Assembly: GCF_947648125.1 (NCBI RefSeq)
Contig: NZ_CANSMR010000002.1
Span: forward strand, 124,001 to 188,000
DNA length: 64,000 nt
Direction of reading: 5' to 3'
DNA from: an uncultured Bradyrhizobium sp.
GTDB taxonomy: Bacteria; Pseudomonadota; Alphaproteobacteria; Rhizobiales; Xanthobacteraceae
Part shown: positions 1 through 64,000 of the stretch, one piece after another
How positions within the stretch are numbered: position 1 is the first letter of the stretch
How the letters are laid out: each line of letters begins with the position of its first letter
Translations under genes and position numbers: made by a program
The notes under the pieces: generated by a model
Seen by the model: only the letters and a program-made list of their open reading frames with translations
What the model was told of the DNA's origin: nothing
Databases searched by the model: none

Positions 1-10
1 AGCGAGAGCC

Positions 11-78
11 GGAATCCATTCCACCACCATTAATGTGGCACAATGGATTCCGGGCTCGTGCTTCGCACGCCCCGGAAT
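11..78. repeat. Palindromic intergenic repeat
   Basis: Two nested inverted repeats are visible. GGAATCCATT (11-20) pairs with AATGGATTCC (42-51), and ATTCCGGG (47-54) pairs with CCCGGAAT (71-78). No gene is seen in bases 1-86. It resembles the many palindromic intergenic elements of rhizobial chromosomes. Confidence 0.5.
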
Positions 79-86
79 GACGATGG

Positions 87-1718
87 CTACTCAGCCGCCA
101 ACTTCGACGGCGCCGGAAGCGCCCAGCACTCGACACGATTCCGGCCGTGCTCCTTGGCCTGGTAGAGCGCGGCATCGGCGGCCTTCATCAGCGCCTCTAT
201 CCCCGGCATGCTGGTGAGGGCCTCGGCAACGCCGATGCTCACCGTCAATCGCACCTGGCGATCATCGGCCCGCAACGCCAACCCTTCCGCCCTCCTGCGA
301 ATGCGCTCGGCGACGGTCCGGGCGCGCGACAATGTCGTCTCCGGCAGCAGAACCGCGAACTCCTCGCCTCCGACGCGGCCGACGACGTCGGACTTGCGCT
401 TGCCGCGCGTGCAAATCTCGGCGACGGCCTTGATGGCCTCGTCACCGGCCGCATGACCGAAGCGGTCATTGATGCTCTTGAAGTAGTCGATATCGACCAT
501 CAGAACGGAGACGGAGCGATAGTAGCGCTTGAACCGGCTCCACTCTGCATCCAGCGTCGTCAGGAAGTGCCTGCGGTTGAACAGTCCGGTGAGCGCATCG
601 GTGGTCGCGAGCACCTCGAGCTGTCGCGCGTTACCGACAAGATCGGTGACGTCGACAAAGGTCAGCATCCGGCCGCCGTTCGCCATCGTCGAGCAATGGA
701 TTCTGATGTTGCGGCCATCCGGCGTCTGGACGTCGCGCTTGTGATCGCCCGCCTTGATCTCCGCGATCCGCTTCGCCGGAAAGGCTCTGATCTGCTCCGG
801 GGTCGAGCCGGTCGGGACTGCCCGACGATTGCGCGTGATAAGCGTGATGTATGCCGGATGCTGCGCCACCTCCTCCTCGCTCACCTCCCAGAATTCCCGC
901 ATTCTCCGATTGAGGAAAATCGCATTGAGATCGCGATCAAGCAGGACGACGCCGTCCTCCACGTTCTCGAGCGCGCCGGTCAGCACCTTCAACTTGTCCG
1001 ATGCGCGCACGATGTCGGTCACCGGCGTGTAGCTCACCATCCGGCCGCCGTCGGGCAGCGGCGTGCACTGGCAACGAACCACATCGCCATTGCTGCGCCT
1101 GAGATCGATCGGATTTGCGTCGCCGACGCTCACGAGGCGGACGCGTTCGGCAACGTAGGCTTGGAGCTGCTCAGCCGGCAGCTCATAGGCCATGGTCTTG
1201 CAGCCGTGATGCATCAGATCGGTGAAGCTGGGGTTGCGGTCGGCCACCGCGTCCGGAAGCTGCCACATGTTCCGGAACGCGCGGTTGATGAACAGGGCTT
1301 TCAGCTCCGCGTCCAGAAGCAGGATGCCGACCGGGATCTGATCGAGCGCTGAGCGCAGCGCCAGCATGTGCCCGCGCAGAATTTCGCCGCTGCGCCGCTC
1401 CGGAATCGTGGCGGGCGCAGGAGCGGCAGACACGGCAGCAGCAGGCGCGGGAGCCGCAGCGCTCGCCTGCTGCGCCTCAAACACCAGGCCGAGCTGGCGG
1501 TCCGATTGCCACAGCCGCTTGCATGGCCTCACCTGATTGGTGCCGACGATCAGCAGTTGGACCTGGTCGGGAATGCCGACGACACTCTCGAGTTCCACGG
1601 TCGCTCCGGTATCGGTGAGCTGCCGGACTGTGCAATCGAAGGCCGACCGACCGAAATTGAAGACGATCTTTCCGGCCAAAAACGTTCGGCCGCGGGAAGC
1701 TGACACCTGTCCGGACAT
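87..1718 (-). CDS. Diguanylate cyclase with PilZ-like, two PAS-like and GGEEF domains
   Basis: This is a 543-residue signalling protein expected to make cyclic di-GMP from two GTP. The N-terminal ~75 residues look like a PilZ-type domain. An Ala/Pro linker follows, then two PAS-like sensor regions (about 115-235 and 240-365), then a GGEEF domain at the C-terminus with an intact GGEEF active site. RKSD lies five residues before GGEEF and matches the inhibitory I-site (RxxD), so product inhibition is likely. No transmembrane segment is evident, so it is probably cytoplasmic. The ATG at 1718 is chosen because AGGTG precedes it at suitable spacing; a TTG at 1739 would add seven residues. The signal sensed is unknown. 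Confidence 0.9.
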   Translation of the reverse strand: MSGQVSASRGRTFLAGKIVFNFGRSAFDCTVRQLTDTGATVELESVVGIPDQVQLLIVGTNQVRPCKRLWQSDRQLGLVFEAQQASAAAPAPAAAVSAAPAPATIPERRSGEILRGHMLALRSALDQIPVGILLLDAELKALFINRAFRNMWQLPDAVADRNPSFTDLMHHGCKTMAYELPAEQLQAYVAERVRLVSVGDANPIDLRRSNGDVVRCQCTPLPDGGRMVSYTPVTDIVRASDKLKVLTGALENVEDGVVLLDRDLNAIFLNRRMREFWEVSEEEVAQHPAYITLITRNRRAVPTGSTPEQIRAFPAKRIAEIKAGDHKRDVQTPDGRNIRIHCSTMANGGRMLTFVDVTDLVGNARQLEVLATTDALTGLFNRRHFLTTLDAEWSRFKRYYRSVSVLMVDIDYFKSINDRFGHAAGDEAIKAVAEICTRGKRKSDVVGRVGGEEFAVLLPETTLSRARTVAERIRRRAEGLALRADDRQVRLTVSIGVAEALTSMPGIEALMKAADAALYQAKEHGRNRVECWALPAPSKLAAE

Positions 1719-1823
1719 GGCGAGACGCACCTGGAGCAATTGCGAGCCCCGTCACATCAACATGTTTGAGTCACCAAGCCATGAACGCTTTCGGGGGGTT
1801 TTGACCCAGCCGATGAGCGCTGC

Positions 1824-1856
1824 AAAACGGGTTCCAGCTTGCGGTTCCTGGAACCC
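1824..1856 (-). terminator. Candidate terminator after the leucine-degradation operon
   Basis: GGGTTCCAG (1829-1837) and CTGGAACCC (1848-1856) form a 9-bp stem. On the minus strand it is followed by GTTTTGC. It lies just past the stop codon of the HMG-CoA lyase gene, so it could end the leftward operon. Confidence 0.55.
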
Positions 1857-1869
1857 GTGCGGCGGGGAA

Positions 1870-2796
1870 CTACGCCCCGCTGAGGCGCTTTCGTTTCGCG
1901 TTCAGTGCGGAGGCGACGCGGCTGACCGGCGGACGGCCGAGCAAACCGGCGACCTCGTTCGTCGCGGCCAGCAGCTTCTCCATGTCGACACCGGTTTTCA
2001 CGCCCATGCCCTCGAGCATGTAGACGACATCCTCGGTCGCGACGTTGCCGGTGGCGCCGGGCGCATAGGGGCAGCCGCCGAGGCCGCCAGCGGCGGAATC
2101 GATCACGCGCACGCCCTCCTCCATGCCGGCATAGAGATTGGCGAGCGCCTGGCCATAGGTGTCGTGGAAGTGCATCGCGAGGTTGGCGACCGGTAGCTCG
2201 GCGCCAACCGCGCGCAGCATCTCCTTGGCCTTGAGCGGCGTGCCGACGCCGATAGTGTCGCCGAGCGAGATTTCGTAGCAGCCGAGATCCCAAAGGGTCA
2301 TCGCGAGATCGGCAACGGCCTTCGGCTTGATCTCGCCGTCGAACGGACAGCCGAGCACGCAGGAGACATAGCCGCGCACCTTGACGCCATCGGCCTTGGC
2401 GCGCGCCAGCACCGGCTTGAAGCGCTCGATCGATTCCGCGATCGAGCAATTGATGTTGGCGCGCGAGAACCCTTCGGAGGCCGCGGCGAACACCGAGACG
2501 ACCTGGGCGCCGGCCGCGCGCGCGGCGTCATAGCCCTTCTCGTTCGGCACCAGCACGTGGAATTCGGCGCCCTTGACCCTGTCCTTGATTTGGCTGACGC
2601 CGCGCAGCACCTGGTCGGAGCTTGCCATCTGCGGGATCGCCTTGGGCGACACGAAGGCACCGACCTCGACGGTGTTAAGCCCGGCCGCCACCAGCGCCTC
2701 GACGAAGGCGATACGCGCCTCGACGCTGACCGGCGTCTTCTCGTTCTGCAGGCCGTCGCGCGGCCCCATCTCGACGATATGGATCTGATCGCTCAT
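1870..2796 (-). CDS. liuE: Hydroxymethylglutaryl-CoA lyase
   Basis: This enzyme splits HMG-CoA into acetyl-CoA and acetoacetate, the last step of leucine degradation. The 308-residue product starts MSDQIHIVEMGPRDGLQNE. It carries the catalytic Arg-Asp region (GPRDGLQNE), the metal-binding HFHDTYG motif and the GGLGGCPYAPGATGN loop with the conserved active-site cysteine of this family. Its ATG overlaps the stop codon of the upstream carboxylase alpha gene by four bases (ATGA), so translational coupling is likely. It is the last gene of the leftward operon. The start is fixed by the coupling and by family N-termini. Confidence 0.95.
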   Translation of the reverse strand: MSDQIHIVEMGPRDGLQNEKTPVSVEARIAFVEALVAAGLNTVEVGAFVSPKAIPQMASSDQVLRGVSQIKDRVKGAEFHVLVPNEKGYDAARAAGAQVVSVFAAASEGFSRANINCSIAESIERFKPVLARAKADGVKVRGYVSCVLGCPFDGEIKPKAVADLAMTLWDLGCYEISLGDTIGVGTPLKAKEMLRAVGAELPVANLAMHFHDTYGQALANLYAGMEEGVRVIDSAAGGLGGCPYAPGATGNVATEDVVYMLEGMGVKTGVDMEKLLAATNEVAGLLGRPPVSRVASALNAKRKRLSGA

Positions 2797-4802
2797 GGCG
2801 CGGCCGTAGGCTCCACTTCGGCAAGCTCGACGCCCTCGCCGACGATGTCGCCGACCTTGCATTTGAGCTTCTTCAGCACGCCGGCATAGGGCGCGCGCAG
2901 GGTCTGCTCCATCTTCATCACTTCGAGCGTGAGGATCGGCGCGCCCTTCTCCAGCGTCGCGCCCTCCTCGGCCAGCAGCGCGACCACGGTACCCGGCAAA
3001 GGCGCCACGATCTTGTCCTCGCCGACCTGCTCCTCGCTCTCGCCGCCGAACGGATCGACCCAGTGCAGGTCGAAACGGCCGTTGCGGGTGCGCAAGTAGA
3101 GCTCGTGGCCCTCGATGACCGAGGCGACGCGCGACTTGAGGCCGTCGAGCGTCAGGTCGAAGCCATCAACGCCGGGTGACGAGATAGCAAAGGCGAGCTC
3201 GCGCCCGCCGATCGAGAGCGTCGACGGTCCGTTGCCATAGTGCAGCGTGATGGTGTGGGCGGGCTCATGGCCTTGCCGCAACGAGAACACCCGCTGGCGG
3301 CGGCCGACCGGCATCCAGCCGAAGGCCTGCCAGGGCGAGTTCGCCTCGCGGCGCGCCGCTTTCTGCTCGTCGTTGACGATCGCAGCCACCGCCGCGCACA
3401 GCTCGAACTCGCCGGCCGCGCCGGTGCCTGAAGTCAGGTTCTTCAGCTCGCGCTCGATGAAGCCGGTATCGATCGCATTGGCCCTGGTGTCCGGATGCGT
3501 CACCAGCGCCGACAGGAACGGGATGTTGGTGACGATGCCGCGGATATCGGTCTCCTGCAGTCCGCGATTGAGCTTCTCGATCGCGCCTTGGCGCGTCGGC
3601 GCCCAGGCGATCACCTTGGCAAGCATCGCGTCGTAGTACGGCGAGACGTTATCGCCGCTGCGATAACCGCTATCGATGCGCAGGCCGTCGCCTTCCGGCG
3701 GCGTCCGCCAGGTCTTGATGCGGCCGACCGAAGGCATGAAGTTCTTCTGCGGATTTTCGGCGTAGACGCGGGCCTCGATGGCGTGTCCGTTCAGCCTGAT
3801 CTCGTCCTGCTTCAGCGGCAGCGCTTCGCCGAACGCGACGCGCAGCTGCCACTCGACGAGATCGACGCCGGTGACCAGCTCGGTGACGGGATGCTCGACC
3901 TGCAGGCGCGTGTTCATCTCGATGAAGAACACATCCTTGCCGTCGGAGACGAACTCGATCGTGCCCGCGCCGACATAATTGACCGCGCCGGCCGCCTTGC
4001 GGGCGGCCTCGCAGACCGTCTCGCGCTGCGCTGCGTTCAGCGTCGGCGACGGCGCCTCCTCGATCACCTTCTGGTGCCGGCGCTGCAGCGTACATTCGCG
4101 CTCCCACAACGAGAGCAGATTGCCGTGGCTGTCGCCGATGATCTGCACCTCGATATGGCGCGGGTTCTGCACGTACTTCTCGATCAGCATGCGGTCGTCG
4201 CCGAACGCCGCTTTGGCCTCGCGCTTCGCGCTGGTGATCGCGGCCGACAGCTCGCCCGCAGAATTGACCACGCGCATGCCGCGACCGCCGCCGCCGGCCG
4301 ACGCCTTGACCAGCACCGGGAAGCCGATCCGGTTGGCGGCCTCCGCCAGGATCGTCTCGTCTTGCGCCTCGCCGTGATAGCCGGGCACCAGCGGCACGCC
4401 GGCCCTCTCCATCAGCGCTTTCGATCCGGATTTCGAGCCCATCGCGGTCATCATCGCCGCGGTCGGGCCGACGAACACCAGGCCGGCATCGAGACAGGCC
4501 TGCGCGAACTCGGCATTTTCAGACAGGAAACCGTAGCCGGGATGCACCGCCTCGGCGCCGGTCTGCTTGGCGGCCGCGATCACGCGCTCGATGTTGAGAT
4601 AGCTATCGCGCGCTCGTGCGGGCCCGAGCAGCACCGCCTCGTCGGCGAGCGCGACATGCATCGCGTCGCGGTCGGCCTCGGAATAGACCGCAACAGTGCG
4701 CAGCCCCATCGCGCGCGCCGAGCGGATGACGCGGCAGGCGATCTCGCCGCGGTTGGCGATCAGAAGCGTGCGGAAACGCCGGTAGAGTTTTGTGCGGTCC
4801 AT
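2793..4802 (-). CDS. liuD: Methylcrotonyl-CoA carboxylase, biotin-carboxylase/carrier (alpha) subunit
   Basis: The product is 669 residues. The N-terminal half is a biotin carboxylase: start LLIANRGEIACRVIR, glycine-rich ATP grasp KASAGGGGRGM, and FIEMNTRLQVEHPVTE. The C-terminus is a biotinyl carrier domain with EVMKME, whose lysine carries biotin. It uses ATP and bicarbonate to carboxylate biotin for the beta subunit encoded just upstream (14-bp gap). The start MDRTKLYRR is chosen because longer frames run back over the beta gene; a GTG at 4820 is an alternative. Acyl-CoA carboxylase alpha subunits are hard to tell apart by sequence, but the flanking isovaleryl-CoA dehydrogenase and HMG-CoA lyase point to methylcrotonyl-CoA as substrate. 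Confidence 0.93.
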   Translation of the reverse strand: MDRTKLYRRFRTLLIANRGEIACRVIRSARAMGLRTVAVYSEADRDAMHVALADEAVLLGPARARDSYLNIERVIAAAKQTGAEAVHPGYGFLSENAEFAQACLDAGLVFVGPTAAMMTAMGSKSGSKALMERAGVPLVPGYHGEAQDETILAEAANRIGFPVLVKASAGGGGRGMRVVNSAGELSAAITSAKREAKAAFGDDRMLIEKYVQNPRHIEVQIIGDSHGNLLSLWERECTLQRRHQKVIEEAPSPTLNAAQRETVCEAARKAAGAVNYVGAGTIEFVSDGKDVFFIEMNTRLQVEHPVTELVTGVDLVEWQLRVAFGEALPLKQDEIRLNGHAIEARVYAENPQKNFMPSVGRIKTWRTPPEGDGLRIDSGYRSGDNVSPYYDAMLAKVIAWAPTRQGAIEKLNRGLQETDIRGIVTNIPFLSALVTHPDTRANAIDTGFIERELKNLTSGTGAAGEFELCAAVAAIVNDEQKAARREANSPWQAFGWMPVGRRQRVFSLRQGHEPAHTITLHYGNGPSTLSIGGRELAFAISSPGVDGFDLTLDGLKSRVASVIEGHELYLRTRNGRFDLHWVDPFGGESEEQVGEDKIVAPLPGTVVALLAEEGATLEKGAPILTLEVMKMEQTLRAPYAGVLKKLKCKVGDIVGEGVELAEVEPTAAP

Positions 4803-4816
4803 GGTCAGATCCTGGG

Positions 4817-6421
4817 TCACATCCGGAACAGGCCGAACTTCGTCGGCTCGATCGGCGCATTGGCCGCAGCCGACAGGCCGAGCCCGAGCACCAAGCGGGT
4901 GTCGGCGGGATCGATCACGCCGTCGTCCCAGAGCCGCGCTGTGGCGTAATAGGGATTGCCCTGCTTCTCGTATTGCGCGCGGATCGGCTCGCGGAATTTG
5001 TCCTCCTCTTCCGCCGACCAGCTCTCGCCCTTGGCCTCGATGCCGTCGCGCCGCACCTGGCTCAGCACCATCGAGGCCTGCTCGCCGCCCATCACCGAGA
5101 TGCGGGCGTTCGGCCACAGCCAGAGGAAGCGCGGGCTGTAGGCGCGGCCGCACATGCCGTAATTGCCGGCGCCGTAGGAGCCGCCGATCACGACGGTGAA
5201 TTTCGGCACGCCGGCGGTCGCAACCGCGGTCACCAGCTTGGCGCCGTCGCGCGCGATGCCGCCGGCCTCGTACTTCTTGCCGACCATGAAGCCGGTGATG
5301 TTCTGCAGGAACACCAGGGGAATGCCGCGCTGGCAGCACAGCTCAATGAAATGCGCGCCCTTCAGCGAGCTCTCGCTGAACAGGATGCCGTTGTTGGCGA
5401 TGATGCCGACCGGATAGCCCCAGATATGGGCGAAGCCGCAGATCAGCGTGGTGCCGTAAAGCTTCTTGAATTCGTCGAATTCGGATCCGTCGACGATCCG
5501 CGCGATGATGTCGTGCACGTCGAACGGCTTGCGGCCGTCGGCGGAGACCACGCCGTAGATCTCCTCGGCGGGAAACAGCGGCTCCTGCGGCGCGCGCATG
5601 TTGAGCGGTGCCTTAGCCGGCTGCTTCAGCGTGCCGACGATGCGCCGCGCGATCCCGATCGCATGCGCATCGTTCTGCGCGTAGTGATCGGTCACGCCCG
5701 ACTGCCGGGAGTGGACGTCGGCGCCGCCGAGCTCTTCGGCGGTGACGACCTCGCCGGTCGCAGCCTTCACCAGCGGCGGTCCGCCGAGGAAGATCGTGCC
5801 TTGATTTCGCACGATGATGCTCTCGTCGGACATCGCCGGCACATAGGCGCCGCCCGCCGTGCAGGAGCCCATCACGATCGCGATCTGCGGGATGCCTTGC
5901 GACGACATCTGCGCCTGATTGTAGAAGATGCGGCCGAAATGCCGCTCGTCGGGAAAGATCTCGTCCTGCAGCGGCAGGAAGGCGCCGCCGGAATCCACCA
6001 TGTAGACGCAGGGCAGATTGTTCTGCCGCGCGATGTCCTGGGCGCGCAGGTGCTTCTTCACCGTCAGCGGGTAGTAGGTGCCGCCCTTGATGGTGGCATC
6101 ATTGGCGACGATGATGCATTCGCGCCCCGAGATGCGTCCGACGCCGGTGATGACGCTCGCCGAATGCACGTCGCCGCCGTAGAGCCCGTTGGCGGCGAGT
6201 GGCGATAATTCGAGGAACGCGGTGCCGGGATCGACCAGCAGATCGACGCGATCGCGCGCCAGCATCTTGCCGCGCGAAGTGTGCCGCTTGCGCGAGGTCT
6301 CGCCGCCGCCGCCGGCGACCTGCTTGAGCTTGTCGCGAAGCTCCGCGACCAGGCTGCGCATCACATCGGCATTGCGGGCGAATTCAGAGGAAGTGGGATC
6401 GATCGTCGAATGAAGCGGCAT
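4817..6421 (-). CDS. liuB: Methylcrotonyl-CoA carboxylase, carboxyltransferase (beta) subunit
   Basis: This 534-residue carboxyltransferase transfers CO2 from biotin to 3-methylcrotonyl-CoA. It starts [19 protein letters not shown], as family members do, and contains the crotonase-fold oxyanion-hole regions [13 protein letters not shown] and [16 protein letters not shown]. Its length is normal for the family. It lies 89 bp after the isovaleryl-CoA dehydrogenase stop and 14 bp before the alpha subunit gene. The order dehydrogenase, beta, alpha, lyase matches the reaction order except that methylglutaconyl-CoA hydratase is missing here. Confidence 0.95.
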
Positions 6422-6510
6422 CGGTGTTGCACGTTTCGTTTGGAGGAGCCGACAGGATTTAGGGAAGGAAAACGGGCCGCCGCGCCAGAGGTGCGACGGC
6501 GGCGCGCAGC

Positions 6511-7683
6511 TCAGGCCGTCTTCGCGAACAGCTCGCGGCCGATCAGCATGCGGCGGATCTCGCTGGTGCCGGCGCCGATCTCGTAGAGTTTTGCATCGCG
6601 CAGCAGCCGCCCGGTCGGATAGTCGTTGATGTAGCCGTTGCCGCCCAAGAGCTGGATCGCATCCAGCGCGCATTGGGTGGCCTTCTCGGCGGCGTAGAGG
6701 ATGGCGCCGGCGGCGTCCTCGCGCGTGGTCTCGCCGCGGTCGCAGGCCTTCGCCACCGCGTAAACATAGGCGCGCGAGGCGTTCATCGTGGTGTACATGT
6801 CGGCGATCTTGCCCTGCACCAGCTGGAACGAGCCGATCGGCTCGCCGAACTGCTTGCGCTCGTGGACGTAAGGCAGCACGACGTCCATGCAGGCCTGCAT
6901 GATACCGATCGGCCCCGCCGCCAGCACCGCACGCTCATAGTCGAGGCCGCTCATCAGCACGTTGACGCCGCGGCCGACCTCGGAGAGCACGTTCTCCTCC
7001 GGCACCTCGCAATCCTCGAACACCAGCTCGCAGGTGTCGGAGCCGCGCATGCCGAGCTTGTCGAGCTTCTGCGCGGTGGAGAATCCCTTCATGCCCTTTT
7101 CGATGATGAAGGCGGTGATGCCGCGCGGGCCGGCATTGGCATCGGTCCTGGCATAGACCACCAGCGTCTCGGCGTGGGGACCGTTTGTGATCCACATCTT
7201 GTTGCCGTTGAGCACGAAGCGGTCGCCCTTCTTCTCGGCGCGGGTCTTCATCGAGACCACGTCGGAGCCGGCGGAGGGCTCCGACATCGCCAGCGATCCG
7301 ACATGCTCGCCGGAGATCAGCTTGGGCAGATATTTGCGCTTCTGCGCCTCGTTGCCGTTGCGGCGGATCTGATTGACGCAGAGGTTGGAATGCGCGCCGT
7401 AAGCCAACCCGACCGAAGCCGAAGCGCGCGAGATCTCCTCGACCGCGATGCAGTGCTCGAGATAGCCGAGGCCCGACCCGCCATACTCCTCCTCGACGGT
7501 GATGCCGTGCAGGCCGAGTGCGCCGATCTTGGGCCAGAGGTCGCGCGGAAAGGTGTTGGAGCGATCGATCTCGGCGGCGCGCGGCGCGATCTCGTTGGTC
7601 GAGAAATCGTGCACCGTCTCGCGGATCGCATCTGCGGTCTCGCCAAGGTCGAAATTGAAGATTGCCGCCCGGTTCGAGGCCAT
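6511..7683 (-). CDS. liuA: Isovaleryl-CoA dehydrogenase
   Basis: This is a 390-residue acyl-CoA dehydrogenase that oxidises isovaleryl-CoA to 3-methylcrotonyl-CoA using FAD, passing electrons to ETF. It carries family signatures [45 protein letters not shown] (probable catalytic Glu) and [13 protein letters not shown]. The start [15 protein letters not shown] is supported by GGAGGG six bases upstream. It is the first gene of the leftward operon, so it lies next to the divergent TetR regulator. The isovaleryl-CoA assignment over other short-chain substrates rests on close motif match and on the carboxylase and lyase genes downstream. Confidence 0.94.
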
Positions 7684-7713
7684 GATCCCTCCCATGAGAT
7701 TCATCTTGCAATT

Positions 7714-7729
7714 AAACGATCATACGTTT
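7714..7729. promoter_or_regulatory. Candidate TetR operator, site 1
   Basis: AAACGATCATACGTTT has 5-bp inverted arms (AAACG/CGTTT). It lies about 30 bp upstream of the isovaleryl-CoA dehydrogenase start, in the divergent intergenic region with the TetR gene. A related site lies about 100 bp away at 7814-7827. Confidence 0.45.
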
Positions 7730-7813
7730 TTTTCTTGGCTTCGCAAGCGACTGTGCTATTGTTCGCGCATGAAATCCGCAGTTCGTTGAATTCACTGGGA
7801 TTTCATGCAATAT

Positions 7814-7827
7814 ACATACGGTCGTTT
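7814..7827. promoter_or_regulatory. Candidate TetR operator, site 2
   Basis: On the minus strand this reads AAACGACCGTATGT, which matches site 1 in 11 of 14 positions (consensus AAACGAYCRTAYGT). It lies about 50 bp before the TetR start, so one protein could control both divergent promoters. Confidence 0.45.
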
Positions 7828-7875
7828 GCTTGTTTCCGGCACTCCCTTGCAAGCCAACATCCTTCCGAGGCCCTG

Positions 7876-8529
7876 ATGGCACGCACGATCGGCTCACATG
7901 GCCCCACGACGCTGGAGGCGATCCGCAAGGCCGGCGTGCGCCTGATCTTCGAACGCGGCTACGAGGCGATGAGCCTGCGCCAGCTCGCCGCCGAAGTCGG
8001 CATCCAGGCGGGCTCACTTTACAACCATATCTCAACCAAGCAGGACCTGCTGTTCGATCTGGTGCAGGAGCATATCAACGATTTGCTGCGCGAGCTCGAT
8101 CTCGCACTGGAGGGCAAGGCCGATCCGGTCGAGAAGCTGCGCGCCTTCGTCGCCTTCCACGTCAGCTATCACATGACCCGCAAGCGCGAGGTCTTCATCG
8201 CCAATTCCGAACTGCGCAGCCTCGAGGCCAAGAACTACGACGTCGTGGTGGCGTTGCGCGGCGCCTACGAGCAGCGGCTGGCGCAGATCCTCACCGACGG
8301 GGTCTCGGAGGGTGTGTTCGAGGTCGTCGATATCCAGGTCGCGACCTTCGCCATCATCGCGCTGCTGACGGGACTTTGCACCTGGTACCGCCCCGGCGGC
8401 CGCCTGACCCGCGACGCCATCATCGCGGCGCATGAAAAGCTGGTGCTGTCGGGCGTCACACCGCAAGCCGCGCTCGGTCAGGTCCAGAGCGGCAGCAAGC
8501 GCCCGCGGACCGCGGTAGCGGGCTCGTGA
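7876..8529 (+). CDS. TetR/AcrR-family regulator, probably of the leucine-degradation operon
   Basis: The 217-residue product has an N-terminal TetR helix-turn-helix (about residues 15-60, with SLRQLAAEVGIQAGSLYNH) and a helical C-terminal ligand domain. It is divergent from the isovaleryl-CoA dehydrogenase gene across 192 bp holding two similar palindrome-like sites. Local control of branched-chain acyl-CoA degradation is therefore the simplest inference; an acyl-CoA intermediate could be the inducer, but that is not visible. Its TGA overlaps the GTG start of the next regulator. Confidence 0.88.
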   Translation: MARTIGSHGPTTLEAIRKAGVRLIFERGYEAMSLRQLAAEVGIQAGSLYNHISTKQDLLFDLVQEHINDLLRELDLALEGKADPVEKLRAFVAFHVSYHMTRKREVFIANSELRSLEAKNYDVVVALRGAYEQRLAQILTDGVSEGVFEVVDIQVATFAIIALLTGLCTWYRPGGRLTRDAIIAAHEKLVLSGVTPQAALGQVQSGSKRPRTAVAGS

Positions 8530-9029
8530 CTGTGACAGAGCGCCCACAACTCGATGACATCGACCTGCGGATCCTGTCCGAACTGCAGCGGGACGGCCGG
8601 ATCAGGATCAACGAGCTCGCCGAGCGCGTCGGCATCACCGCCCCGCCCTGCCTGCGCCGGGTCCGCGCCTTGCGCAGCCGCGGCGTGGTGCAGGCGATCC
8701 GCGCCACGCTCGACGAGCGGCTATTGGGCTATGAGGTGACGACCTTCGTCCTGATCCAGCTCGACAGCCAGAACCTGGTTGCGATCGAGGCGTTCGAGGC
8801 CGCGGTGGCGACCGTGCCGCGCTTCCTGCAATGCTGGCGGATCTCGGGCGATGCCGATTTCATGCTGAGATGCGTCGCGCCCAGCGTCGACGACATGCGT
8901 CAGCAGCTGCTGCAATTCGCCGGCCTGCCCAACGTGCGTAAAATTCGAAGTTTTCCGGTGCTCGGCGTCTCCAAGGACGCCCCGCTGCCGATCCCGGGCG
9001 CCCTCGCCGCGCCGAGCCCTGCGAGCTGA
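8526..9029 (+). CDS. Lrp/AsnC-family transcriptional regulator
   Basis: The 167-residue protein has an N-terminal winged helix typical of Lrp/AsnC (LDDIDLRILSELQRDGRI followed by INELAERVGITAPPCLRRVRAL). The C-terminal RAM domain includes RISGDADFMLRCV, a likely amino-acid-binding region. The GTG start overlaps the TetR stop (GTGA), so the two regulators are probably coupled. Another GTG two codons later is an alternative start. Its amino-acid effector is unknown; co-transcription with the leucine-catabolism regulator suggests a role in amino-acid metabolism. Confidence 0.9.
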   Translation: MTVTERPQLDDIDLRILSELQRDGRIRINELAERVGITAPPCLRRVRALRSRGVVQAIRATLDERLLGYEVTTFVLIQLDSQNLVAIEAFEAAVATVPRFLQCWRISGDADFMLRCVAPSVDDMRQQLLQFAGLPNVRKIRSFPVLGVSKDAPLPIPGALAAPSPAS

Positions 9030-9052
9030 CCCGGAGCCCCTTCCGCCAGACT

Positions 9053-9142
9053 CGTCATGCCCGGCCTCGTGCCGGGCATCCACGTCTTTTCTTCATTCAG
9101 GCAGCAAAGACGTGGATGGCCGGGACAAGCCCGGCCATGACG
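9053..9142. repeat. Long inverted intergenic repeat
   Basis: Two arms of about 36 bases, from CGTCATGCCCGGCC to AAAGACGTGGATGGCCGGG, are imperfect reverse complements around a short centre. The transcript would form a long hairpin. It lies between the Lrp gene and the convergent NDUFS4-like gene and could serve both as a terminator; it looks like a dispersed chromosomal repeat. Confidence 0.65.
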
Positions 9143-9172
9143 GAATTGAACTCGTTTTGAAGCGGTACGCCC

Positions 9173-9478
9173 TCAATGGGTCCACGGCTCCCAGCGGCGG
9201 AACGCGAAATTGTCGGCATAGGCGATCTGGCGATGCGCCGAATCCTTCGGCTCGATCACCTGGTAGGCGATGCCTTTGCGCTCGCAATAGGCGACCGCCT
9301 CCTCCTTGGTCTCGAAGTGCAGCGTGAGCTGCTGCTTCATGTCGGTGGACGAGGTCCAGCCCATCAACGGCTCCACGGTGCGCGGCTGTTCCGGCTCGTA
9401 ATCCAGCTGCCACGCTTTGGTCTTGGCACGTCCCGATTGCATCGCGTTTTTGGCGGGCTTAAAAATGCGTGCGGTCAT
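9173..9478 (-). CDS. NDUFS4-like complex I accessory subunit (ETC complex I subunit domain)
   Basis: This 101-residue protein starts MTARIFKPAKNAMQSG, as bacterial homologues of the 18-kDa complex I subunit (NDUFS4/AQDQ) do. The conserved middle includes WTSSTDMKQQLTLHF and KEEAVAYCERKGI, and the C-terminus NFAFRRWEPWTH. It would attach at the matrix/cytoplasmic arm of NADH dehydrogenase. It stands alone, away from any nuo operon, as is usual in alphaproteobacteria. A longer frame reaches back to 9550, but the ATG at 9478 fits the family start. Confidence 0.88.
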   Translation of the reverse strand: MTARIFKPAKNAMQSGRAKTKAWQLDYEPEQPRTVEPLMGWTSSTDMKQQLTLHFETKEEAVAYCERKGIAYQVIEPKDSAHRQIAYADNFAFRRWEPWTH

Positions 9479-9720
9479 GGATGGTCGGCCTCGTGGGATG
9501 TGCGGTATGGAAGCGATTTGAAGGAAGCCGCCGGGATAGTATAGAGACACCGTTCAACCATCTGATCGGTGATTCCTCGATCTCGGAGGGAGCCTTCGCC
9601 GGACCGGTATAGTCATTCTACCGCGCTGTGACAATCTGGCCCCGGGAGGCTTCCGTTTGGAGTCCCTTGGACCTGCGGCGCGGCCTTCTCGACAGCATCA
9701 TCTCGAGGAAGCGGCGCCCC

Positions 9721-10884
9721 ATGGAAATCCACGCTCACCTGCCCGAAAAAGGACGTGACCTCCGGCTCGACCTGTTCCGCGGGATCGCGAACTGGGCGAT
9801 CTATCTCGATCACATCCCCGACAACATCGTGAACTGGATCACGACGCGGAATTACGGCTTCAGCGATGCCGCGGACCTGTTCGTCTTCATCTCCGGCTAC
9901 ACCGCATCCTTCGTCTATGCGCGCATGATGCTGGAGCGCGGCTTCATCGTCGGCGCCACGAGGCTGACCAAGCGGGTCTGGCAGCTCTATGTCGCCCACA
10001 TCATCCTGTTCGTGATCTACATCGCCTCGATCAGCTACCTGGCGCTACGCTTCGGCGATTCCGAGATCATCAACGAGTTCAACGTCGCCGGCCTTGTCGA
10101 CAACGCCACCGAGACGCTGCGCCAGGGCCTGTTCCTGAAGTTCAAGCCGGTCAATCTCGACGTGCTGCCGCTCTACATCGTGCTGATGGGGCTGTTTCCG
10201 CCGGTGCTGTGGTTCATGCTGCGGCAGCCGAACTGGACCATGCTGGCCTCGCTCGCGCTGTGGCTGGTGTCGCGGCACATGGGCTGGAACCTGCCCGCTT
10301 ACCCGGCCGGGACCTGGTACTTCAATCCGTTCGCCTGGCAGGTGCTGTTCGTGTTCGGCTCGTGGTGCGCGATGGGCGGCGCGCGCGCGAACATGCACAT
10401 CATCAATTCGCGCTACACGCTGTGGTTCTGCGTCGCCTATCTGATCTTCGCCCTGATCATGACGATGGCCGGCCGCTTCCCGGACTTCGGCGCGATGTTC
10501 CCGGACTGGCTCTATTCGGCCTTCAACCCGAACGACAAGACCAACCTCGCGCCCTATCGCTTCCTGCACTTCGTTGTGATCACGGTGCTGGTGATCCGCT
10601 TCGTCCCGAAGGACTGGTCGGCGCTGGAGTGGAAGGTGTTCGATCCCCTGATCGTCTGCGGCCAGCAGTCGCTCGCGGTGTTCTGCGTCGGCGTGTTTCT
10701 GTCCTTTGTCGGACATTTCGAGCTCTCGATGAGCTCGGGCTCGCTGTTCGCGCAGATCTTCGTCAGCATCTCCGGCATCGCGATCATGACGATCGTGGCC
10801 TATTACATCTCGTGGTCGAAGCGGCAGGACAAGCCGATCAAGCCGCCGGCACCGAAACCCGCGGCACCGGCAAAGGCAACGTGA
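9721..10884 (+). CDS. opgC: OpgC-family integral membrane protein
   Basis: The 387-residue product has about ten hydrophobic segments. The N-terminus holds the family motif RDLRLDLFRGIANWAIYLDHIP and then FSDAADLFVFISGY. OpgC proteins are inner-membrane acyltransferase-3-like enzymes that decorate osmoregulated periplasmic glucans, for example with succinyl groups. The substrate here is not shown. The start at 9721 was chosen because it gives the family N-terminus directly. The C-terminal tail is Lys/Pro/Ala-rich. No partner opg genes are seen nearby. Confidence 0.9.
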   Translation: MEIHAHLPEKGRDLRLDLFRGIANWAIYLDHIPDNIVNWITTRNYGFSDAADLFVFISGYTASFVYARMMLERGFIVGATRLTKRVWQLYVAHIILFVIYIASISYLALRFGDSEIINEFNVAGLVDNATETLRQGLFLKFKPVNLDVLPLYIVLMGLFPPVLWFMLRQPNWTMLASLALWLVSRHMGWNLPAYPAGTWYFNPFAWQVLFVFGSWCAMGGARANMHIINSRYTLWFCVAYLIFALIMTMAGRFPDFGAMFPDWLYSAFNPNDKTNLAPYRFLHFVVITVLVIRFVPKDWSALEWKVFDPLIVCGQQSLAVFCVGVFLSFVGHFELSMSSGSLFAQIFVSISGIAIMTIVAYYISWSKRQDKPIKPPAPKPAAPAKAT

Positions 10885-10893
10885 CAAAGCGCA

Positions 10894-11784
10894 TCATTTG
10901 CCCGGCCGCCGCCCTTTGCCACCCGGCTGGCCGCTTCGCCACCTGCCCTGCGAAGTGAACCCATCCCAGGTGGTGGTCCAGCGATACTCGGCCGCCGGCG
11001 CCTTCGCGATGCTATCGGAGCTGCGCGCTCCCTCCAGGGCAAACGTGGCGCCCTGCGGGTCAAGGCAGCGAACGATCCAACTGCCGTTCGGCAGCTCCAG
11101 CGGCCCCTCATAGACCCGTCCGCCACCGGCCCTGACTCGCACGATGGCTGCGTCGACGTCGTCGACGTTGAAATAGTAAAGCCAGAACGCGATCGGTTCG
11201 AGCGGACGCTTGTTGAAGATTCCACCGATGATCTGCCCACCGGCAGAGAACAGTTGGTAGGACTCGGCGCCGGCGACGTCGCTGTCGACCTGTCGCCAGC
11301 CGAAAACCTCGCTGTAGAAACCAAAGGCCTTCCGCCAATCGGCAGCCAGCAGTTCATGCCAGCCGACCCGCCCAGGGGCATCGAGGCCTTCAACCGCGGG
11401 TCGAGCGATCCTTGATCCGCTCAGCAATCCGAACGTCGCCCGCTGCGGATCGGCGACGATCGAGATACGGCCGATATTGGTGCCGGTCGGCGGCACGTAG
11501 ACGGCACCACCACGTTCTCGCATTCGGCGAACGGCAAGATCCATGTCGTCAACACCGACATAGCCAATCCATCGCGGGGTCGCGCCCTGGCGTATGCCCT
11601 CTTCCGGCAACTCCATCAGACCGCTTCGGGTAAGCTCACCCGACATGAACAATTTGTAAGAAATCCCGGGTGTAGACGCATCCTTCGTCACCCAGCCGAG
11701 GACGCTGCCGTAAAAGGCACTCGCGCCTCCCACGTCCGTGGTCAGCAGCTCATACCAAGCGAAGCTCGCACCATCATCAGCCAT
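10894..11784 (-). CDS. Two-domain VOC (glyoxalase/bleomycin-resistance-like) protein
   Basis: The 296-residue protein holds two copies of the VOC fold: SFAWYELLTTDVGGASAFYGSVLGW near the N-terminus and VGWHELLAADWRKAFGFYSEVFGW from about residue 135. This arrangement is that of CFP30B-like hydroxylase/VOC proteins; the substrate is unknown. The C-terminal tail is Gly/Arg/Lys-rich. It is convergent with opgC (9-bp gap) and divergent from the TOMM precursor, with about 260 bp between. Nothing ties it functionally to the TOMM genes. Confidence 0.85.
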   Translation of the reverse strand: MADDGASFAWYELLTTDVGGASAFYGSVLGWVTKDASTPGISYKLFMSGELTRSGLMELPEEGIRQGATPRWIGYVGVDDMDLAVRRMRERGGAVYVPPTGTNIGRISIVADPQRATFGLLSGSRIARPAVEGLDAPGRVGWHELLAADWRKAFGFYSEVFGWRQVDSDVAGAESYQLFSAGGQIIGGIFNKRPLEPIAFWLYYFNVDDVDAAIVRVRAGGGRVYEGPLELPNGSWIVRCLDPQGATFALEGARSSDSIAKAPAAEYRWTTTWDGFTSQGRWRSGQPGGKGRRPGK

Positions 11785-12047
11785 GCCGATCCCTCGCTTC
11801 GGCGTCGGGACAACCGCAGTGCAGCATGCAAATTCCCACATCGTCAGTGATCACGGCTGAGCGACAGGGTCGGCCAATAATCGCGTTCATCAAGATGAAC
11901 CTAGGAACGAAGATGAACGACAGCACTTGATGCACGCTAGCGCCTCGCGAGACTGTGCGCGCAGCGCGTCTTGCATGCAGCTGCGACAATTTGTACAACT
12001 GCGCGAGAGTTGAATTCGACAACACGTCTAGAATGGAGGATGCGAGC

Positions 12048-12455
12048 ATGCCGAAGCAAGCCCCCAAGACCAAGCGTGTGACCAGCAAGCGTATGACCAA
12101 GGCCGCTGTGCCCGCTTTGGGTGCAGCCGGATTGACTTTCTCGCTGGTAGGGGGTGCATCCGCATCCGCCGTTCCGGCAGCAGACGCGCCGCAGACTCAG
12201 AAGTACGGACCGACGCAAGCCATCACACTCGGCGAAGAAGAAATCGCCGACGTCAGCTTGGCGACGTTCCACCTGTTCGACAAGGAAGACATCGGAGCCG
12301 GCGTCCAGGTGGCGTGGCGCGGATGCGGCGGCTGCCGAGGTTGCCGTGGCTGCCGTGGCTGCCGCTGCGGTGGCTGCCGCGCCTGTCGCTGCGGTGGCTG
12401 CGCTGGTTGCGGTGGCGGCTGCTGTCTGTCGTGGGGCGCCTGCCGCATCTGCTAG
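12048..12455 (+). CDS. Cys-rich TOMM (thiazole-containing RiPP) precursor peptide
   Basis: The 135-residue peptide precedes genes for a YcaO cyclodehydratase and a SagB-type dehydrogenase, which fixes its role. Residues 1-91 look like the leader: a basic start, a hydrophobic stretch at about 19-42 ending in Ala/Ser (signal-peptide-like), and an acidic helix (LGEEEIADVSLATFHLFDKE, 61-80) that is the likely enzyme-recognition part. Residues 92-135 are the core, with 15 Cys in GCxxC-type repeats (GGCRGCRGCRGC), plus one Ser. Cys residues in TOMM cores become thiazoles. The ATG at 12048 is chosen for GGAGGA seven bases upstream; an in-frame ATG at 12033 would consume that site. The mature activity is unknown. 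Confidence 0.88.
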   Translation: MPKQAPKTKRVTSKRMTKAAVPALGAAGLTFSLVGGASASAVPAADAPQTQKYGPTQAITLGEEEIADVSLATFHLFDKEDIGAGVQVAWRGCGGCRGCRGCRGCRCGGCRACRCGGCAGCGGGCCLSWGACRIC

Positions 12456-12492
12456 TCGAAACAGCATCGCGTTGACACACATCGATCGTCAT

Positions 12493-12521
12493 GGCCGGGT
12501 CCGACACACGTCGACCCGGCC
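12493..12521 (+). terminator. Hairpin between precursor and cyclodehydratase genes (partial terminator)
   Basis: GGCCGGGT and ACCCGGCC form the core of a hairpin whose 3' side continues into AAATTTGT. It sits 38 bp after the precursor stop. In sagA-type operons a leaky terminator at this place keeps precursor in excess over enzymes; the same is inferred here. Confidence 0.5.
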
Positions 12522-12639
12522 AAATTTGTATTGTCTCCGTATCGTTGCGCGGCTCGCTGCGGGCGATGGCGCGGAGGTGTCGGGGCCGGCGCCTCGCCCG
12601 CTTCAATGATCGACCCACAAGCTGCACAGGAACGATTCT

Positions 12640-14892
12640 TTGCCAGGCAAATCCACCCAGCGCGCCAACAACGACGTTCTGCAGTTCGCACCGAATTTCA
12701 CGGCCTACGTGCTGCCTCCGGATGTTGTCTGCCTCTATTCCGAAGATCGAAAGTTCTTTCTCCATGGCGAGCTCTATTGCACGCTGGCGTCGGCAATCGG
12801 TGCAAATGGATGCAGCCTCGCCAAGCTCACGGACAAGCTCGGGCGAAAGTTTCCATCCGACAAGATCAATGAAGCCATCAAGCGACTGCTCGACCGCCGC
12901 TATGTGATCGCGAAATCGCCTGGTCCCGGCACCGCCGCGGCGGGGCTTTGGGCGAGCCTGGGCCTTCCCAACGCGATAGCCGAACAAAACCTTCACAACT
13001 GCCGCATTCGACTTGAGACGATCGACGTCAAGGGCGCGGCCGAATTGAGCAAGGCACTGCAGGAGCTGGGTGTCCGCGTCGTCAAGACATCGCCCGACCT
13101 TACGGTTACGTTGGTGAACGACTATCTCGATCGGCGGCTCGCCGAACGCAACCTGCAGCGCGTGTCCGACGGATCAGCCTGGTTGCTGGTGCAGCCCTCC
13201 GGGGTATTTCCCCTGGTCGGCCCCATGTTCAGCCCGGGCGAGACCGCGTGCTGGACCTGCCTGTACGACCGGATGATCCGCAACCGCGAGGTCAAGGGCT
13301 TCCTCGATCGCGGCGGAGCGCGGGCGATCGCGGTGTCTCCGCTCGCACAGCACACCGTTGGACAGAGCGCCATCCATTTTGCGGCGGTTGAAGTCGCCAA
13401 GGCGATCGCAAGCGGCTTCCGCACCGATCTGCGCAATCACATCGTCAGTCTCGACTTGCTGGGCTCGACCATTGCTAAGCACTACGTGGCAGCCCGCCCG
13501 CAATGCCCAACCTGCGGCAGCAAGAAACTGCAAAACCCGCGGCGGTCACCACAGCCGGTCGAATTGGGACCCGGCGCCAAGCTGGTCATGACCAGCGGCG
13601 GCTATCGCACCGTTTCGTCCCGCACCACGGTGGCGCGGTACAAGAAGCACGTCAGCCCCCTCACCGGTGTGGTGACGCGGCTGGAGCGGATCGAAGTCGA
13701 TCTGCCGATGAACACCAATTTCTATGCCCAACATAACTTCTCCGCGCCGGCGCAGAACGTGGATCAGCTCCGCGCCGGGCTGAGCGGCGGCAGTTTCGGC
13801 AAGGGCAGCACGGCCGAGCAAGGCGAAGCCAGCGCGCTGATGGAAGCAATCGAGCGATATTCGGGGATTTTCCAGGGTGATGAGATCCGGGCCCGAAAGC
13901 GCTTCGCCGACTTCCCCCCCGGCGACGCAATCCGTCCCAACGACATCCTGCTCTTCAGCGACGCGCAGTACCGCGGCAGCGCCGTGCCGGATCCCCACGA
14001 CTCACACCACACCCAGCCCGCCCCCGAGCCGCTTGATCCGTCCGCGAAAATCGAATGGTCACCCGTCTGGTCGTTGCGCGACAAGCGGTTCAGGCAGATT
14101 CCGACCAGCCTGCTGTACTTCTTCTATCAGGGTCCGGCCGCCTTCGCCGCTGATTCCAACGGCTGCGCTGCCGGCAATACCCGCGAGGAAGCCATCGTGC
14201 AGGGCTTCCTCGAATTGATGGAGCGCGACGCCTATGCGATCTGGTGGTACAACCGGTCGCAACGCGCCGCGGTCGATCTGAACCAGTTCGACGATTCCTA
14301 CGTCCGCGATCTGAAGACCCAACTCGAGGAAACGGGCCGGCGGCTCTGGGTGCTCGATATCACCAGCGATCTCGCCGTCCCGACCTATGTCGCGATCGTG
14401 CACTGGATGCAGAACGGTCAGGAAAATATCGAGTTCGGCTCGGGCGCTCACTTCGATCCGCGCATCGCGTTGCTGCGGTCGTTGACCGAGTTGAATCAGT
14501 TCCTCTCCATCGGTCTGATGGGTGGTGGCAGCGGCGAGAAGCCGAGCCTCGATGGCGTCAATCCGTTGCGGCTCGACGAATATCCGTTCCTGATTCCAAG
14601 TGCCAATCCCGTCATCCTGCCGGCCGCCGCGACAGACGTGCCGCTCGACAACACCCGTGCACAGGTGGATGCCTGCGTTGATATCGCGGCCCGCGCGGGT
14701 CTCGACTTCCTGGTTCTCGACCAGACGCGACCGGACGTCGAGGTTCCGGTGGTCCGGGTCATCGTTCCCGGGATGCGCCATTTCTATCGCCGCTTGGCGC
14801 CCGGGCGGCTCTATGATGTGCCCGTCAAGCTCGGATTGCGCGATCGGCCATCGCTGGAAAGCGAGTTGACGCCGTTTCTCCCGCACACTTGA
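12640..14892 (+). CDS. Fused TOMM cyclodehydratase (leader-binding/E1-like domain plus YcaO)
   Basis: The 750-residue enzyme would convert core Cys (and possibly Ser) to azolines. Residues ~15-90 form a small winged-helix-like leader-binding region. Residues ~110-300 are E1/ThiF-like with two Cys pairs, CWTC near 204 and CPTC near 289, likely a structural zinc site. From ~350 on is the YcaO ATPase, with EASALMEAIERYSG near 396 and FLELMERDAYAIWWYNR near 525, the acidic residues that bind Mg-ATP. The C-terminus TPFLPHT is only a weak version of the Pro-rich tail of TOMM YcaO proteins. The TTG start is preceded by AGGA at 8 bp; no ATG in frame fits better. It is followed 12 bp later by the dehydrogenase gene. 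Confidence 0.92.
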   Translation: MPGKSTQRANNDVLQFAPNFTAYVLPPDVVCLYSEDRKFFLHGELYCTLASAIGANGCSLAKLTDKLGRKFPSDKINEAIKRLLDRRYVIAKSPGPGTAAAGLWASLGLPNAIAEQNLHNCRIRLETIDVKGAAELSKALQELGVRVVKTSPDLTVTLVNDYLDRRLAERNLQRVSDGSAWLLVQPSGVFPLVGPMFSPGETACWTCLYDRMIRNREVKGFLDRGGARAIAVSPLAQHTVGQSAIHFAAVEVAKAIASGFRTDLRNHIVSLDLLGSTIAKHYVAARPQCPTCGSKKLQNPRRSPQPVELGPGAKLVMTSGGYRTVSSRTTVARYKKHVSPLTGVVTRLERIEVDLPMNTNFYAQHNFSAPAQNVDQLRAGLSGGSFGKGSTAEQGEASALMEAIERYSGIFQGDEIRARKRFADFPPGDAIRPNDILLFSDAQYRGSAVPDPHDSHHTQPAPEPLDPSAKIEWSPVWSLRDKRFRQIPTSLLYFFYQGPAAFAADSNGCAAGNTREEAIVQGFLELMERDAYAIWWYNRSQRAAVDLNQFDDSYVRDLKTQLEETGRRLWVLDITSDLAVPTYVAIVHWMQNGQENIEFGSGAHFDPRIALLRSLTELNQFLSIGLMGGGSGEKPSLDGVNPLRLDEYPFLIPSANPVILPAAATDVPLDNTRAQVDACVDIAARAGLDFLVLDQTRPDVEVPVVRVIVPGMRHFYRRLAPGRLYDVPVKLGLRDRPSLESELTPFLPHT

Positions 14893-14904
14893 GGTGATAC
14901 CGGC

Positions 14905-16371
14905 GTGCGCGCGCCCAGGAAAATGAGCGAGAAAAAGAAATCACCACGCACCACGCCGCCGGCTGTCTTCGTTCGGCTCAACCCGCTCGTCGCGCTCGAA
15001 GCGCGACCTGACGGGAGCATAGCGGCTCATGTCGAAGGCTATTCGGAGCCACTGGGAACGTTCGGCGCAGCCGCAGCGGAACGCGCCCTCGAACTGCGGG
15101 TGGGCCTGCCGCTTCCGCGCTCTGAAGGCGATGCGGTCGAGCGAGAGGTCGAGCGCCTGATCAGGCAATTGGCACACCGCGGCCTGCTGGAATATCGCCT
15201 GGCGCGTCCGGGCGACGCCAATGATCTCGTCACGATCGAGCCGCAGACCCCTGATTACTGGCCGCGAACGCCAAAGCTCGACGATGCGGCAACAGTCGTG
15301 CTGTCACGCTTCGCCTATCTTCGGCGGCGCGGCACCGAGATGATTCTGGAATCGCCGCGGGCCGGCGCACTGTTGAGGATCCATGATGCGCGGATTGCGG
15401 CTCTACTGACCATCCTTGCCAGTCCTCAGAGGATCAGCCGCATCCGACGTCTGGACGGCTATCCGGGCCCTGGATTGCTTGCGCTGCTGCTGGACTGCCA
15501 AATCCTGATCGAGATCGACGCGGCAAACCGCGATACGCTGCGAAAGGCGGAAGGCGATGACGGCCTCGTGCTCTGGGATTTTCACGACTTGCTGTTCCAT
15601 GCCCGCAGCACGGAAGGCCGACAGGCTAGTCCGCTGGGTGGCCTCTATCCGCACAGCGGCCTGATTGCGCCGCTCCCCGCGATCCGACCTGCCTGGCCCG
15701 GCAAGAGCATCAAGCTGCCGGAATCCGACCGCATCACCTCGTCGCTGGAACAACTGCTGCATGACCGGCATTCGACGCGCGATTTCGACGATCGGAAGCC
15801 TATCAATTTGGCTGAACTTTCGACGTTCCTGAACAGAGTCGCGCGGGTCCGGGCGAAATGGAGCGGGCAGCTGGAGTTTGCCGACGATGGTCCCGATATC
15901 GAATACACCAGCAGGCCGTATCCGGCAGCGGGCAGCGCCTACGAGCTTGAGCTCTATCTGGCCGTCGCGAATTGCGACGGCCTGACGCCAGGTTTCTATC
16001 ACTACGACGCCGATGCGCATGTGTTGGCAGCCATCGACGTCCGCCCACAACACTTCGAGGCTATGTTGCAAAGCGCGGAATTTGCCATGGACGCGCCGTC
16101 TCCACCGCAGATCCTGATCACGATCGCCGCGCGATTTGGCCGGATCTCCTGGAAGTACAGCGCCATCGCTTATGCGCTCATCCTGAAGGATGTCGGCGTC
16201 CTGACCCAGACGCTGTACCTGGTGGCGACGGATTTAGGCCTCGGCGGCTGTGCGATCGGCACCGCCAATATCGATCTGTTCGCGAAGATGACCGGGCTCG
16301 ACATTCATGTCGAGGGGCCTGTCGGCCAGTTCGGGCTGGGGCGCGGCAAGGAACCGCCCCCTGCCGAATAG
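14905..16371 (+). CDS. SagB-type FMN dehydrogenase for azoline oxidation
   Basis: The 488-residue protein has an N-terminal ~230-residue non-catalytic region and a C-terminal nitroreductase-fold domain. Recognisable SagB parts are HSTRDFDDRKP near 289 (FMN contact), RPYPAAGSAYELELYLAV near 336, and YSAIAYALILKDVGVLTQTLY. It is expected to oxidise azolines made by the upstream YcaO enzyme to aromatic thiazoles/oxazoles. The GTG start has GAGGTG eight bases upstream; the ATG at 14923 has poorer spacing. It lies in one operon with the cyclodehydratase. It ends 40 bp before the stop of the convergent carbamoyltransferase gene. Confidence 0.91.
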   Translation: MRAPRKMSEKKKSPRTTPPAVFVRLNPLVALEARPDGSIAAHVEGYSEPLGTFGAAAAERALELRVGLPLPRSEGDAVEREVERLIRQLAHRGLLEYRLARPGDANDLVTIEPQTPDYWPRTPKLDDAATVVLSRFAYLRRRGTEMILESPRAGALLRIHDARIAALLTILASPQRISRIRRLDGYPGPGLLALLLDCQILIEIDAANRDTLRKAEGDDGLVLWDFHDLLFHARSTEGRQASPLGGLYPHSGLIAPLPAIRPAWPGKSIKLPESDRITSSLEQLLHDRHSTRDFDDRKPINLAELSTFLNRVARVRAKWSGQLEFADDGPDIEYTSRPYPAAGSAYELELYLAVANCDGLTPGFYHYDADAHVLAAIDVRPQHFEAMLQSAEFAMDAPSPPQILITIAARFGRISWKYSAIAYALILKDVGVLTQTLYLVATDLGLGGCAIGTANIDLFAKMTGLDIHVEGPVGQFGLGRGKEPPPAE

Positions 16372-16411
16372 TCCTCGATCCGCTGCAACAGGCTTGCCTG
16401 GATCACTTTGA

Positions 16412-18229
16412 TCAGCCGCCGCGGCTGCCGTCCTGCGTGGTCGAGGAGACGATAGTGGCGACGTCGCCGAACGTCGTCATGACAGGCGTGACGACCTTGT
16501 GCATTTTAGTCTTCGACACCAGCGTGTCGTGCAGCACGAGGTTGTCGATGCCGGTGGTGAGGAAGCAGCTCACCGCATCCTGCGGCGTCTCGATGATCGG
16601 CTCGCCCTTGACGTTGAACGAGGTGTTGATCAGCACCGGCACACCGGTCAGCGCTTCGAACTCCTTCAGCAGGCGATAGAGCACCGGGTTGGTCTCTTCC
16701 CGCACGCTCTGCACCCGCGCCGAGCCGTCGACATGCACGATCGCCGGGATCTTGTCGCGCCATTCGGGGCGTACCGGCTTTGCGATCAGCATGTAGGGCG
16801 AGTCCTCCTCGCCCTCGAAGACCTCCTTCATGCGCTCGGCCAGCACGATCGGCGCGAACGGCCGGAATGCCTGGCGGTGCTTGACGCGGCTGTTGAGGAT
16901 GTCCTTCATCTCGGCCTTGCGCGGATCGGCGATCAGGCTGCGGTTGCCGAGCGCGCGCGGACCGAATTCAGAGGGCCCCTGAAACCAGCCGATCACGCGC
17001 TGGTCGGCGAGCAGTTTTGCGGTGTCGCGGCAGATGTTGTCGCTGCGCTTCGCGTCGACCTGGATGCGCACCAGGAAGCTTTGCAGCGCGGCCGCGACCT
17101 CGGCGTCGCTGTAGCGCCGGCCGACATAGGCATGGTCCATCACGAACGAGCGGCGCTGCTTGAGGATCTCGAGCCAGCCGTAATAGGCGCAGCCGATGGC
17201 GATGCCGTCGTCGCCGGCCGCGGGCTGGATCCAGACATTCTCAAAGCCGGCCTCACGCGCGATGCGCCCGTTCGCCACGCAGTTCAGCGCGACGCCGCCG
17301 GCGATGCAGAGGTTCTTCGCACCGGTGGTCTCGCGCAGCCAGCGCGCCCGCGCCAGCAGCACGTTCTCGGTGTCGTCCTGCACCCGCCAGGCGATGTCCT
17401 CCCAGTGCCGCATCGTCGGGCTCTTGTCCCAGCTGCCACTGTCGAGCACGAAGGGCTGCTGGTTGTCGGCGCCCCAGAACGGCACGTTCAGCCTGCCGTC
17501 CTTCATCTCGAGCAGATGGCCGACCTGCTCGTGGCGGCCATAGGGCGCCAGCCCCATCAGCTCGCCGCACTTGTTCCAGTCGCCGAACACATAGGTCGAG
17601 ACCCTACTGTACAGCGCGCCGAGTCCCGGCATGTTGTAGAACTCGTCCGACAACAGACCGCGCGCCGGCTCCATAAAGACCTTCTTCAGGCATTCGAGCC
17701 TGGCGTCGTCGAACCTGTAGTAACTCTCGGACTCGCGGGCGAGCGGCGACGCTCCATCCTGCGGATAGGTTTCCATCGCGTCGGCCTGATAGTTGCCGAC
17801 GCCGTCGACGATCATCACGACGCCGTCCCGGAACGGCGACACCGCGAATGCACTATAGGCGTGCGCGAGGTGATGCGAGATCGACACCACCTTGTCGGAC
17901 TTCGCGCGAAACAGCGGATGCTTGATCGCCTCATTGCGTTCGGCGATCGGCAGGAAGCCCGGCATGTCCTGGTGGAGCATCCGCTCCTCCATCTCGGGCA
18001 CCGGCAGGATGTAGCTGTTGCGCACCACGAGATCGACGTCGTCGAGCGTGATGCCCTCGGCGGACAGGCAGTAGTCGATGACTTCCTTGTAGAAGCCGGA
18101 GGCGTGCTTCTCGCGGGTGATGCGCTCCTTGGAGATCGCATAGGCGATCGCACCGTCACGCAGCAGGCAGGCGCTCACGTCATGGTCGTAGACGTTGAGA
18201 CCAAGGACGTAGGTGTGTTGTTTCGGCAT
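16412..18229 (-). CDS. NodU/CmcH-family carbamoyltransferase
   Basis: The 605-residue protein matches O-carbamoyltransferases that use carbamoyl phosphate and ATP. The N-terminal part is TsaD/HypF-like with the metal-binding SHHLAHAYSAF and DGVGNYQADA. The C-terminal domain has GPSEFGPRALGNRSLIADPR and FRPFAPIVL. Members carbamoylate Nod factors, antibiotics or glycans; the substrate here is not visible. It is convergent with the TOMM operon. It could modify the RiPP or a surface sugar, but opposite orientation means it need not belong to the pathway. The start MPKQHTYVLG is chosen over a GTG two codons upstream. Confidence 0.9.
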   Translation of the reverse strand: MPKQHTYVLGLNVYDHDVSACLLRDGAIAYAISKERITREKHASGFYKEVIDYCLSAEGITLDDVDLVVRNSYILPVPEMEERMLHQDMPGFLPIAERNEAIKHPLFRAKSDKVVSISHHLAHAYSAFAVSPFRDGVVMIVDGVGNYQADAMETYPQDGASPLARESESYYRFDDARLECLKKVFMEPARGLLSDEFYNMPGLGALYSRVSTYVFGDWNKCGELMGLAPYGRHEQVGHLLEMKDGRLNVPFWGADNQQPFVLDSGSWDKSPTMRHWEDIAWRVQDDTENVLLARARWLRETTGAKNLCIAGGVALNCVANGRIAREAGFENVWIQPAAGDDGIAIGCAYYGWLEILKQRRSFVMDHAYVGRRYSDAEVAAALQSFLVRIQVDAKRSDNICRDTAKLLADQRVIGWFQGPSEFGPRALGNRSLIADPRKAEMKDILNSRVKHRQAFRPFAPIVLAERMKEVFEGEEDSPYMLIAKPVRPEWRDKIPAIVHVDGSARVQSVREETNPVLYRLLKEFEALTGVPVLINTSFNVKGEPIIETPQDAVSCFLTTGIDNLVLHDTLVSKTKMHKVVTPVMTTFGDVATIVSSTTQDGSRGG

Positions 18230-18595
18230 GGGCACTCTTCGGGGAGGATTCTGAAATGCTCAGAGAACATGATCGTGTCGACTTCAAGTTCTCGACGGCA
18301 TTTTCCGCGGCTCGCAAATCTCTGCTTCTGCGATGCACAAATCAAATCGGCGCAATGCAAGATGAACAGAATGAACGGCGGATGAACGACAAGATGAGTG
18401 TAGCAACCACATCATCCTTTGCGGGCGGGAACGTAACTTGACCTTACCTGTTGGTCTCAATAGAGTCGTTAAAGCTCGCAAGAACCTTAGTGAAAATATT
18501 GTCTTAGCATGCTCGAACCGGATGCCGGTGTCGCGCGTCCAAGCGAGACAGCCAGCATCAGTTCAGATGTTTGGAAGTGACTGGAGATCTTCGGA
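18230..18595. other. Intergenic region with no supported gene
   Basis: This 366-bp stretch separates the leftward carbamoyltransferase gene from the rightward Gly/Tyr-rich gene. It is relatively AT-rich and must hold both promoters. No convincing reading frame was found. Confidence 0.5.
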
Positions 18596-18877
18596 ATGAC
18601 TAAACGCTACAATATCCTGACTCGTTGCCTCGCAGCAGTCGCTTTGTTGTTCGTCTATGTCGCAAGCACCTCCGCCATCCTGGTCGGCGCCACCACGTCG
18701 TCTGCGCAGGCGCAATGGCGCGGACGTGGCTATGGGTATCGCGGCGGCTGGGGTCGCGGCCGCGGATGGGGTTATGGTCGCGGATATGGTTATGGCCGCG
18801 GCTATGGCTACTACGGCGGTTATGTCGGCCCCCGTTGCTGGTGGACCCCGCGTGGTGTTCGCGTTTGCCGGTGGTAA
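18596..18877 (+). CDS. Small secreted Gly/Tyr/Arg-rich protein
   Basis: The 93-residue product has a signal peptide of about 38 residues ending AQAQW. The mature part is low-complexity GYGRGYGYGRG-type repeats, closing with a Cys/Trp-rich tail (PRCWWTPRGVRVCRW). Proteins of this type are common in Bradyrhizobium-like genomes and have no assigned function. A second Gly/Tyr-rich secreted protein lies at 23948-24238. A strong terminator follows. Confidence 0.75.
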   Translation: MTKRYNILTRCLAAVALLFVYVASTSAILVGATTSSAQAQWRGRGYGYRGGWGRGRGWGYGRGYGYGRGYGYYGGYVGPRCWWTPRGVRVCRW

Positions 18878-18915
18878 CAACCACCCGGCCGACACAAGCG
18901 ATATCGAAGACATCA

Positions 18916-18953
18916 ATCAGGTGCGTCGATCCCGGCGCACCTGATTTTCTTTT
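18916..18953 (+). terminator. Rho-independent terminator
   Basis: ATCAGGTGCG and CGCACCTGAT form a perfect 10-bp stem (18916-18945) followed by TTTCTTTT. It lies 38 bp after the Gly/Tyr-rich gene. Confidence 0.85.
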
Positions 18954-18984
18954 GGGGCAAGGCTGACCTGCCGCGCGCAAGAAA

Positions 18985-19008
18985 GAGCCCCGGAAGACGC
19001 CGGGGCTC
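18985..19008. terminator. GC-rich hairpin, possible terminator for leftward transcription
   Basis: GAGCCCCGG and CCGGGGCTC form a 9-bp stem. On the minus strand it is followed by TTTCTT. It could end leftward transcripts coming from the cyclase gene at 19262. Apart from this hairpin and the neighbouring repeat, 18878-19261 holds no supported gene. Confidence 0.5.
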
Positions 19009-19215
19009 CAGTCACGGGAGAGAACGCTTCAGAAATCGGGACGCGAGGACGAGCCGCCAGCCCGATCACCCAATGCATCTACGACGTGTATCAGAGCAGA
19101 TTCGACCGCCTCAGGCTGTAGCCATACCGCAACAACCAACCGGAATGATCGGCCTGTCCACCGGTTCCCGAAACCGGCCAAAAACTCCAGAGCGGCCAGA
19201 GCATTTTCGGTTTGG

Positions 19216-19264
19216 CGCGTTTCCTTCACGCGAACCGGTGTCCACTTCGCTCGAAAACGCTCTA
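19216..19264 (-). repeat. 49-bp dispersed repeat, copy 1, starting at the cyclase stop codon
   Basis: Read on the minus strand it begins with the TAG stop codon of the cyclase gene and runs TAGAGCGTTTTCGAGCG onward to AAACGCG. It matches 48 of 49 bases of the copy at 46668-46716, which also begins at a TAG stop codon. A shorter, degenerate copy lies at 56599. Confidence 0.8.
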
Positions 19265-20038
19265 GCCATCGAGGATCGCGACCGCCCTCGTCCACCCCGC
19301 CGACGCGCGCTCGATCTTCACCGGGAAGCACGACACCATGAACCCGGTCGACGGCAGCTGCTCGAGATTGTGCAGCTTCTCGATGTGGCAGTAGCCGATG
19401 TGGCGTCCGGCCTTGTGGCCTTCCCAGATCAGGCTGGCGTCCCTGGTCTCAGCATATCTCTTCGCGGTGAAGACGAACGGCGCATCCCAGCTCCAGCCGT
19501 CGATGCCGGTCAGCCGCACGCCGCGCTCGAGCAGATACATCGTCGCCTCATAGCCCATGCCGCACCCCGAATTGACGTAGTCGGCCTGGCCGTATTTCGC
19601 GCCGGCACTGGTGTTGACGACGACGATCTCGAGCGGCGACAGCGTGTGGCCGATCCGCTTCAGCTCGGCTTCGACATCGCCAGCGGTCGCGACGTAGCCG
19701 TCTGGCAGATGGCGGAAGTCGAGCTTCACGCCAGGCTGAAAGCACCATTCCAGCGGCACCTCGTCGATGGTCCAGGAGCGTTCGCCGCGGTTCATGGTCG
19801 GATGGAAATGCCAGGGCGCATCGAGATGCGTGCCGTTGTGTGTGGAGAGCGAGACCTGCTCGACGGCCCAGCCCTGCCCGTCAGGCAGATCCGCTGCCTT
19901 CAGCCCATCAAAGAACTGCAGCATGCGCGGCAGCCCTTGCTGATGGTCGATATACTGAATGGTCGGGTGATTGCCCGGCGGATCGGCCGGAACGTCGTTC
20001 TGCAGGGGAACGGAGATATCGATCAGTTTGCGCGCCAT
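19262..20038 (-). CDS. Cyclase family protein (kynurenine-formamidase fold)
   Basis: The 258-residue metal-dependent hydrolase carries the family motif STHNGTHLDAPWHFHP, whose His and Asp residues bind the metal, and VNTSAGAKYG further on. The family contains arylformamidases and polyketide-type cyclases; the substrate here cannot be told. The ATG at 20038 has GAGGAGG upstream. Its stop codon is the first triplet of a dispersed repeat. There is no neighbouring tryptophan-catabolism gene, so a kynurenine role is not supported by context. Confidence 0.85.
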   Translation of the reverse strand: MARKLIDISVPLQNDVPADPPGNHPTIQYIDHQQGLPRMLQFFDGLKAADLPDGQGWAVEQVSLSTHNGTHLDAPWHFHPTMNRGERSWTIDEVPLEWCFQPGVKLDFRHLPDGYVATAGDVEAELKRIGHTLSPLEIVVVNTSAGAKYGQADYVNSGCGMGYEATMYLLERGVRLTGIDGWSWDAPFVFTAKRYAETRDASLIWEGHKAGRHIGYCHIEKLHNLEQLPSTGFMVSCFPVKIERASAGWTRAVAILDG

Positions 20039-20202
20039 GGTGCCTCCTCGCGGATTGGTCTTGTCAGGCCGAGCCAACCTGCCAGTCCGCGCGCACCATC
20101 GGCAAGCCACATCCGCTCGAGATCAGGGCACGGTCTGCCCCCGTTGCGACAGCGGCAAGGCGCAGCGGCGTTGAACCTATTTCCCGCGCGGACGACCCAT
20201 GG

Positions 20203-20278
20203 GCACTGGGGATTTCAGGGCCCAGTATTCGGCGACGCCGTCTGGACGATCCATATTCCGTCCAGGCGGCGTTGTTGC
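20203..20278 (+). repeat. 76-bp structured repeat, copy A
   Basis: It can fold into two hairpins. CTGGG/CCCAG form the first. CGCCGTCTGGACG and CGTCCAGGCGGCG form a 13-bp second stem (one T-G pair) around ATCCATATTC. A second copy of equal length and about 80% identity lies at 25855-25930. It could be a mobile repeat or a small RNA family. Confidence 0.65.
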
Positions 20279-20465
20279 GTCAGGCAAGACAATTTCGGCC
20301 GAAGCGTGGTTACCCGTGCCAGAACGCTGTTCACGCACAGAGAGCCGCAGAAACAATCCGTGTGCTCATGTCGGGCGGATTGCTGGTGGTGTTGCCACGG
20401 CGATACAGAGATACCCTTACAACGATGCTAACCAACCTGCATCTGAATCAAGACGGGGTTGCGTC

Positions 20466-20648
20466 GTGTCGGGATTTGATCACTGGAACGGTGCAAATAG
20501 AGCTTACTCGTCCGCCGAAGTGCCACATCTGCGCGATGAGCAGCAGCAGTTCGACCGCTATCACAAATTCGACGACGCCATCTCGCGACCGTCGCAGAGT
20601 GGCCCAAGAACCGTGATCCTGGATCGCTACAACCCGCCGGCTCGTTGA
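20466..20648 (+). CDS. Doubtful small hypothetical protein
   Basis: A GTG-started 60-codon frame encodes a hydrophilic peptide beginning VSGFDHWNGANRAYSSAEV. There is no good ribosome-binding site and no family was recognised. It is listed because its codon use looks more gene-like than the surrounding region. Confidence 0.25.
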   Translation: MSGFDHWNGANRAYSSAEVPHLRDEQQQFDRYHKFDDAISRPSQSGPRTVILDRYNPPAR

Positions 20649-20980
20649 TCTGGTCAGCGCCTGGGCGGCTGAAGTTGCGAGGAGCGGAGCGCGGGGCTTC
20701 GGTCCCGCGCTTGCTCTTTCGGGATGCCAACAGACCGCGATATCGCAAGCAGATCAACAAAGCTCGCATCGTTTTGACCGACCCGGATTGCTTCTAATCC
20801 AGTCGGCATTCGGCTTCGTCGGTCGCAGCCGCTCAACAAGATCGGCGAGTTCGGTGGCCGGATCGGTAAGTTCGACGGACTTGTCCGAAACGCCGCCCTC
20901 TTCCTTCCTTCGATGCTCTTCCCAGACGCAAAATCTGGGAAGTAAAAGCCTCGAAAAGCCTATCAAGTCTTTGATTTAAA

Positions 20981-21057
20981 TGGTCGGGGCAGCTGGATTC
21001 GAACCAACGACCTGCAGTACCCAAAACTGCCGCGCTACCAGGCTGCGCTATACCCCG
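20981..21057 (-). tRNA. tRNA-Pro (UGG)
   Basis: On the minus strand CGGGGTA (5') pairs with TGCCCCG (3') to form the 7-bp acceptor stem, with an encoded CCA end at 20981-20983. The anticodon loop holds TGG, and GGTTCGAATCC forms the T arm. All arms close. Confidence 0.97.
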
Positions 21058-21178
21058 ACATTTCCGAGAAGCCCCGTGGATACACGCTTCAGCCAGCGCC
21101 AGCAAGGCGCCGGTGCGCGACTTCCGGCTCGAAGATCGGCAACGGTTTCCCGTCCGGAAACCGCAAGGGAACAGAGAG

Positions 21179-21658
21179 CTAGTGGCCGCCGAACAGCGGG
21201 TGGCCGACCCGGTCGCCGGGCTGGATGCCGTATTTCTGCGCGGTGCCGGCAATCACCTCGAGGACGCCCCTGGCGAGCCCCCGCGACGGAATGATCTTGG
21301 TCGACATCGGCTCGGTGTTTTCGGCGATCCGCAGGATGCGCCCGTCGGCGCGGATGAAGATCATGTCGAGCGAGATGTAGGTGTTCTTCATCCACATCGA
21401 CACTTCCTGCTCCGGCGTGAAGTCGAACAGCATGCCTTTGCCGTCGGCGAGCTCCTTCCGGTACATCAGGCCGGTCTCCTTCTCCTGCTCGGTGGTCGCC
21501 ATTTCGACGGAGAAGACGTGCACGCCTGACTTGGTGACGATCTCGAGCGGCTGGACGCTGGCAGCCTGCGCGGCCGGGGCCAGCAGCCCGCCGAACACCA
21601 TGATGAGGGAGGCCAACAGCCACGGCCGGAGCCGCCCAACCATGCAATCGAAATTCAT
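21179..21658 (-). CDS. Secreted DUF192 family protein
   Basis: The 159-residue protein has an N-terminal signal sequence ending APAAQAAS and then a DUF192 domain: GLMYRKELADGKGMLFDF, SMWMKNTYISLDMIFI, and VLEVIAGTAQKYGIQPGD. The family is widespread and of unknown function. It follows the cold-shock gene by 122 bp in the same direction, a pairing that recurs in related genomes. An alternative TTG start two codons upstream is possible. Confidence 0.88.
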   Translation of the reverse strand: MNFDCMVGRLRPWLLASLIMVFGGLLAPAAQAASVQPLEIVTKSGVHVFSVEMATTEQEKETGLMYRKELADGKGMLFDFTPEQEVSMWMKNTYISLDMIFIRADGRILRIAENTEPMSTKIIPSRGLARGVLEVIAGTAQKYGIQPGDRVGHPLFGGH

Positions 21659-21780
21659 CGACAAATACTCACACCGGGGAAGATTTTCCGGCGGACCCTA
21701 ACCCGATGATTGCGGCAAATGCCAGAGCACTGACGGCTCGCCGGCGGCTCACGTTTCCGTCAGGGAGTTCAGTTCGGGGC

Positions 21781-22443
21781 TCAGTGCGACGACAGCGCCG
21801 ACGGACCGGTCTCCGGGTGGATCTCGGCGGCCATCATGCCCTTGGAGCCGGGCCCGAACCGCACCAGCACGTACTGGCCGGGGCGCAGCTCGGTCATGCC
21901 GAAGCGGCGTAACGTCTCCATGTGCACGAAGATGTCGGGCGTGCCCTCCCCGCAAGTCACGAAGCCGAAGCCGCGCAGCCGGTTGAACCACTTGACCTGT
22001 GCGCGCTCGAGCCCGCTGGTCGCGGTCACGGTGACATGGGTTCGCGGCGGCAGCATCTGCGCCGGATGGATCGCGGTCGACTCATCCATCGAGACGATGC
22101 GGAATGCCTGGTAGCCCTTCGCGCGCTGCACGCACTCGACGACGAGCCGCGCGCCCTCATAGGCGGTCTGGTGGCCGTCGCGCCGCAGCACCGTCACGTG
22201 GAGCAGAATGTCGGGCCAGCCATTGTCGGGGACGATGAAGCCGTATCCCTTCGAGGCGTCGAACCATTTGATGACGCCGGAGACTTCGACGAGGTTCGCC
22301 GCGGTGTCGCCGAGACCGGAGAAGGCATCCAGCGCCGGATCGCGCGGCGCGCTGCCGTACTCGCCTTGTGCAATCCTGCTTTGCCCAACTCCGCCTATCG
22401 GCGGTCCGCCGAGCTTCTTGGACTCAAATCCGTCCGACCCCAT
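21781..22443 (-). CDS. Protein with two cold-shock domains
   Basis: The 220-residue protein has two nucleic-acid-binding cold-shock domains: VIKWFDASKGYGFIVPD (about residues 55-75) and VKWFNRLRGFGFVTCGEGTPDIFVH (about 150-175). Each keeps the RNP1-like GYGFI/GFGFV motif. It probably binds single-stranded RNA or DNA as a chaperone. The N-terminal ~50 residues are not conserved in appearance. A GTG five codons upstream is an alternative start. Confidence 0.9.
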   Translation of the reverse strand: MGSDGFESKKLGGPPIGGVGQSRIAQGEYGSAPRDPALDAFSGLGDTAANLVEVSGVIKWFDASKGYGFIVPDNGWPDILLHVTVLRRDGHQTAYEGARLVVECVQRAKGYQAFRIVSMDESTAIHPAQMLPPRTHVTVTATSGLERAQVKWFNRLRGFGFVTCGEGTPDIFVHMETLRRFGMTELRPGQYVLVRFGPGSKGMMAAEIHPETGPSALSSH

Positions 22444-22642
22444 GACCCCGGACCCCACACATCAAATGCAGAGCGCCGACGTTGCGGCGCACCCTGTACA
22501 CGCTGCTTTCCATGACCAACTCATTTGGACGCTGCGCGAATCTCTCAACCAAAAGATAACACTCCCGCTTGCCGGGCATAGCTAAAAAACGATTCTTGCG
22601 GGAACTATGAACAGGCTTGCACAGCCGCGAATCAATCAGGCG

Positions 22643-23404
22643 TCAATTGCCTACGAAAGGACCAAGCGTGTCGCCGATGTCATGCCGGATCACCAGATCG
22701 GCGATGTCGTCCTGATCGGTCGGCTCGTTGTTGATGATCACGAGCCGCGCGCCGCTCTCCTTCGCCATCATCGGAAAGCCCGCAGCGGGCCACACCACCA
22801 GCGATGACCCGATCGCCAGGAACAGGTCGCTGTGCCTTGCGAGTTCCGCTGCGCGACGCATCGCATCTTCGGGCATCGACTGCCCGAACGAGATCGTCGC
22901 GGTCTTCACCGGATCGCCGCACTCCGCGCAGTCCGGCGCACCGCCGGTCTTGTCGAACTGCGACTTCACCCACGAGAGGTCGTAGTCCTTGCCGCAACCG
23001 ATGCAGCGGGCGTAGGTGGTGTTGCCGTGCAGCTCGATGACATCGTCGGCCTTGAAGCCCGACGCCTGATGCAGATTGTCGATGTTTTGGGTGATGATGC
23101 CGGGAACCTTGCCGGCCCGGTAAAGCGACGCGAGCGCTCGATGCCCACGCCCCGGCTTGGCGGCCGCGAATGTCGGTTCCATCGCGAAGCGCCGGCGCCA
23201 TGACTCGTCGCGCGCCTCCTGACTGACTACGAACTCGTCGAATGGAATCGGCCGGTTGCGCGTCCACAGCCCGCCAGGCGAGCGAAAGTCGGGAATGCCG
23301 CACTCGGTGGAGATACCCGCCCCGGTGAAGGGCACGATCGACGATGCCTCGGCAATCATGTTGCCGAGCCGCTCGACGCCGCTGCGCAGATCTTTTGCAA
23401 TCAC
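22643..23404 (-). CDS. cobB: NAD-dependent protein deacylase, Sir2 family
   Basis: The 253-residue sirtuin contains GAGISTECGIPDFRSPGG (NAD site), TQNIDNLHQASG, the catalytic His in ELHGNTTYARC, and a zinc finger with two Cys pairs (CIGC and CAEC). It would remove acyl groups from lysines, releasing nicotinamide and O-acyl-ADP-ribose. The GTG at 23404 is chosen because VIAKDLRSGVERL fits the family N-terminus; an extended frame reaches 23464. It stands alone. Confidence 0.92.
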   Translation of the reverse strand: MIAKDLRSGVERLGNMIAEASSIVPFTGAGISTECGIPDFRSPGGLWTRNRPIPFDEFVVSQEARDESWRRRFAMEPTFAAAKPGRGHRALASLYRAGKVPGIITQNIDNLHQASGFKADDVIELHGNTTYARCIGCGKDYDLSWVKSQFDKTGGAPDCAECGDPVKTATISFGQSMPEDAMRRAAELARHSDLFLAIGSSLVVWPAAGFPMMAKESGARLVIINNEPTDQDDIADLVIRHDIGDTLGPFVGN

Positions 23405-23671
23405 TGGGAATGATCCGGTTGGCCGGCCGCGACTATAGCATGGTCGGAGCGATTGCGAGCTCAACCATCACGCGCGCGATCGGCGGTGAGGCCGCGGCGA
23501 TCGGGTTGCGTCGGCGACCTGCTCCGCCGGCGCGTCAGCTTCGTCGCTCTTCGGCTGCCTCTTCGGCTGCCTTGGCTTCATCACAATCCTGCAAAGCCTG
23601 CTCCGCATTGACGCCCAATTCACTGATGCCAATGCGCGGCGGGGATAGGACCACGACGAAGAGGATGGGCA

Positions 23672-23833
23672 ATGGCCGATCAGAAAGACAGTGCCGCGCG
23701 CGAGCGCGAAGAGATCGTCGCACGCGTTGCCAGCTTCCGGGCGACGCAGCAGAAGTTCGAGCGCGATCGCCAGGAATATTACGACAACACGCTCGGCAAT
23801 GTCTGGAGTGGATTGCAGCGCAAGAGCGCTTGA
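23672..23833 (+). CDS. Small hydrophilic hypothetical protein
   Basis: A 53-residue charged protein starts MADQKDSAAREREEIVARV and ends SGLQRKSA. It is predicted to be mainly helical. AGAGGA lies upstream of the ATG. No function was recognised. Confidence 0.6.
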   Translation: MADQKDSAAREREEIVARVASFRATQQKFERDRQEYYDNTLGNVWSGLQRKSA

Positions 23834-23947
23834 TGTCCCGCCGACCGCGTGCGCTCGCCGGACGGACGATGCGAACACACGCACGCGCGATCACATCATG
23901 ACACGCAGTTGAGAAGCCCGGAGCGATGTGCTCCGGGCTCGTCGCCG

Positions 23948-24238
23948 TTACCAGTAATGGCGGTAGTAGTGGTGCCGATAATACGGGCCGCGATAGTAGG
24001 CGTAGGGTCCAGGACCGTAGTAGCCGTAGCGCGGGCCATAGTAGCCCGGATAGTAGCCGGGCCCGTAGTAGTATGGGCCATACGCGCCGTACGCCGCCCC
24101 GGCGGCGCCCGCGGCGAGTGCGCCGGCTGCCAGACCGAATGCGAGGCCGGGGCCGAGACCACGCGCCTGCGCCGGCGCGCTGACCATCGTCGCGCCTACC
24201 GTCGCAATTGTCGCCAAAACTGCCAATGTCCTTTTCAT
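23948..24238 (-). CDS. Small secreted Gly/Tyr-rich protein
   Basis: The 96-residue product has a clear signal peptide (MKRTLAVLATIATVGATMV, cleavage after PAQA). An Ala/Gly-rich hydrophobic stretch follows, then a Tyr/Gly/Pro/His tail (PYYRHHYYRHYW). GAGGAGG precedes the ATG. It is similar in style to the protein at 18596, though not a close copy. Its function is unknown. Confidence 0.75.
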   Translation of the reverse strand: MKRTLAVLATIATVGATMVSAPAQARGLGPGLAFGLAAGALAAGAAGAAYGAYGPYYYGPGYYPGYYGPRYGYYGPGPYAYYRGPYYRHHYYRHYW

Positions 24239-24421
24239 GGGGAACCTCCTCACGTGGTTATGTCGACCAACGCGGGCGCCATGGGATGGTTGCAGCAAAC
24301 GCCTGTTCGGGTTCCGCAGCCATGCGATAGCGCAAAGCTACCATCGGTTAGCGCTGGAACAAAAACACAACCTCAATGATTAGCTTTGACGTAAGCGAGG
24401 TTGGCATCGATGCCGGCGTGG

Positions 24422-24511
24422 ATGGAACTGCTCTTGAATGTGATGGGCTTTGCCGGCTTTATCGGCATCGCGATGTATCACAAGCATCCGAGCGGGAAGC
24501 TGCCGGACTGA
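24422..24511 (+). CDS. Very small membrane peptide
   Basis: A 29-residue frame, MELLLNVMGFAGFIGIAMY then a basic tail, encodes one hydrophobic helix. The ribosome-binding site is weak. It may be a real small membrane protein. Confidence 0.35.
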   Translation: MELLLNVMGFAGFIGIAMYHKHPSGKLPD

Positions 24512-24542
24512 GCGCCGGGACGCGGCTCGGCTTGTCGATTCC

Positions 24543-24584
24543 AGTTTGATTTCCTCTAGTTTGATTTCCTCTAGTTTGATTTCC
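24543..24584. repeat. 15-bp tandem repeat, about three copies
   Basis: The unit AGTTTGATTTCCTCT occurs almost three times in a row. On the minus strand each unit contains AAATCAAACTAG, so the 3' end and stop codon of the gene at 24571-24756 are duplicated. Confidence 0.8.
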
Positions 24585-24756
24585 GCGCCTCTCCCGCCGT
24601 GCGGACCAGCCGGTCCGCCTTCACGAGCACCTTGCCGCTCTCCGGCTGCGGCCGAAGCCAGAAGCTGATCGCGACAAAGGCGGAACAGAGCAGCAAGCCC
24701 ACCACCATCACGCGCCGGTGGGTCGGTCTGTCAGCGCTATGGAACGATGGCGTCAT
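24571..24756 (-). CDS. Small single-span membrane protein
   Basis: The 61-residue product has one transmembrane helix (VMVVGLLLCSAFVAISFWL, about residues 17-35) and a basic tail ending ARKSN. No family was recognised. Its stop codon lies within a 15-bp tandem repeat, so an upstream slip that removed one stop would meet another in the next unit. Confidence 0.55.
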   Translation of the reverse strand: MTPSFHSADRPTHRRVMVVGLLLCSAFVAISFWLRPQPESGKVLVKADRLVRTAGEARKSN

Positions 24757-24998
24757 GGCTGTCACCTGCAGCCATCTCAACTGCAATCGCAGGTCGTGAC
24801 AACGCAATGCTGCCCTTAACCTAACCTGGTAGGGTTAGCGGTGGCCCGGTAAGGGGTCGTCGGGCAGCCTCATTGGCCGCGCGACATCATCCACAACGAT
24901 ATCCAGCGCTTGTCCGCAGCAAATCCACAACCCCGACAGGCCGATTTGCCAAGCAGAATGTGAAGCTTGCTGCGCACTCGTCCACAGCCTCGCCGCAA

Positions 24999-25346
24999 TC
25001 AGGCGTCGGCCAGCCTTTTCAGGGTTGCCTGGAAGCTCAGGCTGCGGGTTCCGACCAGCACGGTCCCGAACACTTCGGCATGGTCACCGCTGAAGGTGCC
25101 GGAGAAGCCGCTCGTCACCTCCTGGCCGGCGAACAGCGGCCGCGCGAACGGATCGGAAAACGGGGAATGCTGGTTGGTCCTGAGATGCCCCTTCCACGTG
25201 CCCTCGCCCGCCGTATAGGCCCCGATCGACCAGAAATACGGCCCGCCGCCGATCAGCAGCCCATCGCGCAGGATCAGGACACCGCTGTCGCGGCCCCGCA
25301 CGCCGTCCATCATATGGATATGGATCGAATAGAGCCCGTTCCTCAT
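24999..25346 (-). CDS. GrlR-like regulatory protein
   Basis: The 115-residue beta-rich protein starts MRNGLYSIHIHMMDGVRGRDSGVLILRDG and continues GGGPYFWSIGAYTAGEGTWKG. This resembles GrlR, the small lipocalin-like negative regulator of a type III secretion system in enteropathogens. Such homologues are frequent in rhizobia outside secretion loci. No grlA or secretion gene is nearby, so the role is open. Confidence 0.65.
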   Translation of the reverse strand: MRNGLYSIHIHMMDGVRGRDSGVLILRDGLLIGGGPYFWSIGAYTAGEGTWKGHLRTNQHSPFSDPFARPLFAGQEVTSGFSGTFSGDHAEVFGTVLVGTRSLSFQATLKRLADA

Positions 25347-25513
25347 CGATCGCGCCGTCAGGTCCCGCAGGCCCGCAGTATGCCGCCAAGCAGGGCGGCA
25401 GGCGAGCGGGCCGATACCGCCCGGCCGTCGATTCGAACCGCAAGCGCGGGTTCAGGTGCTTACAAATCATTAAGAAAGCCCTGACAGGGTTCGACAGCCG
25501 GAGGGAGAGAGCC

Positions 25514-25687
25514 ATGCTCGTTTACCCCGTACCTGTCGAAGTGACGCAAGCCAGAGTGCAGCTCGTCGTCGATCAAACGGCGAAGGAGCAGCCGCGCATC
25601 ATCAGCGCGGACGTGCTCGACGTCTTCGCCGCCAAGAACAAGGCCGATCGCGATGCCGTCGAGACCCTTCTCGACATCAAGGTGTGA
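25514..25687 (+). CDS. Small hypothetical protein
   Basis: The 57-residue product starts MLVYPVPVEVTQARVQLVV and ends VETLLDIKV. A strong GGAGGGAGAG precedes the ATG. It is soluble in appearance and no family was recognised. Confidence 0.65.
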   Translation: MLVYPVPVEVTQARVQLVVDQTAKEQPRIISADVLDVFAAKNKADRDAVETLLDIKV

Positions 25688-25854
25688 GACCGCAACCGGC
25701 TTTGAGGCGCTTGCATTGCACACGTGGCGGCGCGCGCCGACGCATGTCGCGCGTGCCCCCGGGACCACCGCCCCCGGCAGCCGTTGGGCGACGCCGCAAA
25801 TCCCCCTCGCCGGGCTTTTCCTTTGAACCTTTTGCGCAGTGCCAAGACATAAGT

Positions 25855-25930
25855 GCGCTGGGGATTTCAGGGCCCAGCGTTTGGCGCAGCGCTGTGGGAC
25901 GAGCATATTCCGTCTACGCGGCGCTGTTGC
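25855..25930 (+). repeat. 76-bp structured repeat, copy B
   Basis: Same length as copy A (20203-20278) and about 80% identical. CTGGGGATTTCAGGGCCCAG and CATATTCCGTC are invariant. The second stem is rebuilt with different bases (CAGCGC/GCGCTG at its foot), so the structure seems to be kept while sequence drifts. Confidence 0.65.
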
Positions 25931-26010
25931 ATTTTATAAATTCAACCTTAAGTTTGGTCCCCAACAGTTGACGGCTCACGCCCTGAGAGATCCCCAGTCC
26001 GTCAACTGGG

Positions 26011-26045
26011 AAAGCCCCGCATCCAGCCTGCGGGGCTTTCTATTT
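26011..26045 (+). terminator. Hairpin, likely terminator
   Basis: AAAGCCCCGC and GCGGGGCTTT pair around ATCCAGCCT, followed by CTATTTCT. Confidence 0.6.
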
Positions 26046-26128
26046 CTGGGATGCTGGAACCTGCCGCCGCGAGCACCGCTCGATGTGCGCTTGACGGCAC
26101 GATCACCCCAAGGCCGGTCGGCATCAGA

Positions 26129-26162
26129 CCTCGCGCGCCCACGCGCGGGGTTTTGCTTTTTT
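26129..26162 (+). terminator. Hairpin with T-tract, likely terminator
   Basis: CCTCGCGCG and CGCGCGGGG pair around CCCA, followed by TTTTGCTTTTTT. Confidence 0.65.
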
Positions 26163-26247
26163 AGAGGAGGTCCAACCTCGCGCGTCCTTGATTGGCCGTG
26201 ATGGGCATTCGATGAGATAGAGGGCCGTGCCTCCAAGGCTCGACCAC

Positions 26248-26285
26248 GAAAGCCCCGTCCCAGAATTTTCCTGGGCGGGGCTTTC
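26248..26285. terminator. Symmetric hairpin, possible bidirectional terminator
   Basis: GAAAGCCCCG and CGGGGCTTTC form the outer stem and CCCAG/CTGGG the inner one, around AATTTTC. It shares its AAAGCCCCG arm with the hairpin at 26011. Confidence 0.5.
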
Positions 26286-26478
26286 TCGTATCGCGCGCTG
26301 CATGAGCGTGTCGCCGATCGCTCGGAGCGAAGGCTCGCGAAAGCTTGAGAACGCAACCGCTCCGAACGGTCGGCAAAAGTCGTGCGAGCCCCTGCCCCGC
26401 GGCGCGTTTTGCTGCTATTTCTTGGCGCGTCTCGCCCGAGCCCAAACAAAATCTCTGAATTCCCAGGAGGACAAGAAA

Positions 26479-26931
26479 ATGCGCTATCTGCACACCATGC
26501 TGCGCGTCCGCAATCTCGATGTCGCGATGAAATTCTATCAAGACGCGCTGGGGCTGAAGGAAGTGCGCCGCATTGACAATGACAAAGGCCGCTTCACGTT
26601 GGTGTTTCTCTGCGCGGAGGAGGACCTCCATCTGCTCAAGTCGCTGCCGCAAACCCGCGGCGCGCCGCTGGTCGAATTGACCTACAATTGGGACGAGGAG
26701 AAATACGGCGAGGACCGCCATTTCGGCCATCTCGCCTACGAGGTCGACGACATCTACGCGACCTGCGAGAAGCTGATGAAGATGGGCGTCACCATCAATC
26801 GTCCGCCGCGCGACGGCAACATGGCGTTCGTGCGCTCGCCCGACCTGCACTCGATCGAGATCCTGCAAAAGGGCGATCCGAAGGCGCCGGCCGAACCATG
26901 GGCCTCGATGCCGAACACCGGGCACTGGTAA
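26479..26931 (+). CDS. gloA: Lactoylglutathione lyase (glyoxalase I)
   Basis: The 150-residue protein starts MRYLHTMLRVRNLDVAMKFY, with the first metal-ligand His in LHTMLRV. GHLAYEVDDIYATCEKL and SPDLHSIEILQK supply further ligands. It isomerises the methylglyoxal-glutathione hemithioacetal to lactoylglutathione. AGGAGG lies at ideal spacing. A hairpin (CCGCGTTTC/GAAACGCGG, 26959-26985) follows. Confidence 0.92.
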   Translation: MRYLHTMLRVRNLDVAMKFYQDALGLKEVRRIDNDKGRFTLVFLCAEEDLHLLKSLPQTRGAPLVELTYNWDEEKYGEDRHFGHLAYEVDDIYATCEKLMKMGVTINRPPRDGNMAFVRSPDLHSIEILQKGDPKAPAEPWASMPNTGHW

Positions 26932-27056
26932 CGCCGCGCCCACGCGCATGTTCCTAATCCGCGTTTCTCCATCCGTGAAACGCGGAGCGATCGCGAGGAA
27001 CGTGACGCTTTGGTTGACGTTGCCTCCTTACACGAGGAATGCGAGGAGGCGACGAG

Positions 27057-27137
27057 ATGGGAAAAGGAATTTTGCTTTGGCTGTTGGGTGTGCCGATCCC
27101 GGTGATCGTCGTGCTGTGGTTGCTGTTCGGTCACTGA
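27057..27137 (+). CDS. Small single-span membrane protein
   Basis: A 26-residue product, MGKGILLWLLGVPIPVIVV onward, is almost entirely one hydrophobic helix. GAGGAGG precedes the ATG and a strong terminator follows, so the unit looks genuine. Its function is unknown. Confidence 0.65.
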   Translation: MGKGILLWLLGVPIPVIVVLWLLFGH

Positions 27138-27159
27138 CCGCGATTTGACTGGTATCGAC

Positions 27160-27194
27160 GAGGCTCTGCCGCATCGCGGCGGAGCCTCTTTTTT
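27160..27194 (+). terminator. Rho-independent terminator
   Basis: GAGGCTCTGCCGC and GCGGCGGAGCCTC pair (one wobble) around ATC, followed by six T. Confidence 0.88.
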
Positions 27195-27279
27195 GCGCTC
27201 GGTACAATTCAGCCCACGCATTTCGACGACGGTTCAGCTAAGAACGCGCGCAAAGCACAACAGCGGAAAGAAACGCGTG

Positions 27280-27921
27280 ATGGACAGCAAGCCGCAACTG
27301 ACGATCTGGGGCCGACCAAATTCGGTCAATGTGCAGAAAGTGCTCTGGTGTCTCGCCGAACTCGACATCCCCTATCAGCGCATCGATGCCGGCATGCAGT
27401 TCGGCAAGAACGATCAGCCTGATTATCTCGCGATGAATCCGAACGGCCGCGTCCCGACGCTGGTCGACGGCGACTATGTGCTGTGGGAATCCAATTCGGT
27501 GATGCGCTATTTGTGCATGGCCTATGGTCAGGGCACGCCGATCTATCCGCAATCCCCGAAGGCGCGCGCCGCTGTCGACCGCTGGCTCGACTGGACGCTG
27601 TCGACGCTGCAACCGGTCGAGCGCCCTTTGTTCTGGGGGCTGGTGCGCACGGCGCCGGAAAAGCGCGACATGGTCCAGATCCAGAAGGACGCCGATGCCG
27701 CGGGCGTGGTGTGGCGCGTCGTCGAGGCGCAGCTTGCAAGTCGCCGCTACGTCGAGGGCGATCAGTTCACGATCGCTGACATCGCGCTCGGCGCCTTTGC
27801 GCGGCGCTGGTTCGGCGTCGAGGGCGTGACGAAGCCGAAGCTGCCCCATCTCGAACGGTGGTTCGGCGAGATCGCGCAGCGGCCGGCCTTCGTCCGCATC
27901 GTCGCGCCGCCGATGTCGTGA
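27280..27921 (+). CDS. Glutathione S-transferase family protein
   Basis: The 213-residue protein has a thioredoxin-like N-terminal domain (WGRPNSVNVQKVLWCLAELDIPYQ, glutathione-contact VPTLVDGDYVLWESNSVMRYL). A helical C-terminal domain follows, with GDQFTIADIALGAFARRWF, the N-capping box of GSTs. It probably conjugates or uses glutathione; the substrate is unknown. The ATG at 27280 gives the family N-terminus. Confidence 0.9.
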   Translation: MDSKPQLTIWGRPNSVNVQKVLWCLAELDIPYQRIDAGMQFGKNDQPDYLAMNPNGRVPTLVDGDYVLWESNSVMRYLCMAYGQGTPIYPQSPKARAAVDRWLDWTLSTLQPVERPLFWGLVRTAPEKRDMVQIQKDADAAGVVWRVVEAQLASRRYVEGDQFTIADIALGAFARRWFGVEGVTKPKLPHLERWFGEIAQRPAFVRIVAPPMS

Positions 27922-27933
27922 GCGGCAAGCCGC

Positions 27934-28179
27934 TCAGCGTCCGCTGGACACCCCCGCGCCGACACTGACGGCGCCGCCGAGCTTCACGCAGGTGTCGGAG
28001 CCCTCGACCTTGACGAAGCCCGGTCCGAACGACGCGCAGGGATTGCTCCGCGTCACGGATTTCGATGGCAGGTTTCTGCCGGCATCGGGCGGCGTCTGGA
28101 AATTGCGGCGATCGCCGACTTGCGCGAACGCAGCGGCGGGAAGCAGGACGGCGATGACGGCGAAGCAGGTCTTGCGCAT
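27934..28179 (-). CDS. Small secreted porin-N-terminus-like protein
   Basis: The 81-residue product has a signal peptide ending AAAFAQ. Its C-terminal part holds CASFGPGFVKVEGSDTCVKLGG, resembling the N-terminal region of alphaproteobacterial porins (CxxYGxGFxxxPGTDTCxKxGG). The frame stops there, so it is either a truncated porin or one of the short stand-alone versions found in these genomes. Confidence 0.7.
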   Translation of the reverse strand: MRKTCFAVIAVLLPAAAFAQVGDRRNFQTPPDAGRNLPSKSVTRSNPCASFGPGFVKVEGSDTCVKLGGAVSVGAGVSSGR

Positions 28180-28210
28180 CCGGCCTTTTATCGCGCGCGG
28201 CCGGATCAGG

Positions 28211-28468
28211 CTAGTTCACGAATCTGACGCCGAACGTCTTGCCCTCGCGCCACACCACTTCGCAGGCGCGCCCGGTGCGGGCGTCGCGCGAAAACGCCAG
28301 TCGCAGCTTGGCCGGCAGCGTATTGTTGTCCTGCACGGTGATTTTTGCGCCCGACGAGGAGATATCCTCGACCACGCAAGGCCGCGCGGCGAATCCGCCG
28401 TCGAGCGTGATCCAGCCGGATTGACGCAGCGATTTGCGCGTTTCGCGCTTCTTGGATCCTAAAGCCAT
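28211..28468 (-). CDS. PilZ domain protein
   Basis: The 85-residue protein has the PilZ pattern: KKRETRKSLRQSGWITLDGG, VEDISSSGAKI (DxSxxG motif) and a closing VVWREGKTFGVRFV. It may bind cyclic di-GMP, though the RxxxR motif (RKSLR) is only partly canonical. A GTG one codon upstream is possible as start. Confidence 0.85.
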   Translation of the reverse strand: MALGSKKRETRKSLRQSGWITLDGGFAARPCVVEDISSSGAKITVQDNNTLPAKLRLAFSRDARTGRACEVVWREGKTFGVRFVN

Positions 28469-28634
28469 CACATCATCCCCGGCTCAGCCGTATCGCCGCG
28501 GGCTTTACAAAAGGTTGCGAAAAACCAGCGAATTACATTGATTGTGCCGTTGTTCACAGTGAGCCGAACCGCATGGCAAGGCGGTCGCCTGTGCGACAAT
28601 TCGTTGAGTCTGCTGGATTTCCGGTTTGGCGCCG

Positions 28635-28650
28635 ATGGCGCTCCCTAGCG
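28635..28650. repeat. attL core (16 bp)
   Basis: Identical to 44482-44497. The flanking bases on both sides differ, which defines the core exactly. Confidence 0.9.
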
Positions 28651-28821
28651 AACCAGGGCGAATCTAACGAAATCAATACGATAGCGGAAACTTTGGGTGA
28701 AAACCCCGGCATTGACTTGCAAGACGTTCCACCGGCTACGCCCAAACCGCCGATGATCGCGATCATGGCGGAAGATGTAATCGAGCTGCCTGCGTTCCTG
28801 CCGAGGAAGGTTTGCCCGTGA
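28651..28821 (+). pseudogene. Detached 3' end of the element's integrase gene
   Basis: This 56-codon segment (from NQGESNEINTIAETLGEN to PRKVCP, then TGA) is in the same frame, relative to the 16-bp core, as the integrase at 43364. When the element is circular, integrase codons up to ...WRSLA at the core continue straight into it, giving a 434-residue protein. In the integrated state it has no native start. An accidental frame from an ATG at 28573 in the chromosome reads through it. Its stop overlaps the GTG of the next gene (GTGA). Confidence 0.75.
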
Positions 28822-29120
28822 CCGGCAATCCCCTCCCCGCCACCAACCGCCATCCCGCCGATCGTCTCGCCGATATCCGCGCGCAGATCGCCGCACTGAA
28901 GACCGCCGAGGCCGAGCTGCGCCAAGGCTTCATCACCGGCACCTTGCCGCTGATCGGCGACGACTACGTGGTGACGGTCCAGACCCACACCAGCGAGAAG
29001 ATCGACAGCAAGGCGATGCGCACGAATGTTCCGGAGCGCGTGTGGCGGCCGTACGTGGTCGAGAGCGCAGCACCCTACGTGACGGTCAAGCGCAAGGTCT
29101 CGCAGATTCGAGACGGATGA
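28818..29120 (+). CDS. Phage-type hypothetical protein
   Basis: The 100-residue product has a helical N-terminus (DRLADIRAQIAALKTAEAELRQG, with an interrupting break) and a compact beta-rich C-terminus (DDYVVTVQTHTSEKIDSK). The GTG at 28818 overlaps the integrase-tail stop, with AGGAAGG seven bases upstream; a TTG two codons before is the alternative. Coupling suggests it follows the integrase in the episomal form. Its function is unknown. Confidence 0.65.
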   Translation: MTGNPLPATNRHPADRLADIRAQIAALKTAEAELRQGFITGTLPLIGDDYVVTVQTHTSEKIDSKAMRTNVPERVWRPYVVESAAPYVTVKRKVSQIRDG

Positions 29121-29216
29121 CTATCTCTGAAAAGTAGAAAGCCTCTCCGGCGGCGAAACCGGAAGGGCTTGGTGTTCAACGATCTGCCACGATCAACACA
29201 CCGGAGATTCCGACCG

Positions 29217-29312
29217 ATGAGTCACGATGTAGATGGGCGCGCTGGCGCTGAGTGTCAACATCAACAGAGGCCGAGCCCGGCGAAAAAGCGCCCGCTCGTG
29301 ACCTGGCTGTAG
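29217..29312 (+). CDS. Very small hypothetical protein
   Basis: A 31-residue hydrophilic frame, MSHDVDGRAGAECQHQQRP onward, ends ten bases before the next gene. GGAG lies about 11 bases upstream. It may be real but could be a leader. Confidence 0.35.
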   Translation: MSHDVDGRAGAECQHQQRPSPAKKRPLVTWL

Positions 29313-29321
29313 GTGGCACCG

Positions 29322-30152
29322 ATGAGCGCCACCGGCCCCACCATCGACGACATCAACGCCGCCTTCGCCGACGCTGTTCGCGAAGATGCTGAGCGCTGCG
29401 ACATAAAATCCACCTCCTCCGACTTCCCTGTGATCCAGGCGCGTGGCCGGCTCGCCATTGCCCGCAAGGCCTTCGAGCATAGGGGCTGGACCAAGCTGCC
29501 GTTGACCACGCGCGGCATGCGTATCCTCCTCTGCTGCGCTGACCATGCGTGGCTCGCCAATCCAACCAATCCAAGGCAGGGCGTCCGGAACTGGCTGAAG
29601 CGCCACACGCGCCTCTCACCCATTAAAATCGACTTCCTCGTCGAGATTGTCGAGAAGCGCGGCAAGCGCTGGACCAATGATCAATTCGCCACGACGCTGG
29701 AGATCACCGTCCTTGACCGCATGTCCATCAGCGGAGATTTCCGGTTTGTGGGCGCGTCAGACGACGACGACGGCATAGCGCGAGCCGCTATCAATCGCGC
29801 CAAGGATGCTGCGCGGAAGCGCGCCAGCCGGGCTGCGAATAGCACCGGCCGCAAGCCGGGCAGACCCGCGACGCTGAACCTGTCACCGGAAGAGAAGAAG
29901 GCGCGTTCCAATGCGCAGGCCGCTAAGCGTATGCGGAACATGCGAGCGTTACGCAAAACCCCGTCCGAGTTCTTAGAGTCTATTAAGAAATCGGACGCAA
30001 TTAAGCGTAACATCTCGCGTCCGATCGTGGTGCAGGCCATCGAGACCATCAGCACCATCAACCTCGACGGCATCGCCTTCGAGACGTTCGGCATCGTCGC
30101 ACTCCAGCTGAAGCACGGAAACCGCACTATTCGCGAGTGGCGAGCACCGTAA
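29322..30152 (+). CDS. Element-encoded hypothetical protein with AT-hook-like basic region
   Basis: The 276-residue protein is not recognised. Residues ~25-150 look globular. From ~150 it is very basic and helical, with GRKPGRPATL, which resembles an AT-hook (RGRP-type core). AAKRMRNMRALRKTPSEFL follows. A DNA-binding role is therefore likely. It lies directly upstream of the TGTCCC site array, which makes it a candidate array-binding or replication protein. The ATG at 29322 has AGGTGG at good spacing. Confidence 0.7.
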   Translation: MSATGPTIDDINAAFADAVREDAERCDIKSTSSDFPVIQARGRLAIARKAFEHRGWTKLPLTTRGMRILLCCADHAWLANPTNPRQGVRNWLKRHTRLSPIKIDFLVEIVEKRGKRWTNDQFATTLEITVLDRMSISGDFRFVGASDDDDGIARAAINRAKDAARKRASRAANSTGRKPGRPATLNLSPEEKKARSNAQAAKRMRNMRALRKTPSEFLESIKKSDAIKRNISRPIVVQAIETISTINLDGIAFETFGIVALQLKHGNRTIREWRAP

Positions 30153-30193
30153 GAGTCTCAGTGGATGGACGGCCGCGTCCCTGAACTGCGTGA

Positions 30194-30307
30194 TGTCCCA
30201 CAATGTCCCGCCGGAACCCCGTAAATTACAGTGATTCCGACGCAACGGGACATAATGGGACATGGCAGAACGGCCCAAATGTCCCGAAAATGTCCCAGAG
30301 ATGTCCC
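30194..30307. repeat. Array of seven TGTCCC sites
   Basis: TGTCCC occurs at 30194 and 30204 (forward), as GGGACA at 30247 and 30257 (inverted), and again forward at 30280, 30291 and 30302. Spacing inside each group is 10 or 11 bp, one helical turn. This is the layout of iterons or a cooperative operator. Confidence 0.75.
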
Positions 30308-30587
30308 TTTGGACTGTCAGCTGACTCAATATCTGAAAATCGTGTGCAGCTCAGCGGTGACGGCCGATCACGTGGCCGGCCGCCTGCGCGACGCGCTCGC
30401 CAACGGCGTGAACCCATTCAGGGCGGCAATGGTGAACCTTCACGCCTCCGCAGCAGACTTAATCGGCGGAACCCTGCGGAGACCTCACGCCGGGATGGAG
30501 GTGCAACATGCGGAAGCCTCGACCTGTTGCGATGATAACGTCTGTGGCTGTGCTGGGATTGATCGCGAGCAATCCGGCACAGGCTGA
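30279..30587 (+). CDS. Doubtful hypothetical protein
   Basis: A 102-codon frame starts inside the TGTCCC array. It has gene-like codon use in its middle (ADHVAGRLRDALANGVNPF). It overlaps the well-supported secreted-protein gene by 80 bp, so one of the two may be wrong at the end, or this frame may be decayed. Confidence 0.25.
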   Translation: MSRKCPRDVPLDCQLTQYLKIVCSSAVTADHVAGRLRDALANGVNPFRAAMVNLHASAADLIGGTLRRPHAGMEVQHAEASTCCDDNVCGCAGIDREQSGTG

Positions 30588-30870
30588 TCGATTCGACGTT
30601 TGCATGAGTAATTGTACGAAGAGTCAGAACCCCGCTCACGCGGACAGCTGTGATCGTGCTTATGGTGCCTTCGCCATCGATGGTGTTAATCTGGACCTCT
30701 ACTGGCCTTGTGAAGACCAGCTCCGGGACACTTGCCAACGCACCTGTGCACGTTATCTCGACGATCTCGGGCAGCCAAAGCGCGGCGGCAGTTACGGCAA
30801 CCCTCGGCATTGGCAGCGGGAGGTGCTGCCGTCTGATTGGTACAAACCTGGGTGGGGGCCAGGCCGCTAA
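30508..30870 (+). CDS. Small secreted Cys-containing protein
   Basis: The 120-residue product has a signal peptide (MITSVAVLGLIASNPAQA, cleavage before DRFD). The mature domain holds six Cys in CMSNC, SCDRAYG, WPCEDQ and CQRTC, so disulfides are likely. GGAGG precedes the ATG. No family was recognised; an element-encoded envelope or surface protein is one possibility. Confidence 0.65.
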   Translation: MRKPRPVAMITSVAVLGLIASNPAQADRFDVCMSNCTKSQNPAHADSCDRAYGAFAIDGVNLDLYWPCEDQLRDTCQRTCARYLDDLGQPKRGGSYGNPRHWQREVLPSDWYKPGWGPGR

Positions 30871-31037
30871 CCCCGACCCCGCTTTCGGGGCGGCCCGCCT
30901 GCCGATTTGTCCTTACCCTTGCCACGGGTTTTTTGCCACCACGCACATCCGACCCGCGGTTATTTTTCGACCACCATCGAAGTGTGACCGTCCCCTCGTC
31001 TGCTCGACGGTCGACCGGCGCGCCGGGCGTCCGAAGT

Positions 31038-31124
31038 CTAGAGCAAGGCGCCAAACCACAACACGAGCGCGAACAGCACCACCAGGGCGGCGGTAATGAT
31101 CACTTCGCTCGTGGGGATCTTCAT
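31038..31124 (-). CDS. Very small single-span membrane protein
   Basis: A 28-residue frame, MKIPTSEVIITAALVVLFA onward, is one hydrophobic helix. AAGG lies upstream. A longer 90-codon frame on the same strand is possible. Outside this frame, 30871-31324 shows only a weak CCCCG/CGGGG hairpin near 30880. Confidence 0.4.
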   Translation of the reverse strand: MKIPTSEVIITAALVVLFALVLWFGALL

Positions 31125-31324
31125 CGACCCAGCCTTCGCGTAAGGGACGGTGCAGCATATCACGGATAGCGCGAGCGCGGGATCAGGGCGGCTGAATTGC
31201 AGGGCCATACGGAAAACCCCTTTGAATTTGCCGATTGCCGACGCCGTGTTTTCAATGGCTTCCGCGATCTTTATTTCCGTATAGGTAGGCGTATGGTTGG
31301 AGCCATCCAACGGAGGGTTTCACC

Positions 31325-31909
31325 ATGCGGCGCGTCGGCATCTATCTCCGGGTTTCCACCAACGGCCAGACCACCGAGAACCAGCGTCGTGAGCTGGAGG
31401 CCGTCGCCGAGCGCTCCGGCTGGCAGATCGTCCAGGTTTACGAGGATGCCGGGATCAGCGGCGCCAAGGGCCGCGACAAGCGCTCGGCGTTTGACCGCAT
31501 GCTGAGGGATGCCACCGCGCGCAAGATCGACATGATAGCGGCGTGGTCCGTCGACCGCCTCGGCCGCAGTCTGCAAAACCTTGTTGGCTTCCTCGGCGAG
31601 CTACAGGCCGTTGGTTGTCACCTGTACCTGCATCAGCAAGCACTCGACACGACCACGCCATCCGGCCGCGCCATGTTCCAGATGTGCGGCGTGTTCGCCG
31701 AATTCGAGCGCGCCATGATCGTTGAGCGCGTCAATGCCGGGCTTGCAAGGGCCAAGGCGCAGGGCAAGACGCTGGGCCGGAAGCCGGTGAAGCCCGCCGT
31801 TGAGCAGCGCATCCGCGCCCTGCGCGCCGAGGGTATGGGTATCCTCAAGATCGGCAAGACGCTCGGCGTCGGCACCAGTGTCGTACAGCGCGTCGTCGGG
31901 GCCGCCTGA
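31325..31909 (+). CDS. Serine recombinase, resolvase/invertase family
   Basis: The 194-residue protein has the catalytic serine in YLRVSTNGQTTENQ, the SGAKGRDKRSAFDRML arginine region, and DRLGRSLQNLVGFL. A short C-terminal helix-turn-helix (EGMGILKIGKTLGVGTSVVQRV) follows. It is full length for small resolvases. GGAGGG lies upstream. Within the element it may resolve dimers or invert a segment; no obvious res site was identified. Confidence 0.92.
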   Translation: MRRVGIYLRVSTNGQTTENQRRELEAVAERSGWQIVQVYEDAGISGAKGRDKRSAFDRMLRDATARKIDMIAAWSVDRLGRSLQNLVGFLGELQAVGCHLYLHQQALDTTTPSGRAMFQMCGVFAEFERAMIVERVNAGLARAKAQGKTLGRKPVKPAVEQRIRALRAEGMGILKIGKTLGVGTSVVQRVVGAA

Positions 31910-31966
31910 CCACATCCTCACCGTCGACCCCTTCTGCTCCCGTCAAACACGAACAACGAGGTGCTC

Positions 31967-32236
31967 ATGACAGAAAGGCCGCATGTATCCGATGCCGTAA
32001 GGGAGTTACTCGACAGCTTCGCGCACCAGTCGGTCGAGATCGTTGCCACCATCAAGTCAGATGAGTTGCCGCCCATACTTCGCGACATGAAGCGCCGCTA
32101 CAGAAGCCGGATTTGTCAGAACAAGGGCGAGTGGGAAATTCGTATAAGAGGCAGCGATGCAGCAAAAATCCTGACTCTGCTCAGTGTCCTTCCCGGTGCC
32201 TTCGTCTTCGACGGAGAGAAATACCCGCTCCCCTGA
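31967..32236 (+). CDS. Hypothetical protein
   Basis: The 89-residue soluble protein starts MTERPHVSDAVRELLDSF and contains MKRRYRSRICQNKGEWEIRI. GAGGTG precedes the ATG. No family was recognised. Confidence 0.55.
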   Translation: MTERPHVSDAVRELLDSFAHQSVEIVATIKSDELPPILRDMKRRYRSRICQNKGEWEIRIRGSDAAKILTLLSVLPGAFVFDGEKYPLP

Positions 32237-32313
32237 ACGGCCACCGCCATCTCGCGCATGATCGCCGCCTGACGATCTCGATCGCACCAACCGCTCAACA
32301 AGGAGCGCGGCGA

Positions 32314-32640
32314 ATGAAAAGACTGGCTTTCATTTTGATGCTTGTATTTTCGGCGGGCCCGGCAGGAGCGCGCGGCTGCTCGTCCATGTGTCACTTCTTC
32401 GATGCGTGGGCCCTGACTCAGCTCTGTCCGAACCTGATCTTCAACAATGACGGGCGCAGCACCGACAAGGGCTTCGGCGACATGCGAAGCCTCAAGCAAG
32501 CAGCCCTCAAGCTGGACATGAAGGCGATCTCCGAAGCGAGGGATATCTGCCATCCGGCCTGTTTCAAGCTTAAGGGCGACGAGCAAGAGGGTACGCCGTG
32601 CCAGTACCTACAGACGCGTGCCGTCACGCCTGACGAATAG
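32314..32640 (+). CDS. Small secreted hypothetical protein
   Basis: The 108-residue product has a signal peptide (MKRLAFILMLVFSAGPAGA). The mature part has Cys in GCSSMCHFFD, QLCPN, DICHPACF and PCQY, suggesting disulfides. AGGAGCG precedes the ATG. It is the second Cys-rich secreted protein in the element. Confidence 0.6.
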   Translation: MKRLAFILMLVFSAGPAGARGCSSMCHFFDAWALTQLCPNLIFNNDGRSTDKGFGDMRSLKQAALKLDMKAISEARDICHPACFKLKGDEQEGTPCQYLQTRAVTPDE

Positions 32641-32769
32641 TCCGTATCGGGCGCTGCACTCTCGACATCCGCTGACCAACAGTCCACCAAAAAGGCGGAC
32701 AGTGTGTACGCGCCGCCCCGCCAGCCCGCGCGCCGGCCCCGTCCATCGCCTGGCCCGCTCGTCACCCGA

Positions 32770-32907
32770 TCAGGACTGCGGCGCGGCGTCGTGATCCCCA
32801 CCTTGATCACCAACGTGGCGCCTGATGGCGTTACGATCGGTGGCAATGAACATTGCGGCAACCGCCATCGAGACGACGGCAGCGGCGGCAAGCGCGAGAT
32901 CGATCAT
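32770..32907 (-). CDS. Small single-span membrane protein
   Basis: The 45-residue product starts MIDLALAAAAVVSMAVAAMF (one transmembrane helix) and has a polar C-terminus. GGAGGG lies six bases upstream, which strongly supports the start. Confidence 0.55.
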   Translation of the reverse strand: MIDLALAAAAVVSMAVAAMFIATDRNAIRRHVGDQGGDHDAAPQS

Positions 32908-33071
32908 TGACGGCCCTCCGGGGAGTCCAGCCCTTGTCGCAATATTGGCGACGGTCATCCCCGTTCAGGCAGTGTCTTTCGTCACTCAGGACGCGCGCCA
33001 GCCTGGCCCATGCGTTGGTGCGATGTCTGCCCCCGACCGGACGACAAGCCGCTGTAGAGGTCTCTGGGTGG

Positions 33072-33182
33072 TTATCCGATCAGTAGCCACGCGATGCTGG
33101 CAAGAAGCGCGATGAACGACACCGCCACAGCGCTGGCTAGGGCAATCTCCACACCGTCGATCCGATCAGAATACAGCCGCAT
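33072..33182 (-). CDS. Small single-span membrane protein
   Basis: The 36-residue product starts MRLYSDRIDGVEIALASAV and ends in a hydrophobic helix (SFIALLASIAWLLIG). GGGAGGG lies eight bases upstream. Confidence 0.55.
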   Translation of the reverse strand: MRLYSDRIDGVEIALASAVAVSFIALLASIAWLLIG

Positions 33183-33356
33183 AGAAATCACCCTCCCAAC
33201 GATAAGGGACCGACTGCTGTAACGGACCGGAAATGTCCTAGTTCCTCGCAGCGGGCCGTCCATCGCGCCGCGTGATCCCGGCCGGGCTCGGCACCGGCCG
33301 AACGGATGGCCTCTCACCGGCCACGGCTGGCCGTTCTGGATGCCATGCGGAACCTA

Positions 33357-33391
33357 CCGGAGGGAACCTCCGGATTTACCAATCTGGTAAA
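33357..33391. promoter_or_regulatory. Two tandem perfect palindromes, likely operators
   Basis: CCGGAGG-GAA-CCTCCGG (33357-33373) and TTTACCA-ATC-TGGTAAA (33375-33391) are both perfect 7-3-7 inverted repeats, one base apart. They lie upstream of the promoter-like sequence and the terminase operon, so a repressor or activator site is likely. As RNA they would also form hairpins. Confidence 0.55.
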
Positions 33392-33415
33392 AATTCAAGT
33401 TCCGTCAATGGCTTA

Positions 33416-33443
33416 TTGATTTTTATGCGACCCGGTATATTTT
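33416..33443 (+). promoter_or_regulatory. Candidate promoter of the packaging operon
   Basis: TTGATT (33416-33421) and TATTTT (33438-33443) are 16 bp apart in a locally AT-rich patch, followed by the leader of the 33568 gene. Confidence 0.4.
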
Positions 33444-33567
33444 AGAACGTATCGCGAACGACTCTTCGCAATCGCCCTCCACCAACGCCGGCCAACATGG
33501 GCGTGCCGCACAGTGAGAACCTGTGCGGCGCTCAGTGAGGCCGTGCGCCCGCACAGCTGAGGCAATC

Positions 33568-33960
33568 ATGCCCGCACCGCTTGGATCACGCCTTCAACCG
33601 CCCATTGGGATCAGGGCGCATGAGCGAGCCGGCCGTAAGCGCGACCGCGCCACAACGTCCGCGCTACGCCGTGCCGTGGCTGGCGATGCCGGCGCCGTCC
33701 TAGCCGTCAAGCAACTGAAGCGCTGGTTGAAGCACGTCGATACGACGCTCGATCTCGCCGCGCTCGAAAGCGTCATGAGGCTCGCCCTACATCGACCTCG
33801 GCATGTCGACGCCGTCCTGGTCGCTCGGCTGGAGCAACTGGTCGGCCGCATCGATCTCCACATCGAGGCCGCGCGGCTACGGATCAAGCCAGACGATTTG
33901 GCCGAGGCACGCATGTTGGCCCGCACGATTGCGGCGCAACTGACCGGGAGTCCCGCATGA
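33568..33960 (+). CDS. Hypothetical protein, first gene of the packaging operon
   Basis: The 130-residue, Arg/Leu-rich helical protein starts MPAPLGSRLQPPIG. Its stop overlaps the next ATG (ATGA). Position before a terminase large subunit would fit a small terminase or another packaging accessory, but no motif proves it. Confidence 0.6.
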   Translation: MPAPLGSRLQPPIGIRAHERAGRKRDRATTSALRRAVAGDAGAVLAVKQLKRWLKHVDTTLDLAALESVMRLALHRPRHVDAVLVARLEQLVGRIDLHIEAARLRIKPDDLAEARMLARTIAAQLTGSPA

Positions 33961-34307
33961 CGGATACTGCGACGAAACCGGCGAAGAGTCGCGGCTGGAA
34001 ACGTCATCACGAGCTGAGGGCCGCCGACCGCGCAGCAAAGACCGCCATTGAACAGGGTTTGCTCGACGGATTGGGCCGCGCGCCGACCATGGCAGACCGG
34101 CTTGCCGTCGAGCAAATTGCCAGCCTGACAATCCTGGCTCGCACGCTGGAGCGTCGCGGCAAGATCGTCGCCGCCGGCAAGGTGCGCGATCAGATTGTCC
34201 GCGCTCAACGGACCAACGGCATGAAGCCGGAACCGCCAGCACCGCAAAAGGTCGACCCGCTCGCCGCGATCGAGGCGCACATCGCGCGTCGCCGGGAGAG
34301 CGTCTGA
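33957..34307 (+). CDS. Hypothetical protein, possible small terminase subunit
   Basis: The 116-residue basic helical protein starts MTDTATKPAKSRGWKRHHELRA, with the rest predicted helical (VEQIASLTILARTLERRGKI). Both its ends overlap neighbouring genes (ATGA upstream, TGATG downstream). Direct coupling to the large terminase makes a small terminase role plausible but unproven. Confidence 0.65.
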   Translation: MTDTATKPAKSRGWKRHHELRAADRAAKTAIEQGLLDGLGRAPTMADRLAVEQIASLTILARTLERRGKIVAAGKVRDQIVRAQRTNGMKPEPPAPQKVDPLAAIEAHIARRRESV

Positions 34308-35860
34308 TGCGCAAACTTACTACCATGCGCGAGGCGCTCGCCGATCCGGATGTGCTGGGCCACGCGCTCCCGGGCGACAGCTGGCTGAACTGGCGCATCC
34401 TACTGATTGCCGCCGTGGGCGAGCCGCTGACCGATACCGAGCGCATGATCTGGCGCGAGCTGACCGGCCGCGACCACGAGCCGGATTGCATGGTCGATAT
34501 ATGGCTGGTCATCGCCGGTCGGCGATCTGGCAAATCGCGCGCCATGGCCGTGCTCGGCGTTTATCTTTCGACCCTGGTCGACTGGACCGACACACTGAGC
34601 GTCGGCGAACGCGGGCTTGCGCTGCTCGTCAGCCCGTCGCAGCGCCAGGCGCAAAACGTCTTGAGTTACGCCAAAGGCATCATTGAGGCTAGTTCGCTCT
34701 TGTCCGGAACGATCGAGGGCGAGACTCAATCGTCTCTGACGCTGGCCCGTGGTGTTGATCTCGAGGTTCAGTCCGCTGACTGGCGCCGTGCTCGCGGCTC
34801 GACATGTGTCCTGGTCGGACTCGATGAGGCCGCGTTCCTGTACAGCGGCGAGGACTCCGCCAACTCTGACCGCGAGATCGTCGTCGCGCTGAAACCGGCC
34901 TTGGCTACGACCGGCGGCATCATGATGATAACGTCGTCTCCGTCTGCGATGGAAGGCATCGTTTACGACCTACACAAGCGTCATGCCGGCCCACAGGGCG
35001 ATTCCCGCATGCTGGTCGTGCAGGCGCCGACCAGCACCCTAAATTCGAAACTTCCGCGGGACGTGATCGACCGCGCCTTTGCCGACGACCCGGCTGCAGC
35101 CGAGAGCGAGTATGGCGGCGCATTCCGCCAAAAGGTCGCAGCCTTCCTGCCCCGCGCCGTGGTCGAGGCCGCCGTGGATAAGGGTATCGGTGGTCGCTGC
35201 GTCCGGATCGGACATCGCTACGCCGCCCATGTCGATCCTGCCGGTGGCACCGGCCGCGACTCCATGACGTTGGCGATTGCCCATAAGCTGGTCGATCCGG
35301 CCGGCCGTGAGATCGTGATCGTCGATGCGCTCGCCGAGATTACGCCACCTTTCGACCCCGACGAAGCGGTGGCGATGTTCTGTCAGATTCTCCTCGGGCA
35401 ATGGGGCATTCGGGAAATCACCGTCGACCACTACGGCGCGGCATGGGTGCCGTCCGCGTTTGCCCGCTTTGGTGTTACCGCGACACCCAGTCCGGTCACC
35501 ACGTCAGAAACCTACGTCGAGGCTTTGCCACTCTTCACCAGCCGCCGAATCCGGTTGATCGACCATCAGCGCAGCATCGACCAGCTATGCGGTCTGCGTC
35601 GCAAGGTCGGCTCGGCCGGTCGCGATGCCGTCGACCACGCCTCGAATGGCCATGACGATCTTGCGGCGGCAATCTGTGCCGTTGCGCGGAAGCTGTCGGC
35701 ACCAGAAGGCGGGTGCCACGGCTGGGTTGCCTTCGCCGAGCGCGAGCTGCGCCGCCTGGGCATCGATCCTAACCGAGGCGCGCTCACCGATTACGACACC
35801 ATCCGAGTTGTCCGACATCACGGCGAGCCCGAGTTTGGCTTCAACTTTCCAAAACCATGA
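34307..35860 (+). CDS. Phage terminase large subunit
   Basis: The 517-residue protein has an N-terminal packaging ATPase with Walker A GRRSGKS (residues 71-77), Walker B VLVGLDEAAFL and coupling motif MMITSSPSAMEG. The C-terminal RNase-H-like nuclease has acidic positions in HVDPAGGTGRDSMTLAI, EITVDHYGAAWV and SNGHDDLAAAI. It pumps DNA into proheads, yet no portal gene follows, which is unusual for a complete phage. Confidence 0.88.
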   Translation: MRKLTTMREALADPDVLGHALPGDSWLNWRILLIAAVGEPLTDTERMIWRELTGRDHEPDCMVDIWLVIAGRRSGKSRAMAVLGVYLSTLVDWTDTLSVGERGLALLVSPSQRQAQNVLSYAKGIIEASSLLSGTIEGETQSSLTLARGVDLEVQSADWRRARGSTCVLVGLDEAAFLYSGEDSANSDREIVVALKPALATTGGIMMITSSPSAMEGIVYDLHKRHAGPQGDSRMLVVQAPTSTLNSKLPRDVIDRAFADDPAAAESEYGGAFRQKVAAFLPRAVVEAAVDKGIGGRCVRIGHRYAAHVDPAGGTGRDSMTLAIAHKLVDPAGREIVIVDALAEITPPFDPDEAVAMFCQILLGQWGIREITVDHYGAAWVPSAFARFGVTATPSPVTTSETYVEALPLFTSRRIRLIDHQRSIDQLCGLRRKVGSAGRDAVDHASNGHDDLAAAICAVARKLSAPEGGCHGWVAFAERELRRLGIDPNRGALTDYDTIRVVRHHGEPEFGFNFPKP

Positions 35861-35869
35861 GGGACCACC

Positions 35870-36367
35870 ATGACCGACCTGTTTACATCCGAGCAACTGC
35901 GCGCCGCGCGCATCGCCAAGATGAGCGATGCCGAGATCGAGGCCGCTCTACTGAACATGCCGGCCTCGCCGACCGAGGATGAGGACGTGCTGGAGCGCGC
36001 CGGTTTGCGGCGCTGTCAGCTGGAACGGCGCAACACGGCCGCCCTGCAGGCGACGCAGGTGCCGCCGGCATCACCCGCAACGATTGAGGTCGTGATCCCG
36101 CCGGAGCTAGGCGCGACCTCGATTCAGTCCGTCGACCGCCGTCGCTTCTTTCATCCGCGGCCGCGCGCCGATGGCAGCTGGGTGGTCGACATGCCGGTGC
36201 CGACATTCCTCTCAATCGCTCGCGCCACCAAGTCCAACACCGACGGCGCCTCTCCTGGTCGTTGGTTTGAGGTAAATCCTGCATTGGTGGAACAGTTGCT
36301 TGATAAGCGCGAAGTGCCGCCGATCGTGATCGAGGAGCCGCTGCAGCCGGCGCCGTTGTCGTGGTGA
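35870..36367 (+). CDS. Hypothetical protein
   Basis: The 165-residue acidic protein starts MTDLFTSEQLRAARIAKMSD and has a central RRRFFHPRPRADGSWVVDMP segment. It follows the terminase gene by 9 bp in the same operon. No family was recognised. Confidence 0.6.
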   Translation: MTDLFTSEQLRAARIAKMSDAEIEAALLNMPASPTEDEDVLERAGLRRCQLERRNTAALQATQVPPASPATIEVVIPPELGATSIQSVDRRRFFHPRPRADGSWVVDMPVPTFLSIARATKSNTDGASPGRWFEVNPALVEQLLDKREVPPIVIEEPLQPAPLSW

Positions 36368-36373
36368 CCGGCC

Positions 36374-36601
36374 ATGATCACCACAGGCAAGATCACCTTT
36401 TGGCAAATTGAAAAATCCTTCGGATTCATCATGCCGGATGATGGGGGCGCCAGCGTCTTTGCGCATATCAGTGCATTTGAGCCGGACGTGCAGCCTTACA
36501 AAGGCGATCGCGTGCGATTCGAGCGCGGGATTGATCCACGGAACGGACGCGAGAAGGCGATAGCGGTTGTGATCACCGAGCAAAGGGGCGAACGGTCATG
36601 A
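36374..36601 (+). CDS. Cold-shock-domain protein encoded by the element
   Basis: The 75-residue protein is a single cold-shock domain: GKITFWQIEKSFGFIMPDD, VFAHISAF and GDRVRFERG. The RNP1 position reads SFGFI, as in CspA-like proteins. It probably binds single-stranded nucleic acid. Its stop overlaps the next ATG (ATGA). Confidence 0.88.
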   Translation: MITTGKITFWQIEKSFGFIMPDDGGASVFAHISAFEPDVQPYKGDRVRFERGIDPRNGREKAIAVVITEQRGERS

Positions 36602-36861
36602 ACCTTCAGCAACTCGCCGGCGCCCTGAACCCGCGCACCGAGCAGCTGCGCGTTTATCAGGATGGCGAGGTCGTGCTGATCGCTGGCACGCTCGGCTACG
36701 TCGACCGCGCTATGACTGTTCACCTTCGTCTTGCCGACCGCGAGACGCTGCGCGCTCTGCGGCTACGCCACCTCATTGCCGGCGATCCGCCTCGACTGCA
36801 GCGCGAGCCCGAACAGGAAGAGATCGGCATGTTGCGCAAACTGATGGGGTTGTCGGCATGA
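36598..36861 (+). CDS. Hypothetical protein
   Basis: The 87-residue protein starts MNLQQLAGALNPRTEQLRVY. Both ends overlap neighbours by four bases, so it is part of one coupled operon. No family was recognised. Confidence 0.6.
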   Translation: MNLQQLAGALNPRTEQLRVYQDGEVVLIAGTLGYVDRAMTVHLRLADRETLRALRLRHLIAGDPPRLQREPEQEEIGMLRKLMGLSA

Positions 36862-37646
36862 CTAGAAATGTACCGAGTATTCGCGATCGCGACCGATGCC
36901 AGAAATGCGGCGCTGTCGTTAATGGCGCGATGACAAATGCACATGCGGCGAAAAAACTCACATGGGTCCCAGTCGACAAATACGGAACAGCAGAGGAATG
37001 GAAAACCATGAGCAAGACAGTCCAAATGTTGGCGCCTGGCGATGGCACCTATCGCGGCAGCGATGGTCGCGAATACACCGCTGAACGCTTCGGACAACGC
37101 GCAACTATTCATGCCGATGATGTCGCTAAGATGGAAGAATTCGGCTGGCAGCGCGCCGACGCCAACAAGGCCATGTATCCAGCCTTGGAAAAGGCCGCGC
37201 TCGGCATGGCGTTCTCGCATGCCAGCGGCGGCGGCAACATGCCGAACATCCCCGCACGCGACGACATGCGCAAGCGCGACTTCTTGAGTCCGGCCGCCTC
37301 CGCCGGATACACCACTGGCACCGGTCACCCGGTTGCCAGCAATCGCCGTCACGAACTTGGCGAAGTCGAAATTGACGGGGGTCGGCATCGTGTTCGCGTT
37401 GCTCACGATCGCGAACGCGGCGAACTGCACGTCCACGGCGCCACCTTCGACACCACCAAGATCGACCGCACCCTGATGCGTTCATTCGAGGCGACCGCCG
37501 CCGCGCTGAATCAGATGCAAGGACAGGCAGAGGACGCCCCCTTGCGCGAGGCTCTCGGCGCGATCCTCGATCGCATTCTTCGCCGCCGTAAGTTTTGGGC
37601 CGACGCCGTGACCCGGCACCTGCGGCACGAGCATTACTCTGTCTAG
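36858..37646 (+). CDS. Hypothetical protein with N-terminal CxxC
   Basis: The 262-residue protein has RDRCQKCGAVVNG near the start, then a region with SDGREYTAERFGQRATI. The C-terminal third holds VEIDGGRHRVRVAHDRERGELHVHG. The ATG overlaps the upstream stop. An internal ATG at 37008 might start a shorter protein without the CxxC. No family was recognised. Confidence 0.6.
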   Translation: MTRNVPSIRDRDRCQKCGAVVNGAMTNAHAAKKLTWVPVDKYGTAEEWKTMSKTVQMLAPGDGTYRGSDGREYTAERFGQRATIHADDVAKMEEFGWQRADANKAMYPALEKAALGMAFSHASGGGNMPNIPARDDMRKRDFLSPAASAGYTTGTGHPVASNRRHELGEVEIDGGRHRVRVAHDRERGELHVHGATFDTTKIDRTLMRSFEATAAALNQMQGQAEDAPLREALGAILDRILRRRKFWADAVTRHLRHEHYSV

Positions 37647-37658
37647 AGGGAGATCACT

Positions 37659-37973
37659 ATGACCATCCGCTTGCTCAACACAAACAATGTGCCGGCCACC
37701 GGCATCAATCCGCCCGGCAATCCGATGAATGCCAAATCGTATGGAATCGCACCCGGCGGATTCCTCGACGTCGTCGGCGTCGATGAGGCCGCCACCTTGC
37801 TCGGCCAGCGCAACGGGCTCGCCGGCTTCTTCCAAGTCGGCACGTCCGGCCCGGCGACGTCGCGGCCGGTCAACGTGACACCCGGCGCAATCCATATCGA
37901 CACCACGCTGAGCAAGGTCGTCACTTTCGATGGATCGAGCTGGCGTGATCCAGTCACCGGAGCAGTCGTTTAA
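37659..37973 (+). CDS. Hypothetical phage structural-type protein
   Basis: The 104-residue protein starts MTIRLLNTNNVPATGINPPG and ends TFDGSSWRDPVTGAVV, a pattern seen in small virion or fibre-associated proteins. The assignment to a virion is inference. Confidence 0.55.
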   Translation: MTIRLLNTNNVPATGINPPGNPMNAKSYGIAPGGFLDVVGVDEAATLLGQRNGLAGFFQVGTSGPATSRPVNVTPGAIHIDTTLSKVVTFDGSSWRDPVTGAVV

Positions 37974-37990
37974 TCCTAGGAGATAAACCG

Positions 37991-38179
37991 ATGTCCACCC
38001 CAACCGTAGTGATGCAGCCACCGACCGGAACGTTTCCAACCCTGGTCCATCTGCCTGACGGCACCGTCGGCAAGATGCTTCCAGCTGACCCCAACAATCC
38101 GGCGGCGAGTAATCGGTTCGAAATTCCAGCGAGGTTCATTGGCGTGCTGATCGCCGCCGGCTGGACCACCGTGGTCTGA
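37991..38179 (+). CDS. Small hypothetical protein
   Basis: The 62-residue protein starts MSTPTVVMQPPTGTFPTLV and ends FIGVLIAAGWTTVV. It is part of the coupled late operon. No family was recognised. Confidence 0.55.
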   Translation: MSTPTVVMQPPTGTFPTLVHLPDGTVGKMLPADPNNPAASNRFEIPARFIGVLIAAGWTTVV

Positions 38180-38195
38180 AGGAAGGAACGCCAAA

Positions 38196-38537
38196 ATGAA
38201 AGAACTTGTTGAACTGCAGCCGAGCGCGGCCCTGATCGAGCGCGAGAAAAAGAAATATCCCGACATACCATACACGTGCTCGTGGAGCATCACGCCGTCC
38301 CACGGTCTGCATTCGATAACAGGGCTCCTTGACCGCAATATGAGGATCATTGTGGAGCGCGCCAAAGCCGACCGATATCAGGACTGGGACACGGTCAGGA
38401 TTATCATGCAGCCGGAGACGCCAGAAGAGATGGAAGCTGCGGGTTACTCGGCCAGTGCGATTGAATGCAGCGCCAAATGGGATGCCGCATTCGCCACATT
38501 CGAGGCCGCCGCCGAGAAAATCAGGAACGGCACATGA
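38196..38537 (+). CDS. Hypothetical protein
   Basis: The 113-residue acidic protein starts MKELVELQPSAALIEREKKK and has a helical C-terminus (SAKWDAAFATFEAAAEKI). It lies where tail-assembly chaperones lie in tailed phages, two small genes before the tape-measure-like gene. That is position, not similarity. Confidence 0.55.
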   Translation: MKELVELQPSAALIEREKKKYPDIPYTCSWSITPSHGLHSITGLLDRNMRIIVERAKADRYQDWDTVRIIMQPETPEEMEAAGYSASAIECSAKWDAAFATFEAAAEKIRNGT

Positions 38538-38662
38538 CCTTCCATCTCATCTGTGTTCACCCTTTTGGAAAATACACCAAAGGCCAGCGCATCACGGACC
38601 CGGCTGAGGTCGCCGTGTTGCTGACCGATCGGGAGCATCATTTCGTGCGCGTCGCACCATGA
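38534..38662 (+). CDS. Small hypothetical protein
   Basis: The 42-residue frame starts MTFHLICVHPFGKYTKG. It overlaps its upstream and downstream neighbours by four bases each (ATGA), which supports it as a real gene. Confidence 0.6.
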   Translation: MTFHLICVHPFGKYTKGQRITDPAEVAVLLTDREHHFVRVAP

Positions 38663-38895
38663 CGAGACCGCGCGGTTCCTTACCCCGCGCGTCACTTGGG
38701 GCGGCTGGAGCGGTTGTCCCCGACCGCTCGCCGCCTCCTCCTTCTTCTTCGGGCTCCGCCTCGGCGGCGTCCGGCTCGCGATTGCACCGGCGGATGTACC
38801 CGGACCATCGCGAGCAAACCAATACCGCAACAGCTCCTTTGACGGCCAGCGCGCGGGCCGAACAACGGCCATCGCGCGCGCTAATTCAGACGTAG
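38659..38895 (+). CDS. Low-complexity hypothetical frame
   Basis: This 78-codon frame is rich in Pro, Ser, Ala and Arg (SPPPPSSSGSASAASGS). It begins with an ATGA overlap. It may be real, or the spacer before the tape-measure gene may be non-coding. Confidence 0.35.
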   Translation: MTRPRGSLPRASLGAAGAVVPDRSPPPPSSSGSASAASGSRLHRRMYPDHREQTNTATAPLTASARAEQRPSRALIQT

Positions 38896-38913
38896 GGAAA
38901 AGGAGTAGCGACC

Positions 38914-40758
38914 GTGGACGCATATCGGATTGGCATCAGCATTGTCCTGGCCAATGGCGTGTCGCCGGTGCTGCACACCGTGATGACGGACTTGATGGGT
39001 CTGCGCACCAGAATCGGCGACGTGGAGCGTAGTCTCGCAACTTGGAAAGCGCCGCTGCTCGGATTCGCTGCAATCCTTGGCGGCGCCGCGGTGCTCGGCA
39101 CGATCGATAAATTGATCGACAAGAGCAAAGACTTCCAAGACCAGCTGATCAAACTCCAGCGCCTCGGTGGCGGCATGGCCGAGGCCGTCAAGAGCGGTGC
39201 GATCACCGCACAGGCCTTCGATATCTCTCGGCGGGTTCCGATGAGGGTCGAGGATTTGATGAAGATCCCGGGCATGACCTACTCGATCATGGGCGAAGAG
39301 GAAGCAAGAAAGACCTGGGAGCCGTTGGCGAGATTTGCTTGGGTCCTGCAGTCTGATCGTCATTACAACGGCGACACCAACAAGGACTTGCAGGCGCTCA
39401 TCCGCGCCGGCGAGTTGTCAGGCAGGATCACCGACCCAGTCACCAAGCAGATTGATGCCGTGAAGCTGGAGAAGTTCCTCGACCTTGCTGCTCGTGTCAC
39501 CGCTGCGACCCATGGCATGGTCAATGCCCAGTCGATGCTCGGCATGGCCCAGCAAGGTGGCGTCGCATTGCGCGGCCTCAACGATCAGGGCTTCTACACG
39601 ATGGCCATCATGGCTCAGGCGATGGGCGGTCATCGCGCCGGCACCGCCTATCTGTCGCTGTGGCAGCAGATGGCCGGCGGCACCATGATGAAGCGCACCG
39701 CCGAAGGTCTGCAGGAGATGGGCCTGCTTCAGCCCGGCGAATGGTCGACCGAGGGCGGTCATGTCTCGATCTCGAAAGATGCATCAAAGCGGCTGACAAA
39801 CCTGATCGGCAAGGACCCTCTCGAGCTCGCCGCCAACATTCAGAAGCAGTTGGCCGAGCGCGGCGTCACCAACCCACTCGAGCAAATGGACGCGATCATG
39901 CGGCTCACGGGCCGTCAGACCACGCAGCGTTTCACTGCGGAAGAAGTCGCCAACTTCAGCCAGATGATGGCCGAGCGCGGCCGCTTGATGCAGGGTCTCG
40001 GCGCGGAAGGATCATTCGGCCTCATCACCGACAAGAGCGTCACCGCAAACATGCAGGCTCTATCGAATGCCTGGAGCAACCTCCTCACCGCGGTGGCCGG
40101 ACCAAACTCCGATAAGGTGGTCACGGTATTGCAGGCGCTGACTGCAACCTTGAACAGCATGCAGGCTGCGGTGACAAGCGAGACGACGAAGGCGGTCGAG
40201 AGCGTCATCGGCACCATCGCCGCTGATATTGCCAAGGTCGACGAGTTCATCATGAAAGGCCTTGGCTGGATATCCGGCATCACGCCGGTGTTCCGCGCGC
40301 TCGGCGATTTGCCCTGGCAGAAAATCGCCGACGGCGCCGCCAGCGTCAGCGCGGCGATCGGCAATCTCGCCGGTGTGTCGTGGGAACGGATCGTCGCGAT
40401 CTTCGACGGCATCCGAAACGCGATCGCGTCATTCATCGATCGCCTCGGCGGCATTCTCGGCAGGTTTGGCAACCACGGACAGCCCGGTGTCGATATCGAA
40501 GGTGCCCCAAAGAGTCCGACTCGCTTTGAGGGCGGCTCGGACATGCAGCGCGGCAGATTCATCCCGGCGCAGTTCAATCCCGGCACCAAGCAGCTGGTGC
40601 CGATCGTCCTGCATAGTTCGCTCAATATGGATGGCGAAAAGTTGACACAGATGATCATCGACAAGATCGACGATATGACGACTTCCTCAACCGGCGCCGC
40701 CGCAGCGGATGGAATGAGCCGCTACGCTGGCGGGGATCACCATTGGGATGACACCTGA
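38914..40758 (+). CDS. Tape-measure-like protein
   Basis: The 614-residue protein is long, mostly helical and repeatedly amphipathic. It has hydrophobic patches (PLLGFAAILGGAAVLGTI near 50, and WISGITPVFRALGDLPW near 450) and Gly/Ala-rich helices, the usual look of short tail tape-measure proteins. The GTG start has AAGGAG upstream. In siphophages such a protein sets tail length and contacts the host membrane. No tail tube or chaperone gene is recognisable around it, so the role is inferred from composition and position. Confidence 0.65.
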   Translation: MDAYRIGISIVLANGVSPVLHTVMTDLMGLRTRIGDVERSLATWKAPLLGFAAILGGAAVLGTIDKLIDKSKDFQDQLIKLQRLGGGMAEAVKSGAITAQAFDISRRVPMRVEDLMKIPGMTYSIMGEEEARKTWEPLARFAWVLQSDRHYNGDTNKDLQALIRAGELSGRITDPVTKQIDAVKLEKFLDLAARVTAATHGMVNAQSMLGMAQQGGVALRGLNDQGFYTMAIMAQAMGGHRAGTAYLSLWQQMAGGTMMKRTAEGLQEMGLLQPGEWSTEGGHVSISKDASKRLTNLIGKDPLELAANIQKQLAERGVTNPLEQMDAIMRLTGRQTTQRFTAEEVANFSQMMAERGRLMQGLGAEGSFGLITDKSVTANMQALSNAWSNLLTAVAGPNSDKVVTVLQALTATLNSMQAAVTSETTKAVESVIGTIAADIAKVDEFIMKGLGWISGITPVFRALGDLPWQKIADGAASVSAAIGNLAGVSWERIVAIFDGIRNAIASFIDRLGGILGRFGNHGQPGVDIEGAPKSPTRFEGGSDMQRGRFIPAQFNPGTKQLVPIVLHSSLNMDGEKLTQMIIDKIDDMTTSSTGAAAADGMSRYAGGDHHWDDT

Positions 40759-41056
40759 CATGTTGACAGAAAATGAAAACAAGGTCGTCAAGACCATGCT
40801 CGCCGTGATGACGGAAAAGCTCGGCGGTACGCCACGAAGGCCGCCACCAACCGAAATTGCGCACTGCTTCGCGCTGGCGTGTGAACGCTGCGACTTCATT
40901 GCAACCGAGGAGTCGGCCAACCGAATACTGCAGGCAGTTGCGGCCCAGCTGGTCGACCTAACGGCCACAGTCGACCGTTTGAAGGCTCGGCGCAGAGGAG
41001 AGGTGCACGCGAAGAAACCGGCCGAAAAGCTGGCCGCTGGAGAGAGCGTGCCGTGA
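40748..41056 (+). CDS. Hypothetical protein
   Basis: The 102-residue helical protein starts MTPDMLTENENKVVKTMLA and has a basic C-terminus (RLKARRRGEVHAKKPAEKL). It overlaps the tape-measure-like gene by 11 bp and is the last gene of the rightward operon. Confidence 0.6.
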   Translation: MTPDMLTENENKVVKTMLAVMTEKLGGTPRRPPPTEIAHCFALACERCDFIATEESANRILQAVAAQLVDLTATVDRLKARRRGEVHAKKPAEKLAAGESVP

Positions 41057-41131
41057 GACCTTCAAGGCGTCTGCTTCCAAATGGCGGCCATGAGGTACAC
41101 CGGACCTTGCAGGCCCCGGATACCCGGCCCT

Positions 41132-41506
41132 CTATTCGAGACGATACTTCCTGCCGTTCGTGTTTGGGTCGGTGTTGTCGCTCGAGGAGAACATCAGAAT
41201 GGGCGTCGTATCGCCTGCGTTGATATAGACTTTGTACAGTCCATTTCCCTTTTCGATGATGTCCGGAAGATTGCTATCCGATGCGCCAAGGGGTTTGTCG
41301 TCCTCGTAGAGGCGAGCTTCACTCATGCGAGCAATCGGGTATTTGACGACCTTCAGATAGGCATACCCAAAGTATGGGATGAAAGGCCCGCGAAGGTTTC
41401 TGTCGATTTGGGAAGGGGGAATGAAGTAAAGGAATACGCTTGATGCAAAGGCGAAGATAGTCGAGCCGATCACTATCCGCGTCTCAAACGAAAGCTTACG
41501 CAGCAT
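41132..41506 (-). CDS. Membrane-anchored hypothetical protein
   Basis: The 124-residue protein has one N-terminal transmembrane helix (IVIGSTIFAFASSVFLYFI) and a likely extracytoplasmic beta-rich domain. The ATG overlaps the upstream gene by 11 bp, suggesting coupling. It could act in exclusion or lysis; nothing proves this. Confidence 0.55.
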   Translation of the reverse strand: MLRKLSFETRIVIGSTIFAFASSVFLYFIPPSQIDRNLRGPFIPYFGYAYLKVVKYPIARMSEARLYEDDKPLGASDSNLPDIIEKGNGLYKVYINAGDTTPILMFSSSDNTDPNTNGRKYRLE

Positions 41507-41678
41507 CTGTGTGCGATTTTTCTCTCTTTTCGATGATGCGCTGGCCGCCATTAAATAGCTTGTAGGCATCTTCTTGGCCTACATCTCGACCATCTCGAAA
41601 TCCGATCCGGTATGCGAAGATGGCGCATATGGGTAGTGAAAGGACAAGAATACCACCAACGATCATCTGCGCTAGCAT
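41496..41678 (-). CDS. Small single-span membrane protein
   Basis: The 60-residue protein starts MLAQMIVGGILVLSLPICAIF, followed by a charged cytoplasmic tail (RIGFRDGRDVGQEDAYK). It overlaps the next gene. It has a holin-like size, but only one helix is seen. Confidence 0.5.
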   Translation of the reverse strand: MLAQMIVGGILVLSLPICAIFAYRIGFRDGRDVGQEDAYKLFNGGQRIIEKREKSHTDAA

Positions 41679-41698
41679 TTTTAACGCCAGGGTTATAG

Positions 41699-41941
41699 CT
41701 ACCTGAGTTCTTTAGCAGATTCTGGGGGCAAAGCACACAGGATCTCCTGATATTGCACACCCTCGATCAGCGCCAGGATAGTCCAAGCATACTGAGGGGT
41801 TGGGACTTTCCCCGCACACCACCTCCAAACCTGCACTCGGTGGACGCCGCACAAATCGGCAAAATCCATCGGGGTAAGATGCAGTTTCATCATTGCGGAT
41901 TTCAGGTGAAGGCTCGATTTGCCTTTCTGAGACGAGTTCAA
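41699..41941 (-). CDS. Cro/CI-like helix-turn-helix protein
   Basis: The 80-residue protein has a helix-turn-helix (LTPMDFADLCGVHRVQVWRW, then CAGKVPTP) like small XRE/YdaS regulators. It is transcribed opposite to the packaging operon, as lysogeny regulators often are. The start is uncertain: TTG at 41941, or ATG at 41893 or 41890. Confidence 0.7.
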   Translation of the reverse strand: MNSSQKGKSSLHLKSAMMKLHLTPMDFADLCGVHRVQVWRWCAGKVPTPQYAWTILALIEGVQYQEILCALPPESAKELR

Positions 41942-42144
41942 GCGAAGAGGCCTTTCCCGGCTTGGGTCATTCTCACAAACGTACCGTTTTCGTGGTACTC
42001 GAGCCAGTCCTGATCCTTTGCGTATTGTAGTCCAGCCGAGCCGCTGGCTGATTGTCCAGCCGCAAATTTGAGCGCACCGGCGGCGACGGCTCGCTGGCCG
42101 GCATGCCTTCCACGGCGCACATCATGATGACGATGTAGGCGCAC
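41938..42144 (-). pseudogene. Possible remnant or small gene upstream of the HTH gene
   Basis: A 68-codon GTG frame ends KDQDWLEYHENGTFVRMTQAG-like sequence, which looks like the C-terminus of a longer helical protein. The N-terminal half is His/Arg-rich and unconvincing. Its stop overlaps the TTG of the HTH gene. Confidence 0.35.
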
Positions 42145-42342
42145 CGAATTTCACCAGATTGATGCATTCTGGTTTTCGGAATTGACGTTTTTCCATTTTG
42201 GCGCAAGGCTCCCGTTTGGGAGACCAATCCATGAAGTCAAGCGCGTCGGTTTTCGCAGAACCGCCGCGACACATGATCAGGTGCCGGCGCACGCGCCGAC
42301 GCCAACGATTTGGCACGTTCTCAAAAATGATTGGATCTCACC

Positions 42343-42762
42343 ATGAGAAAAACTACCCACCGCACCAGCAACACCGACGACGCCGCTCTATTCGCCCTGC
42401 TCGGCCAGCATGCTGCGGCACGTCTTGGCTGTCACAGGGCTGCACGTCGCGCCGACCGTTGCCGGGACCTCGGCGATCTCGACGGGATGCACACCCACGG
42501 CGCGGAGGCGGACGCCTTGGTGCGACAGATCGTCGAGCTAGAGCCGCGCATCGCCGCCGCCAAGGCCCACACGTCCGAGGGCTACGACGCCAAACGCAAA
42601 ATCATTGAGAAGATCGATTCCGATGATCCCGAATTCCCGATCTATATTTACCTGTTGGGCGCCGACGCCGAGCGTGCAGGCATTGCCGTTCTGCCAAGCT
42701 TCCTGACCAAGCGCCTGACTGCCGAGGCGCTGCGCACATACACCGAGCACGCCGCCGCCTAA
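42343..42762 (+). CDS. Hypothetical protein
   Basis: The 139-residue protein starts MRKTTHRTSNTDDAALFALL and is predicted helical; its middle reads EADALVRQIVELEPRIAAAK. The ribosome-binding site is weak, and a TTG four codons upstream is an alternative. It is the first gene of the right-end rightward set, and a terminator follows. Confidence 0.6.
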   Translation: MRKTTHRTSNTDDAALFALLGQHAAARLGCHRAARRADRCRDLGDLDGMHTHGAEADALVRQIVELEPRIAAAKAHTSEGYDAKRKIIEKIDSDDPEFPIYIYLLGADAERAGIAVLPSFLTKRLTAEALRTYTEHAAA

Positions 42763-42794
42763 GCCGCCAGCACCACCATCAACCCGACACACAG

Positions 42795-42818
42795 AGGCCG
42801 CCTTCGGGCGGCCTGTTC
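42795..42818 (+). terminator. Hairpin terminator
   Basis: AGGCCGCC-TTCG-GGCGGCCT is a perfect stem with a stable tetraloop, followed by GTTCGTT. The T-tract is weak. Confidence 0.6.
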
Positions 42819-42949
42819 GTTGCGGGTATGAGGAACCTCACATCACGTTGATGCAGCCATTTTGGCAGTGTCGCGGCGCTTGCGGGTGCCAGCTTGGCGC
42901 GGGAGCATTCTCATGGAGTCGCGCCTGACGCTTATGGAGATCATCAACA

Positions 42950-43123
42950 ATGGAAGAAGTCAGATTGAACGTGCGCATCTCGAAAGGGCTGCGCGACCAG
43001 TTGGAATTTGAGGCCGCGCGCAATTACCGGTCTCTCAATGGGCAGATCGCCTACTCGCTGCGCAAGTCAGTCCGCCGCGATATCGCTCTGCGCGGGCCAG
43101 ATGCTCACAAGACGAGCGACTGA
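42950..43123 (+). CDS. Arc-like ribbon-helix-helix protein
   Basis: The 57-residue protein starts MEEVRLNVRISKGLRDQLEF and continues ARNYRSLNGQIAYSLRKSV. This is the beta-strand plus two-helix pattern of Arc/MetJ-type DNA-binding proteins. It lies just before the excisionase-like and integrase genes, so control of excision is plausible. Confidence 0.75.
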   Translation: MEEVRLNVRISKGLRDQLEFEAARNYRSLNGQIAYSLRKSVRRDIALRGPDAHKTSD

Positions 43124-43124
43124 A

Positions 43125-43373
43125 GTGCCCAAGCAGGCCGCCCTTCCTCCTACCCTGCCGCCGCGCCTGATCGGGCGGGATGCAGCGGCGGCCTATGTCT
43201 GCGTCTCGCCCGGCACCTTCGACAAGATGCAGGTGGATGGCCGGATGCCGCCGCCTCGGGTACTGGTGGATGGCCGGTTTGCGTGGGATGTCCGGGAACT
43301 TGATTCGGCGGTAGACTTGCTACCCCACCGTGGCGAGGAGGAGACGATCGCCGCAGACACCGGATGGACATGA
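43125..43373 (+). CDS. AlpA/excisionase-like DNA-binding protein
   Basis: The 82-residue GTG-started protein holds a winged-helix DNA-binding motif (RLIGRDAAAAYVCVSPGTFDK, then MPPPRVLVDGRFAWDVRELD). This is the pattern of AlpA/Xis-like proteins next to phage integrases. It ends by overlapping the integrase start (the ATGA alternative start at 43370). Confidence 0.75.
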   Translation: MPKQAALPPTLPPRLIGRDAAAAYVCVSPGTFDKMQVDGRMPPPRVLVDGRFAWDVRELDSAVDLLPHRGEEETIAADTGWT

Positions 43374-44539
43374 TGCCCCGCAAGCTGCCGCCGCACGTCG
43401 AGCGCAACCGAGTCAAAGGCAAAAACTACTTCTCCTTCCGGATCGGCAAGGGACCGCGCATCCGGCTTCCCGATGATCCGACAACGCAGGAATTCCGGGA
43501 CGCCTACGCCGCAGCGATGGCCGGTGACACCAAGGAAAGGCCGAGTCCGAAGAAAGATAAGCCGGGCACGATCGGCGCCCTGGTGACGTCCTACAAGGCC
43601 AGCGCGGCCTATACCGGGCTCGGCGATGGCAGCAAGGCCGGCTACACGTCCCGCCTAGAGCAGATCAGGAAAGACCACGGCCACCGCGCGGTGGCTGGTC
43701 TGACACAGGATCGTATCCAAGAATTCATCCTAGATCCGCTGCTGAAGAAGAAACACAAGGGTGCCGCACTCGATACACTGAAGAAACTGCGCATCCTGAT
43801 CCGTCACGCGATCGCAAAGAAGTGGCTGAAGGCCGACGCATCCATCGGCATCAGTCGGCCGCAAGGCAAAGAGATCAGGGCGTGGACCGACGCCGAGATG
43901 GCCGCATTCGAAACGCGCTGGCCTATCGGCACAAAGCAGCGCACGGCCTATGCGCTGATGCTGAACATGGGCACAGCCCGCATCGACACCCACACCATCA
44001 CGTGGTCGCAGGTCGACAACGGCGCCTGTTATCGCCGCCGCAAGACCGGCGTCGCGGTCGACATGGCAGTGAGTGAGGATCTGCAGAGGGCCCTCGCCGC
44101 GATGCCACGCAAGGGCGATTACGTGCTACCGACCGAGTGGGGCAAGACGTTCACGGTCGACGGTTTCTCAGGCTTCATGCGCGATGCGATCTCGGCCGCC
44201 GGCATCAAGGATCTGACCTGTCGGCCTCATGGTTTGCGCAAGACGCTCGGCCGCATGCTGGCGGACGCCGGATGTTCCGCGCATGACATCATGGCGGCGC
44301 TCGGCCACAAGACCCTAGCTGAGGCGGAGCGCTACACCCGCGAGGCTGATCGGCGACGCGGCGGCAAGCGTGCTGTTGCCAGCCTCAACGAACACAGAAA
44401 GAGCAAGATTCCCCAAACCCCTCTTTTGCGTTTGGGGAAAATCGAAAAAAGTGAAGGAAAAACAACGCCGAGCCATGCGCAATGGCGCTCCCTAGCGGAA
44501 TCGAACCGCTCTCTCCACCGTGAAAGGGTGGCGTCCTAA
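43364..44539 (+). CDS. int: Tyrosine recombinase (integrase), integrated form
   Basis: The 391-residue protein has a core-binding domain and a catalytic domain. The catalytic residues are in MGTARIDTHTITW (first Arg region), RRRKTG (Lys), RPHGLRKTLG (His-x-x-Arg) and LGHKTLAEAERYTREADR (His and nucleophile Tyr). It reads through attR into the tRNA-Glu gene on the opposite strand. The last 13 residues (ESNRSLHRERVAS) are therefore host tRNA sequence. In the circular form the same frame continues for 56 other residues now at 28651-28821. The start is ATG 43364 or 43370. Confidence 0.93.
   Translation: MDMMPRKLPPHVERNRVKGKNYFSFRIGKGPRIRLPDDPTTQEFRDAYAAAMAGDTKERPSPKKDKPGTIGALVTSYKASAAYTGLGDGSKAGYTSRLEQIRKDHGHRAVAGLTQDRIQEFILDPLLKKKHKGAALDTLKKLRILIRHAIAKKWLKADASIGISRPQGKEIRAWTDAEMAAFETRWPIGTKQRTAYALMLNMGTARIDTHTITWSQVDNGACYRRRKTGVAVDMAVSEDLQRALAAMPRKGDYVLPTEWGKTFTVDGFSGFMRDAISAAGIKDLTCRPHGLRKTLGRMLADAGCSAHDIMAALGHKTLAEAERYTREADRRRGGKRAVASLNEHRKSKIPQTPLLRLGKIEKSEGKTTPSHAQWRSLAESNRSLHRERVAS
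44482..44497. repeat. attR core (16 bp)
   Basis: Identical to 28635-28650. All but its first base lie in the 3' end of tRNA-Glu (CCA end plus acceptor and T-arm bases). Confidence 0.9.
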
Positions 44540-44557
44540 CCGATAGACGAAGGGAGC
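44483..44557 (-). tRNA. tRNA-Glu (UUC)
   Basis: On the minus strand GCTCCCT pairs with AGGGAGC (acceptor stem). The anticodon loop CTTTCAC holds TTC, the T arm is GGTTCGATTCC, and an encoded CCA ends at 44483-44485. The gene is intact because the element restored its 3' end. It overlaps the last 57 bp of the integrase frame. Confidence 0.97.
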
Positions 44558-44937
44558 AAAACTCCCGGCAAATCAATACGTTAGACGTGAGATATGCCGT
44601 ACTGGCCGCTACCGGCGAACGGCCGCGACGGGCGAACGTATAGTGGCGATTGGCCGGACGGGCAAGCGTTCAGAACGCTTTTCCCGGACTGCCCGCCCAG
44701 GTCACCTGCGGGAGATTACCTGCACGACAATCCGGCCTCGATCGAGGTCCAGAAACCGCAATGCGACGGCACATGCGCATGGGCCCGCGAACCGCCCCCA
44801 TGAATCAGGATGGCGGCGGCAAGCGCGACGACGACGGCGGGAACAATGAGTCTACGGAGCGACATGGGCCTGCGCATCGAACGACATCGTGGCCTAACTA
44901 AGGCCCGCAGGCCGGGTTGATGTCTGGCGACAGCGCG
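44558..44937. other. Intergenic region upstream of tRNA-Glu
   Basis: No well-supported gene. A 69-codon plus-strand frame at 44594-44803 has no ribosome-binding site and an unlikely composition. The tRNA promoter should lie at the left end. Confidence 0.45.
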
Positions 44938-45282
44938 CTAGTGATTGGTCACGCTCGCGACGTCCTGACGATTGGTCGGCTGCGCCGCCGCCACCGGCGT
45001 CTGCTTGATACAGGTGCTGCAGATCACGAGCTTGCGCGCCAACCGGTCGTCCGCATCCGCTTCAGACAGTTGCGTCTCTGCCGTCGCCGGCGACGCATTC
45101 CGCGCATGCCGTCGCGGCTGCGGCTGATTGGGATCCTGCCCGGCCCCGTCCCAGGCCAGCGGACCGGTTCCCGGCTGCGGGGTCGTCATGCTGTATTGCT
45201 GCGAATATTGCGCGCAGGCGCCGAGCGCGATCGGGAGAAACAGCACAGCGGCCTTGCGGGCCCAGTTCCTGAATGCAGACAT
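44938..45282 (-). CDS. Lipoprotein of unknown function
   Basis: The 114-residue product has a lipoprotein signal peptide with lipobox ALGAC (Cys near residue 23). A Gln/Pro/Thr-rich spacer follows, then a small domain with VICSTCIKQT. It would be lipid-anchored in the cell envelope. No family was recognised. Confidence 0.65.
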   Translation of the reverse strand: MSAFRNWARKAAVLFLPIALGACAQYSQQYSMTTPQPGTGPLAWDGAGQDPNQPQPRRHARNASPATAETQLSEADADDRLARKLVICSTCIKQTPVAAAQPTNRQDVASVTNH

Positions 45283-45437
45283 GATCACACTCACACGCTA
45301 TTCGTACCGCGACATCGGTACTGCGACCTAAGAGCAGAACCGCTAAGAAATCGTTTGCCCTGATTGTTCCGTCGCATCCAACCGCGACGGCATCAAGACG
45401 GGATTGAGGCACCAAGACGCTCATCCGGAGTCCAACC

Positions 45438-46670
45438 ATGCCAGGCATCAACGGTCGCTTCGACGGCAAGCGCGTGCTCGCCGATCTCAATGCGCTGCGC
45501 GCGATCGGCGCCTACAGGACCGGCGTGCACAAGCCGACATTCTCGGAGCCGCATCTGCGCTCGCTCGACTGGCTTGCGGCGCACCTGCCCGATGCCGACC
45601 TCACCGCGACGATCGACGGAATCGGCAACGTGTTCGGCACCAGTGCGAAAGCGGGACCGAAGCTGCTCGCGGGCTCGCATCTCGAAAGCCAGAACCATGC
45701 GGGCTGGCTCGATGGGCCGCTCGGCGTCATCTATGCGCTGGAGGCCGCGCGCGTCATCAACGGCGATCCCGGCATCAACGGCGCGGTCGAGGTCGCCGCA
45801 TGGTGCGACGAGGAAGGACATTTCGGCAGCTTCCTCGGCAGCCGGTCGTTCGCCGGCGTCGTGACCGAGGCCGACATCGATGCGGCGCGCGACCGCTCCA
45901 GCGATCGCACCATGCGACAGGCGTTGCACGATGCGGGCTTTGCCGGCCGCCCGCGCCTCACCGCCGAACCTCGCCGCCACATCGGCTATCTCGAGGCCCA
46001 TATCGAGCAAGGCGACACGCTGGAAAGCAGCCGGCTCAAGATCGGCGTCGTCACCTCCATCGTCGGCATCTGGCAATATCGCATCACGTTCAGCGGCGTG
46101 CAGAACCATGCAGGCACCACGCGGATGGCGGCGCGCAAGGATGCCGGCCTCGCGTTGGCGCGGTTCTGCGTCGCGATCGACGACAGCTTCCCTGCCCTGT
46201 GCGGACCGCGCACGGTCTGGACCACCGGCCGCATCACGCTGGACCCGGGCGCGCCGAGCATCATTCCAGGCCACGCCGATATGCTGTTCCAGATCCGCGA
46301 CGACAATCCCGAGGTGATCGCGCGTCTCGAGGCGCACCTGCATCAGTTGGCGAAAGAAGCCAGCGCGCAGGGCCGCTGCGGCGTGAAGGTCGAGCGCATC
46401 CGCACCGGCGTGCCCGCGATGATGACGCCTGCCTTCCAGGATGCGATCGAGGCCGCGAGCGCCGCCTGCGCCGGCGGCAAATCAATCCGGATGCCGAGCG
46501 GCGCCGGCCATGACGCCCAGGTCCTCGCCACCATCATGCCGGCCGCGATGCTGTTCGTGCCGTCGATCGGCGGCATCAGCCATCACTGGAGCGAGAACAC
46601 CGACGACGCCGATATCGTCACGGGCGCCGAGGTGTTCGTCGAAACCTGCCGCCGCCTGCTGGCAGGTTAG
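45438..46670 (+). CDS. Zn-dependent amidase, hydantoinase/carbamoylase (allantoate amidohydrolase) family
   Basis: The 410-residue M20-type hydrolase has metal ligands in GSHLESQNHAGWLDGPLGV (His and Asp), WCDEEGHFG (Glu pair), YLEAHIEQGDTLE, and the C-terminal ISHHWSENTDDAD. A dimerisation lid region starts near VQNHAGTTRM. Members hydrolyse N-carbamoyl amino acids, ureidoglycolate or allantoate. The substrate is not decided by context. Its TAG stop is the first triplet of a dispersed repeat. Confidence 0.88.
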   Translation: MPGINGRFDGKRVLADLNALRAIGAYRTGVHKPTFSEPHLRSLDWLAAHLPDADLTATIDGIGNVFGTSAKAGPKLLAGSHLESQNHAGWLDGPLGVIYALEAARVINGDPGINGAVEVAAWCDEEGHFGSFLGSRSFAGVVTEADIDAARDRSSDRTMRQALHDAGFAGRPRLTAEPRRHIGYLEAHIEQGDTLESSRLKIGVVTSIVGIWQYRITFSGVQNHAGTTRMAARKDAGLALARFCVAIDDSFPALCGPRTVWTTGRITLDPGAPSIIPGHADMLFQIRDDNPEVIARLEAHLHQLAKEASAQGRCGVKVERIRTGVPAMMTPAFQDAIEAASAACAGGKSIRMPSGAGHDAQVLATIMPAAMLFVPSIGGISHHWSENTDDADIVTGAEVFVETCRRLLAG

Positions 46671-46716
46671 AGCGTTTTCGAGCGAAGTGGACACCGGTTC
46701 GCGTGAAGAAAACGCG
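46668..46716 (+). repeat. 49-bp dispersed repeat, copy 2, starting at the hydrolase stop codon
   Basis: It begins with the TAG stop codon of the hydrolase gene (TAGAGCGTTTTCGAGCG onward). It differs from copy 1 (19216-19264) at one base. Confidence 0.8.
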
Positions 46717-46729
46717 TCAAAACAAGAAT

Positions 46730-46770
46730 CTAGAGCTTCGGTTCTGATTCGATCAGAACCGAAGCTCTAG
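46730..46770. repeat. Perfect inverted repeat, possible bidirectional terminator
   Basis: CTAGAGCTTCGGTTCTGA and its exact reverse complement flank TTCGA, giving an 18-bp stem. It lies between the convergent hydrolase and TSUP permease genes and includes the permease stop codon. Confidence 0.7.
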
Positions 46771-47711
46771 CCACCTTGCGAACGCCGCTCCGCGGCATTG
46801 TCGCCATCAGGTTGGGCCGCCCCGATTCCGGATCGCAGCGGAGCCAACGCGTGCGAGCTCTGCGCGATCCCTCTCCGCGCGGTGAAGAAGACATACAACA
46901 AGCAGATGTCGATCAGGATCGTGCCGGCCATGACGCTGTAAGCCCACGGGCTTTCCAGCAGCTTCACTTCGACCAACACGCGCGACAGTCCGAATCCCAC
47001 GACCCATGCATCAAAGCTCATGCAAATCCGGCGAAACGTCTCGGCATCCAGCCGCCGGATCAGCCAGGCACCGAACGGGATGCCGACGACCACGCAGGGA
47101 ACGAGCACGAACAAGATGCTCCGGCTCTCTTCGATGAACAGACCGAGCTTGTAATACGCGATCGCAGTCAGGCCGGACTCTGTCACCCGCACCAGTGCGA
47201 GACCGGCCCGAAACTCGTCTTTGACCAGGCCCTGATTGTTGAAAAGCATCGCCAGCGGCGGTCCCGAGATGGTCGTGACCGAGTACAGGACCCCGAGCGC
47301 CGTTCCGAACGGCAGACCGACCAGCCACTTCGACTGGATCGGCTTCCGCCAACCGGCCGCCTGCAGCAGGATAAGCGGCAGAATGATCGAGTAGGTGGCG
47401 AATTTGATCCAGCCGGGCTGCAGTGACGTCAGGGCAAAGGCTCCGACTGCGATGCCGGGCAGCATGCCGATGAGAATAGGCAGCACGCGCCGCCACACGG
47501 CCGGAACGCCGCTCAGGTTGATGCACAGAACATACAGGTTGACGAAGACTTCGACGATGACGACCGCAGGATTGAGAACGCGGTTGGTGTAGAAGACAAG
47601 CGCGACCGGCACGGTGAGCGAGGAAAACCCGTAACCCAGCGCACCATTTACAAAGGCCGCAAACAGGGCGATCACGGCAAGAACGATCACAGCAGAATCA
47701 ATCGAAGACAT
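46767..47711 (-). CDS. TSUP (TauE/SafE) family permease
   Basis: The 314-residue protein has about eight transmembrane segments in two similar halves. The N-terminal motif GALGYGFSSLTVPV and the mid-protein SVTTISGPPLAMLFNNQG fit the sulfite/sulfoacetate exporter-like TSUP family. The transported anion is unknown. The C-terminal ~30 residues are hydrophilic. Confidence 0.88.
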   Translation of the reverse strand: MSSIDSAVIVLAVIALFAAFVNGALGYGFSSLTVPVALVFYTNRVLNPAVVIVEVFVNLYVLCINLSGVPAVWRRVLPILIGMLPGIAVGAFALTSLQPGWIKFATYSIILPLILLQAAGWRKPIQSKWLVGLPFGTALGVLYSVTTISGPPLAMLFNNQGLVKDEFRAGLALVRVTESGLTAIAYYKLGLFIEESRSILFVLVPCVVVGIPFGAWLIRRLDAETFRRICMSFDAWVVGFGLSRVLVEVKLLESPWAYSVMAGTILIDICLLYVFFTARRGIAQSSHALAPLRSGIGAAQPDGDNAAERRSQGG

Positions 47712-48227
47712 CTTTGCCTTTTACCGGATCAGTCGCTTTGCCCGCGACATTATAGCCCATGGAAAGGGCCGAGGTGCCGAAACTTGCCGCCGCTACGTCG
47801 TGCCACGGCCACGCGCCGTGAAGTTCGCGCGATCTGCGGGTCGGCGACCTCGTCATGCCCTGAGCCACCTTGTCGGTGCGCCTCCCGTCTCACTCCGACA
47901 CGCCATCGCCGTGCGGCTCGCGACATCAAAGCAAGCTGGCTGGACCGACAGATCGTCATCCGATCGCGGTTCGGGTACTGGGCACTGCGCCTGGAACGCC
48001 GCACGGGGCGTTTTCGCTGCCAGGAACTGCCCGGCAACCGGTAGTCGCCCACTGCTTTGAGCCGATCGAGGCCCGCGCCGCGCTTTCGCCGGCAACCGTG
48101 GCATATTGGACACGAGAAGGGCGTCAGCCGAGCCGATTCCTCAGTTGCCCGATTTGCAATCCGCTGAACTTGCTGCCATTTCTTCGGTACGCATCGCTTT
48201 GGTGCCGTAAAAGGGGCCGTCCGGCTC
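47712..48227. other. Intergenic region with no supported gene
   Basis: This 516-bp stretch separates the TSUP and PrsW genes. Both strands have open frames of up to about 86 codons, but none has start signals or protein-like composition. It may be decayed coding sequence. Confidence 0.45.
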
Positions 48228-49265
48228 ATGTTGTTGCTTGAGTCGCTTCCGACTGTGATTGGCGCCGCCGCCATCGCGCCCGCCCTGCTGGTGCTGTGGC
48301 TGGTGATTGCCGCCGACGAGCGCCCCGGACCGCCGGTGCAGGTGTGGCTCGCCTTCGTGCTCGGCGCGGCCAGCATCTCGCTGCTCGGCCTGGCGCGAGT
48401 CCCCTTCAATGCGCTGCTTGCCATTCCCGACAATCCCTGGGCGACCCAGGCGGTCCGCGCCGCGTTCGGCGTCGCGGCGCCGGAGGAGATCGTCAAGGTT
48501 CTCGTCATCGTCGCCATCTCGACGCGCCGCCGCGCGTTCGCCGATCCGATGGATACGGTGGTCTATGGCGCGGCCGCGGGCCTCGGATTTGCGGCTTACG
48601 AGAACCTCGCCTACCTCGTCCAGCACAAGGACATGTGGCGGGCGCTCGCGGCGTTGCGCAGCGTGCTCACGGTGCCGTTTCACGGCGCGCTCGGCATCAT
48701 CGCCGGAGCCTACCTTGCGATCGCGCGCTCCGGCGGCGCGCTCGGCGCCTACCGGGGTCACCGTGACTGGGCGCGCATCACCAACTGGGCGCTGGTGCTG
48801 GTCGCGCCGGTCGCGCTGCACGCGGCGTTCGACTTTCCGCTGCTCGCGCTCCAGCGCATTCCCGATCTCAGCTCGACCACGCATCTGCTGCTTGGTTCGG
48901 CCAGCGTGCTGATCGGCTTCTCGTCGATCGGCTTTGCGATCCGCCTGGTGCGCCGCCTCGGCAGGCATCATGCCCCGCGCACCGACGTTGCGCGCGAGCG
49001 GCTGAGCCAGCTGCGGCGGATGTGGGCGCTGCTGCTGGTCGGCGGCGGCACCGGCTTTGCCGGGGTCTCCTTCCTGCTCACCTCGCTGCATCACTGGTAC
49101 ATCAATCCCGAGCGCAATGCGTCGTTCATCCTGGTCCCGATCGGCTTCACCTCGATCCTGATCGGACTGGCGCTGCTGATCGCGACCACCGCCGTCTATT
49201 TCCTCGGCCGCAACCGGATGCGGACCGCCGCGGAGGGCTTTCCGTCCACGCCGGGCCAGGGCTAG
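48228..49265 (+). CDS. PrsW-family intramembrane metalloprotease
   Basis: The 345-residue protein has about eight transmembrane helices. The family motifs are present: APEEIVK (EExxK), GFAAYEN, VPFHGALG and HAAFDF, which supply likely catalytic Glu and metal-binding His. Family members cleave membrane proteins such as anti-sigma factors; the target here is unknown. The C-terminal region adds further helices. Confidence 0.9.
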   Translation: MLLLESLPTVIGAAAIAPALLVLWLVIAADERPGPPVQVWLAFVLGAASISLLGLARVPFNALLAIPDNPWATQAVRAAFGVAAPEEIVKVLVIVAISTRRRAFADPMDTVVYGAAAGLGFAAYENLAYLVQHKDMWRALAALRSVLTVPFHGALGIIAGAYLAIARSGGALGAYRGHRDWARITNWALVLVAPVALHAAFDFPLLALQRIPDLSSTTHLLLGSASVLIGFSSIGFAIRLVRRLGRHHAPRTDVARERLSQLRRMWALLLVGGGTGFAGVSFLLTSLHHWYINPERNASFILVPIGFTSILIGLALLIATTAVYFLGRNRMRTAAEGFPSTPGQG

Positions 49266-49315
49266 GATACGCCGCACGCTCGCAGACTTTACCGTCGCCG
49301 ATTTGGAGAGCCGCG

Positions 49316-49888
49316 ATGACCCTGTCCAACGATCTCGACAAACTGCGATCGCAGATGCAGGCCGCGGTCAAGCAACACTGGAAGGCGTTCCTGTTCGAAG
49401 GCATCCTGCTCGTGATCCTCGGGATCGCAGCGATGATCGTGCCGACATTCGCGAGCCTCGCCGTCACCATCTTCCTCGGCTGGATGTTCCTGATCTCAGG
49501 CATCGGCGGGCTGATCGTGACCTTCTGGGCGCGCAACATGCCGGGTTTCTGGTGGTCGCTGATCTCGGCCGCGCTCGCCGTGCTGGCCGGCATGGTGCTG
49601 CTGGCCCGCCCGATGCAGGGCGTGCTGACGCTGACCATCGTGATCGGCGCCTATTTTATCGCCGAGGGCGTCGCCACCATCATGTATGCGCTGGAGCACC
49701 GCCGCGAATTGTCGGGACGCTGGTCCTGGCTCTTGATCGCCGGCCTGATGGACGTCGTCGTCGCCTTCTTCATCATCGCGGGCTTGCCGGAGTCGGCGGG
49801 ATGGGCGATCGGCCTCCTCGTCGGCCTCAATCTGATGTTCGGCGGGGCGACCCTGATAGGTATGGCGTTGGCGGCGCGCAACACCTGA
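49316..49888 (+). CDS. HdeD-family (DUF308) membrane protein
   Basis: The 190-residue protein has six transmembrane helices in pairs (FEGILLVILGIAAMIVP, MFLISGIGGLIVTFW, VLLARPMQGVLTLTIVIGAY), the DUF308 pattern. HdeD proteins are linked to acid or stress resistance. GGAGAG precedes the ATG. It follows prsW by 50 bp and may be co-transcribed. Confidence 0.85.
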   Translation: MTLSNDLDKLRSQMQAAVKQHWKAFLFEGILLVILGIAAMIVPTFASLAVTIFLGWMFLISGIGGLIVTFWARNMPGFWWSLISAALAVLAGMVLLARPMQGVLTLTIVIGAYFIAEGVATIMYALEHRRELSGRWSWLLIAGLMDVVVAFFIIAGLPESAGWAIGLLVGLNLMFGGATLIGMALAARNT

Positions 49889-49919
49889 CGGCGAACCGGC
49901 TCGCCTGCGGATTTGGGGG

Positions 49920-49948
49920 GTGACAGGCCAATATCGCTGCGGTATAGA
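49920..49948 (+). promoter_or_regulatory. Candidate sigma-70 promoter of the DAHP synthase gene
   Basis: GTGACA and TATAGA are separated by exactly 17 bp. Transcription would start near 49955, at or next to the leader-peptide ATG, so the leader could be almost leaderless. Confidence 0.6.
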
Positions 49949-49955
49949 GCCCGCC

Positions 49956-50036
49956 ATGATCACCGTCGCCACCAGCTATTTTTGGTACTTTAGCTACGAC
50001 AGCTCGCTGGCGGCAGGAGGATCGCGCTCAATCTGA
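49956..50036 (+). CDS. Aromatic-codon leader peptide (attenuator)
   Basis: The 26-residue frame begins MITVATSYFWYFSYD. Residues 8-14 contain three Tyr, two Phe and one Trp. It ends 24 bp before a strong terminator that precedes the DAHP synthase gene. This is the layout of a transcription attenuator: ribosomes short of aromatic aminoacyl-tRNA would stall on these codons. CTGGCGGC within the leader (50007-50014) can pair with the first terminator arm and act as antiterminator. Confidence 0.8.
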   Translation: MITVATSYFWYFSYDSSLAAGGSRSI

Positions 50037-50060
50037 AGAATTGCAGCAAACGTCCAAAAC

Positions 50061-50086
50061 AAGCCGCCAGACCTGGCGGCTTTTTT
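50061..50086 (+). terminator. Attenuator terminator before the DAHP synthase gene
   Basis: AAGCCGCCAG and CTGGCGGCTT pair around AC, followed by a T-run (50081-50086). The alternative pairing of 50007-50014 with 50063-50070 would break it. Confidence 0.85.
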
Positions 50087-50124
50087 GTGTGCCGGCAGGT
50101 CCGAAAAATCCAAAGGAGCCAGCC

Positions 50125-51210
50125 GTGTTGAGTACGACAGACGATCTTCGCATCAAGGAACTGAAAGAGCTGAGTACGCCCGAAGAGGTGATGCGGGAGG
50201 TCCCGCGCACCCTGACGGCGACCCGCGTCGTAATGGGCGCCCGCAACGCCATCCACGCGATCCTCAACGGCACCGATGACCGCCTGCTGGTCGTCGTCGG
50301 CCCCTGCTCCATCCACGATCCCGCGGCGGCCGTCGATTACGCCGAGCGTCTCGCCGGCCTGCGCGAACAGCTCGCCGACCGCCTCGAGATCGTGATGCGG
50401 GTCTATTTCGAGAAGCCGCGCACCACCGTCGGCTGGAAGGGGCTGATCAACGATCCGGATCTCGACGGCAGCTTCGACATCAACAAGGGCCTGCGGCTTG
50501 CACGCAACGTGCTGTCGGCCGTGAACAATCTCGGCCTTCCGGCCGGCACCGAATTCCTCGACATGACGACGCCGCAATACATCGCCGATCTGGTCTCCTG
50601 GGCCGCGATCGGGGCGCGCACCACCGAGAGCCAGATCCATCGCGAGCTGGCGTCCGGCCTGTCGTGCCCGGTCGGCTTCAAGAACAGCACCGATGGTGGC
50701 GTGCGGATCGCGGCGGACGCGGTGAAGTCGGCGTCGCACCCGCATCATTTCATGGCGGTCACCAAGGGCGGCCGTTCGGCGATCGCTGCGACCAGCGGCA
50801 ACGAGGACTGCCACGTCATCCTGCGCGGCGGGCGGATGCCGAACTATGATGCAGCGAGCGTCGATGCGGCTGCCGCCGAGCTCGGCCACGCCGGTGTCGC
50901 GCCGCGGCTGATGATCGACACCAGCCACGCCAACAGCAGCAAGAAGCCGGAGAACCAGCCGCTGGTTGCCGCTGACATCGCCCAGCAGGTCGCAGGCGGC
51001 GAACAGCGCATCATCGGCGTGATGATCGAGAGCAACCTTGTCGCGGGACGTCAGGACGTCGTTCCGGGCAAGCCGCTGACCTACGGCCAGAGCATCACGG
51101 ACGGCTGCATCGACCTCGCGACGACGGCTGACGTGTTGAAGCAGCTCGCCGATGCCGTCGAGGCAAGGCGCAGCGTGCGGCGCGATGGCCTGCAGGAGCG
51201 TTCGGCCTGA
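50125..51210 (+). CDS. aroG: 3-deoxy-7-phosphoheptulonate (DAHP) synthase, AroG type
   Basis: The 361-residue enzyme condenses phosphoenolpyruvate and erythrose 4-phosphate, the first step of aromatic amino-acid synthesis. Family motifs include VVVGPCSIHDPAAAVDYA, MRVYFEKPRTTVGWKG, GARTTESQIHRE and DTSHANSSKKPENQ (metal-binding His). It is the class I, E. coli AroF/G/H type. The GTG start has AAAGGAG upstream. Expression is probably controlled by the upstream attenuator; feedback inhibition by an aromatic amino acid is typical of the family, but the effector cannot be read here. Confidence 0.95.
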   Translation: MLSTTDDLRIKELKELSTPEEVMREVPRTLTATRVVMGARNAIHAILNGTDDRLLVVVGPCSIHDPAAAVDYAERLAGLREQLADRLEIVMRVYFEKPRTTVGWKGLINDPDLDGSFDINKGLRLARNVLSAVNNLGLPAGTEFLDMTTPQYIADLVSWAAIGARTTESQIHRELASGLSCPVGFKNSTDGGVRIAADAVKSASHPHHFMAVTKGGRSAIAATSGNEDCHVILRGGRMPNYDAASVDAAAAELGHAGVAPRLMIDTSHANSSKKPENQPLVAADIAQQVAGGEQRIIGVMIESNLVAGRQDVVPGKPLTYGQSITDGCIDLATTADVLKQLADAVEARRSVRRDGLQERSA

Positions 51211-51276
51211 CGCGGCCGGACGGATTGAGCGTTGCCGGCGGGGCGGATATCGCGCTCCGCCGGTCTGTTCCGTAGC

Positions 51277-51543
51277 TTAGCAGCCGCGGCAGATGCTCTT
51301 GATCTTCTTGTCGAGCGCAGCGTCTTCCTTGTTGGCCTGGCTGTTCGGATCGCTGATATTCTTCTCGTTGCCCACGTCTCCGCGGCGTGGCTGACGATGT
51401 CCGACCGGCGCGTCCGGCACCCCCGAATTCTTCTGCATAGAGGACGATCCGCCCTGTTGCTGCGCCCATGCCTGGGACGTTCCAAGCTGGGGCGCTCCGA
51501 CCGCAACCGTCATCAGAGCCATCACCAAAACAGTCTTCCGCAT
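51277..51543 (-). CDS. Small secreted hypothetical protein
   Basis: The 88-residue product has a signal peptide (MRKTVLVMALMTVAVGA, cleavage near AWAQ). A Gln/Gly/Ser-rich hydrophilic mature part follows, ending KKIKSICRGC. GGAGA precedes the ATG. No family was recognised. Confidence 0.65.
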   Translation of the reverse strand: MRKTVLVMALMTVAVGAPQLGTSQAWAQQQGGSSSMQKNSGVPDAPVGHRQPRRGDVGNEKNISDPNSQANKEDAALDKKIKSICRGC

Positions 51544-51565
51544 CTCGCGTCTCCGCTTCTCAACC

Positions 51566-51778
51566 CTATTGCGCCCGTTCCGGGACCGCGACGGTAGCAC
51601 AGTTGCGTCGCCCCTGCGCTGCGCAATCCTGGACCTTCCGTATATCGGCCATGGTGCCAAGGAGCCATATTCTCGCCGCGACCAGCACCACAAAGAAGCC
51701 GAACATCACAGCATTTTCGACGCCGCGGCTGCCCCCCTCGTCGGGCGGCTCCTGCCGTCCGTCCCCGGCCCCGCTCAT
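51566..51778 (-). CDS. Small single-span membrane protein
   Basis: The 70-residue protein has a hydrophilic N-terminus, one helix (AVMFGFFVVLVAARIWLL) and a Cys-containing tail. It starts 9 bp after the epmB stop in the same direction, so it may be the last gene of that operon. The ribosome-binding site is weak. Confidence 0.5.
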   Translation of the reverse strand: MSGAGDGRQEPPDEGGSRGVENAVMFGFFVVLVAARIWLLGTMADIRKVQDCAAQGRRNCATVAVPERAQ

Positions 51779-51787
51779 CGCGGCGGC

Positions 51788-52879
51788 TCAGGGTTGCGGC
51801 GGGTAAAGATGAACGTCACCGCAATAATCGACGATACGGTACTGCCGTTCCGGCGGATCTTCACGTTCGCGGGAAGCTGGCTGCGACAAATAGGTCGGGC
51901 CGATCGGCGCCTTGCCGTAGCCACCGGGAATGTCGAGCACGTAATCCGGCTGGCACAGTCCGGAGACACGCCCGCGCAACGCCCGCATCAATTCCTGTCC
52001 GGCTTCGATCGTGGTGCGCAAATGCGCGGTGCCGGGCGCAAGGTCGCCGTGGTGCAGATAATAGGGCTTGATCCGGCACTCGACGAAGGCGCGCATCAGC
52101 GCCGCGAGCGTCGCGGCATCGTCGTTGACGCCGCGCAGCAGGACGGACTGGCTCACTAACGGAATGCCGGCGTCGGTGAGGCGCGCGCACGCGGCGCGGG
52201 CGTTGGCGCCCAGCTCGCGCGGATGGTTGGCGTGGATCGCGATCCAGGTCGCCGCCCCCTCGACCCGCAGCGCCGCGATCATGTCCGGATTGATGCGTTC
52301 GGGATCGGCGATGGGGACACGGCTGTGAAGGCGGATGATCTTCACGTGATCGATACCAGCGAGGTCGGCCATGATCTCGGACAGCCGGCGCGACGACAGC
52401 ATCAGGGGGTCGCCGCCGGTCAGGATGACTTCCCAGACTTCTTGATGGGTACGGATGTACTCCAGCCCGGCGCGGTACGCATCGTCGGACAAGGCCGAGG
52501 CCTTGCCCGGCCCGACCATTTCGCGCCGGAAACAGAACCGGCAATAGACCGCACAGACATGGACGAGCTTGAACAACACCCGGTCCGGGTAGCGATGCAC
52601 GATCCCGGCGACCGGCGAATGCGCATCGTCGCCGATCGGATCGGCGTTCTCGCCCGGCTGCTCCACGAGCTCGTCAGCGCTCGGAATGAACTGCCGCGCG
52701 ATCGGGTCGTTGACGTCGGTCGGATCGATCAGCGCTGCGAGTTCCGGCGTCACCGCGACCGCGTAGCGCGCAGCCACCTGTTCGAGCTCGGCAAGGGCCG
52801 CGACCGGCGCGAGGCCGGCATCGACCAGCTCGCGCGGCTGGCGCAGCGTTGCCGCCAGTTTCGGATCGATCCTGTTCAT
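51788..52879 (-). CDS. epmB: EF-P beta-lysylation protein EpmB (lysine 2,3-aminomutase-like)
   Basis: The 363-residue radical SAM enzyme has the cluster motif CAVYCRFCFRRE (CxxxCxxC), VILTGGDPLML and a PLP-binding region in the C-terminal half. It converts lysine to beta-lysine for attachment to elongation factor P. Its ATG overlaps the epmA stop (ATGA), so the pair is coupled. The efp gene lies divergent just beyond epmA, confirming the assignment. Confidence 0.93.
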   Translation of the reverse strand: MNRIDPKLAATLRQPRELVDAGLAPVAALAELEQVAARYAVAVTPELAALIDPTDVNDPIARQFIPSADELVEQPGENADPIGDDAHSPVAGIVHRYPDRVLFKLVHVCAVYCRFCFRREMVGPGKASALSDDAYRAGLEYIRTHQEVWEVILTGGDPLMLSSRRLSEIMADLAGIDHVKIIRLHSRVPIADPERINPDMIAALRVEGAATWIAIHANHPRELGANARAACARLTDAGIPLVSQSVLLRGVNDDAATLAALMRAFVECRIKPYYLHHGDLAPGTAHLRTTIEAGQELMRALRGRVSGLCQPDYVLDIPGGYGKAPIGPTYLSQPASREREDPPERQYRIVDYCGDVHLYPPQP

Positions 52880-53928
52880 GGCTCTCCTGCAGGCGGCGTC
52901 CAGACCACCTGATCAATTCGTGGCGCGCCGCTCGCCAGCATCACCAGCCGGTCGAAGCCGAGCGCGACGCCGCTCGCCTCGGGCATCTGGCCAACGGCGG
53001 CAAGGAAATCGTCGTCGAGCGGATAGCGCTCGCCGTAGCGGCGGGCCTTCTCGTCCATCGCTGCGGTGAAACGATGGCGCTGCTCGGCCGCATCGGTCAA
53101 CTCGCCAAAGCCGTTAGCGAGCTCGACACCGCAGGCATAGACCTCGAAGCGCTCGGCGACGCGAGGCTCGCCCGCCTTGGTGCGCGCCAGCGCGGCCTCG
53201 GGCGTTGGGTATTCGAACAGCACCGTCAGGCGGCCATGGCCAAGATTGGGCTCGACATGCTCGACCAGCACCTTGCTGAAGATGTCCGACCAGGTGTCGT
53301 CATCGGCGATCCGAACCCGCTCACGCGCGGCTGACGCCAGCGCCTTGCGGTCGCCTTCGCCGCCAGAGATCGTGGCCAGCAGGTCGATGCCGGCGAAGCG
53401 CTCGAAACCGGCGGCAACCGTCAGCAACTCCGGCTCCGCAAAGGGGTCGGCCATCCTGCCGCGGAATGAAAACCGCCCGATCCCGGTCGCCTGCGCCGCG
53501 TGTGCGATCACGACGATCGTGTCGGCCATGATGGCGTCATAACCGGCATTGGCGCGGTACCATTCCAACATGGTGAATTCGGGCAAATGCAGGTCGCCGC
53601 GTTCGCGATCGCGGAACACCCGCGCGAACTCGTAGATCTTTGGCTCGCCGGCCGCGAGCAGCTTCTTGCAGGCGAACTCGGGAGAGGTGCGCAGATAGCG
53701 TGGCGCCGACACGCCATCGGCCTGCCTGAGCTCGGTACGGGGGGCGTGCAGATGCGTCTCATTGCCCGGCGAGATCTGCAGGATGGCGGTCTCGACCTCG
53801 GCAAATCCCTGCTCCTCGAACCACGCCCGCAGCGCCCGCGTGATCGCGGTCCGCGCCTGCAAGAAGGGCCTGCGATCGGCGTAGCGCGACGGCGTCCACC
53901 AGGGCGATGGCTGGTCATGAGCGGTCAT
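52876..53928 (-). CDS. epmA: EF-P lysine ligase EpmA (GenX/PoxA)
   Basis: The 350-residue protein is a class II lysyl-tRNA-synthetase-like catalytic core without the anticodon-binding domain. It holds RTSPEFACKKLLAAG (motif 2 region), FRDRERGDLHLPEFTMLEWYRA, and motif 3 GVALGFDRLVMLASG. It would attach beta-lysine to the conserved lysine of EF-P. It is the first gene of the leftward pair and divergent from efp. Confidence 0.94.
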   Translation of the reverse strand: MTAHDQPSPWWTPSRYADRRPFLQARTAITRALRAWFEEQGFAEVETAILQISPGNETHLHAPRTELRQADGVSAPRYLRTSPEFACKKLLAAGEPKIYEFARVFRDRERGDLHLPEFTMLEWYRANAGYDAIMADTIVVIAHAAQATGIGRFSFRGRMADPFAEPELLTVAAGFERFAGIDLLATISGGEGDRKALASAARERVRIADDDTWSDIFSKVLVEHVEPNLGHGRLTVLFEYPTPEAALARTKAGEPRVAERFEVYACGVELANGFGELTDAAEQRHRFTAAMDEKARRYGERYPLDDDFLAAVGQMPEASGVALGFDRLVMLASGAPRIDQVVWTPPAGEP

Positions 53929-54292
53929 CGGCCGGCCACCCCAGCGGCTGTGGATTCAACATCAACAAGCCACCGCCCCGATTGAAGAGCCGCGCGCAAA
54001 TCCTTGATTCCATACAAATACATGGTCGACACGGCCTTGGTCGCAGCGGAACGCGGCGAAGCGTGTCCCTTCTTGTCGAAAGTAGCCGGAATTGTCCATG
54101 TGCAGCCTCGGCTGAACCTGGGCAAGCGGCCCGAATTCGGGCGGCGGGAACGGCTGGCAAACTGCCGAATTCGGCCGCAAAAGACTGGCATCTCAGGGAC
54201 AAATCAGTATGTTGCAGCCCGAAATCGCCGCCACGGCCGAGGGGCTGCCGGTCCGGTTTGCGCCCCCGCTTCTCAAATTCAGGAAAACACCT
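53929..54292. other. Divergent promoter region between epmA and efp
   Basis: This 364-bp region must carry both promoters. Frames extend efp upstream to an ATG at 54209, but the added residues do not match EF-P. No other gene is supported. Confidence 0.5.
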
Positions 54293-54859
54293 TTGAAAGT
54301 CATCGCCAGTTCCATCCGCAAGGGCAACATCATCGAGCAGGATGGCAAGCTCTATGTGGTCCTCTCCGCCGAAAACATTCATCCCGGCAAGGGCACCCCC
54401 GTCAGCCAGATCGAAATGCGCCGCATCGGCGACGGCGTGAAGGTGTCGGAGCGCTACAAGACCACCGATCAGGTCGAGAAGGCCACCGTCGAGGACCACA
54501 ATTACAACTACCTCTATGAGGACGCCGACGGCTTCCACTTCATGAACAACGACAACTACGACCAGGTCCAGGTCTCCAAGGAGATCGTCGGCTCGTCTGC
54601 GCCGTATTTGCAGGAGAACATGACCGTGAAGCTGTCGATGCACGAGGGCAATCCGGTCGCGATCCAGCTGCCCCAGCGCGTGACGCTGGAAGTGGTGGAG
54701 ACCGAGCCCGTCACCAAGGGCCAGACCGCCTCGTCGTCGTACAAGCCCGCGATGCTGTCCAACGGCATCCGCACCGGCGTGCCGCCGCACGTGTCCACCG
54801 GCACGCGCATCGTCGTCATGACCGAGGACGGTTCCTACGTCGAACGCGCCAAGGATTGA
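54293..54859 (+). CDS. efp: Elongation factor P
   Basis: The 188-residue protein starts [18 protein letters not shown] after the initiator. It carries the modification loop [13 protein letters not shown], whose Lys33 (Lys34 in E. coli numbering) is the target of EpmA/EpmB. EF-P helps ribosomes through consecutive prolines. The TTG at 54293 is chosen because it gives exact family length; the ATG at 54209 would add 28 residues and move the loop. AGGAAA lies upstream of the TTG. Confidence 0.95.
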
Positions 54860-55014
54860 GCGGAAGGGTTGGGCGGCGCCGCGCGGTGACATTCGCAATG
54901 AATCATCACCGCGCATCAGGTTGTTGTTCAAGCTCAAACTTTCCGGAAAACTGCTACACACTTTTCCGGAACTTGCTCTAATCTCTCGCGATCAGACATG
55001 ACCCGGGGAGTGCA

Positions 55015-56601
55015 GTGAACAGGACGGTCGTCAGCTTCATCAGTTGCTGGCTCGCAGCCCTGCTCTTGCCTTCTCCCGACGCTCATGCCGACGAATTCCG
55101 GACGCCTTCGATCTCGGCTATGCGGGTCGAATGGCGCTCGGTGCTCGACCAGCTCCGGCAAGAGATCACCACCCGGCCGGCCATTGCCTCCAGCTTCACG
55201 TTCGCCGGTCAGCGCCGCGTCCCGGCCACCGATCCGCGTGCGACGCCCGCGCTGGTGCAGCTGAACGCAGTGACATCGCCGCTGTTCCCCGGCATTGGGC
55301 GCAGCCCGATCCCGGTGCTGCTGCCGTTCGACCCCGCAAGCTATCTCGACGCCCGACAGAACGGCGCACCGGCCAGCCTGCCGGTCGCACGCTACCAGGC
55401 CGACTTCCGCGCGGCTGACGTCTTCCATGCCGGCGCGTCGGGCTATGACGCGGTGTTCTCGCTCGACCCCGGCGCCGGCGACGGCATGCCGCCGCGGACC
55501 TTTGCCAAACCGGTCGAGGTGCAGATCTCGGGCTCGATCCTGGTCTACGACCTCGCCGACCGGCTCGGCGGCAAGGGCGAGCCGGTCAAGACACTGGCCG
55601 CGCAGTTTCCGGACCTGCGCCGCTTCATCCGCGAAGGCTATGTCCGCTACGCCTTCACCCGCTTCGGGATTCCTTATGTCGTTGCGATCCAGTGCCTCGA
55701 CAGCGCGCCCCGATCGAAGCGGCTCGCCTGCCGCGAGGCCTATCCGGTCGCCGAGCGCTTCCTGAAGGCGTTGCGCATCGCCGGCGGCCAGCCGTCACGG
55801 CCGCGCCGCGACATCGCCTCCGACATCGCCGAGCGGCCGATCGCTCAATCGGCGGACTTCACCTACCGCCCGAGCGGCGACATCGTTCCGGGCAGCGGCG
55901 GCCGCAGGCAGCAGGGCGGCCACGCCGACTTCACGGTGTACTCGCAGATCCGCTTTCCGCTCGACAAGGCGCCGGCCTTCGCGCACTCGCAATCCTTCGC
56001 CCGGCGCAAGGCAGGCGCGACTGTCGACGAGTATCCCTGGCAGGACAATTTCTGCGAAGCGCGCAGCTTCGAGGTCGGCCAATGCGCCAGCGGCTACGGC
56101 CATCAGGGCCAGGATATCAGGCCGGGCGCGTGTCCGGCCGACAGCAAGGACAGTTGCGATCCCAGGCAGCAGGCGGTCGTCGCGGTGCGCGACAGCATCG
56201 TGATCCGCTCGGCGCAGCAGCAGGCCGCGACATTGCAGGTCAACACAAGCACCGAGCATATCCGCTTCCGCTACATGCACATGAACCCGTCCGTGATGGA
56301 CGCCGACGGCCTGCTCAACGGACGCCGCCTCAGCGAGGGCGAGAAGATCGGCGTGGTCTCGAACTATCTCGACCATCCCAACGGCACGTCACGGCATCTG
56401 CATTTCGACGTGCAGGTGTTCACGCGCGACGGCTGGCTCTGGGTCAATCCCTACACCACGCTGGTGTCGGCCTACGAGCGGCTGATCCGCGGCCGCGGCC
56501 GCGAGATCGGACCCGAGCCCGGGCCTGCGGCCGCCGTGGCCCATGCCCTGCCCGACGACGTCATGCATCGCATCGACACCCAGGAAGGTGGCGGCAATTA
56601 G
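55015..56601 (+). CDS. Secreted M23-type peptidase-like protein
   Basis: The 528-residue protein has a signal peptide (ending SPDAHADE). The N-terminal half is unassigned. A C-terminal lysostaphin/M23-like domain has YGHQGQDIRPGAC (HxxxD-type metal site), FRYMHMNPSVMD and the closing HLHFDVQVF (HxH). It probably cleaves peptidoglycan cross-links in the periplasm, or is a catalytically reduced regulator. The GTG start has GGGGAG upstream. Its TAG stop begins a degenerate dispersed repeat. Confidence 0.8.
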   Translation: MNRTVVSFISCWLAALLLPSPDAHADEFRTPSISAMRVEWRSVLDQLRQEITTRPAIASSFTFAGQRRVPATDPRATPALVQLNAVTSPLFPGIGRSPIPVLLPFDPASYLDARQNGAPASLPVARYQADFRAADVFHAGASGYDAVFSLDPGAGDGMPPRTFAKPVEVQISGSILVYDLADRLGGKGEPVKTLAAQFPDLRRFIREGYVRYAFTRFGIPYVVAIQCLDSAPRSKRLACREAYPVAERFLKALRIAGGQPSRPRRDIASDIAERPIAQSADFTYRPSGDIVPGSGGRRQQGGHADFTVYSQIRFPLDKAPAFAHSQSFARRKAGATVDEYPWQDNFCEARSFEVGQCASGYGHQGQDIRPGACPADSKDSCDPRQQAVVAVRDSIVIRSAQQQAATLQVNTSTEHIRFRYMHMNPSVMDADGLLNGRRLSEGEKIGVVSNYLDHPNGTSRHLHFDVQVFTRDGWLWVNPYTTLVSAYERLIRGRGREIGPEPGPAAAVAHALPDDVMHRIDTQEGGGN

Positions 56602-56628
56602 CGCGAGCGGAGTGGACACCGCGGTTCG
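56599..56628 (+). repeat. Degenerate third copy of the stop-codon-linked repeat
   Basis: From the TAG stop codon on, this reads TAGCGCGAGCGGAGTGGACA and then CCGCGGTTCG. It matches the 49-bp repeat with a 5-base deletion near the start and small changes later. Confidence 0.55.
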
Positions 56629-56848
56629 GGGCGCACAGCCAAAATATCGAAAACAACCCCATGCAAAGTAGCCGGCGGCCGTCGTCATCAGACACGACGA
56701 CTTGACACGTCGGGCAACTCAGCGGCATTATTCCATTATTCCGAAATAGTGCAAACGTCGCTCGCCCGGGCGCCATGGCGCTCCGCGCCACATCGGTCGC
56801 GTCATTGCGCGGATTGGGAAGCTGCACCGCATGGTGAGCTGCGTCCGC

Positions 56849-57271
56849 CTATTTCTTCCACGGCGCATCGCCGCGTGCAGCAGCGTCCGCGAAGATGCCC
56901 TGCTCGTAGTCGATAAAGGCACGCACCATTGCGCGATAGGCGGCTTCCGCAACCTTCGGCGACAGCCCGTCCGCTTCCGCAAGCGCCATCGCCTTCTTCA
57001 CGACAGCCTCGGCGCGCTCCGGGGCTTCGACCTGCGCTGGGTTGGCCTTGAAGCGCGCGGCTTCATGGACGTAGCGGCCGCGCTCGGCCATCAGGCGTAC
57101 GATCTCGCGGTCGAGCCGGTCGATATTGCTGCGCACCTCGCCGAGCGTCTTGCAGCAGACACCGTTGTCGACGGTGGGACTGCCCCACAACGCCGGCGCG
57201 TCGGTCACGGGCTCCTCGGCCAGCGCCGCGGCGGGGATCAGAAGCATCAACAGAACCATCGGCAATCGCAT
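56849..57271 (-). CDS. Secreted chorismate mutase (AroQ class)
   Basis: The 140-residue protein has a signal peptide (MRLPMVLLMLLIPAAALA). A single AroQ helical domain follows: SNIDRLDREIVRLMAERGRYVHEAARFK, with the Arg, Lys and Glu positions typical of chorismate mutase. It would convert chorismate to prephenate in the periplasm, as in the gamma-type AroQ enzymes, although it is short for that group. Two cysteines (GVCCKTL) precede the domain. Confidence 0.8.
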   Translation of the reverse strand: MRLPMVLLMLLIPAAALAEEPVTDAPALWGSPTVDNGVCCKTLGEVRSNIDRLDREIVRLMAERGRYVHEAARFKANPAQVEAPERAEAVVKKAMALAEADGLSPKVAEAAYRAMVRAFIDYEQGIFADAAARGDAPWKK

Positions 57272-57387
57272 CAAACGTCTCCCAGTCAGTGAGCACGATG
57301 GGCGATTGTTATGCCGATTTTACACGCGCGTGGAAGCCGCGATGGCGCTGCAGCCACCGCGAATTCCATTGCGAACCGCGGCGATGA

Positions 57388-58281
57388 TCAACCGATGTCC
57401 ATTCCGGCCAATACCTCACTGACCTTCTTCTGGGCGTCCGGGGGCAACGGCAGGATCGGACGCGGAGGTTCGGCCGCACAGATCCCTCTGAGATTGGCGA
57501 TCGCGTAAACCACGCGCACGCTCGAGAATGTCTTGAGCAACTGCCAGACCGGTTGCAGCCGCGCGTCGAGCTGCCGCGCCCTGGCGGCATCGCCACTTGC
57601 CACGGCACGGACGATGTCGAGGCAGACCTTGGGGAAAATCCCTGCGAGCACGCTGTACCAGGTCTCGCCGCCCGCCAGCAGCGCCTCGGTGCAATTCCAG
57701 TCGGCACTGTAGCCGAGCGAGAATCCGCTCGGCACGATAGCGCGCAATTCAGCGATATGGCCCGGCAGCGCGGCAGCGTCCAGCGCGGGACTCTTCACCG
57801 CCAGGATTCCCGCAACATGACTCAAACGGCCGATCAGAGCCGGCGTGAATCGAAAATGCGTCGTGCCTGGATTGTCGTAGATGCAGATCGGCAATCCGCT
57901 TTCACGCGCCACTGTTTGAAAGTGCTCGAACACTTCGTCATCGGTCAACGGGGTATAGGACACCGGCGCCAGCAGGCCAGCCGCCGCGCCGGCATCACGC
58001 GCATCCTGCGCCAGTTTCACCGCATCATCGGTGCGCAGTGCGCCGACGCCGACCAGGAGCGGCGTTTTGCCGTCTGCCAGGGCTGCAGCCGCCTGCACGG
58101 CACGTCGCCGCTCATCGCGGCTGAAATACGGATATGAGCCGGTGCTTCCGAGCAGCCCGATCGAATCCACCTTCGCCGCAATCAAGGGCTCCAGCAACGC
58201 GCGCAGCGCTCCCGCATCGACTTGGCCATCTCTGTTCGAGGGCGTGATCGGGAAGGCGGAAAGCCCATTGAGATTGACCAT
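57388..58281 (-). CDS. DapA/NanA-family lyase (dihydrodipicolinate-synthase-like)
   Basis: The 297-residue class I aldolase-fold protein has GLLGSTGSYPYFSRDERRR, ICIYDNPGTTHF (family Tyr) and AVKSPALDAAALPG, whose Lys would form the Schiff base. It is unlikely to be the main lysine-pathway enzyme because the GTTGE motif is changed to GSTGS. It more likely cleaves or condenses another keto acid. AGGAGC precedes the ATG. Confidence 0.85.
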   Translation of the reverse strand: MVNLNGLSAFPITPSNRDGQVDAGALRALLEPLIAAKVDSIGLLGSTGSYPYFSRDERRRAVQAAAALADGKTPLLVGVGALRTDDAVKLAQDARDAGAAAGLLAPVSYTPLTDDEVFEHFQTVARESGLPICIYDNPGTTHFRFTPALIGRLSHVAGILAVKSPALDAAALPGHIAELRAIVPSGFSLGYSADWNCTEALLAGGETWYSVLAGIFPKVCLDIVRAVASGDAARARQLDARLQPVWQLLKTFSSVRVVYAIANLRGICAAEPPRPILPLPPDAQKKVSEVLAGMDIG

Positions 58282-58476
58282 CGGTTGCTCCTGTTCGTTG
58301 ACCGCCGCGCGAGCGGCGAAATCGCATTGCGGTCGTCGCCGCCGCGCCATCAATCACAGCGCCGAATTCTGCTTGCAAGGTCCAGTTTGCTGCGGACTTC
58401 ACAGCAAACTGGTCCAGTGCGCAGCGGCGCTTGCAGTCTGCGGAATTGGGCCGGCTTCGATCGGAATTGCCGGCGG

Positions 58477-58983
58477 CTATTCCAGCATCGTGGTCAGTTG
58501 CGCGCCTTCGTCCGCGACGAACACCGCGATCAGTTCCGCCGGCTCCGTGGTGCTGGCATTGGCCGAAACCATGTGGGTCGAGCCCGGCGGCTCGAAGAAG
58601 GACTCGCCGACCTTGAAGGTCTCAACCGGCCCGCCGCCGAGCTGGGAACGGATCTCGCCCTTGGTGATGTAGGCCGTCACCGAGCCGGAATGGCGGTGCG
58701 GCGGCGTGAAGCCGCCGGGACCATAGAACACGCGCACCACCGTAACCCGCTTGCCCGGCACGTTCGGCAAGGCATGCGAGGTGATGACCTCGACCTTGTC
58801 GAGCGGCGACGCCGCATTGGCGCTCGCGCAGAGCGGTGCAATCACCGCGGAGATCGCATCCATCGGGATCGGCAGCGCCTTGCCGATCACGAAGGCCGAG
58901 GCCAGTCCCGCAATCACGGCCAGCGCGACCACCCGCGGCGGCCGCGCGAATGAAAGAGACGGTGTCATCGCCATCGAGGTCAT
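58477..58983 (-). CDS. Membrane-anchored or secreted cupin protein
   Basis: The 168-residue protein has an N-terminal hydrophobic helix (VVALAVIAGLASAFVIG). A single cupin domain follows, with GGFTPPHRHSGSVTAYITKGE and FFEPPGSTHMVSANAS supplying the metal-binding His/Glu set. The reaction is unknown. It lies 37 bp downstream of the carboxymuconolactone-decarboxylase-like gene in the same direction, so both are probably under the MarR regulator. Confidence 0.8.
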   Translation of the reverse strand: MTSMAMTPSLSFARPPRVVALAVIAGLASAFVIGKALPIPMDAISAVIAPLCASANAASPLDKVEVITSHALPNVPGKRVTVVRVFYGPGGFTPPHRHSGSVTAYITKGEIRSQLGGGPVETFKVGESFFEPPGSTHMVSANASTTEPAELIAVFVADEGAQLTTMLE

Positions 58984-59020
58984 CGGTTGTTCTCCCCTGC
59001 CGATTGCCGTTCGTTCCGTC

Positions 59021-59500
59021 TCACGAAGCCGCTGCGGCCGCACGCCGCCGGCGCGGCGGCGGCGTCCAGCGATAGGCGGCGCCGAACCGGTTCCAGACAT
59101 TGATCGAAGCGATCGCCGAGGTCAGGTAGGTCAGCTCCTTTTCGGAGAATTCAGCGGTGGCCTCGGCATAGACCTCGTCGCTGACGCCATTCGGCAGGGT
59201 CGTCAGCGCCTCGGTCCAGGCCAGCGCCGCGCGCTCGCGCGCCGAGAATTGCGGCACCTCGCGCCACACCACGACGAGGTTGAGCTTGTCGACGGGGACG
59301 CCGAGGCTCTCGCCTTGCAGGATGTGATACTGCACGCAGAAGGCGCAGCCGTTGATCTGCGAGGCGCGCAGCTTGACCAGTTCGAGCAGCTGCTTGTCGA
59401 GACCGGCCTTCGCCGCGAGCTGGCCGAGGTCACGCACGACGGCGAAGACATCGGGGGCGAGCTTCTCGAAGTCGGTGTATTCCTTGCGGGCATGTGACAT
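59021..59500 (-). CDS. Carboxymuconolactone decarboxylase / AhpD-like protein
   Basis: The 159-residue protein has the AhpD-type core LVKLRASQINGCAFCVQYH with a CxxC pair and downstream His, and WTEALTTLPNG. Such proteins act as alkylhydroperoxidase-like reductases. The C-terminus is Arg/Ala/Pro-rich. It is the first gene of a leftward unit with the cupin gene and is divergent from marR across 83 bp holding two palindromes. Confidence 0.88.
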   Translation of the reverse strand: MSHARKEYTDFEKLAPDVFAVVRDLGQLAAKAGLDKQLLELVKLRASQINGCAFCVQYHILQGESLGVPVDKLNLVVVWREVPQFSARERAALAWTEALTTLPNGVSDEVYAEATAEFSEKELTYLTSAIASINVWNRFGAAYRWTPPPRRRRAAAAAS

Positions 59501-59516
59501 TGGCTTGGCCTCATGT

Positions 59517-59551
59517 TATCAGTGTACTGACATATTATCAGAGCTCTGATA
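59517..59551. promoter_or_regulatory. Pair of palindromic MarR operators
   Basis: TATCAGTGTACTGACA (59517-59532) and the perfect palindrome TATCAGAGCTCTGATA (59536-59551) share TATCAG/CTGAtA arms around a 4-base centre. Their centres are 19 bp apart, about two helical turns. They lie between the divergent AhpD-like and marR genes. Confidence 0.75.
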
Positions 59552-59583
59552 TCAAACAAGACGCAGACATTCGCGAAGGCAAC

Positions 59584-60156
59584 ATGGCGGGAATGCAGAA
59601 ACGAGGGAAATCCGGCGCAGCCCGGCGGCGCCCGGCGGGGAAAGCGGCGGCGGGCAAGGCAGCGATCGGGGCGGGATCGGCCGCAGACGCCCTGCCCGCC
59701 TCCGCCGTCCCGCCGCCCGGCGAAGGCAAGCGCGGCGAACAGGGATATCTCGCCTATCTGCTGCGCCAGGCGAATGCGGCCTCGCGGCTGTCGATGGAGC
59801 GCGAGCTGGCAGGCCTCGGCGTCACCTCTCCCCAGTTCGTCGTGCTGACGATGCTGAAAGCCTATCCGGGCCTCTCGGGCGCCGATCTGGCACGGGTGGC
59901 ATTCCTGACGCCGCAGACCGTCAGCGTGATCATCCGCAACCTCGAGCGGGACGGCGCGATCCGCAAGACGCCGCACCCGGTCCACGGCCGGGTGCTGCAA
60001 TGGACGCTGACCAGCCATGGAACCACGCTGCTGGAGAAATGCCGCCATATCGCCCAGGCCCAGGAGCGGCGGCTCGCCGCCGGCCTCGACACCAAGTCAG
60101 AGCAAATTGTTCGGCAATGGCTGTCAAAAATCGCCACAGATTTGCAGGATACCTAG
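59584..60156 (+). CDS. MarR-family transcriptional regulator
   Basis: The 190-residue protein has a basic, Ala/Pro-rich N-terminal extension of about 55 residues. A MarR winged helix follows: LGVTSPQFVVLTMLKAYPGL, then ADLARVAFLTPQTVSVIIRNLERDGAI and the wing GRVLQWTLTSHG. It probably represses the divergent AhpD-like/cupin unit and itself through the two palindromes. The inducer may be an oxidant, but that is inference. Confidence 0.9.
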   Translation: MAGMQKRGKSGAARRRPAGKAAAGKAAIGAGSAADALPASAVPPPGEGKRGEQGYLAYLLRQANAASRLSMERELAGLGVTSPQFVVLTMLKAYPGLSGADLARVAFLTPQTVSVIIRNLERDGAIRKTPHPVHGRVLQWTLTSHGTTLLEKCRHIAQAQERRLAAGLDTKSEQIVRQWLSKIATDLQDT

Positions 60157-60211
60157 TTCTTGCGGCGTCATGGCTTTTGGCCCACCTGGACGGCGCCGCT
60201 AGACTGGGCGC

Positions 60212-61447
60212 ATGAAACAGCCTGATTCTTTGAAATCCCCTGCCCGCCGCGCCGTTCTGAAGGCGGCGCTTGCGGCTGGCATGACAGTCGGAACTCCGCT
60301 CGGCGCACTGGCGGCCGCGCCTCCGGGCTTCGATCAGTGGCGCGACAATTTTCGCGCCCGTGCACTGGCAAAAGGCATCTCCGAGGCGACCTGGAATCGT
60401 TGCATGGGACGGGTCGAACCCGACATGAGCGTGTTCAAGCAGATGCGCAACCAGCCCGAATTCCACGAGCAGATCTGGCAGTACATCAACCGCCGCGTCT
60501 CCGACTGGCGGGTCATCCACGGCCGCGAGGCACTGAAGAAGAACGAGGCGCTGTTCGCCCGCATCGAGCGCGACTTCGGCGTCGAGCGCGGCACGCTGCT
60601 CGCGCTGTGGGGCGTCGAGTCAGCCTATGGCGATCCACTGGTGCAGCAGAACCACATGACGCCGGTGTTTCCCTCGCTTGCCGCACTCGCCTGGAACGAG
60701 CCGCGCCGCAAGGCCTATTGGGAAACCGAGCTGATCAACGCGATGAAGATCGTGCAGCGCGGCTGGAGCACGCCGGCCGAGATGAACGGCTCCTGGGCCG
60801 GCGCGATGGGCCATTCGCAGTGGATGCCGGAAGTCTGGCTCAATGTCGGCTTCGACTATGACGGCGACGGCAAGGTCTCGCCGTTCGGCCGCCCCGACGA
60901 CGCGCTCGGTTCGACCGCGAAATATCTCGTCAATCGCGGCAAATGGCACCGCGGCGAGCATTGGGGCTACGAGGTGCGCGCACCCGGCGGCGGCGCCGGC
61001 GGCAGCCGCACCTATGCGGCCTGGGCGAGCGCCGGCGTCGTCAGAGCCGACGGCCAGCCGTTCCCGCAACCGAACGCGTCGGCGCAGCTCTGGATCCCGG
61101 TCGCGGGCGGTCCGGCCTTCCTGCTCGGCCCGAACTTCAATTCGGTGAAGAGCTACAATCCGTCGATGAACTACGCGCTGGCAATCTGCCATCTCGGCGA
61201 TCGCTGTCTCGGCGGGCCGCCCTTCATCCAGCCGTTCCCGGGCTCGGAGCGCGCGCTGACGCTTGCCGAGGTGCAGGAAATGCAGACGCGGCTGACCAAG
61301 GCCGGCTTCGACACCGGCGGCACCGACGGCCGCGTGGGCAACGACACGATGCAGGCGATCAAGGATTTCCAGACCAGGGCAGGCCTGCTGCCCGCCGACG
61401 GTTACGGCGGGCTCAAGGTGCTGGCGCGGCTGCGGCAAGGCGGCTGA
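60212..61447 (+). CDS. Lytic murein transglycosylase (MltB-type) with peptidoglycan-binding domain
   Basis: The 411-residue protein has an N-terminal export signal with a twin-Arg-like SPARRAVLKAA. The catalytic domain has LLALWGVESAYGDP (catalytic Glu), AWNEPRRKAYWETELINAM, GSWAGAMGHSQWMPEVWL and FDYDGDGKVSPFGRPDDALGS, with a break. A C-terminal PG_binding_1 domain (VQEMQTRLTKAGFDTGGTDG) follows. It cleaves glycan strands to anhydro-muropeptides in the periplasm. Confidence 0.93.
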   Translation: MKQPDSLKSPARRAVLKAALAAGMTVGTPLGALAAAPPGFDQWRDNFRARALAKGISEATWNRCMGRVEPDMSVFKQMRNQPEFHEQIWQYINRRVSDWRVIHGREALKKNEALFARIERDFGVERGTLLALWGVESAYGDPLVQQNHMTPVFPSLAALAWNEPRRKAYWETELINAMKIVQRGWSTPAEMNGSWAGAMGHSQWMPEVWLNVGFDYDGDGKVSPFGRPDDALGSTAKYLVNRGKWHRGEHWGYEVRAPGGGAGGSRTYAAWASAGVVRADGQPFPQPNASAQLWIPVAGGPAFLLGPNFNSVKSYNPSMNYALAICHLGDRCLGGPPFIQPFPGSERALTLAEVQEMQTRLTKAGFDTGGTDGRVGNDTMQAIKDFQTRAGLLPADGYGGLKVLARLRQGG

Positions 61448-61473
61448 TCGGCGCTCACCGCGACCGAGGCTGC

Positions 61474-61563
61474 GTAGCCCGGATGGAGCACCGCGAAATC
61501 CGGGGCGGCTCTCGCCTGTGATATGACCGGTCCCGGATTGCGCTGCGCTCCATCCGGGCTACG
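61474..61563. repeat. Inverted intergenic repeat
   Basis: GTAGCCCGGATGGAGC and GCTCCATCCGGGCTAC form the outer arms, with imperfect inner pairing. It lies between the convergent transglycosylase and SDR genes and looks like a dispersed palindromic unit. Confidence 0.7.
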
Positions 61564-61574
61564 ACAGTTTGCTG

Positions 61575-62393
61575 CTAACGGGCCGCCGGCTGCCGCACCA
61601 CGCCGCCGGCGTTCATGCCGCCGTCGATCACGAGCTCGGTGCCGGTGACGTAACGCGACGCATCGGAGGCGAGATAGAGCACGCCTTGCGCGATCTCGAT
61701 CGCCTGGCCGGCGCGGCCGAGCGGCGTTGCGAACCTGGCGCGCTCCTCCGGATCGATCGGTGCGTTCTGGCCGGCGCCCGTCGCGCCGGTCGGGATCTTG
61801 CCCCAGATCGGCGTGTCGATGATGCCGGGATGCACGGAGTTGACGCGGATGCCGTCGTTCACCTGCGCGCATTCCATCGCGATCGATTTGGCGAACAGCC
61901 GCACCGCGCCCTTGGTCGCGCTGTAGCCGGAGAGTGTCGCCGCGCCGCGCAGGCCGGCAAGCGACGACATCATGATGATCGAGCCGCCGCCAGTTTTACG
62001 CATCAGCGGCAGCGAATGTTTCACCGACAGAAATACGCCGTCGATATTGATGGCGGTCTGCCGGCGCCAGTCTGCGAGCGACATCTCGACAATCGACGGC
62101 GCCCCGATGCCGATGCCGGCGTTGGAGACCATGATGTCGAGGCGTCCATAGCGCTTGCCGATATCAGCGACGACCTCGATCCAGCGCTCCTCGCTCGTGA
62201 CATCCTGCGGCAGGAAGATCACCTCGCGCCCAGCCTTCTTGAGCCGCGCGGCGAGCTCGGGGCCCCTCAACTCGTCGATATCGGTCGCAATGACCGTCGC
62301 GCCTTCCTGCGCCAACAATTCGACGATCGCCTCGCCAATACCCGACGCGCCACCGGTCACCAGCGCGACCTTGCCTTCAACCTGTCCTGCCAT
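61575..62393 (-). CDS. Short-chain dehydrogenase/reductase
   Basis: The 272-residue SDR has the dinucleotide motif TGGASGIGEAI, NAGIGIG, the catalytic Ser-Tyr-Lys in MMSSLAGLRG and YSATKGA, and a C-terminal ELVIDGGMNAGG. Asp at TDIDE after the second strand suggests NAD preference. The substrate is unknown. An upstream GTG (62399) is an alternative start. It is 18 bp after recJ in the same direction. Confidence 0.9.
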   Translation of the reverse strand: MAGQVEGKVALVTGGASGIGEAIVELLAQEGATVIATDIDELRGPELAARLKKAGREVIFLPQDVTSEERWIEVVADIGKRYGRLDIMVSNAGIGIGAPSIVEMSLADWRRQTAINIDGVFLSVKHSLPLMRKTGGGSIIMMSSLAGLRGAATLSGYSATKGAVRLFAKSIAMECAQVNDGIRVNSVHPGIIDTPIWGKIPTGATGAGQNAPIDPEERARFATPLGRAGQAIEIAQGVLYLASDASRYVTGTELVIDGGMNAGGVVRQPAAR

Positions 62394-62411
62394 GTGCACT
62401 CCCGACGTTTC

Positions 62412-64000
62412 TTATCTGATCACCGCCGGGCCCTGATCCGGTACCGCGACGTCGAGCACACGGAATTGCACACGTTCGGTGCCTTGCCAACGGTCGACTG
62501 CGAGAGAGCCCGCCACGTGCAATTGCTGGCCGCGATTTTGCGTCAAGGCGCTGCCGAGCTTCTGTCCGACCGAGCGGAATGCGATACCGTTGACGATGGA
62601 ACCGTCGCCGGACTTGAAGCGCAGCCGCAAATGCGCCTGCCCGACCTCGTCGGCATAGACCAGCTGATGCGACGGCAGCGCGACCACCGGCTCCGGATTG
62701 GCGGCACCGAACGGACCCGCGCGATTGAGCGTCGCGGCGAATTCCGGCGTCACCGCGCGCGCGGTGACCGCGCCATCGATGAACAGCTCGTTCTCGTGGC
62801 GCGAGTTGGCAACGTCGGCCGCCAGCGCGCTTTCCATGTAGGCGCGGAATTCGGCGAGCTTCTCCTTGCGCAGCGTGACGCCGGCCGCCATCGCGTGCCC
62901 GCCGCCTTTCATCAACAAACCGTCGTGCACGGCCTGCCGCACCGCCTTGCCGATATCGACGCCGCCGATCGAGCGGCCCGATCCGGTGCCGATGCCGCCC
63001 GGCTCGAGCGCGATCGCAAAGGCCGGCCGCGCGAACTTCTCCTTCAGCCGCGCCGCGACCAGCCCGACCACGCCGGGATGCCAGCCTTCCGCCGCGGTGA
63101 CGATGACAGCGCCCTTGTCCTCGAGCCCGAGCGAGGCCAGCGCCTCGGCTTCGGCCTGCGCCTCGGCCGCCTGCTCGATCACCCGCCGTTCGGCATTGAG
63201 GCGATCAAGCTCGGCCGCGATCCGCGCAGCCTCCGAGACATCGCCTTCGAGCAGCAGCCGCACGCCGAGATCGGCGCGCCCGATGCGGCCGCCGGCATTA
63301 ATGCGCGGGCCCAGCATGAAGCCGAGATGCCAGGCCTCCGGCGGGCCATTGAGCCGCGCCACATCCATCAGCGCGGTGTGGCCGACATGGTCGCGGCGGC
63401 GCATCGCGATCAGGCCCTTGGCGACGAAGGCCCGGTTGAGCCCGATCAGCGGCGCGACGTCGGCGACGGTGCCGAGCGCAACGTGATGCAGCACGCTGAG
63501 CAGGTCGGGCTCCGGCATCTCGCGGGTCCAGAAGCCGCGCTGGCGCAATTCACGATTCACCGCAACCAAGGTCACCAGCACGAGGCCGACGGCAGCGAGA
63601 TGGCCGAGCCCCGAGAGATCGTCGGGCCGGTTCGGATTGACCAGCGCGTCGACCTCGGGCAACTCGTCGCCGGTCTGGTGATGATCGATCACCACCACCG
63701 ACATCCCGAGCTTCTTGGCTTCCGCCAGCGGCTCGATGCTGGTGGTGCCGCAATCGACCGTGACCAGCAGCGTCGCGCCCTTGGCCGCCAGCGCGCGGAC
63801 GGCGTCGACGTTCGGACCGTAGCCTTCGAAGATGCGGTCGGGAATGTGGATCAGCGGGTCCAGCCCGCAATGGCGCAGATGCCAGGTCAGCAGCGCCGCC
63901 GAGGTCGCGCCGTCGACGTCGTAGTCGCCGAAGATCGCGACCTTCTCGCCGCGATCAGCGGCGTCGGCAATCCGCTTGGCCGCATGCTCCATCTCGGTGA
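62412..64000 (-). CDS. recJ: Single-stranded-DNA-specific exonuclease RecJ (partial, 5' end outside window)
   Basis: The visible 529 residues begin inside the DHH phosphoesterase domain. They include IFGDYDVDGATSAALL, VDCGTTSIEPLAEA, VVVIDHHQTGDELPE (DHH motif), a DHHA1 region (GGGHAMAAGVTL) and a C-terminal OB-like domain ending VPDQGPAVIR. RecJ degrades single-stranded DNA 5' to 3' in recombination and mismatch repair. The first codons lie beyond 64000. Confidence 0.95.
   Translation of the reverse strand, partial: TEMEHAAKRIADAADRGEKVAIFGDYDVDGATSAALLTWHLRHCGLDPLIHIPDRIFEGYGPNVDAVRALAAKGATLLVTVDCGTTSIEPLAEAKKLGMSVVVIDHHQTGDELPEVDALVNPNRPDDLSGLGHLAAVGLVLVTLVAVNRELRQRGFWTREMPEPDLLSVLHHVALGTVADVAPLIGLNRAFVAKGLIAMRRRDHVGHTALMDVARLNGPPEAWHLGFMLGPRINAGGRIGRADLGVRLLLEGDVSEAARIAAELDRLNAERRVIEQAAEAQAEAEALASLGLEDKGAVIVTAAEGWHPGVVGLVAARLKEKFARPAFAIALEPGGIGTGSGRSIGGVDIGKAVRQAVHDGLLMKGGGHAMAAGVTLRKEKLAEFRAYMESALAADVANSRHENELFIDGAVTARAVTPEFAATLNRAGPFGAANPEPVVALPSHQLVYADEVGQAHLRLRFKSGDGSIVNGIAFRSVGQKLGSALTQNRGQQLHVAGSLAVDRWQGTERVQFRVLDVAVPDQGPAVIR

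Follow-up and report, generated by a model that had tools for sequence, protein, structure and literature searches.

An integrase gene that runs through its own attachment core into a Bradyrhizobium tRNA-Glu: a probable side effect of a lost stop codon

Introduction

In a Bradyrhizobium genome, the reading frame of a tyrosine integrase passes through the attachment core of its own element and ends in the target tRNA gene. This raises the question of whether integration works as a built-in switch of the enzyme or whether the overrun is an accident at the 3′ end of the gene. A preliminary description of the locus had favoured a switch, a change of integrase activity or stability upon integration, and likened it to the SSV-type integrases. 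The analysis covered the window, the whole 64-kb stretch of DNA, together with related integrases and attachment sites in genomes of the genus and in viral contigs. The explanation that fits best, and that as a whole is probably correct, is that a 15.9-kb phage-derived element entered tRNA-Glu by means of a lambda-type tyrosine integrase and that the overrun is a side effect of a lost stop codon with little or no consequence for the enzyme.

The element and its target tRNA

28635..28650, plus strand: attachment core ATGGCGCTCCCTAGCG, distal side, the displaced 3′ end of the tRNA gene (core search, empty-site comparison)
44482..44497, plus strand: attachment core ATGGCGCTCCCTAGCG, integrase side (sequence, core search)
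44483..44557, minus strand: intact tRNA-Glu, anticodon ttc, the integration target (ARAGORN)
28818..29120, plus strand: the ORF following the distal core and its open frame, its GTG start overlapping a TGA (GTGA); no confident family
34307..35860, plus strand: terminase large subunit, element cargo of phage origin (phrog_2, E 7e-20)
43008..43373, plus strand: small DNA-binding or excisionase-like protein, overlapping the integrase start (phrog_597, E 1e-8; phrog_66 excisionase, E 2.7e-5)

The core occurs only twice in the window with up to two mismatches allowed; shuffled sequences contain 0.10 copies on average and never two. In other genomes of the genus the empty-site comparison finds an uninterrupted tRNA-Glu holding the core. 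The exact 16-bp core starts 86 bp past the end of the homologous left flank in G098, and about 1.45 kb of other DNA separates the two in G239 and G036. The attP junction, sought with the pattern used here, is present in none of the 265 genomes of the genus, including the element's own, and the same search of the genome contigs gave no match. The element has the layout of the tRNA-targeted islands collected by Islander, with an intact tRNA, a displaced 3′ fragment and an integrase between them. It differs from that set in that the core identity, located at the 3′ end of the tRNA, extends over just 16 bp. The Islander filter, according to the excerpted text of PMC4383910, admits integrases that extend across attP. 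Among the literature matches listed for integrase, tRNA-Glu and Bradyrhizobium there is no such case, only symbiosis ICEs.

In ICEKp1 the int promoter is state-dependent (excerpt of PMC13023037). A promoter scan found no promoter-like sites around either end of the present element, and a terminator scan of both ends gave only three minus-strand terminator-like sites, all inside the integrase gene and close in number to the shuffle mean.

The integrase and its predicted C-terminal swap

43364..44539, plus strand: tyrosine integrase of 391 codons when integrated, running through the core into antisense tRNA-Glu (PF00589, PHROG)
44471..44473, plus strand: integrase codon 370, AGC, where the nearest relatives (L005, L006 and L007) have the stop TGA
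28651..28821, plus strand: 56-codon frame, the would-be integrase tail in the circle, ending in TGA at 28819-28821 with the GTGA overlap to the next ORF

The protein matches the catalytic domain PF00589 (E 3.2e-13; 50.3 bits against a cut-off of 27.1) and the PHROG integrase family (E 4e-32). It carries R206, K227, H289, R292, H315 and Y324, the catalytic residues of tyrosine recombinases. In the SSV-type suicidal integrases the target site likewise lies within the gene, and an N-terminal piece is separated there from the catalytic C-terminal one (excerpt of PMC8371274). Here, by contrast, the core follows Tyr324 and the catalytic domain is undivided; an SSV-type split integrase is ruled out, and the proposed likeness fails because nothing catalytic is separated. 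The domain that the same excerpt gives as SSV-type, Phage_integr_3 (PF16795), had no match, PF00589 being the only family found at E ≤0.1.

The core spans integrase codons 373-378, the last of which ends at 44497, and codons 379-391, 13 in all, are antisense tRNA-Glu. The distal core lies in the same phase, and frame arithmetic for the predicted circle gives 378 + 56 = 434 codons instead of 391. On the frame at both cores, the 13 tRNA-derived residues, the length of the circle form and the GTGA overlap at 28818, the preliminary description was accurate. The swap falls 54 residues past Y324, and residues 355-391 have pLDDT values below 50 in a model built from a 30-row alignment. As only this tail is altered, modelled as disordered and far past the catalytic tyrosine, its exchange would have little or no effect, although either tail may carry a signal for degradation or interaction despite the low pLDDT. 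Considered as a known protein module, the 56-residue tail has no confident family and its conserved positions are those of the arm sites; tblastn found no relatives of it in viral contigs or phages.

The arms of the attachment site

44412..44417, plus strand: right arm site CCCAAA, within integrase codons (spacing equal in 25 of 27 relatives with the core)
44431..44436, plus strand: right arm site TTTGGG, within integrase codons (lies 52-53 nt ahead of the core in 26 of 27 core-bearing relatives)
28671..28683, plus strand: IHF-like site, one mismatch to WATCAANNNNTTR
28692..28697, plus strand: left arm site TTTGGG
28741..28746, plus strand: left arm site CCCAAA

Conserved inverted arm sites at fixed spacing flank the short core, with an IHF-like site shown on the left side alone, so named by its similarity to the IHF consensus WATCAANNNNTTR. 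The left-arm pattern is found in 28 of the 265 genomes of the genus and its reversed control in none (0/265). Spacers measure 42/43 in 39 of 43 distinct left arms, and an IHF-like site with at most one mismatch is present in 16 of 30 left arms as against 4 of 648 control blocks. These features are consistent with a lambda-type attP, in which the core would be flanked by protein-bound sites. The right arm is encoded within the last part of the integrase gene and the left arm is the DNA directly after the distal core. By sequence, most of the tail read from the circle is left attP arm DNA. Both arms are intact in the window's element.

Among the 27 relatives L012 alone lacks the right TTTGGG site. 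Since the distance from TTTGGG to the core is so constant, the frame in which the integrase meets the core is nearly fixed, and a frame match on the integrase side is what one would expect, not a notable finding. It was accordingly rejected as a sign of design.

Where the relatives stop

Of the 95 rows considered, 22 were duplicates and 18 were broken or partial; without these there remain 55 unique full-length integrases, the window's included. Two of the excluded broken or partial rows, L144 and L152, run into the core, and a third, L154, has what looks like antisense tRNA at its end. The tRNA-Glu core is recognisable in 37 of the 55; the other 18 each end at a stop codon. In 31 of the 37 the stop lies 4-78 nt ahead of the core, and the frame reads into the core in six, one of them the window's. 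The nearest relatives, L005, L006 and L007 (77-80% identity), stop before it. Their TGA aligns with the AGC of the window and the length is unchanged up to the core. On the 37-row tree reading-in requires five changes, four of them forced by the starred branches, and is thus scattered (shuffled labels average 5.7). Occurring in six of 37 integrases and hence not unique, it is either tolerated or occasionally useful, a point that counts against a mere side effect.

Three circle-type junctions in viral contigs, one of them circular, also have an integrase that stops before the core, counting L176, which holds a partial integrase. L165 has a variant core. The circular contig, L118, carries both arms. 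Other reading-in cases gain no tail comparable to that of the window: L027 and L028, where another element end adjoins, stop 7 and 16 residues past WRSLG, and the left arm in the genome of L025 (L097, on another contig) closes the tail frame after one codon.

Together these stops suggest how the overrun may have arisen. Integrases of this group typically end a few codons ahead of the core; that of the window has lost its stop, so that the frame crosses the core, and recombination would then append 13 antisense-tRNA codons in the integrated state and 56 codons, read mostly from the left arm, in the circle. With the right arm already inside the gene and the frame at the core nearly fixed, a single stop loss is enough to create the overlap. 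This would be an easy route for an integrase to overlap its own attachment site and a plausible origin of Mx8-type integrases.

In Myxococcus phage Mx8 the integrase IntP is called IntX after integration. Its attP lies within the integrase coding sequence, and integration supplies int with a new 3′ terminus and changes the specificity of the enzyme without inactivating it (excerpt of PMC6070905); the phage is also named in the Islander work (excerpt of PMC4383910). By analogy Mx8 is a closer published precedent than SSV. The window too has attP in int with state-dependent C-termini, one read from the chromosome and one predicted from the circle. If its 391- and 434-residue forms differed in activity or stability, as the preliminary description proposed, integration would regulate the integrase in the manner of Mx8. 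Such a switch is improbable here, although the C-terminal swap is real in the sequence. The Mx8 overlap has been studied experimentally, whereas 31 of the 36 unique full-length Glu-core relatives, L005-L007 among them, have none, the stop in the window was lost, and the exchange affects nothing but a tail that the model shows as disordered. The preliminary description had itself named related elements with an integrase stop ahead of the core as a refutation of its proposal, and those 31 relatives and the three circle-type junctions are of that kind. Since most relatives do without the overlap, the overrun seems more an accident than a switch. What stands of the earlier proposal is that integration, in formal terms, exchanges the C-terminus and parts int from the downstream ORF; the latter may be the more important half.

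The end of int could have come under relaxed constraint if the element were a decayed prophage, unable to excise any longer, a reading that we regard as rather doubtful. Neither a portal nor a major capsid match was found (20 window ORFs against PHROGs, one more against Pfam), and one scanned ORF had a weak virion-structural match (E 0.0016), but capsid genes can be absent from satellites. The window's integrase has a long branch, 0.23, whereas the nine nearest rows have 0.02-0.18 (the more distant L018 has 0.28), and L015, another overrun integrase, arose by frameshift. Against decay, dN/dS is 0.09-0.21 in comparison with seven relatives, and the catalytic residues have been kept, as have both arms.

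A possible short ORF across the attachment site

The 56-codon tail may nevertheless carry meaning, as its frame tends to stay open in relatives and overlaps the next ORF by GTGA. A reading that we consider possible, if somewhat short of an even chance, is that attP lies within a short gene, ORF2, which in most relatives would begin in the integrase stop (ATGA or GTGA) and cross the core and left arm into the left-end genes. The circle would then hold a translationally coupled operon of int, ORF2 and left-end genes that integration cuts, and in the window the loss of the int stop and an additional base within the left arm would have fused int and ORF2. This reading is compatible with the lost-stop explanation, as it says what the integrase tail is. 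Relative to the arm sites, the 56-codon frame is that of the attP-crossing ORF in relatives.

A conserved ORF in the arm cannot be argued from stop counts: shuffling the columns yields 7.4 stops where 4 are observed, so the scarcity of stops is explained by column composition, and this line was rejected. Differences between left arms are spread over the codon positions without clear bias (114, 120 and 123 at the three positions, with 420 sites per position, over 14 pairs). Because stop counts were insufficient, the agreement of frames between paired ends was used instead, and ORF2 is reported only as a rival. A or G precedes TGA in 31 of 34 integrase stops as against 65 of 110 long unannotated background ORFs (binomial 4e-5); for A alone the enrichment (16/34 against 39/110, P 0.11) is not significant. 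The P values are too small, the pairs and rows being related and uncorrected for it, and the tests were devised after seeing the data. In 14 of 17 integrase/left-end pairs the coupled frame stays open for 50 codons or more beyond the core; among the other frames 3 of 34 do so. These pairs share a contig and orientation or lie on one junction contig; those on different contigs (G130, G249, G166, G090), with broken integrases (G092, G220, G253) or with no core beside int (G100) were excluded.

Two of the three closed cases, L024 and L033, have no overlapping ATG or GTG, and in L118, where the distance from stop to core differs, the open frame shifts along with it. In L176, on the other hand, the overlap is present yet the frame closes after 12 codons, while in L013 and L014 it is open without an overlapping ATG or GTG. 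Past the arm the frame is conserved as protein in L088, L094 and L112 (pS 0.71-0.82, pN 0.21-0.29) and in L036 and L102 (pS 0.34, pN 0.13), but constraint is weaker in L181/L182 and in L101 with L036 or L102, and the left-end genes could begin past the arm. Three ORF2s that were tried had no family match.

Among the 20 of 36 literature matches listed for an ORF spanning attP there is no such case. In mycobacteriophage BPs, attP lies inside the repressor ORF and integration removes a degradation tag (excerpt of PMC4557955). There, too, integration alters a C-terminus, but that of a repressor, whereas in the present element the site falls within int and the frame of the left end. Should the ORF across attP be real, excision would build an operon from int to the left-end genes, a simple state-dependent switch. 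Extended to this alphaproteobacterial integrase family at large, the proposal would be that attP sits inside a short gene, that excision assembles it and couples int translation to left-end genes, that integration cuts the connection, and that the window's int is fused to the short gene; we offer this only tentatively. In one circular contig, L118, the left-end genes are replication genes, the order being int, ORF2, primase and helicase-like ATPase, with overlapping ends.

Integrase Frame and Attachment Core

The window contains two copies of a 16-bp core, one of which is crossed by the integrase ORF (43364-44539) at codons 373-378; the last 13 integrase codons are antisense tRNA-Glu. The distal core at 28635 lies in the same phase, and beyond it the frame stays open for 56 codons, its end overlapping the next ORF by GTGA. 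Both copies, their matching phase and the 13- and 56-codon ends are as first described. From this arrangement we infer an excised circle, in which the integrase would have 434 instead of 391 residues. The tRNA-Glu is uninterrupted around the core in other genomes of the genus, one of which (G098) has a homologous left flank that stops 86 bp short of the exact core. The genus is Bradyrhizobium, to which 21 of the 37 loci found in named genomes belong.

Between 28651 and 44481 the element encodes a terminase large subunit and a serine resolvase. Its matches to tape-measure and virion proteins are weak, and none of the ORFs scanned matched a portal or major-capsid protein. This would make the element a decayed prophage or a satellite. 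A related locus (L048, in G143) has a tape-measure gene 88% identical to that of the window element over 120 residues and 46% over another stretch, a terminase with 37% identity and an integrase whose overrun arises by frameshift.

Distribution of the Overrun

After removal of 22 duplicates and 18 broken or partial sequences from 95 integrase rows, 55 remained including the window, and 37 of these have a recognisable Glu core. The stop lies 4-78 nt ahead of the core in 31 of the 37, and six read into it (the window, L015, L025, L027, L028 and L168). At 44471-44473, the position of an AGC codon in the window, the nearest relatives (L005, L006 and L007, 77-80% identical) carry TGA, and the length up to the core is unchanged. 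On the 37-row tree the reading-in label requires five changes, four of them forced by well-supported branches (shuffled labels, mean 5.7). By these changes and the relatives' TGA, the overrun is a scattered, derived stop loss. All three circle-type junctions also have a stop before the core.

Circle-type junctions with the integrase stop before the core
L118: circular contig with a 127-bp terminal repeat
L165: circle-type junction, variant core
L176: circle-type junction, partial integrase

The preliminary description had read the overrun as a built-in change of the integrase upon integration and had named relatives stopping before the core as grounds for refuting it. Such relatives exist, in these loci and junctions alike, and the reading is partly supported: the C-terminus is formally swapped, but the swap fails as a family trait, given the 31 of 37.

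The variant core (GGCGCTCCCTACGG), used by L133, L136, L161, L164 and L165, apparently represents a different tRNA target. In ten loci (L008, L010, L011, L012, L014, L017, L018, L019, L024 and L026) the integrase-side core is followed by a partial, not intact tRNA-Glu and then unrelated DNA, as expected where different islands sit in tandem at a single tRNA-Glu. The integrase of L123, on a contig labelled Chloroflexota, is identical over its last 150 residues to that of a Bradyrhizobium MAG whose isolate name is similar, possibly a binning error.

Arms of attP

Among 27 relatives with a core near the integrase end, TTTGGG occurs 52-53 bases ahead of the core in 26, and CCCAAA precedes it by 19 bases in 25 of those; L012 has neither site and L033 only TTTGGG. 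Since the distance from arm site to core hardly varies, the integrase reaches the core in an almost constant frame, and losing the stop is enough for an in-frame overrun. Of 265 genomes from the genus, 28 contain the left-arm pattern (core, 38-46 bases, TTTGGG, 40-46 bases, CCCAAA), and none contains its reverse. Spacers are exactly 42 and 43 bases in 39 of 43 distinct left arms (43 and 43 in the window). An IHF-like site (at most one mismatch to the consensus) lies between core and arm site in 16/30 left arms versus 4/648 control blocks. These conserved sites, fixed spacers and the IHF-like site give bases 28651-28746, which make up over half of the presumed tail, the appearance of an attP arm. 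Nine genomes (G020, G085, G110, G153, G174, G178, G217, G234 and G251) have the left arm with no integrase above the search threshold, either as relics or with different integrases sharing common arms.

Effect on the Enzyme and Known Systems

All catalytic residues precede the core, Tyr324 lying 54 residues upstream of the core end. The predicted structure has a mean pLDDT of 80.8 and a pTM of 0.58, with pLDDT below 50 over residues 355-391. The dN/dS of the integrase body (0.09-0.21 against seven relatives) indicates an enzyme that has been kept. Either tail may carry a degradation signal. The C-terminal swap is probably an incidental outcome of the lost stop codon.

Phage Mx8 has attP within int and an enzyme that is modified yet active after integration (PMC6070905). 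Formally, the window overrun works the same way, yet within its integrase family it is not conserved. Islander already provides for integrases reaching across attP (PMC4383910). The suggested likeness to SSV-type integrases, which are split with the catalytic part separated (PMC8371274), is not borne out, as no such separation occurs here. In mycobacteriophage BPs it is the repressor whose C-terminus is altered (PMC4557955), whereas in the window it is the integrase.

A Possible Short Gene Across attP

A frame starting at the integrase stop overlap runs through the core in most of the relatives. It could be a short gene crossing attP, coupled to int and cut by integration, a reading we consider possible though somewhat doubtful. 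If true, integration severs a small coupled gene, and in the window int would be fused to it via the lost stop and one extra arm base. A or G precedes TGA, giving ATGA or GTGA, in 31 of 34 integrases with a pre-core TGA stop versus 65 of 110 long unannotated background ORFs ending in TGA (binomial 4e-5, relatedness ignored); A alone does not differ significantly (16/34 versus 39/110). In 17 elements with both ends pairable, the overlap-start frame is open for at least 50 codons beyond the core in 14, compared with 3 of 34 for the two remaining frames, but two of the 14 (L013 and L014) lack an overlapping ATG or GTG, and in L176 the frame closes after 12 codons. Differences within the arm show no clear bias by codon position, and column composition accounts for the stop deficit there; beyond the arm, the frame is protein-conserved in two left-end groups and less clearly elsewhere. 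These tests were designed after the data were seen. The attP-crossing ORF is the part that deserves follow-up. In circular L118 the stop-to-core distance differs, shifting the frame, and the open frame shifts along with it; integrase, short ORF, DNA primase and helicase-like ATPase follow in that order with overlapping ends. This 11.3-kb IMG/VR contig (1-11396), in which a small ORF precedes int and the gene row spans an attP that is intact, resembles a small element of the satellite type.
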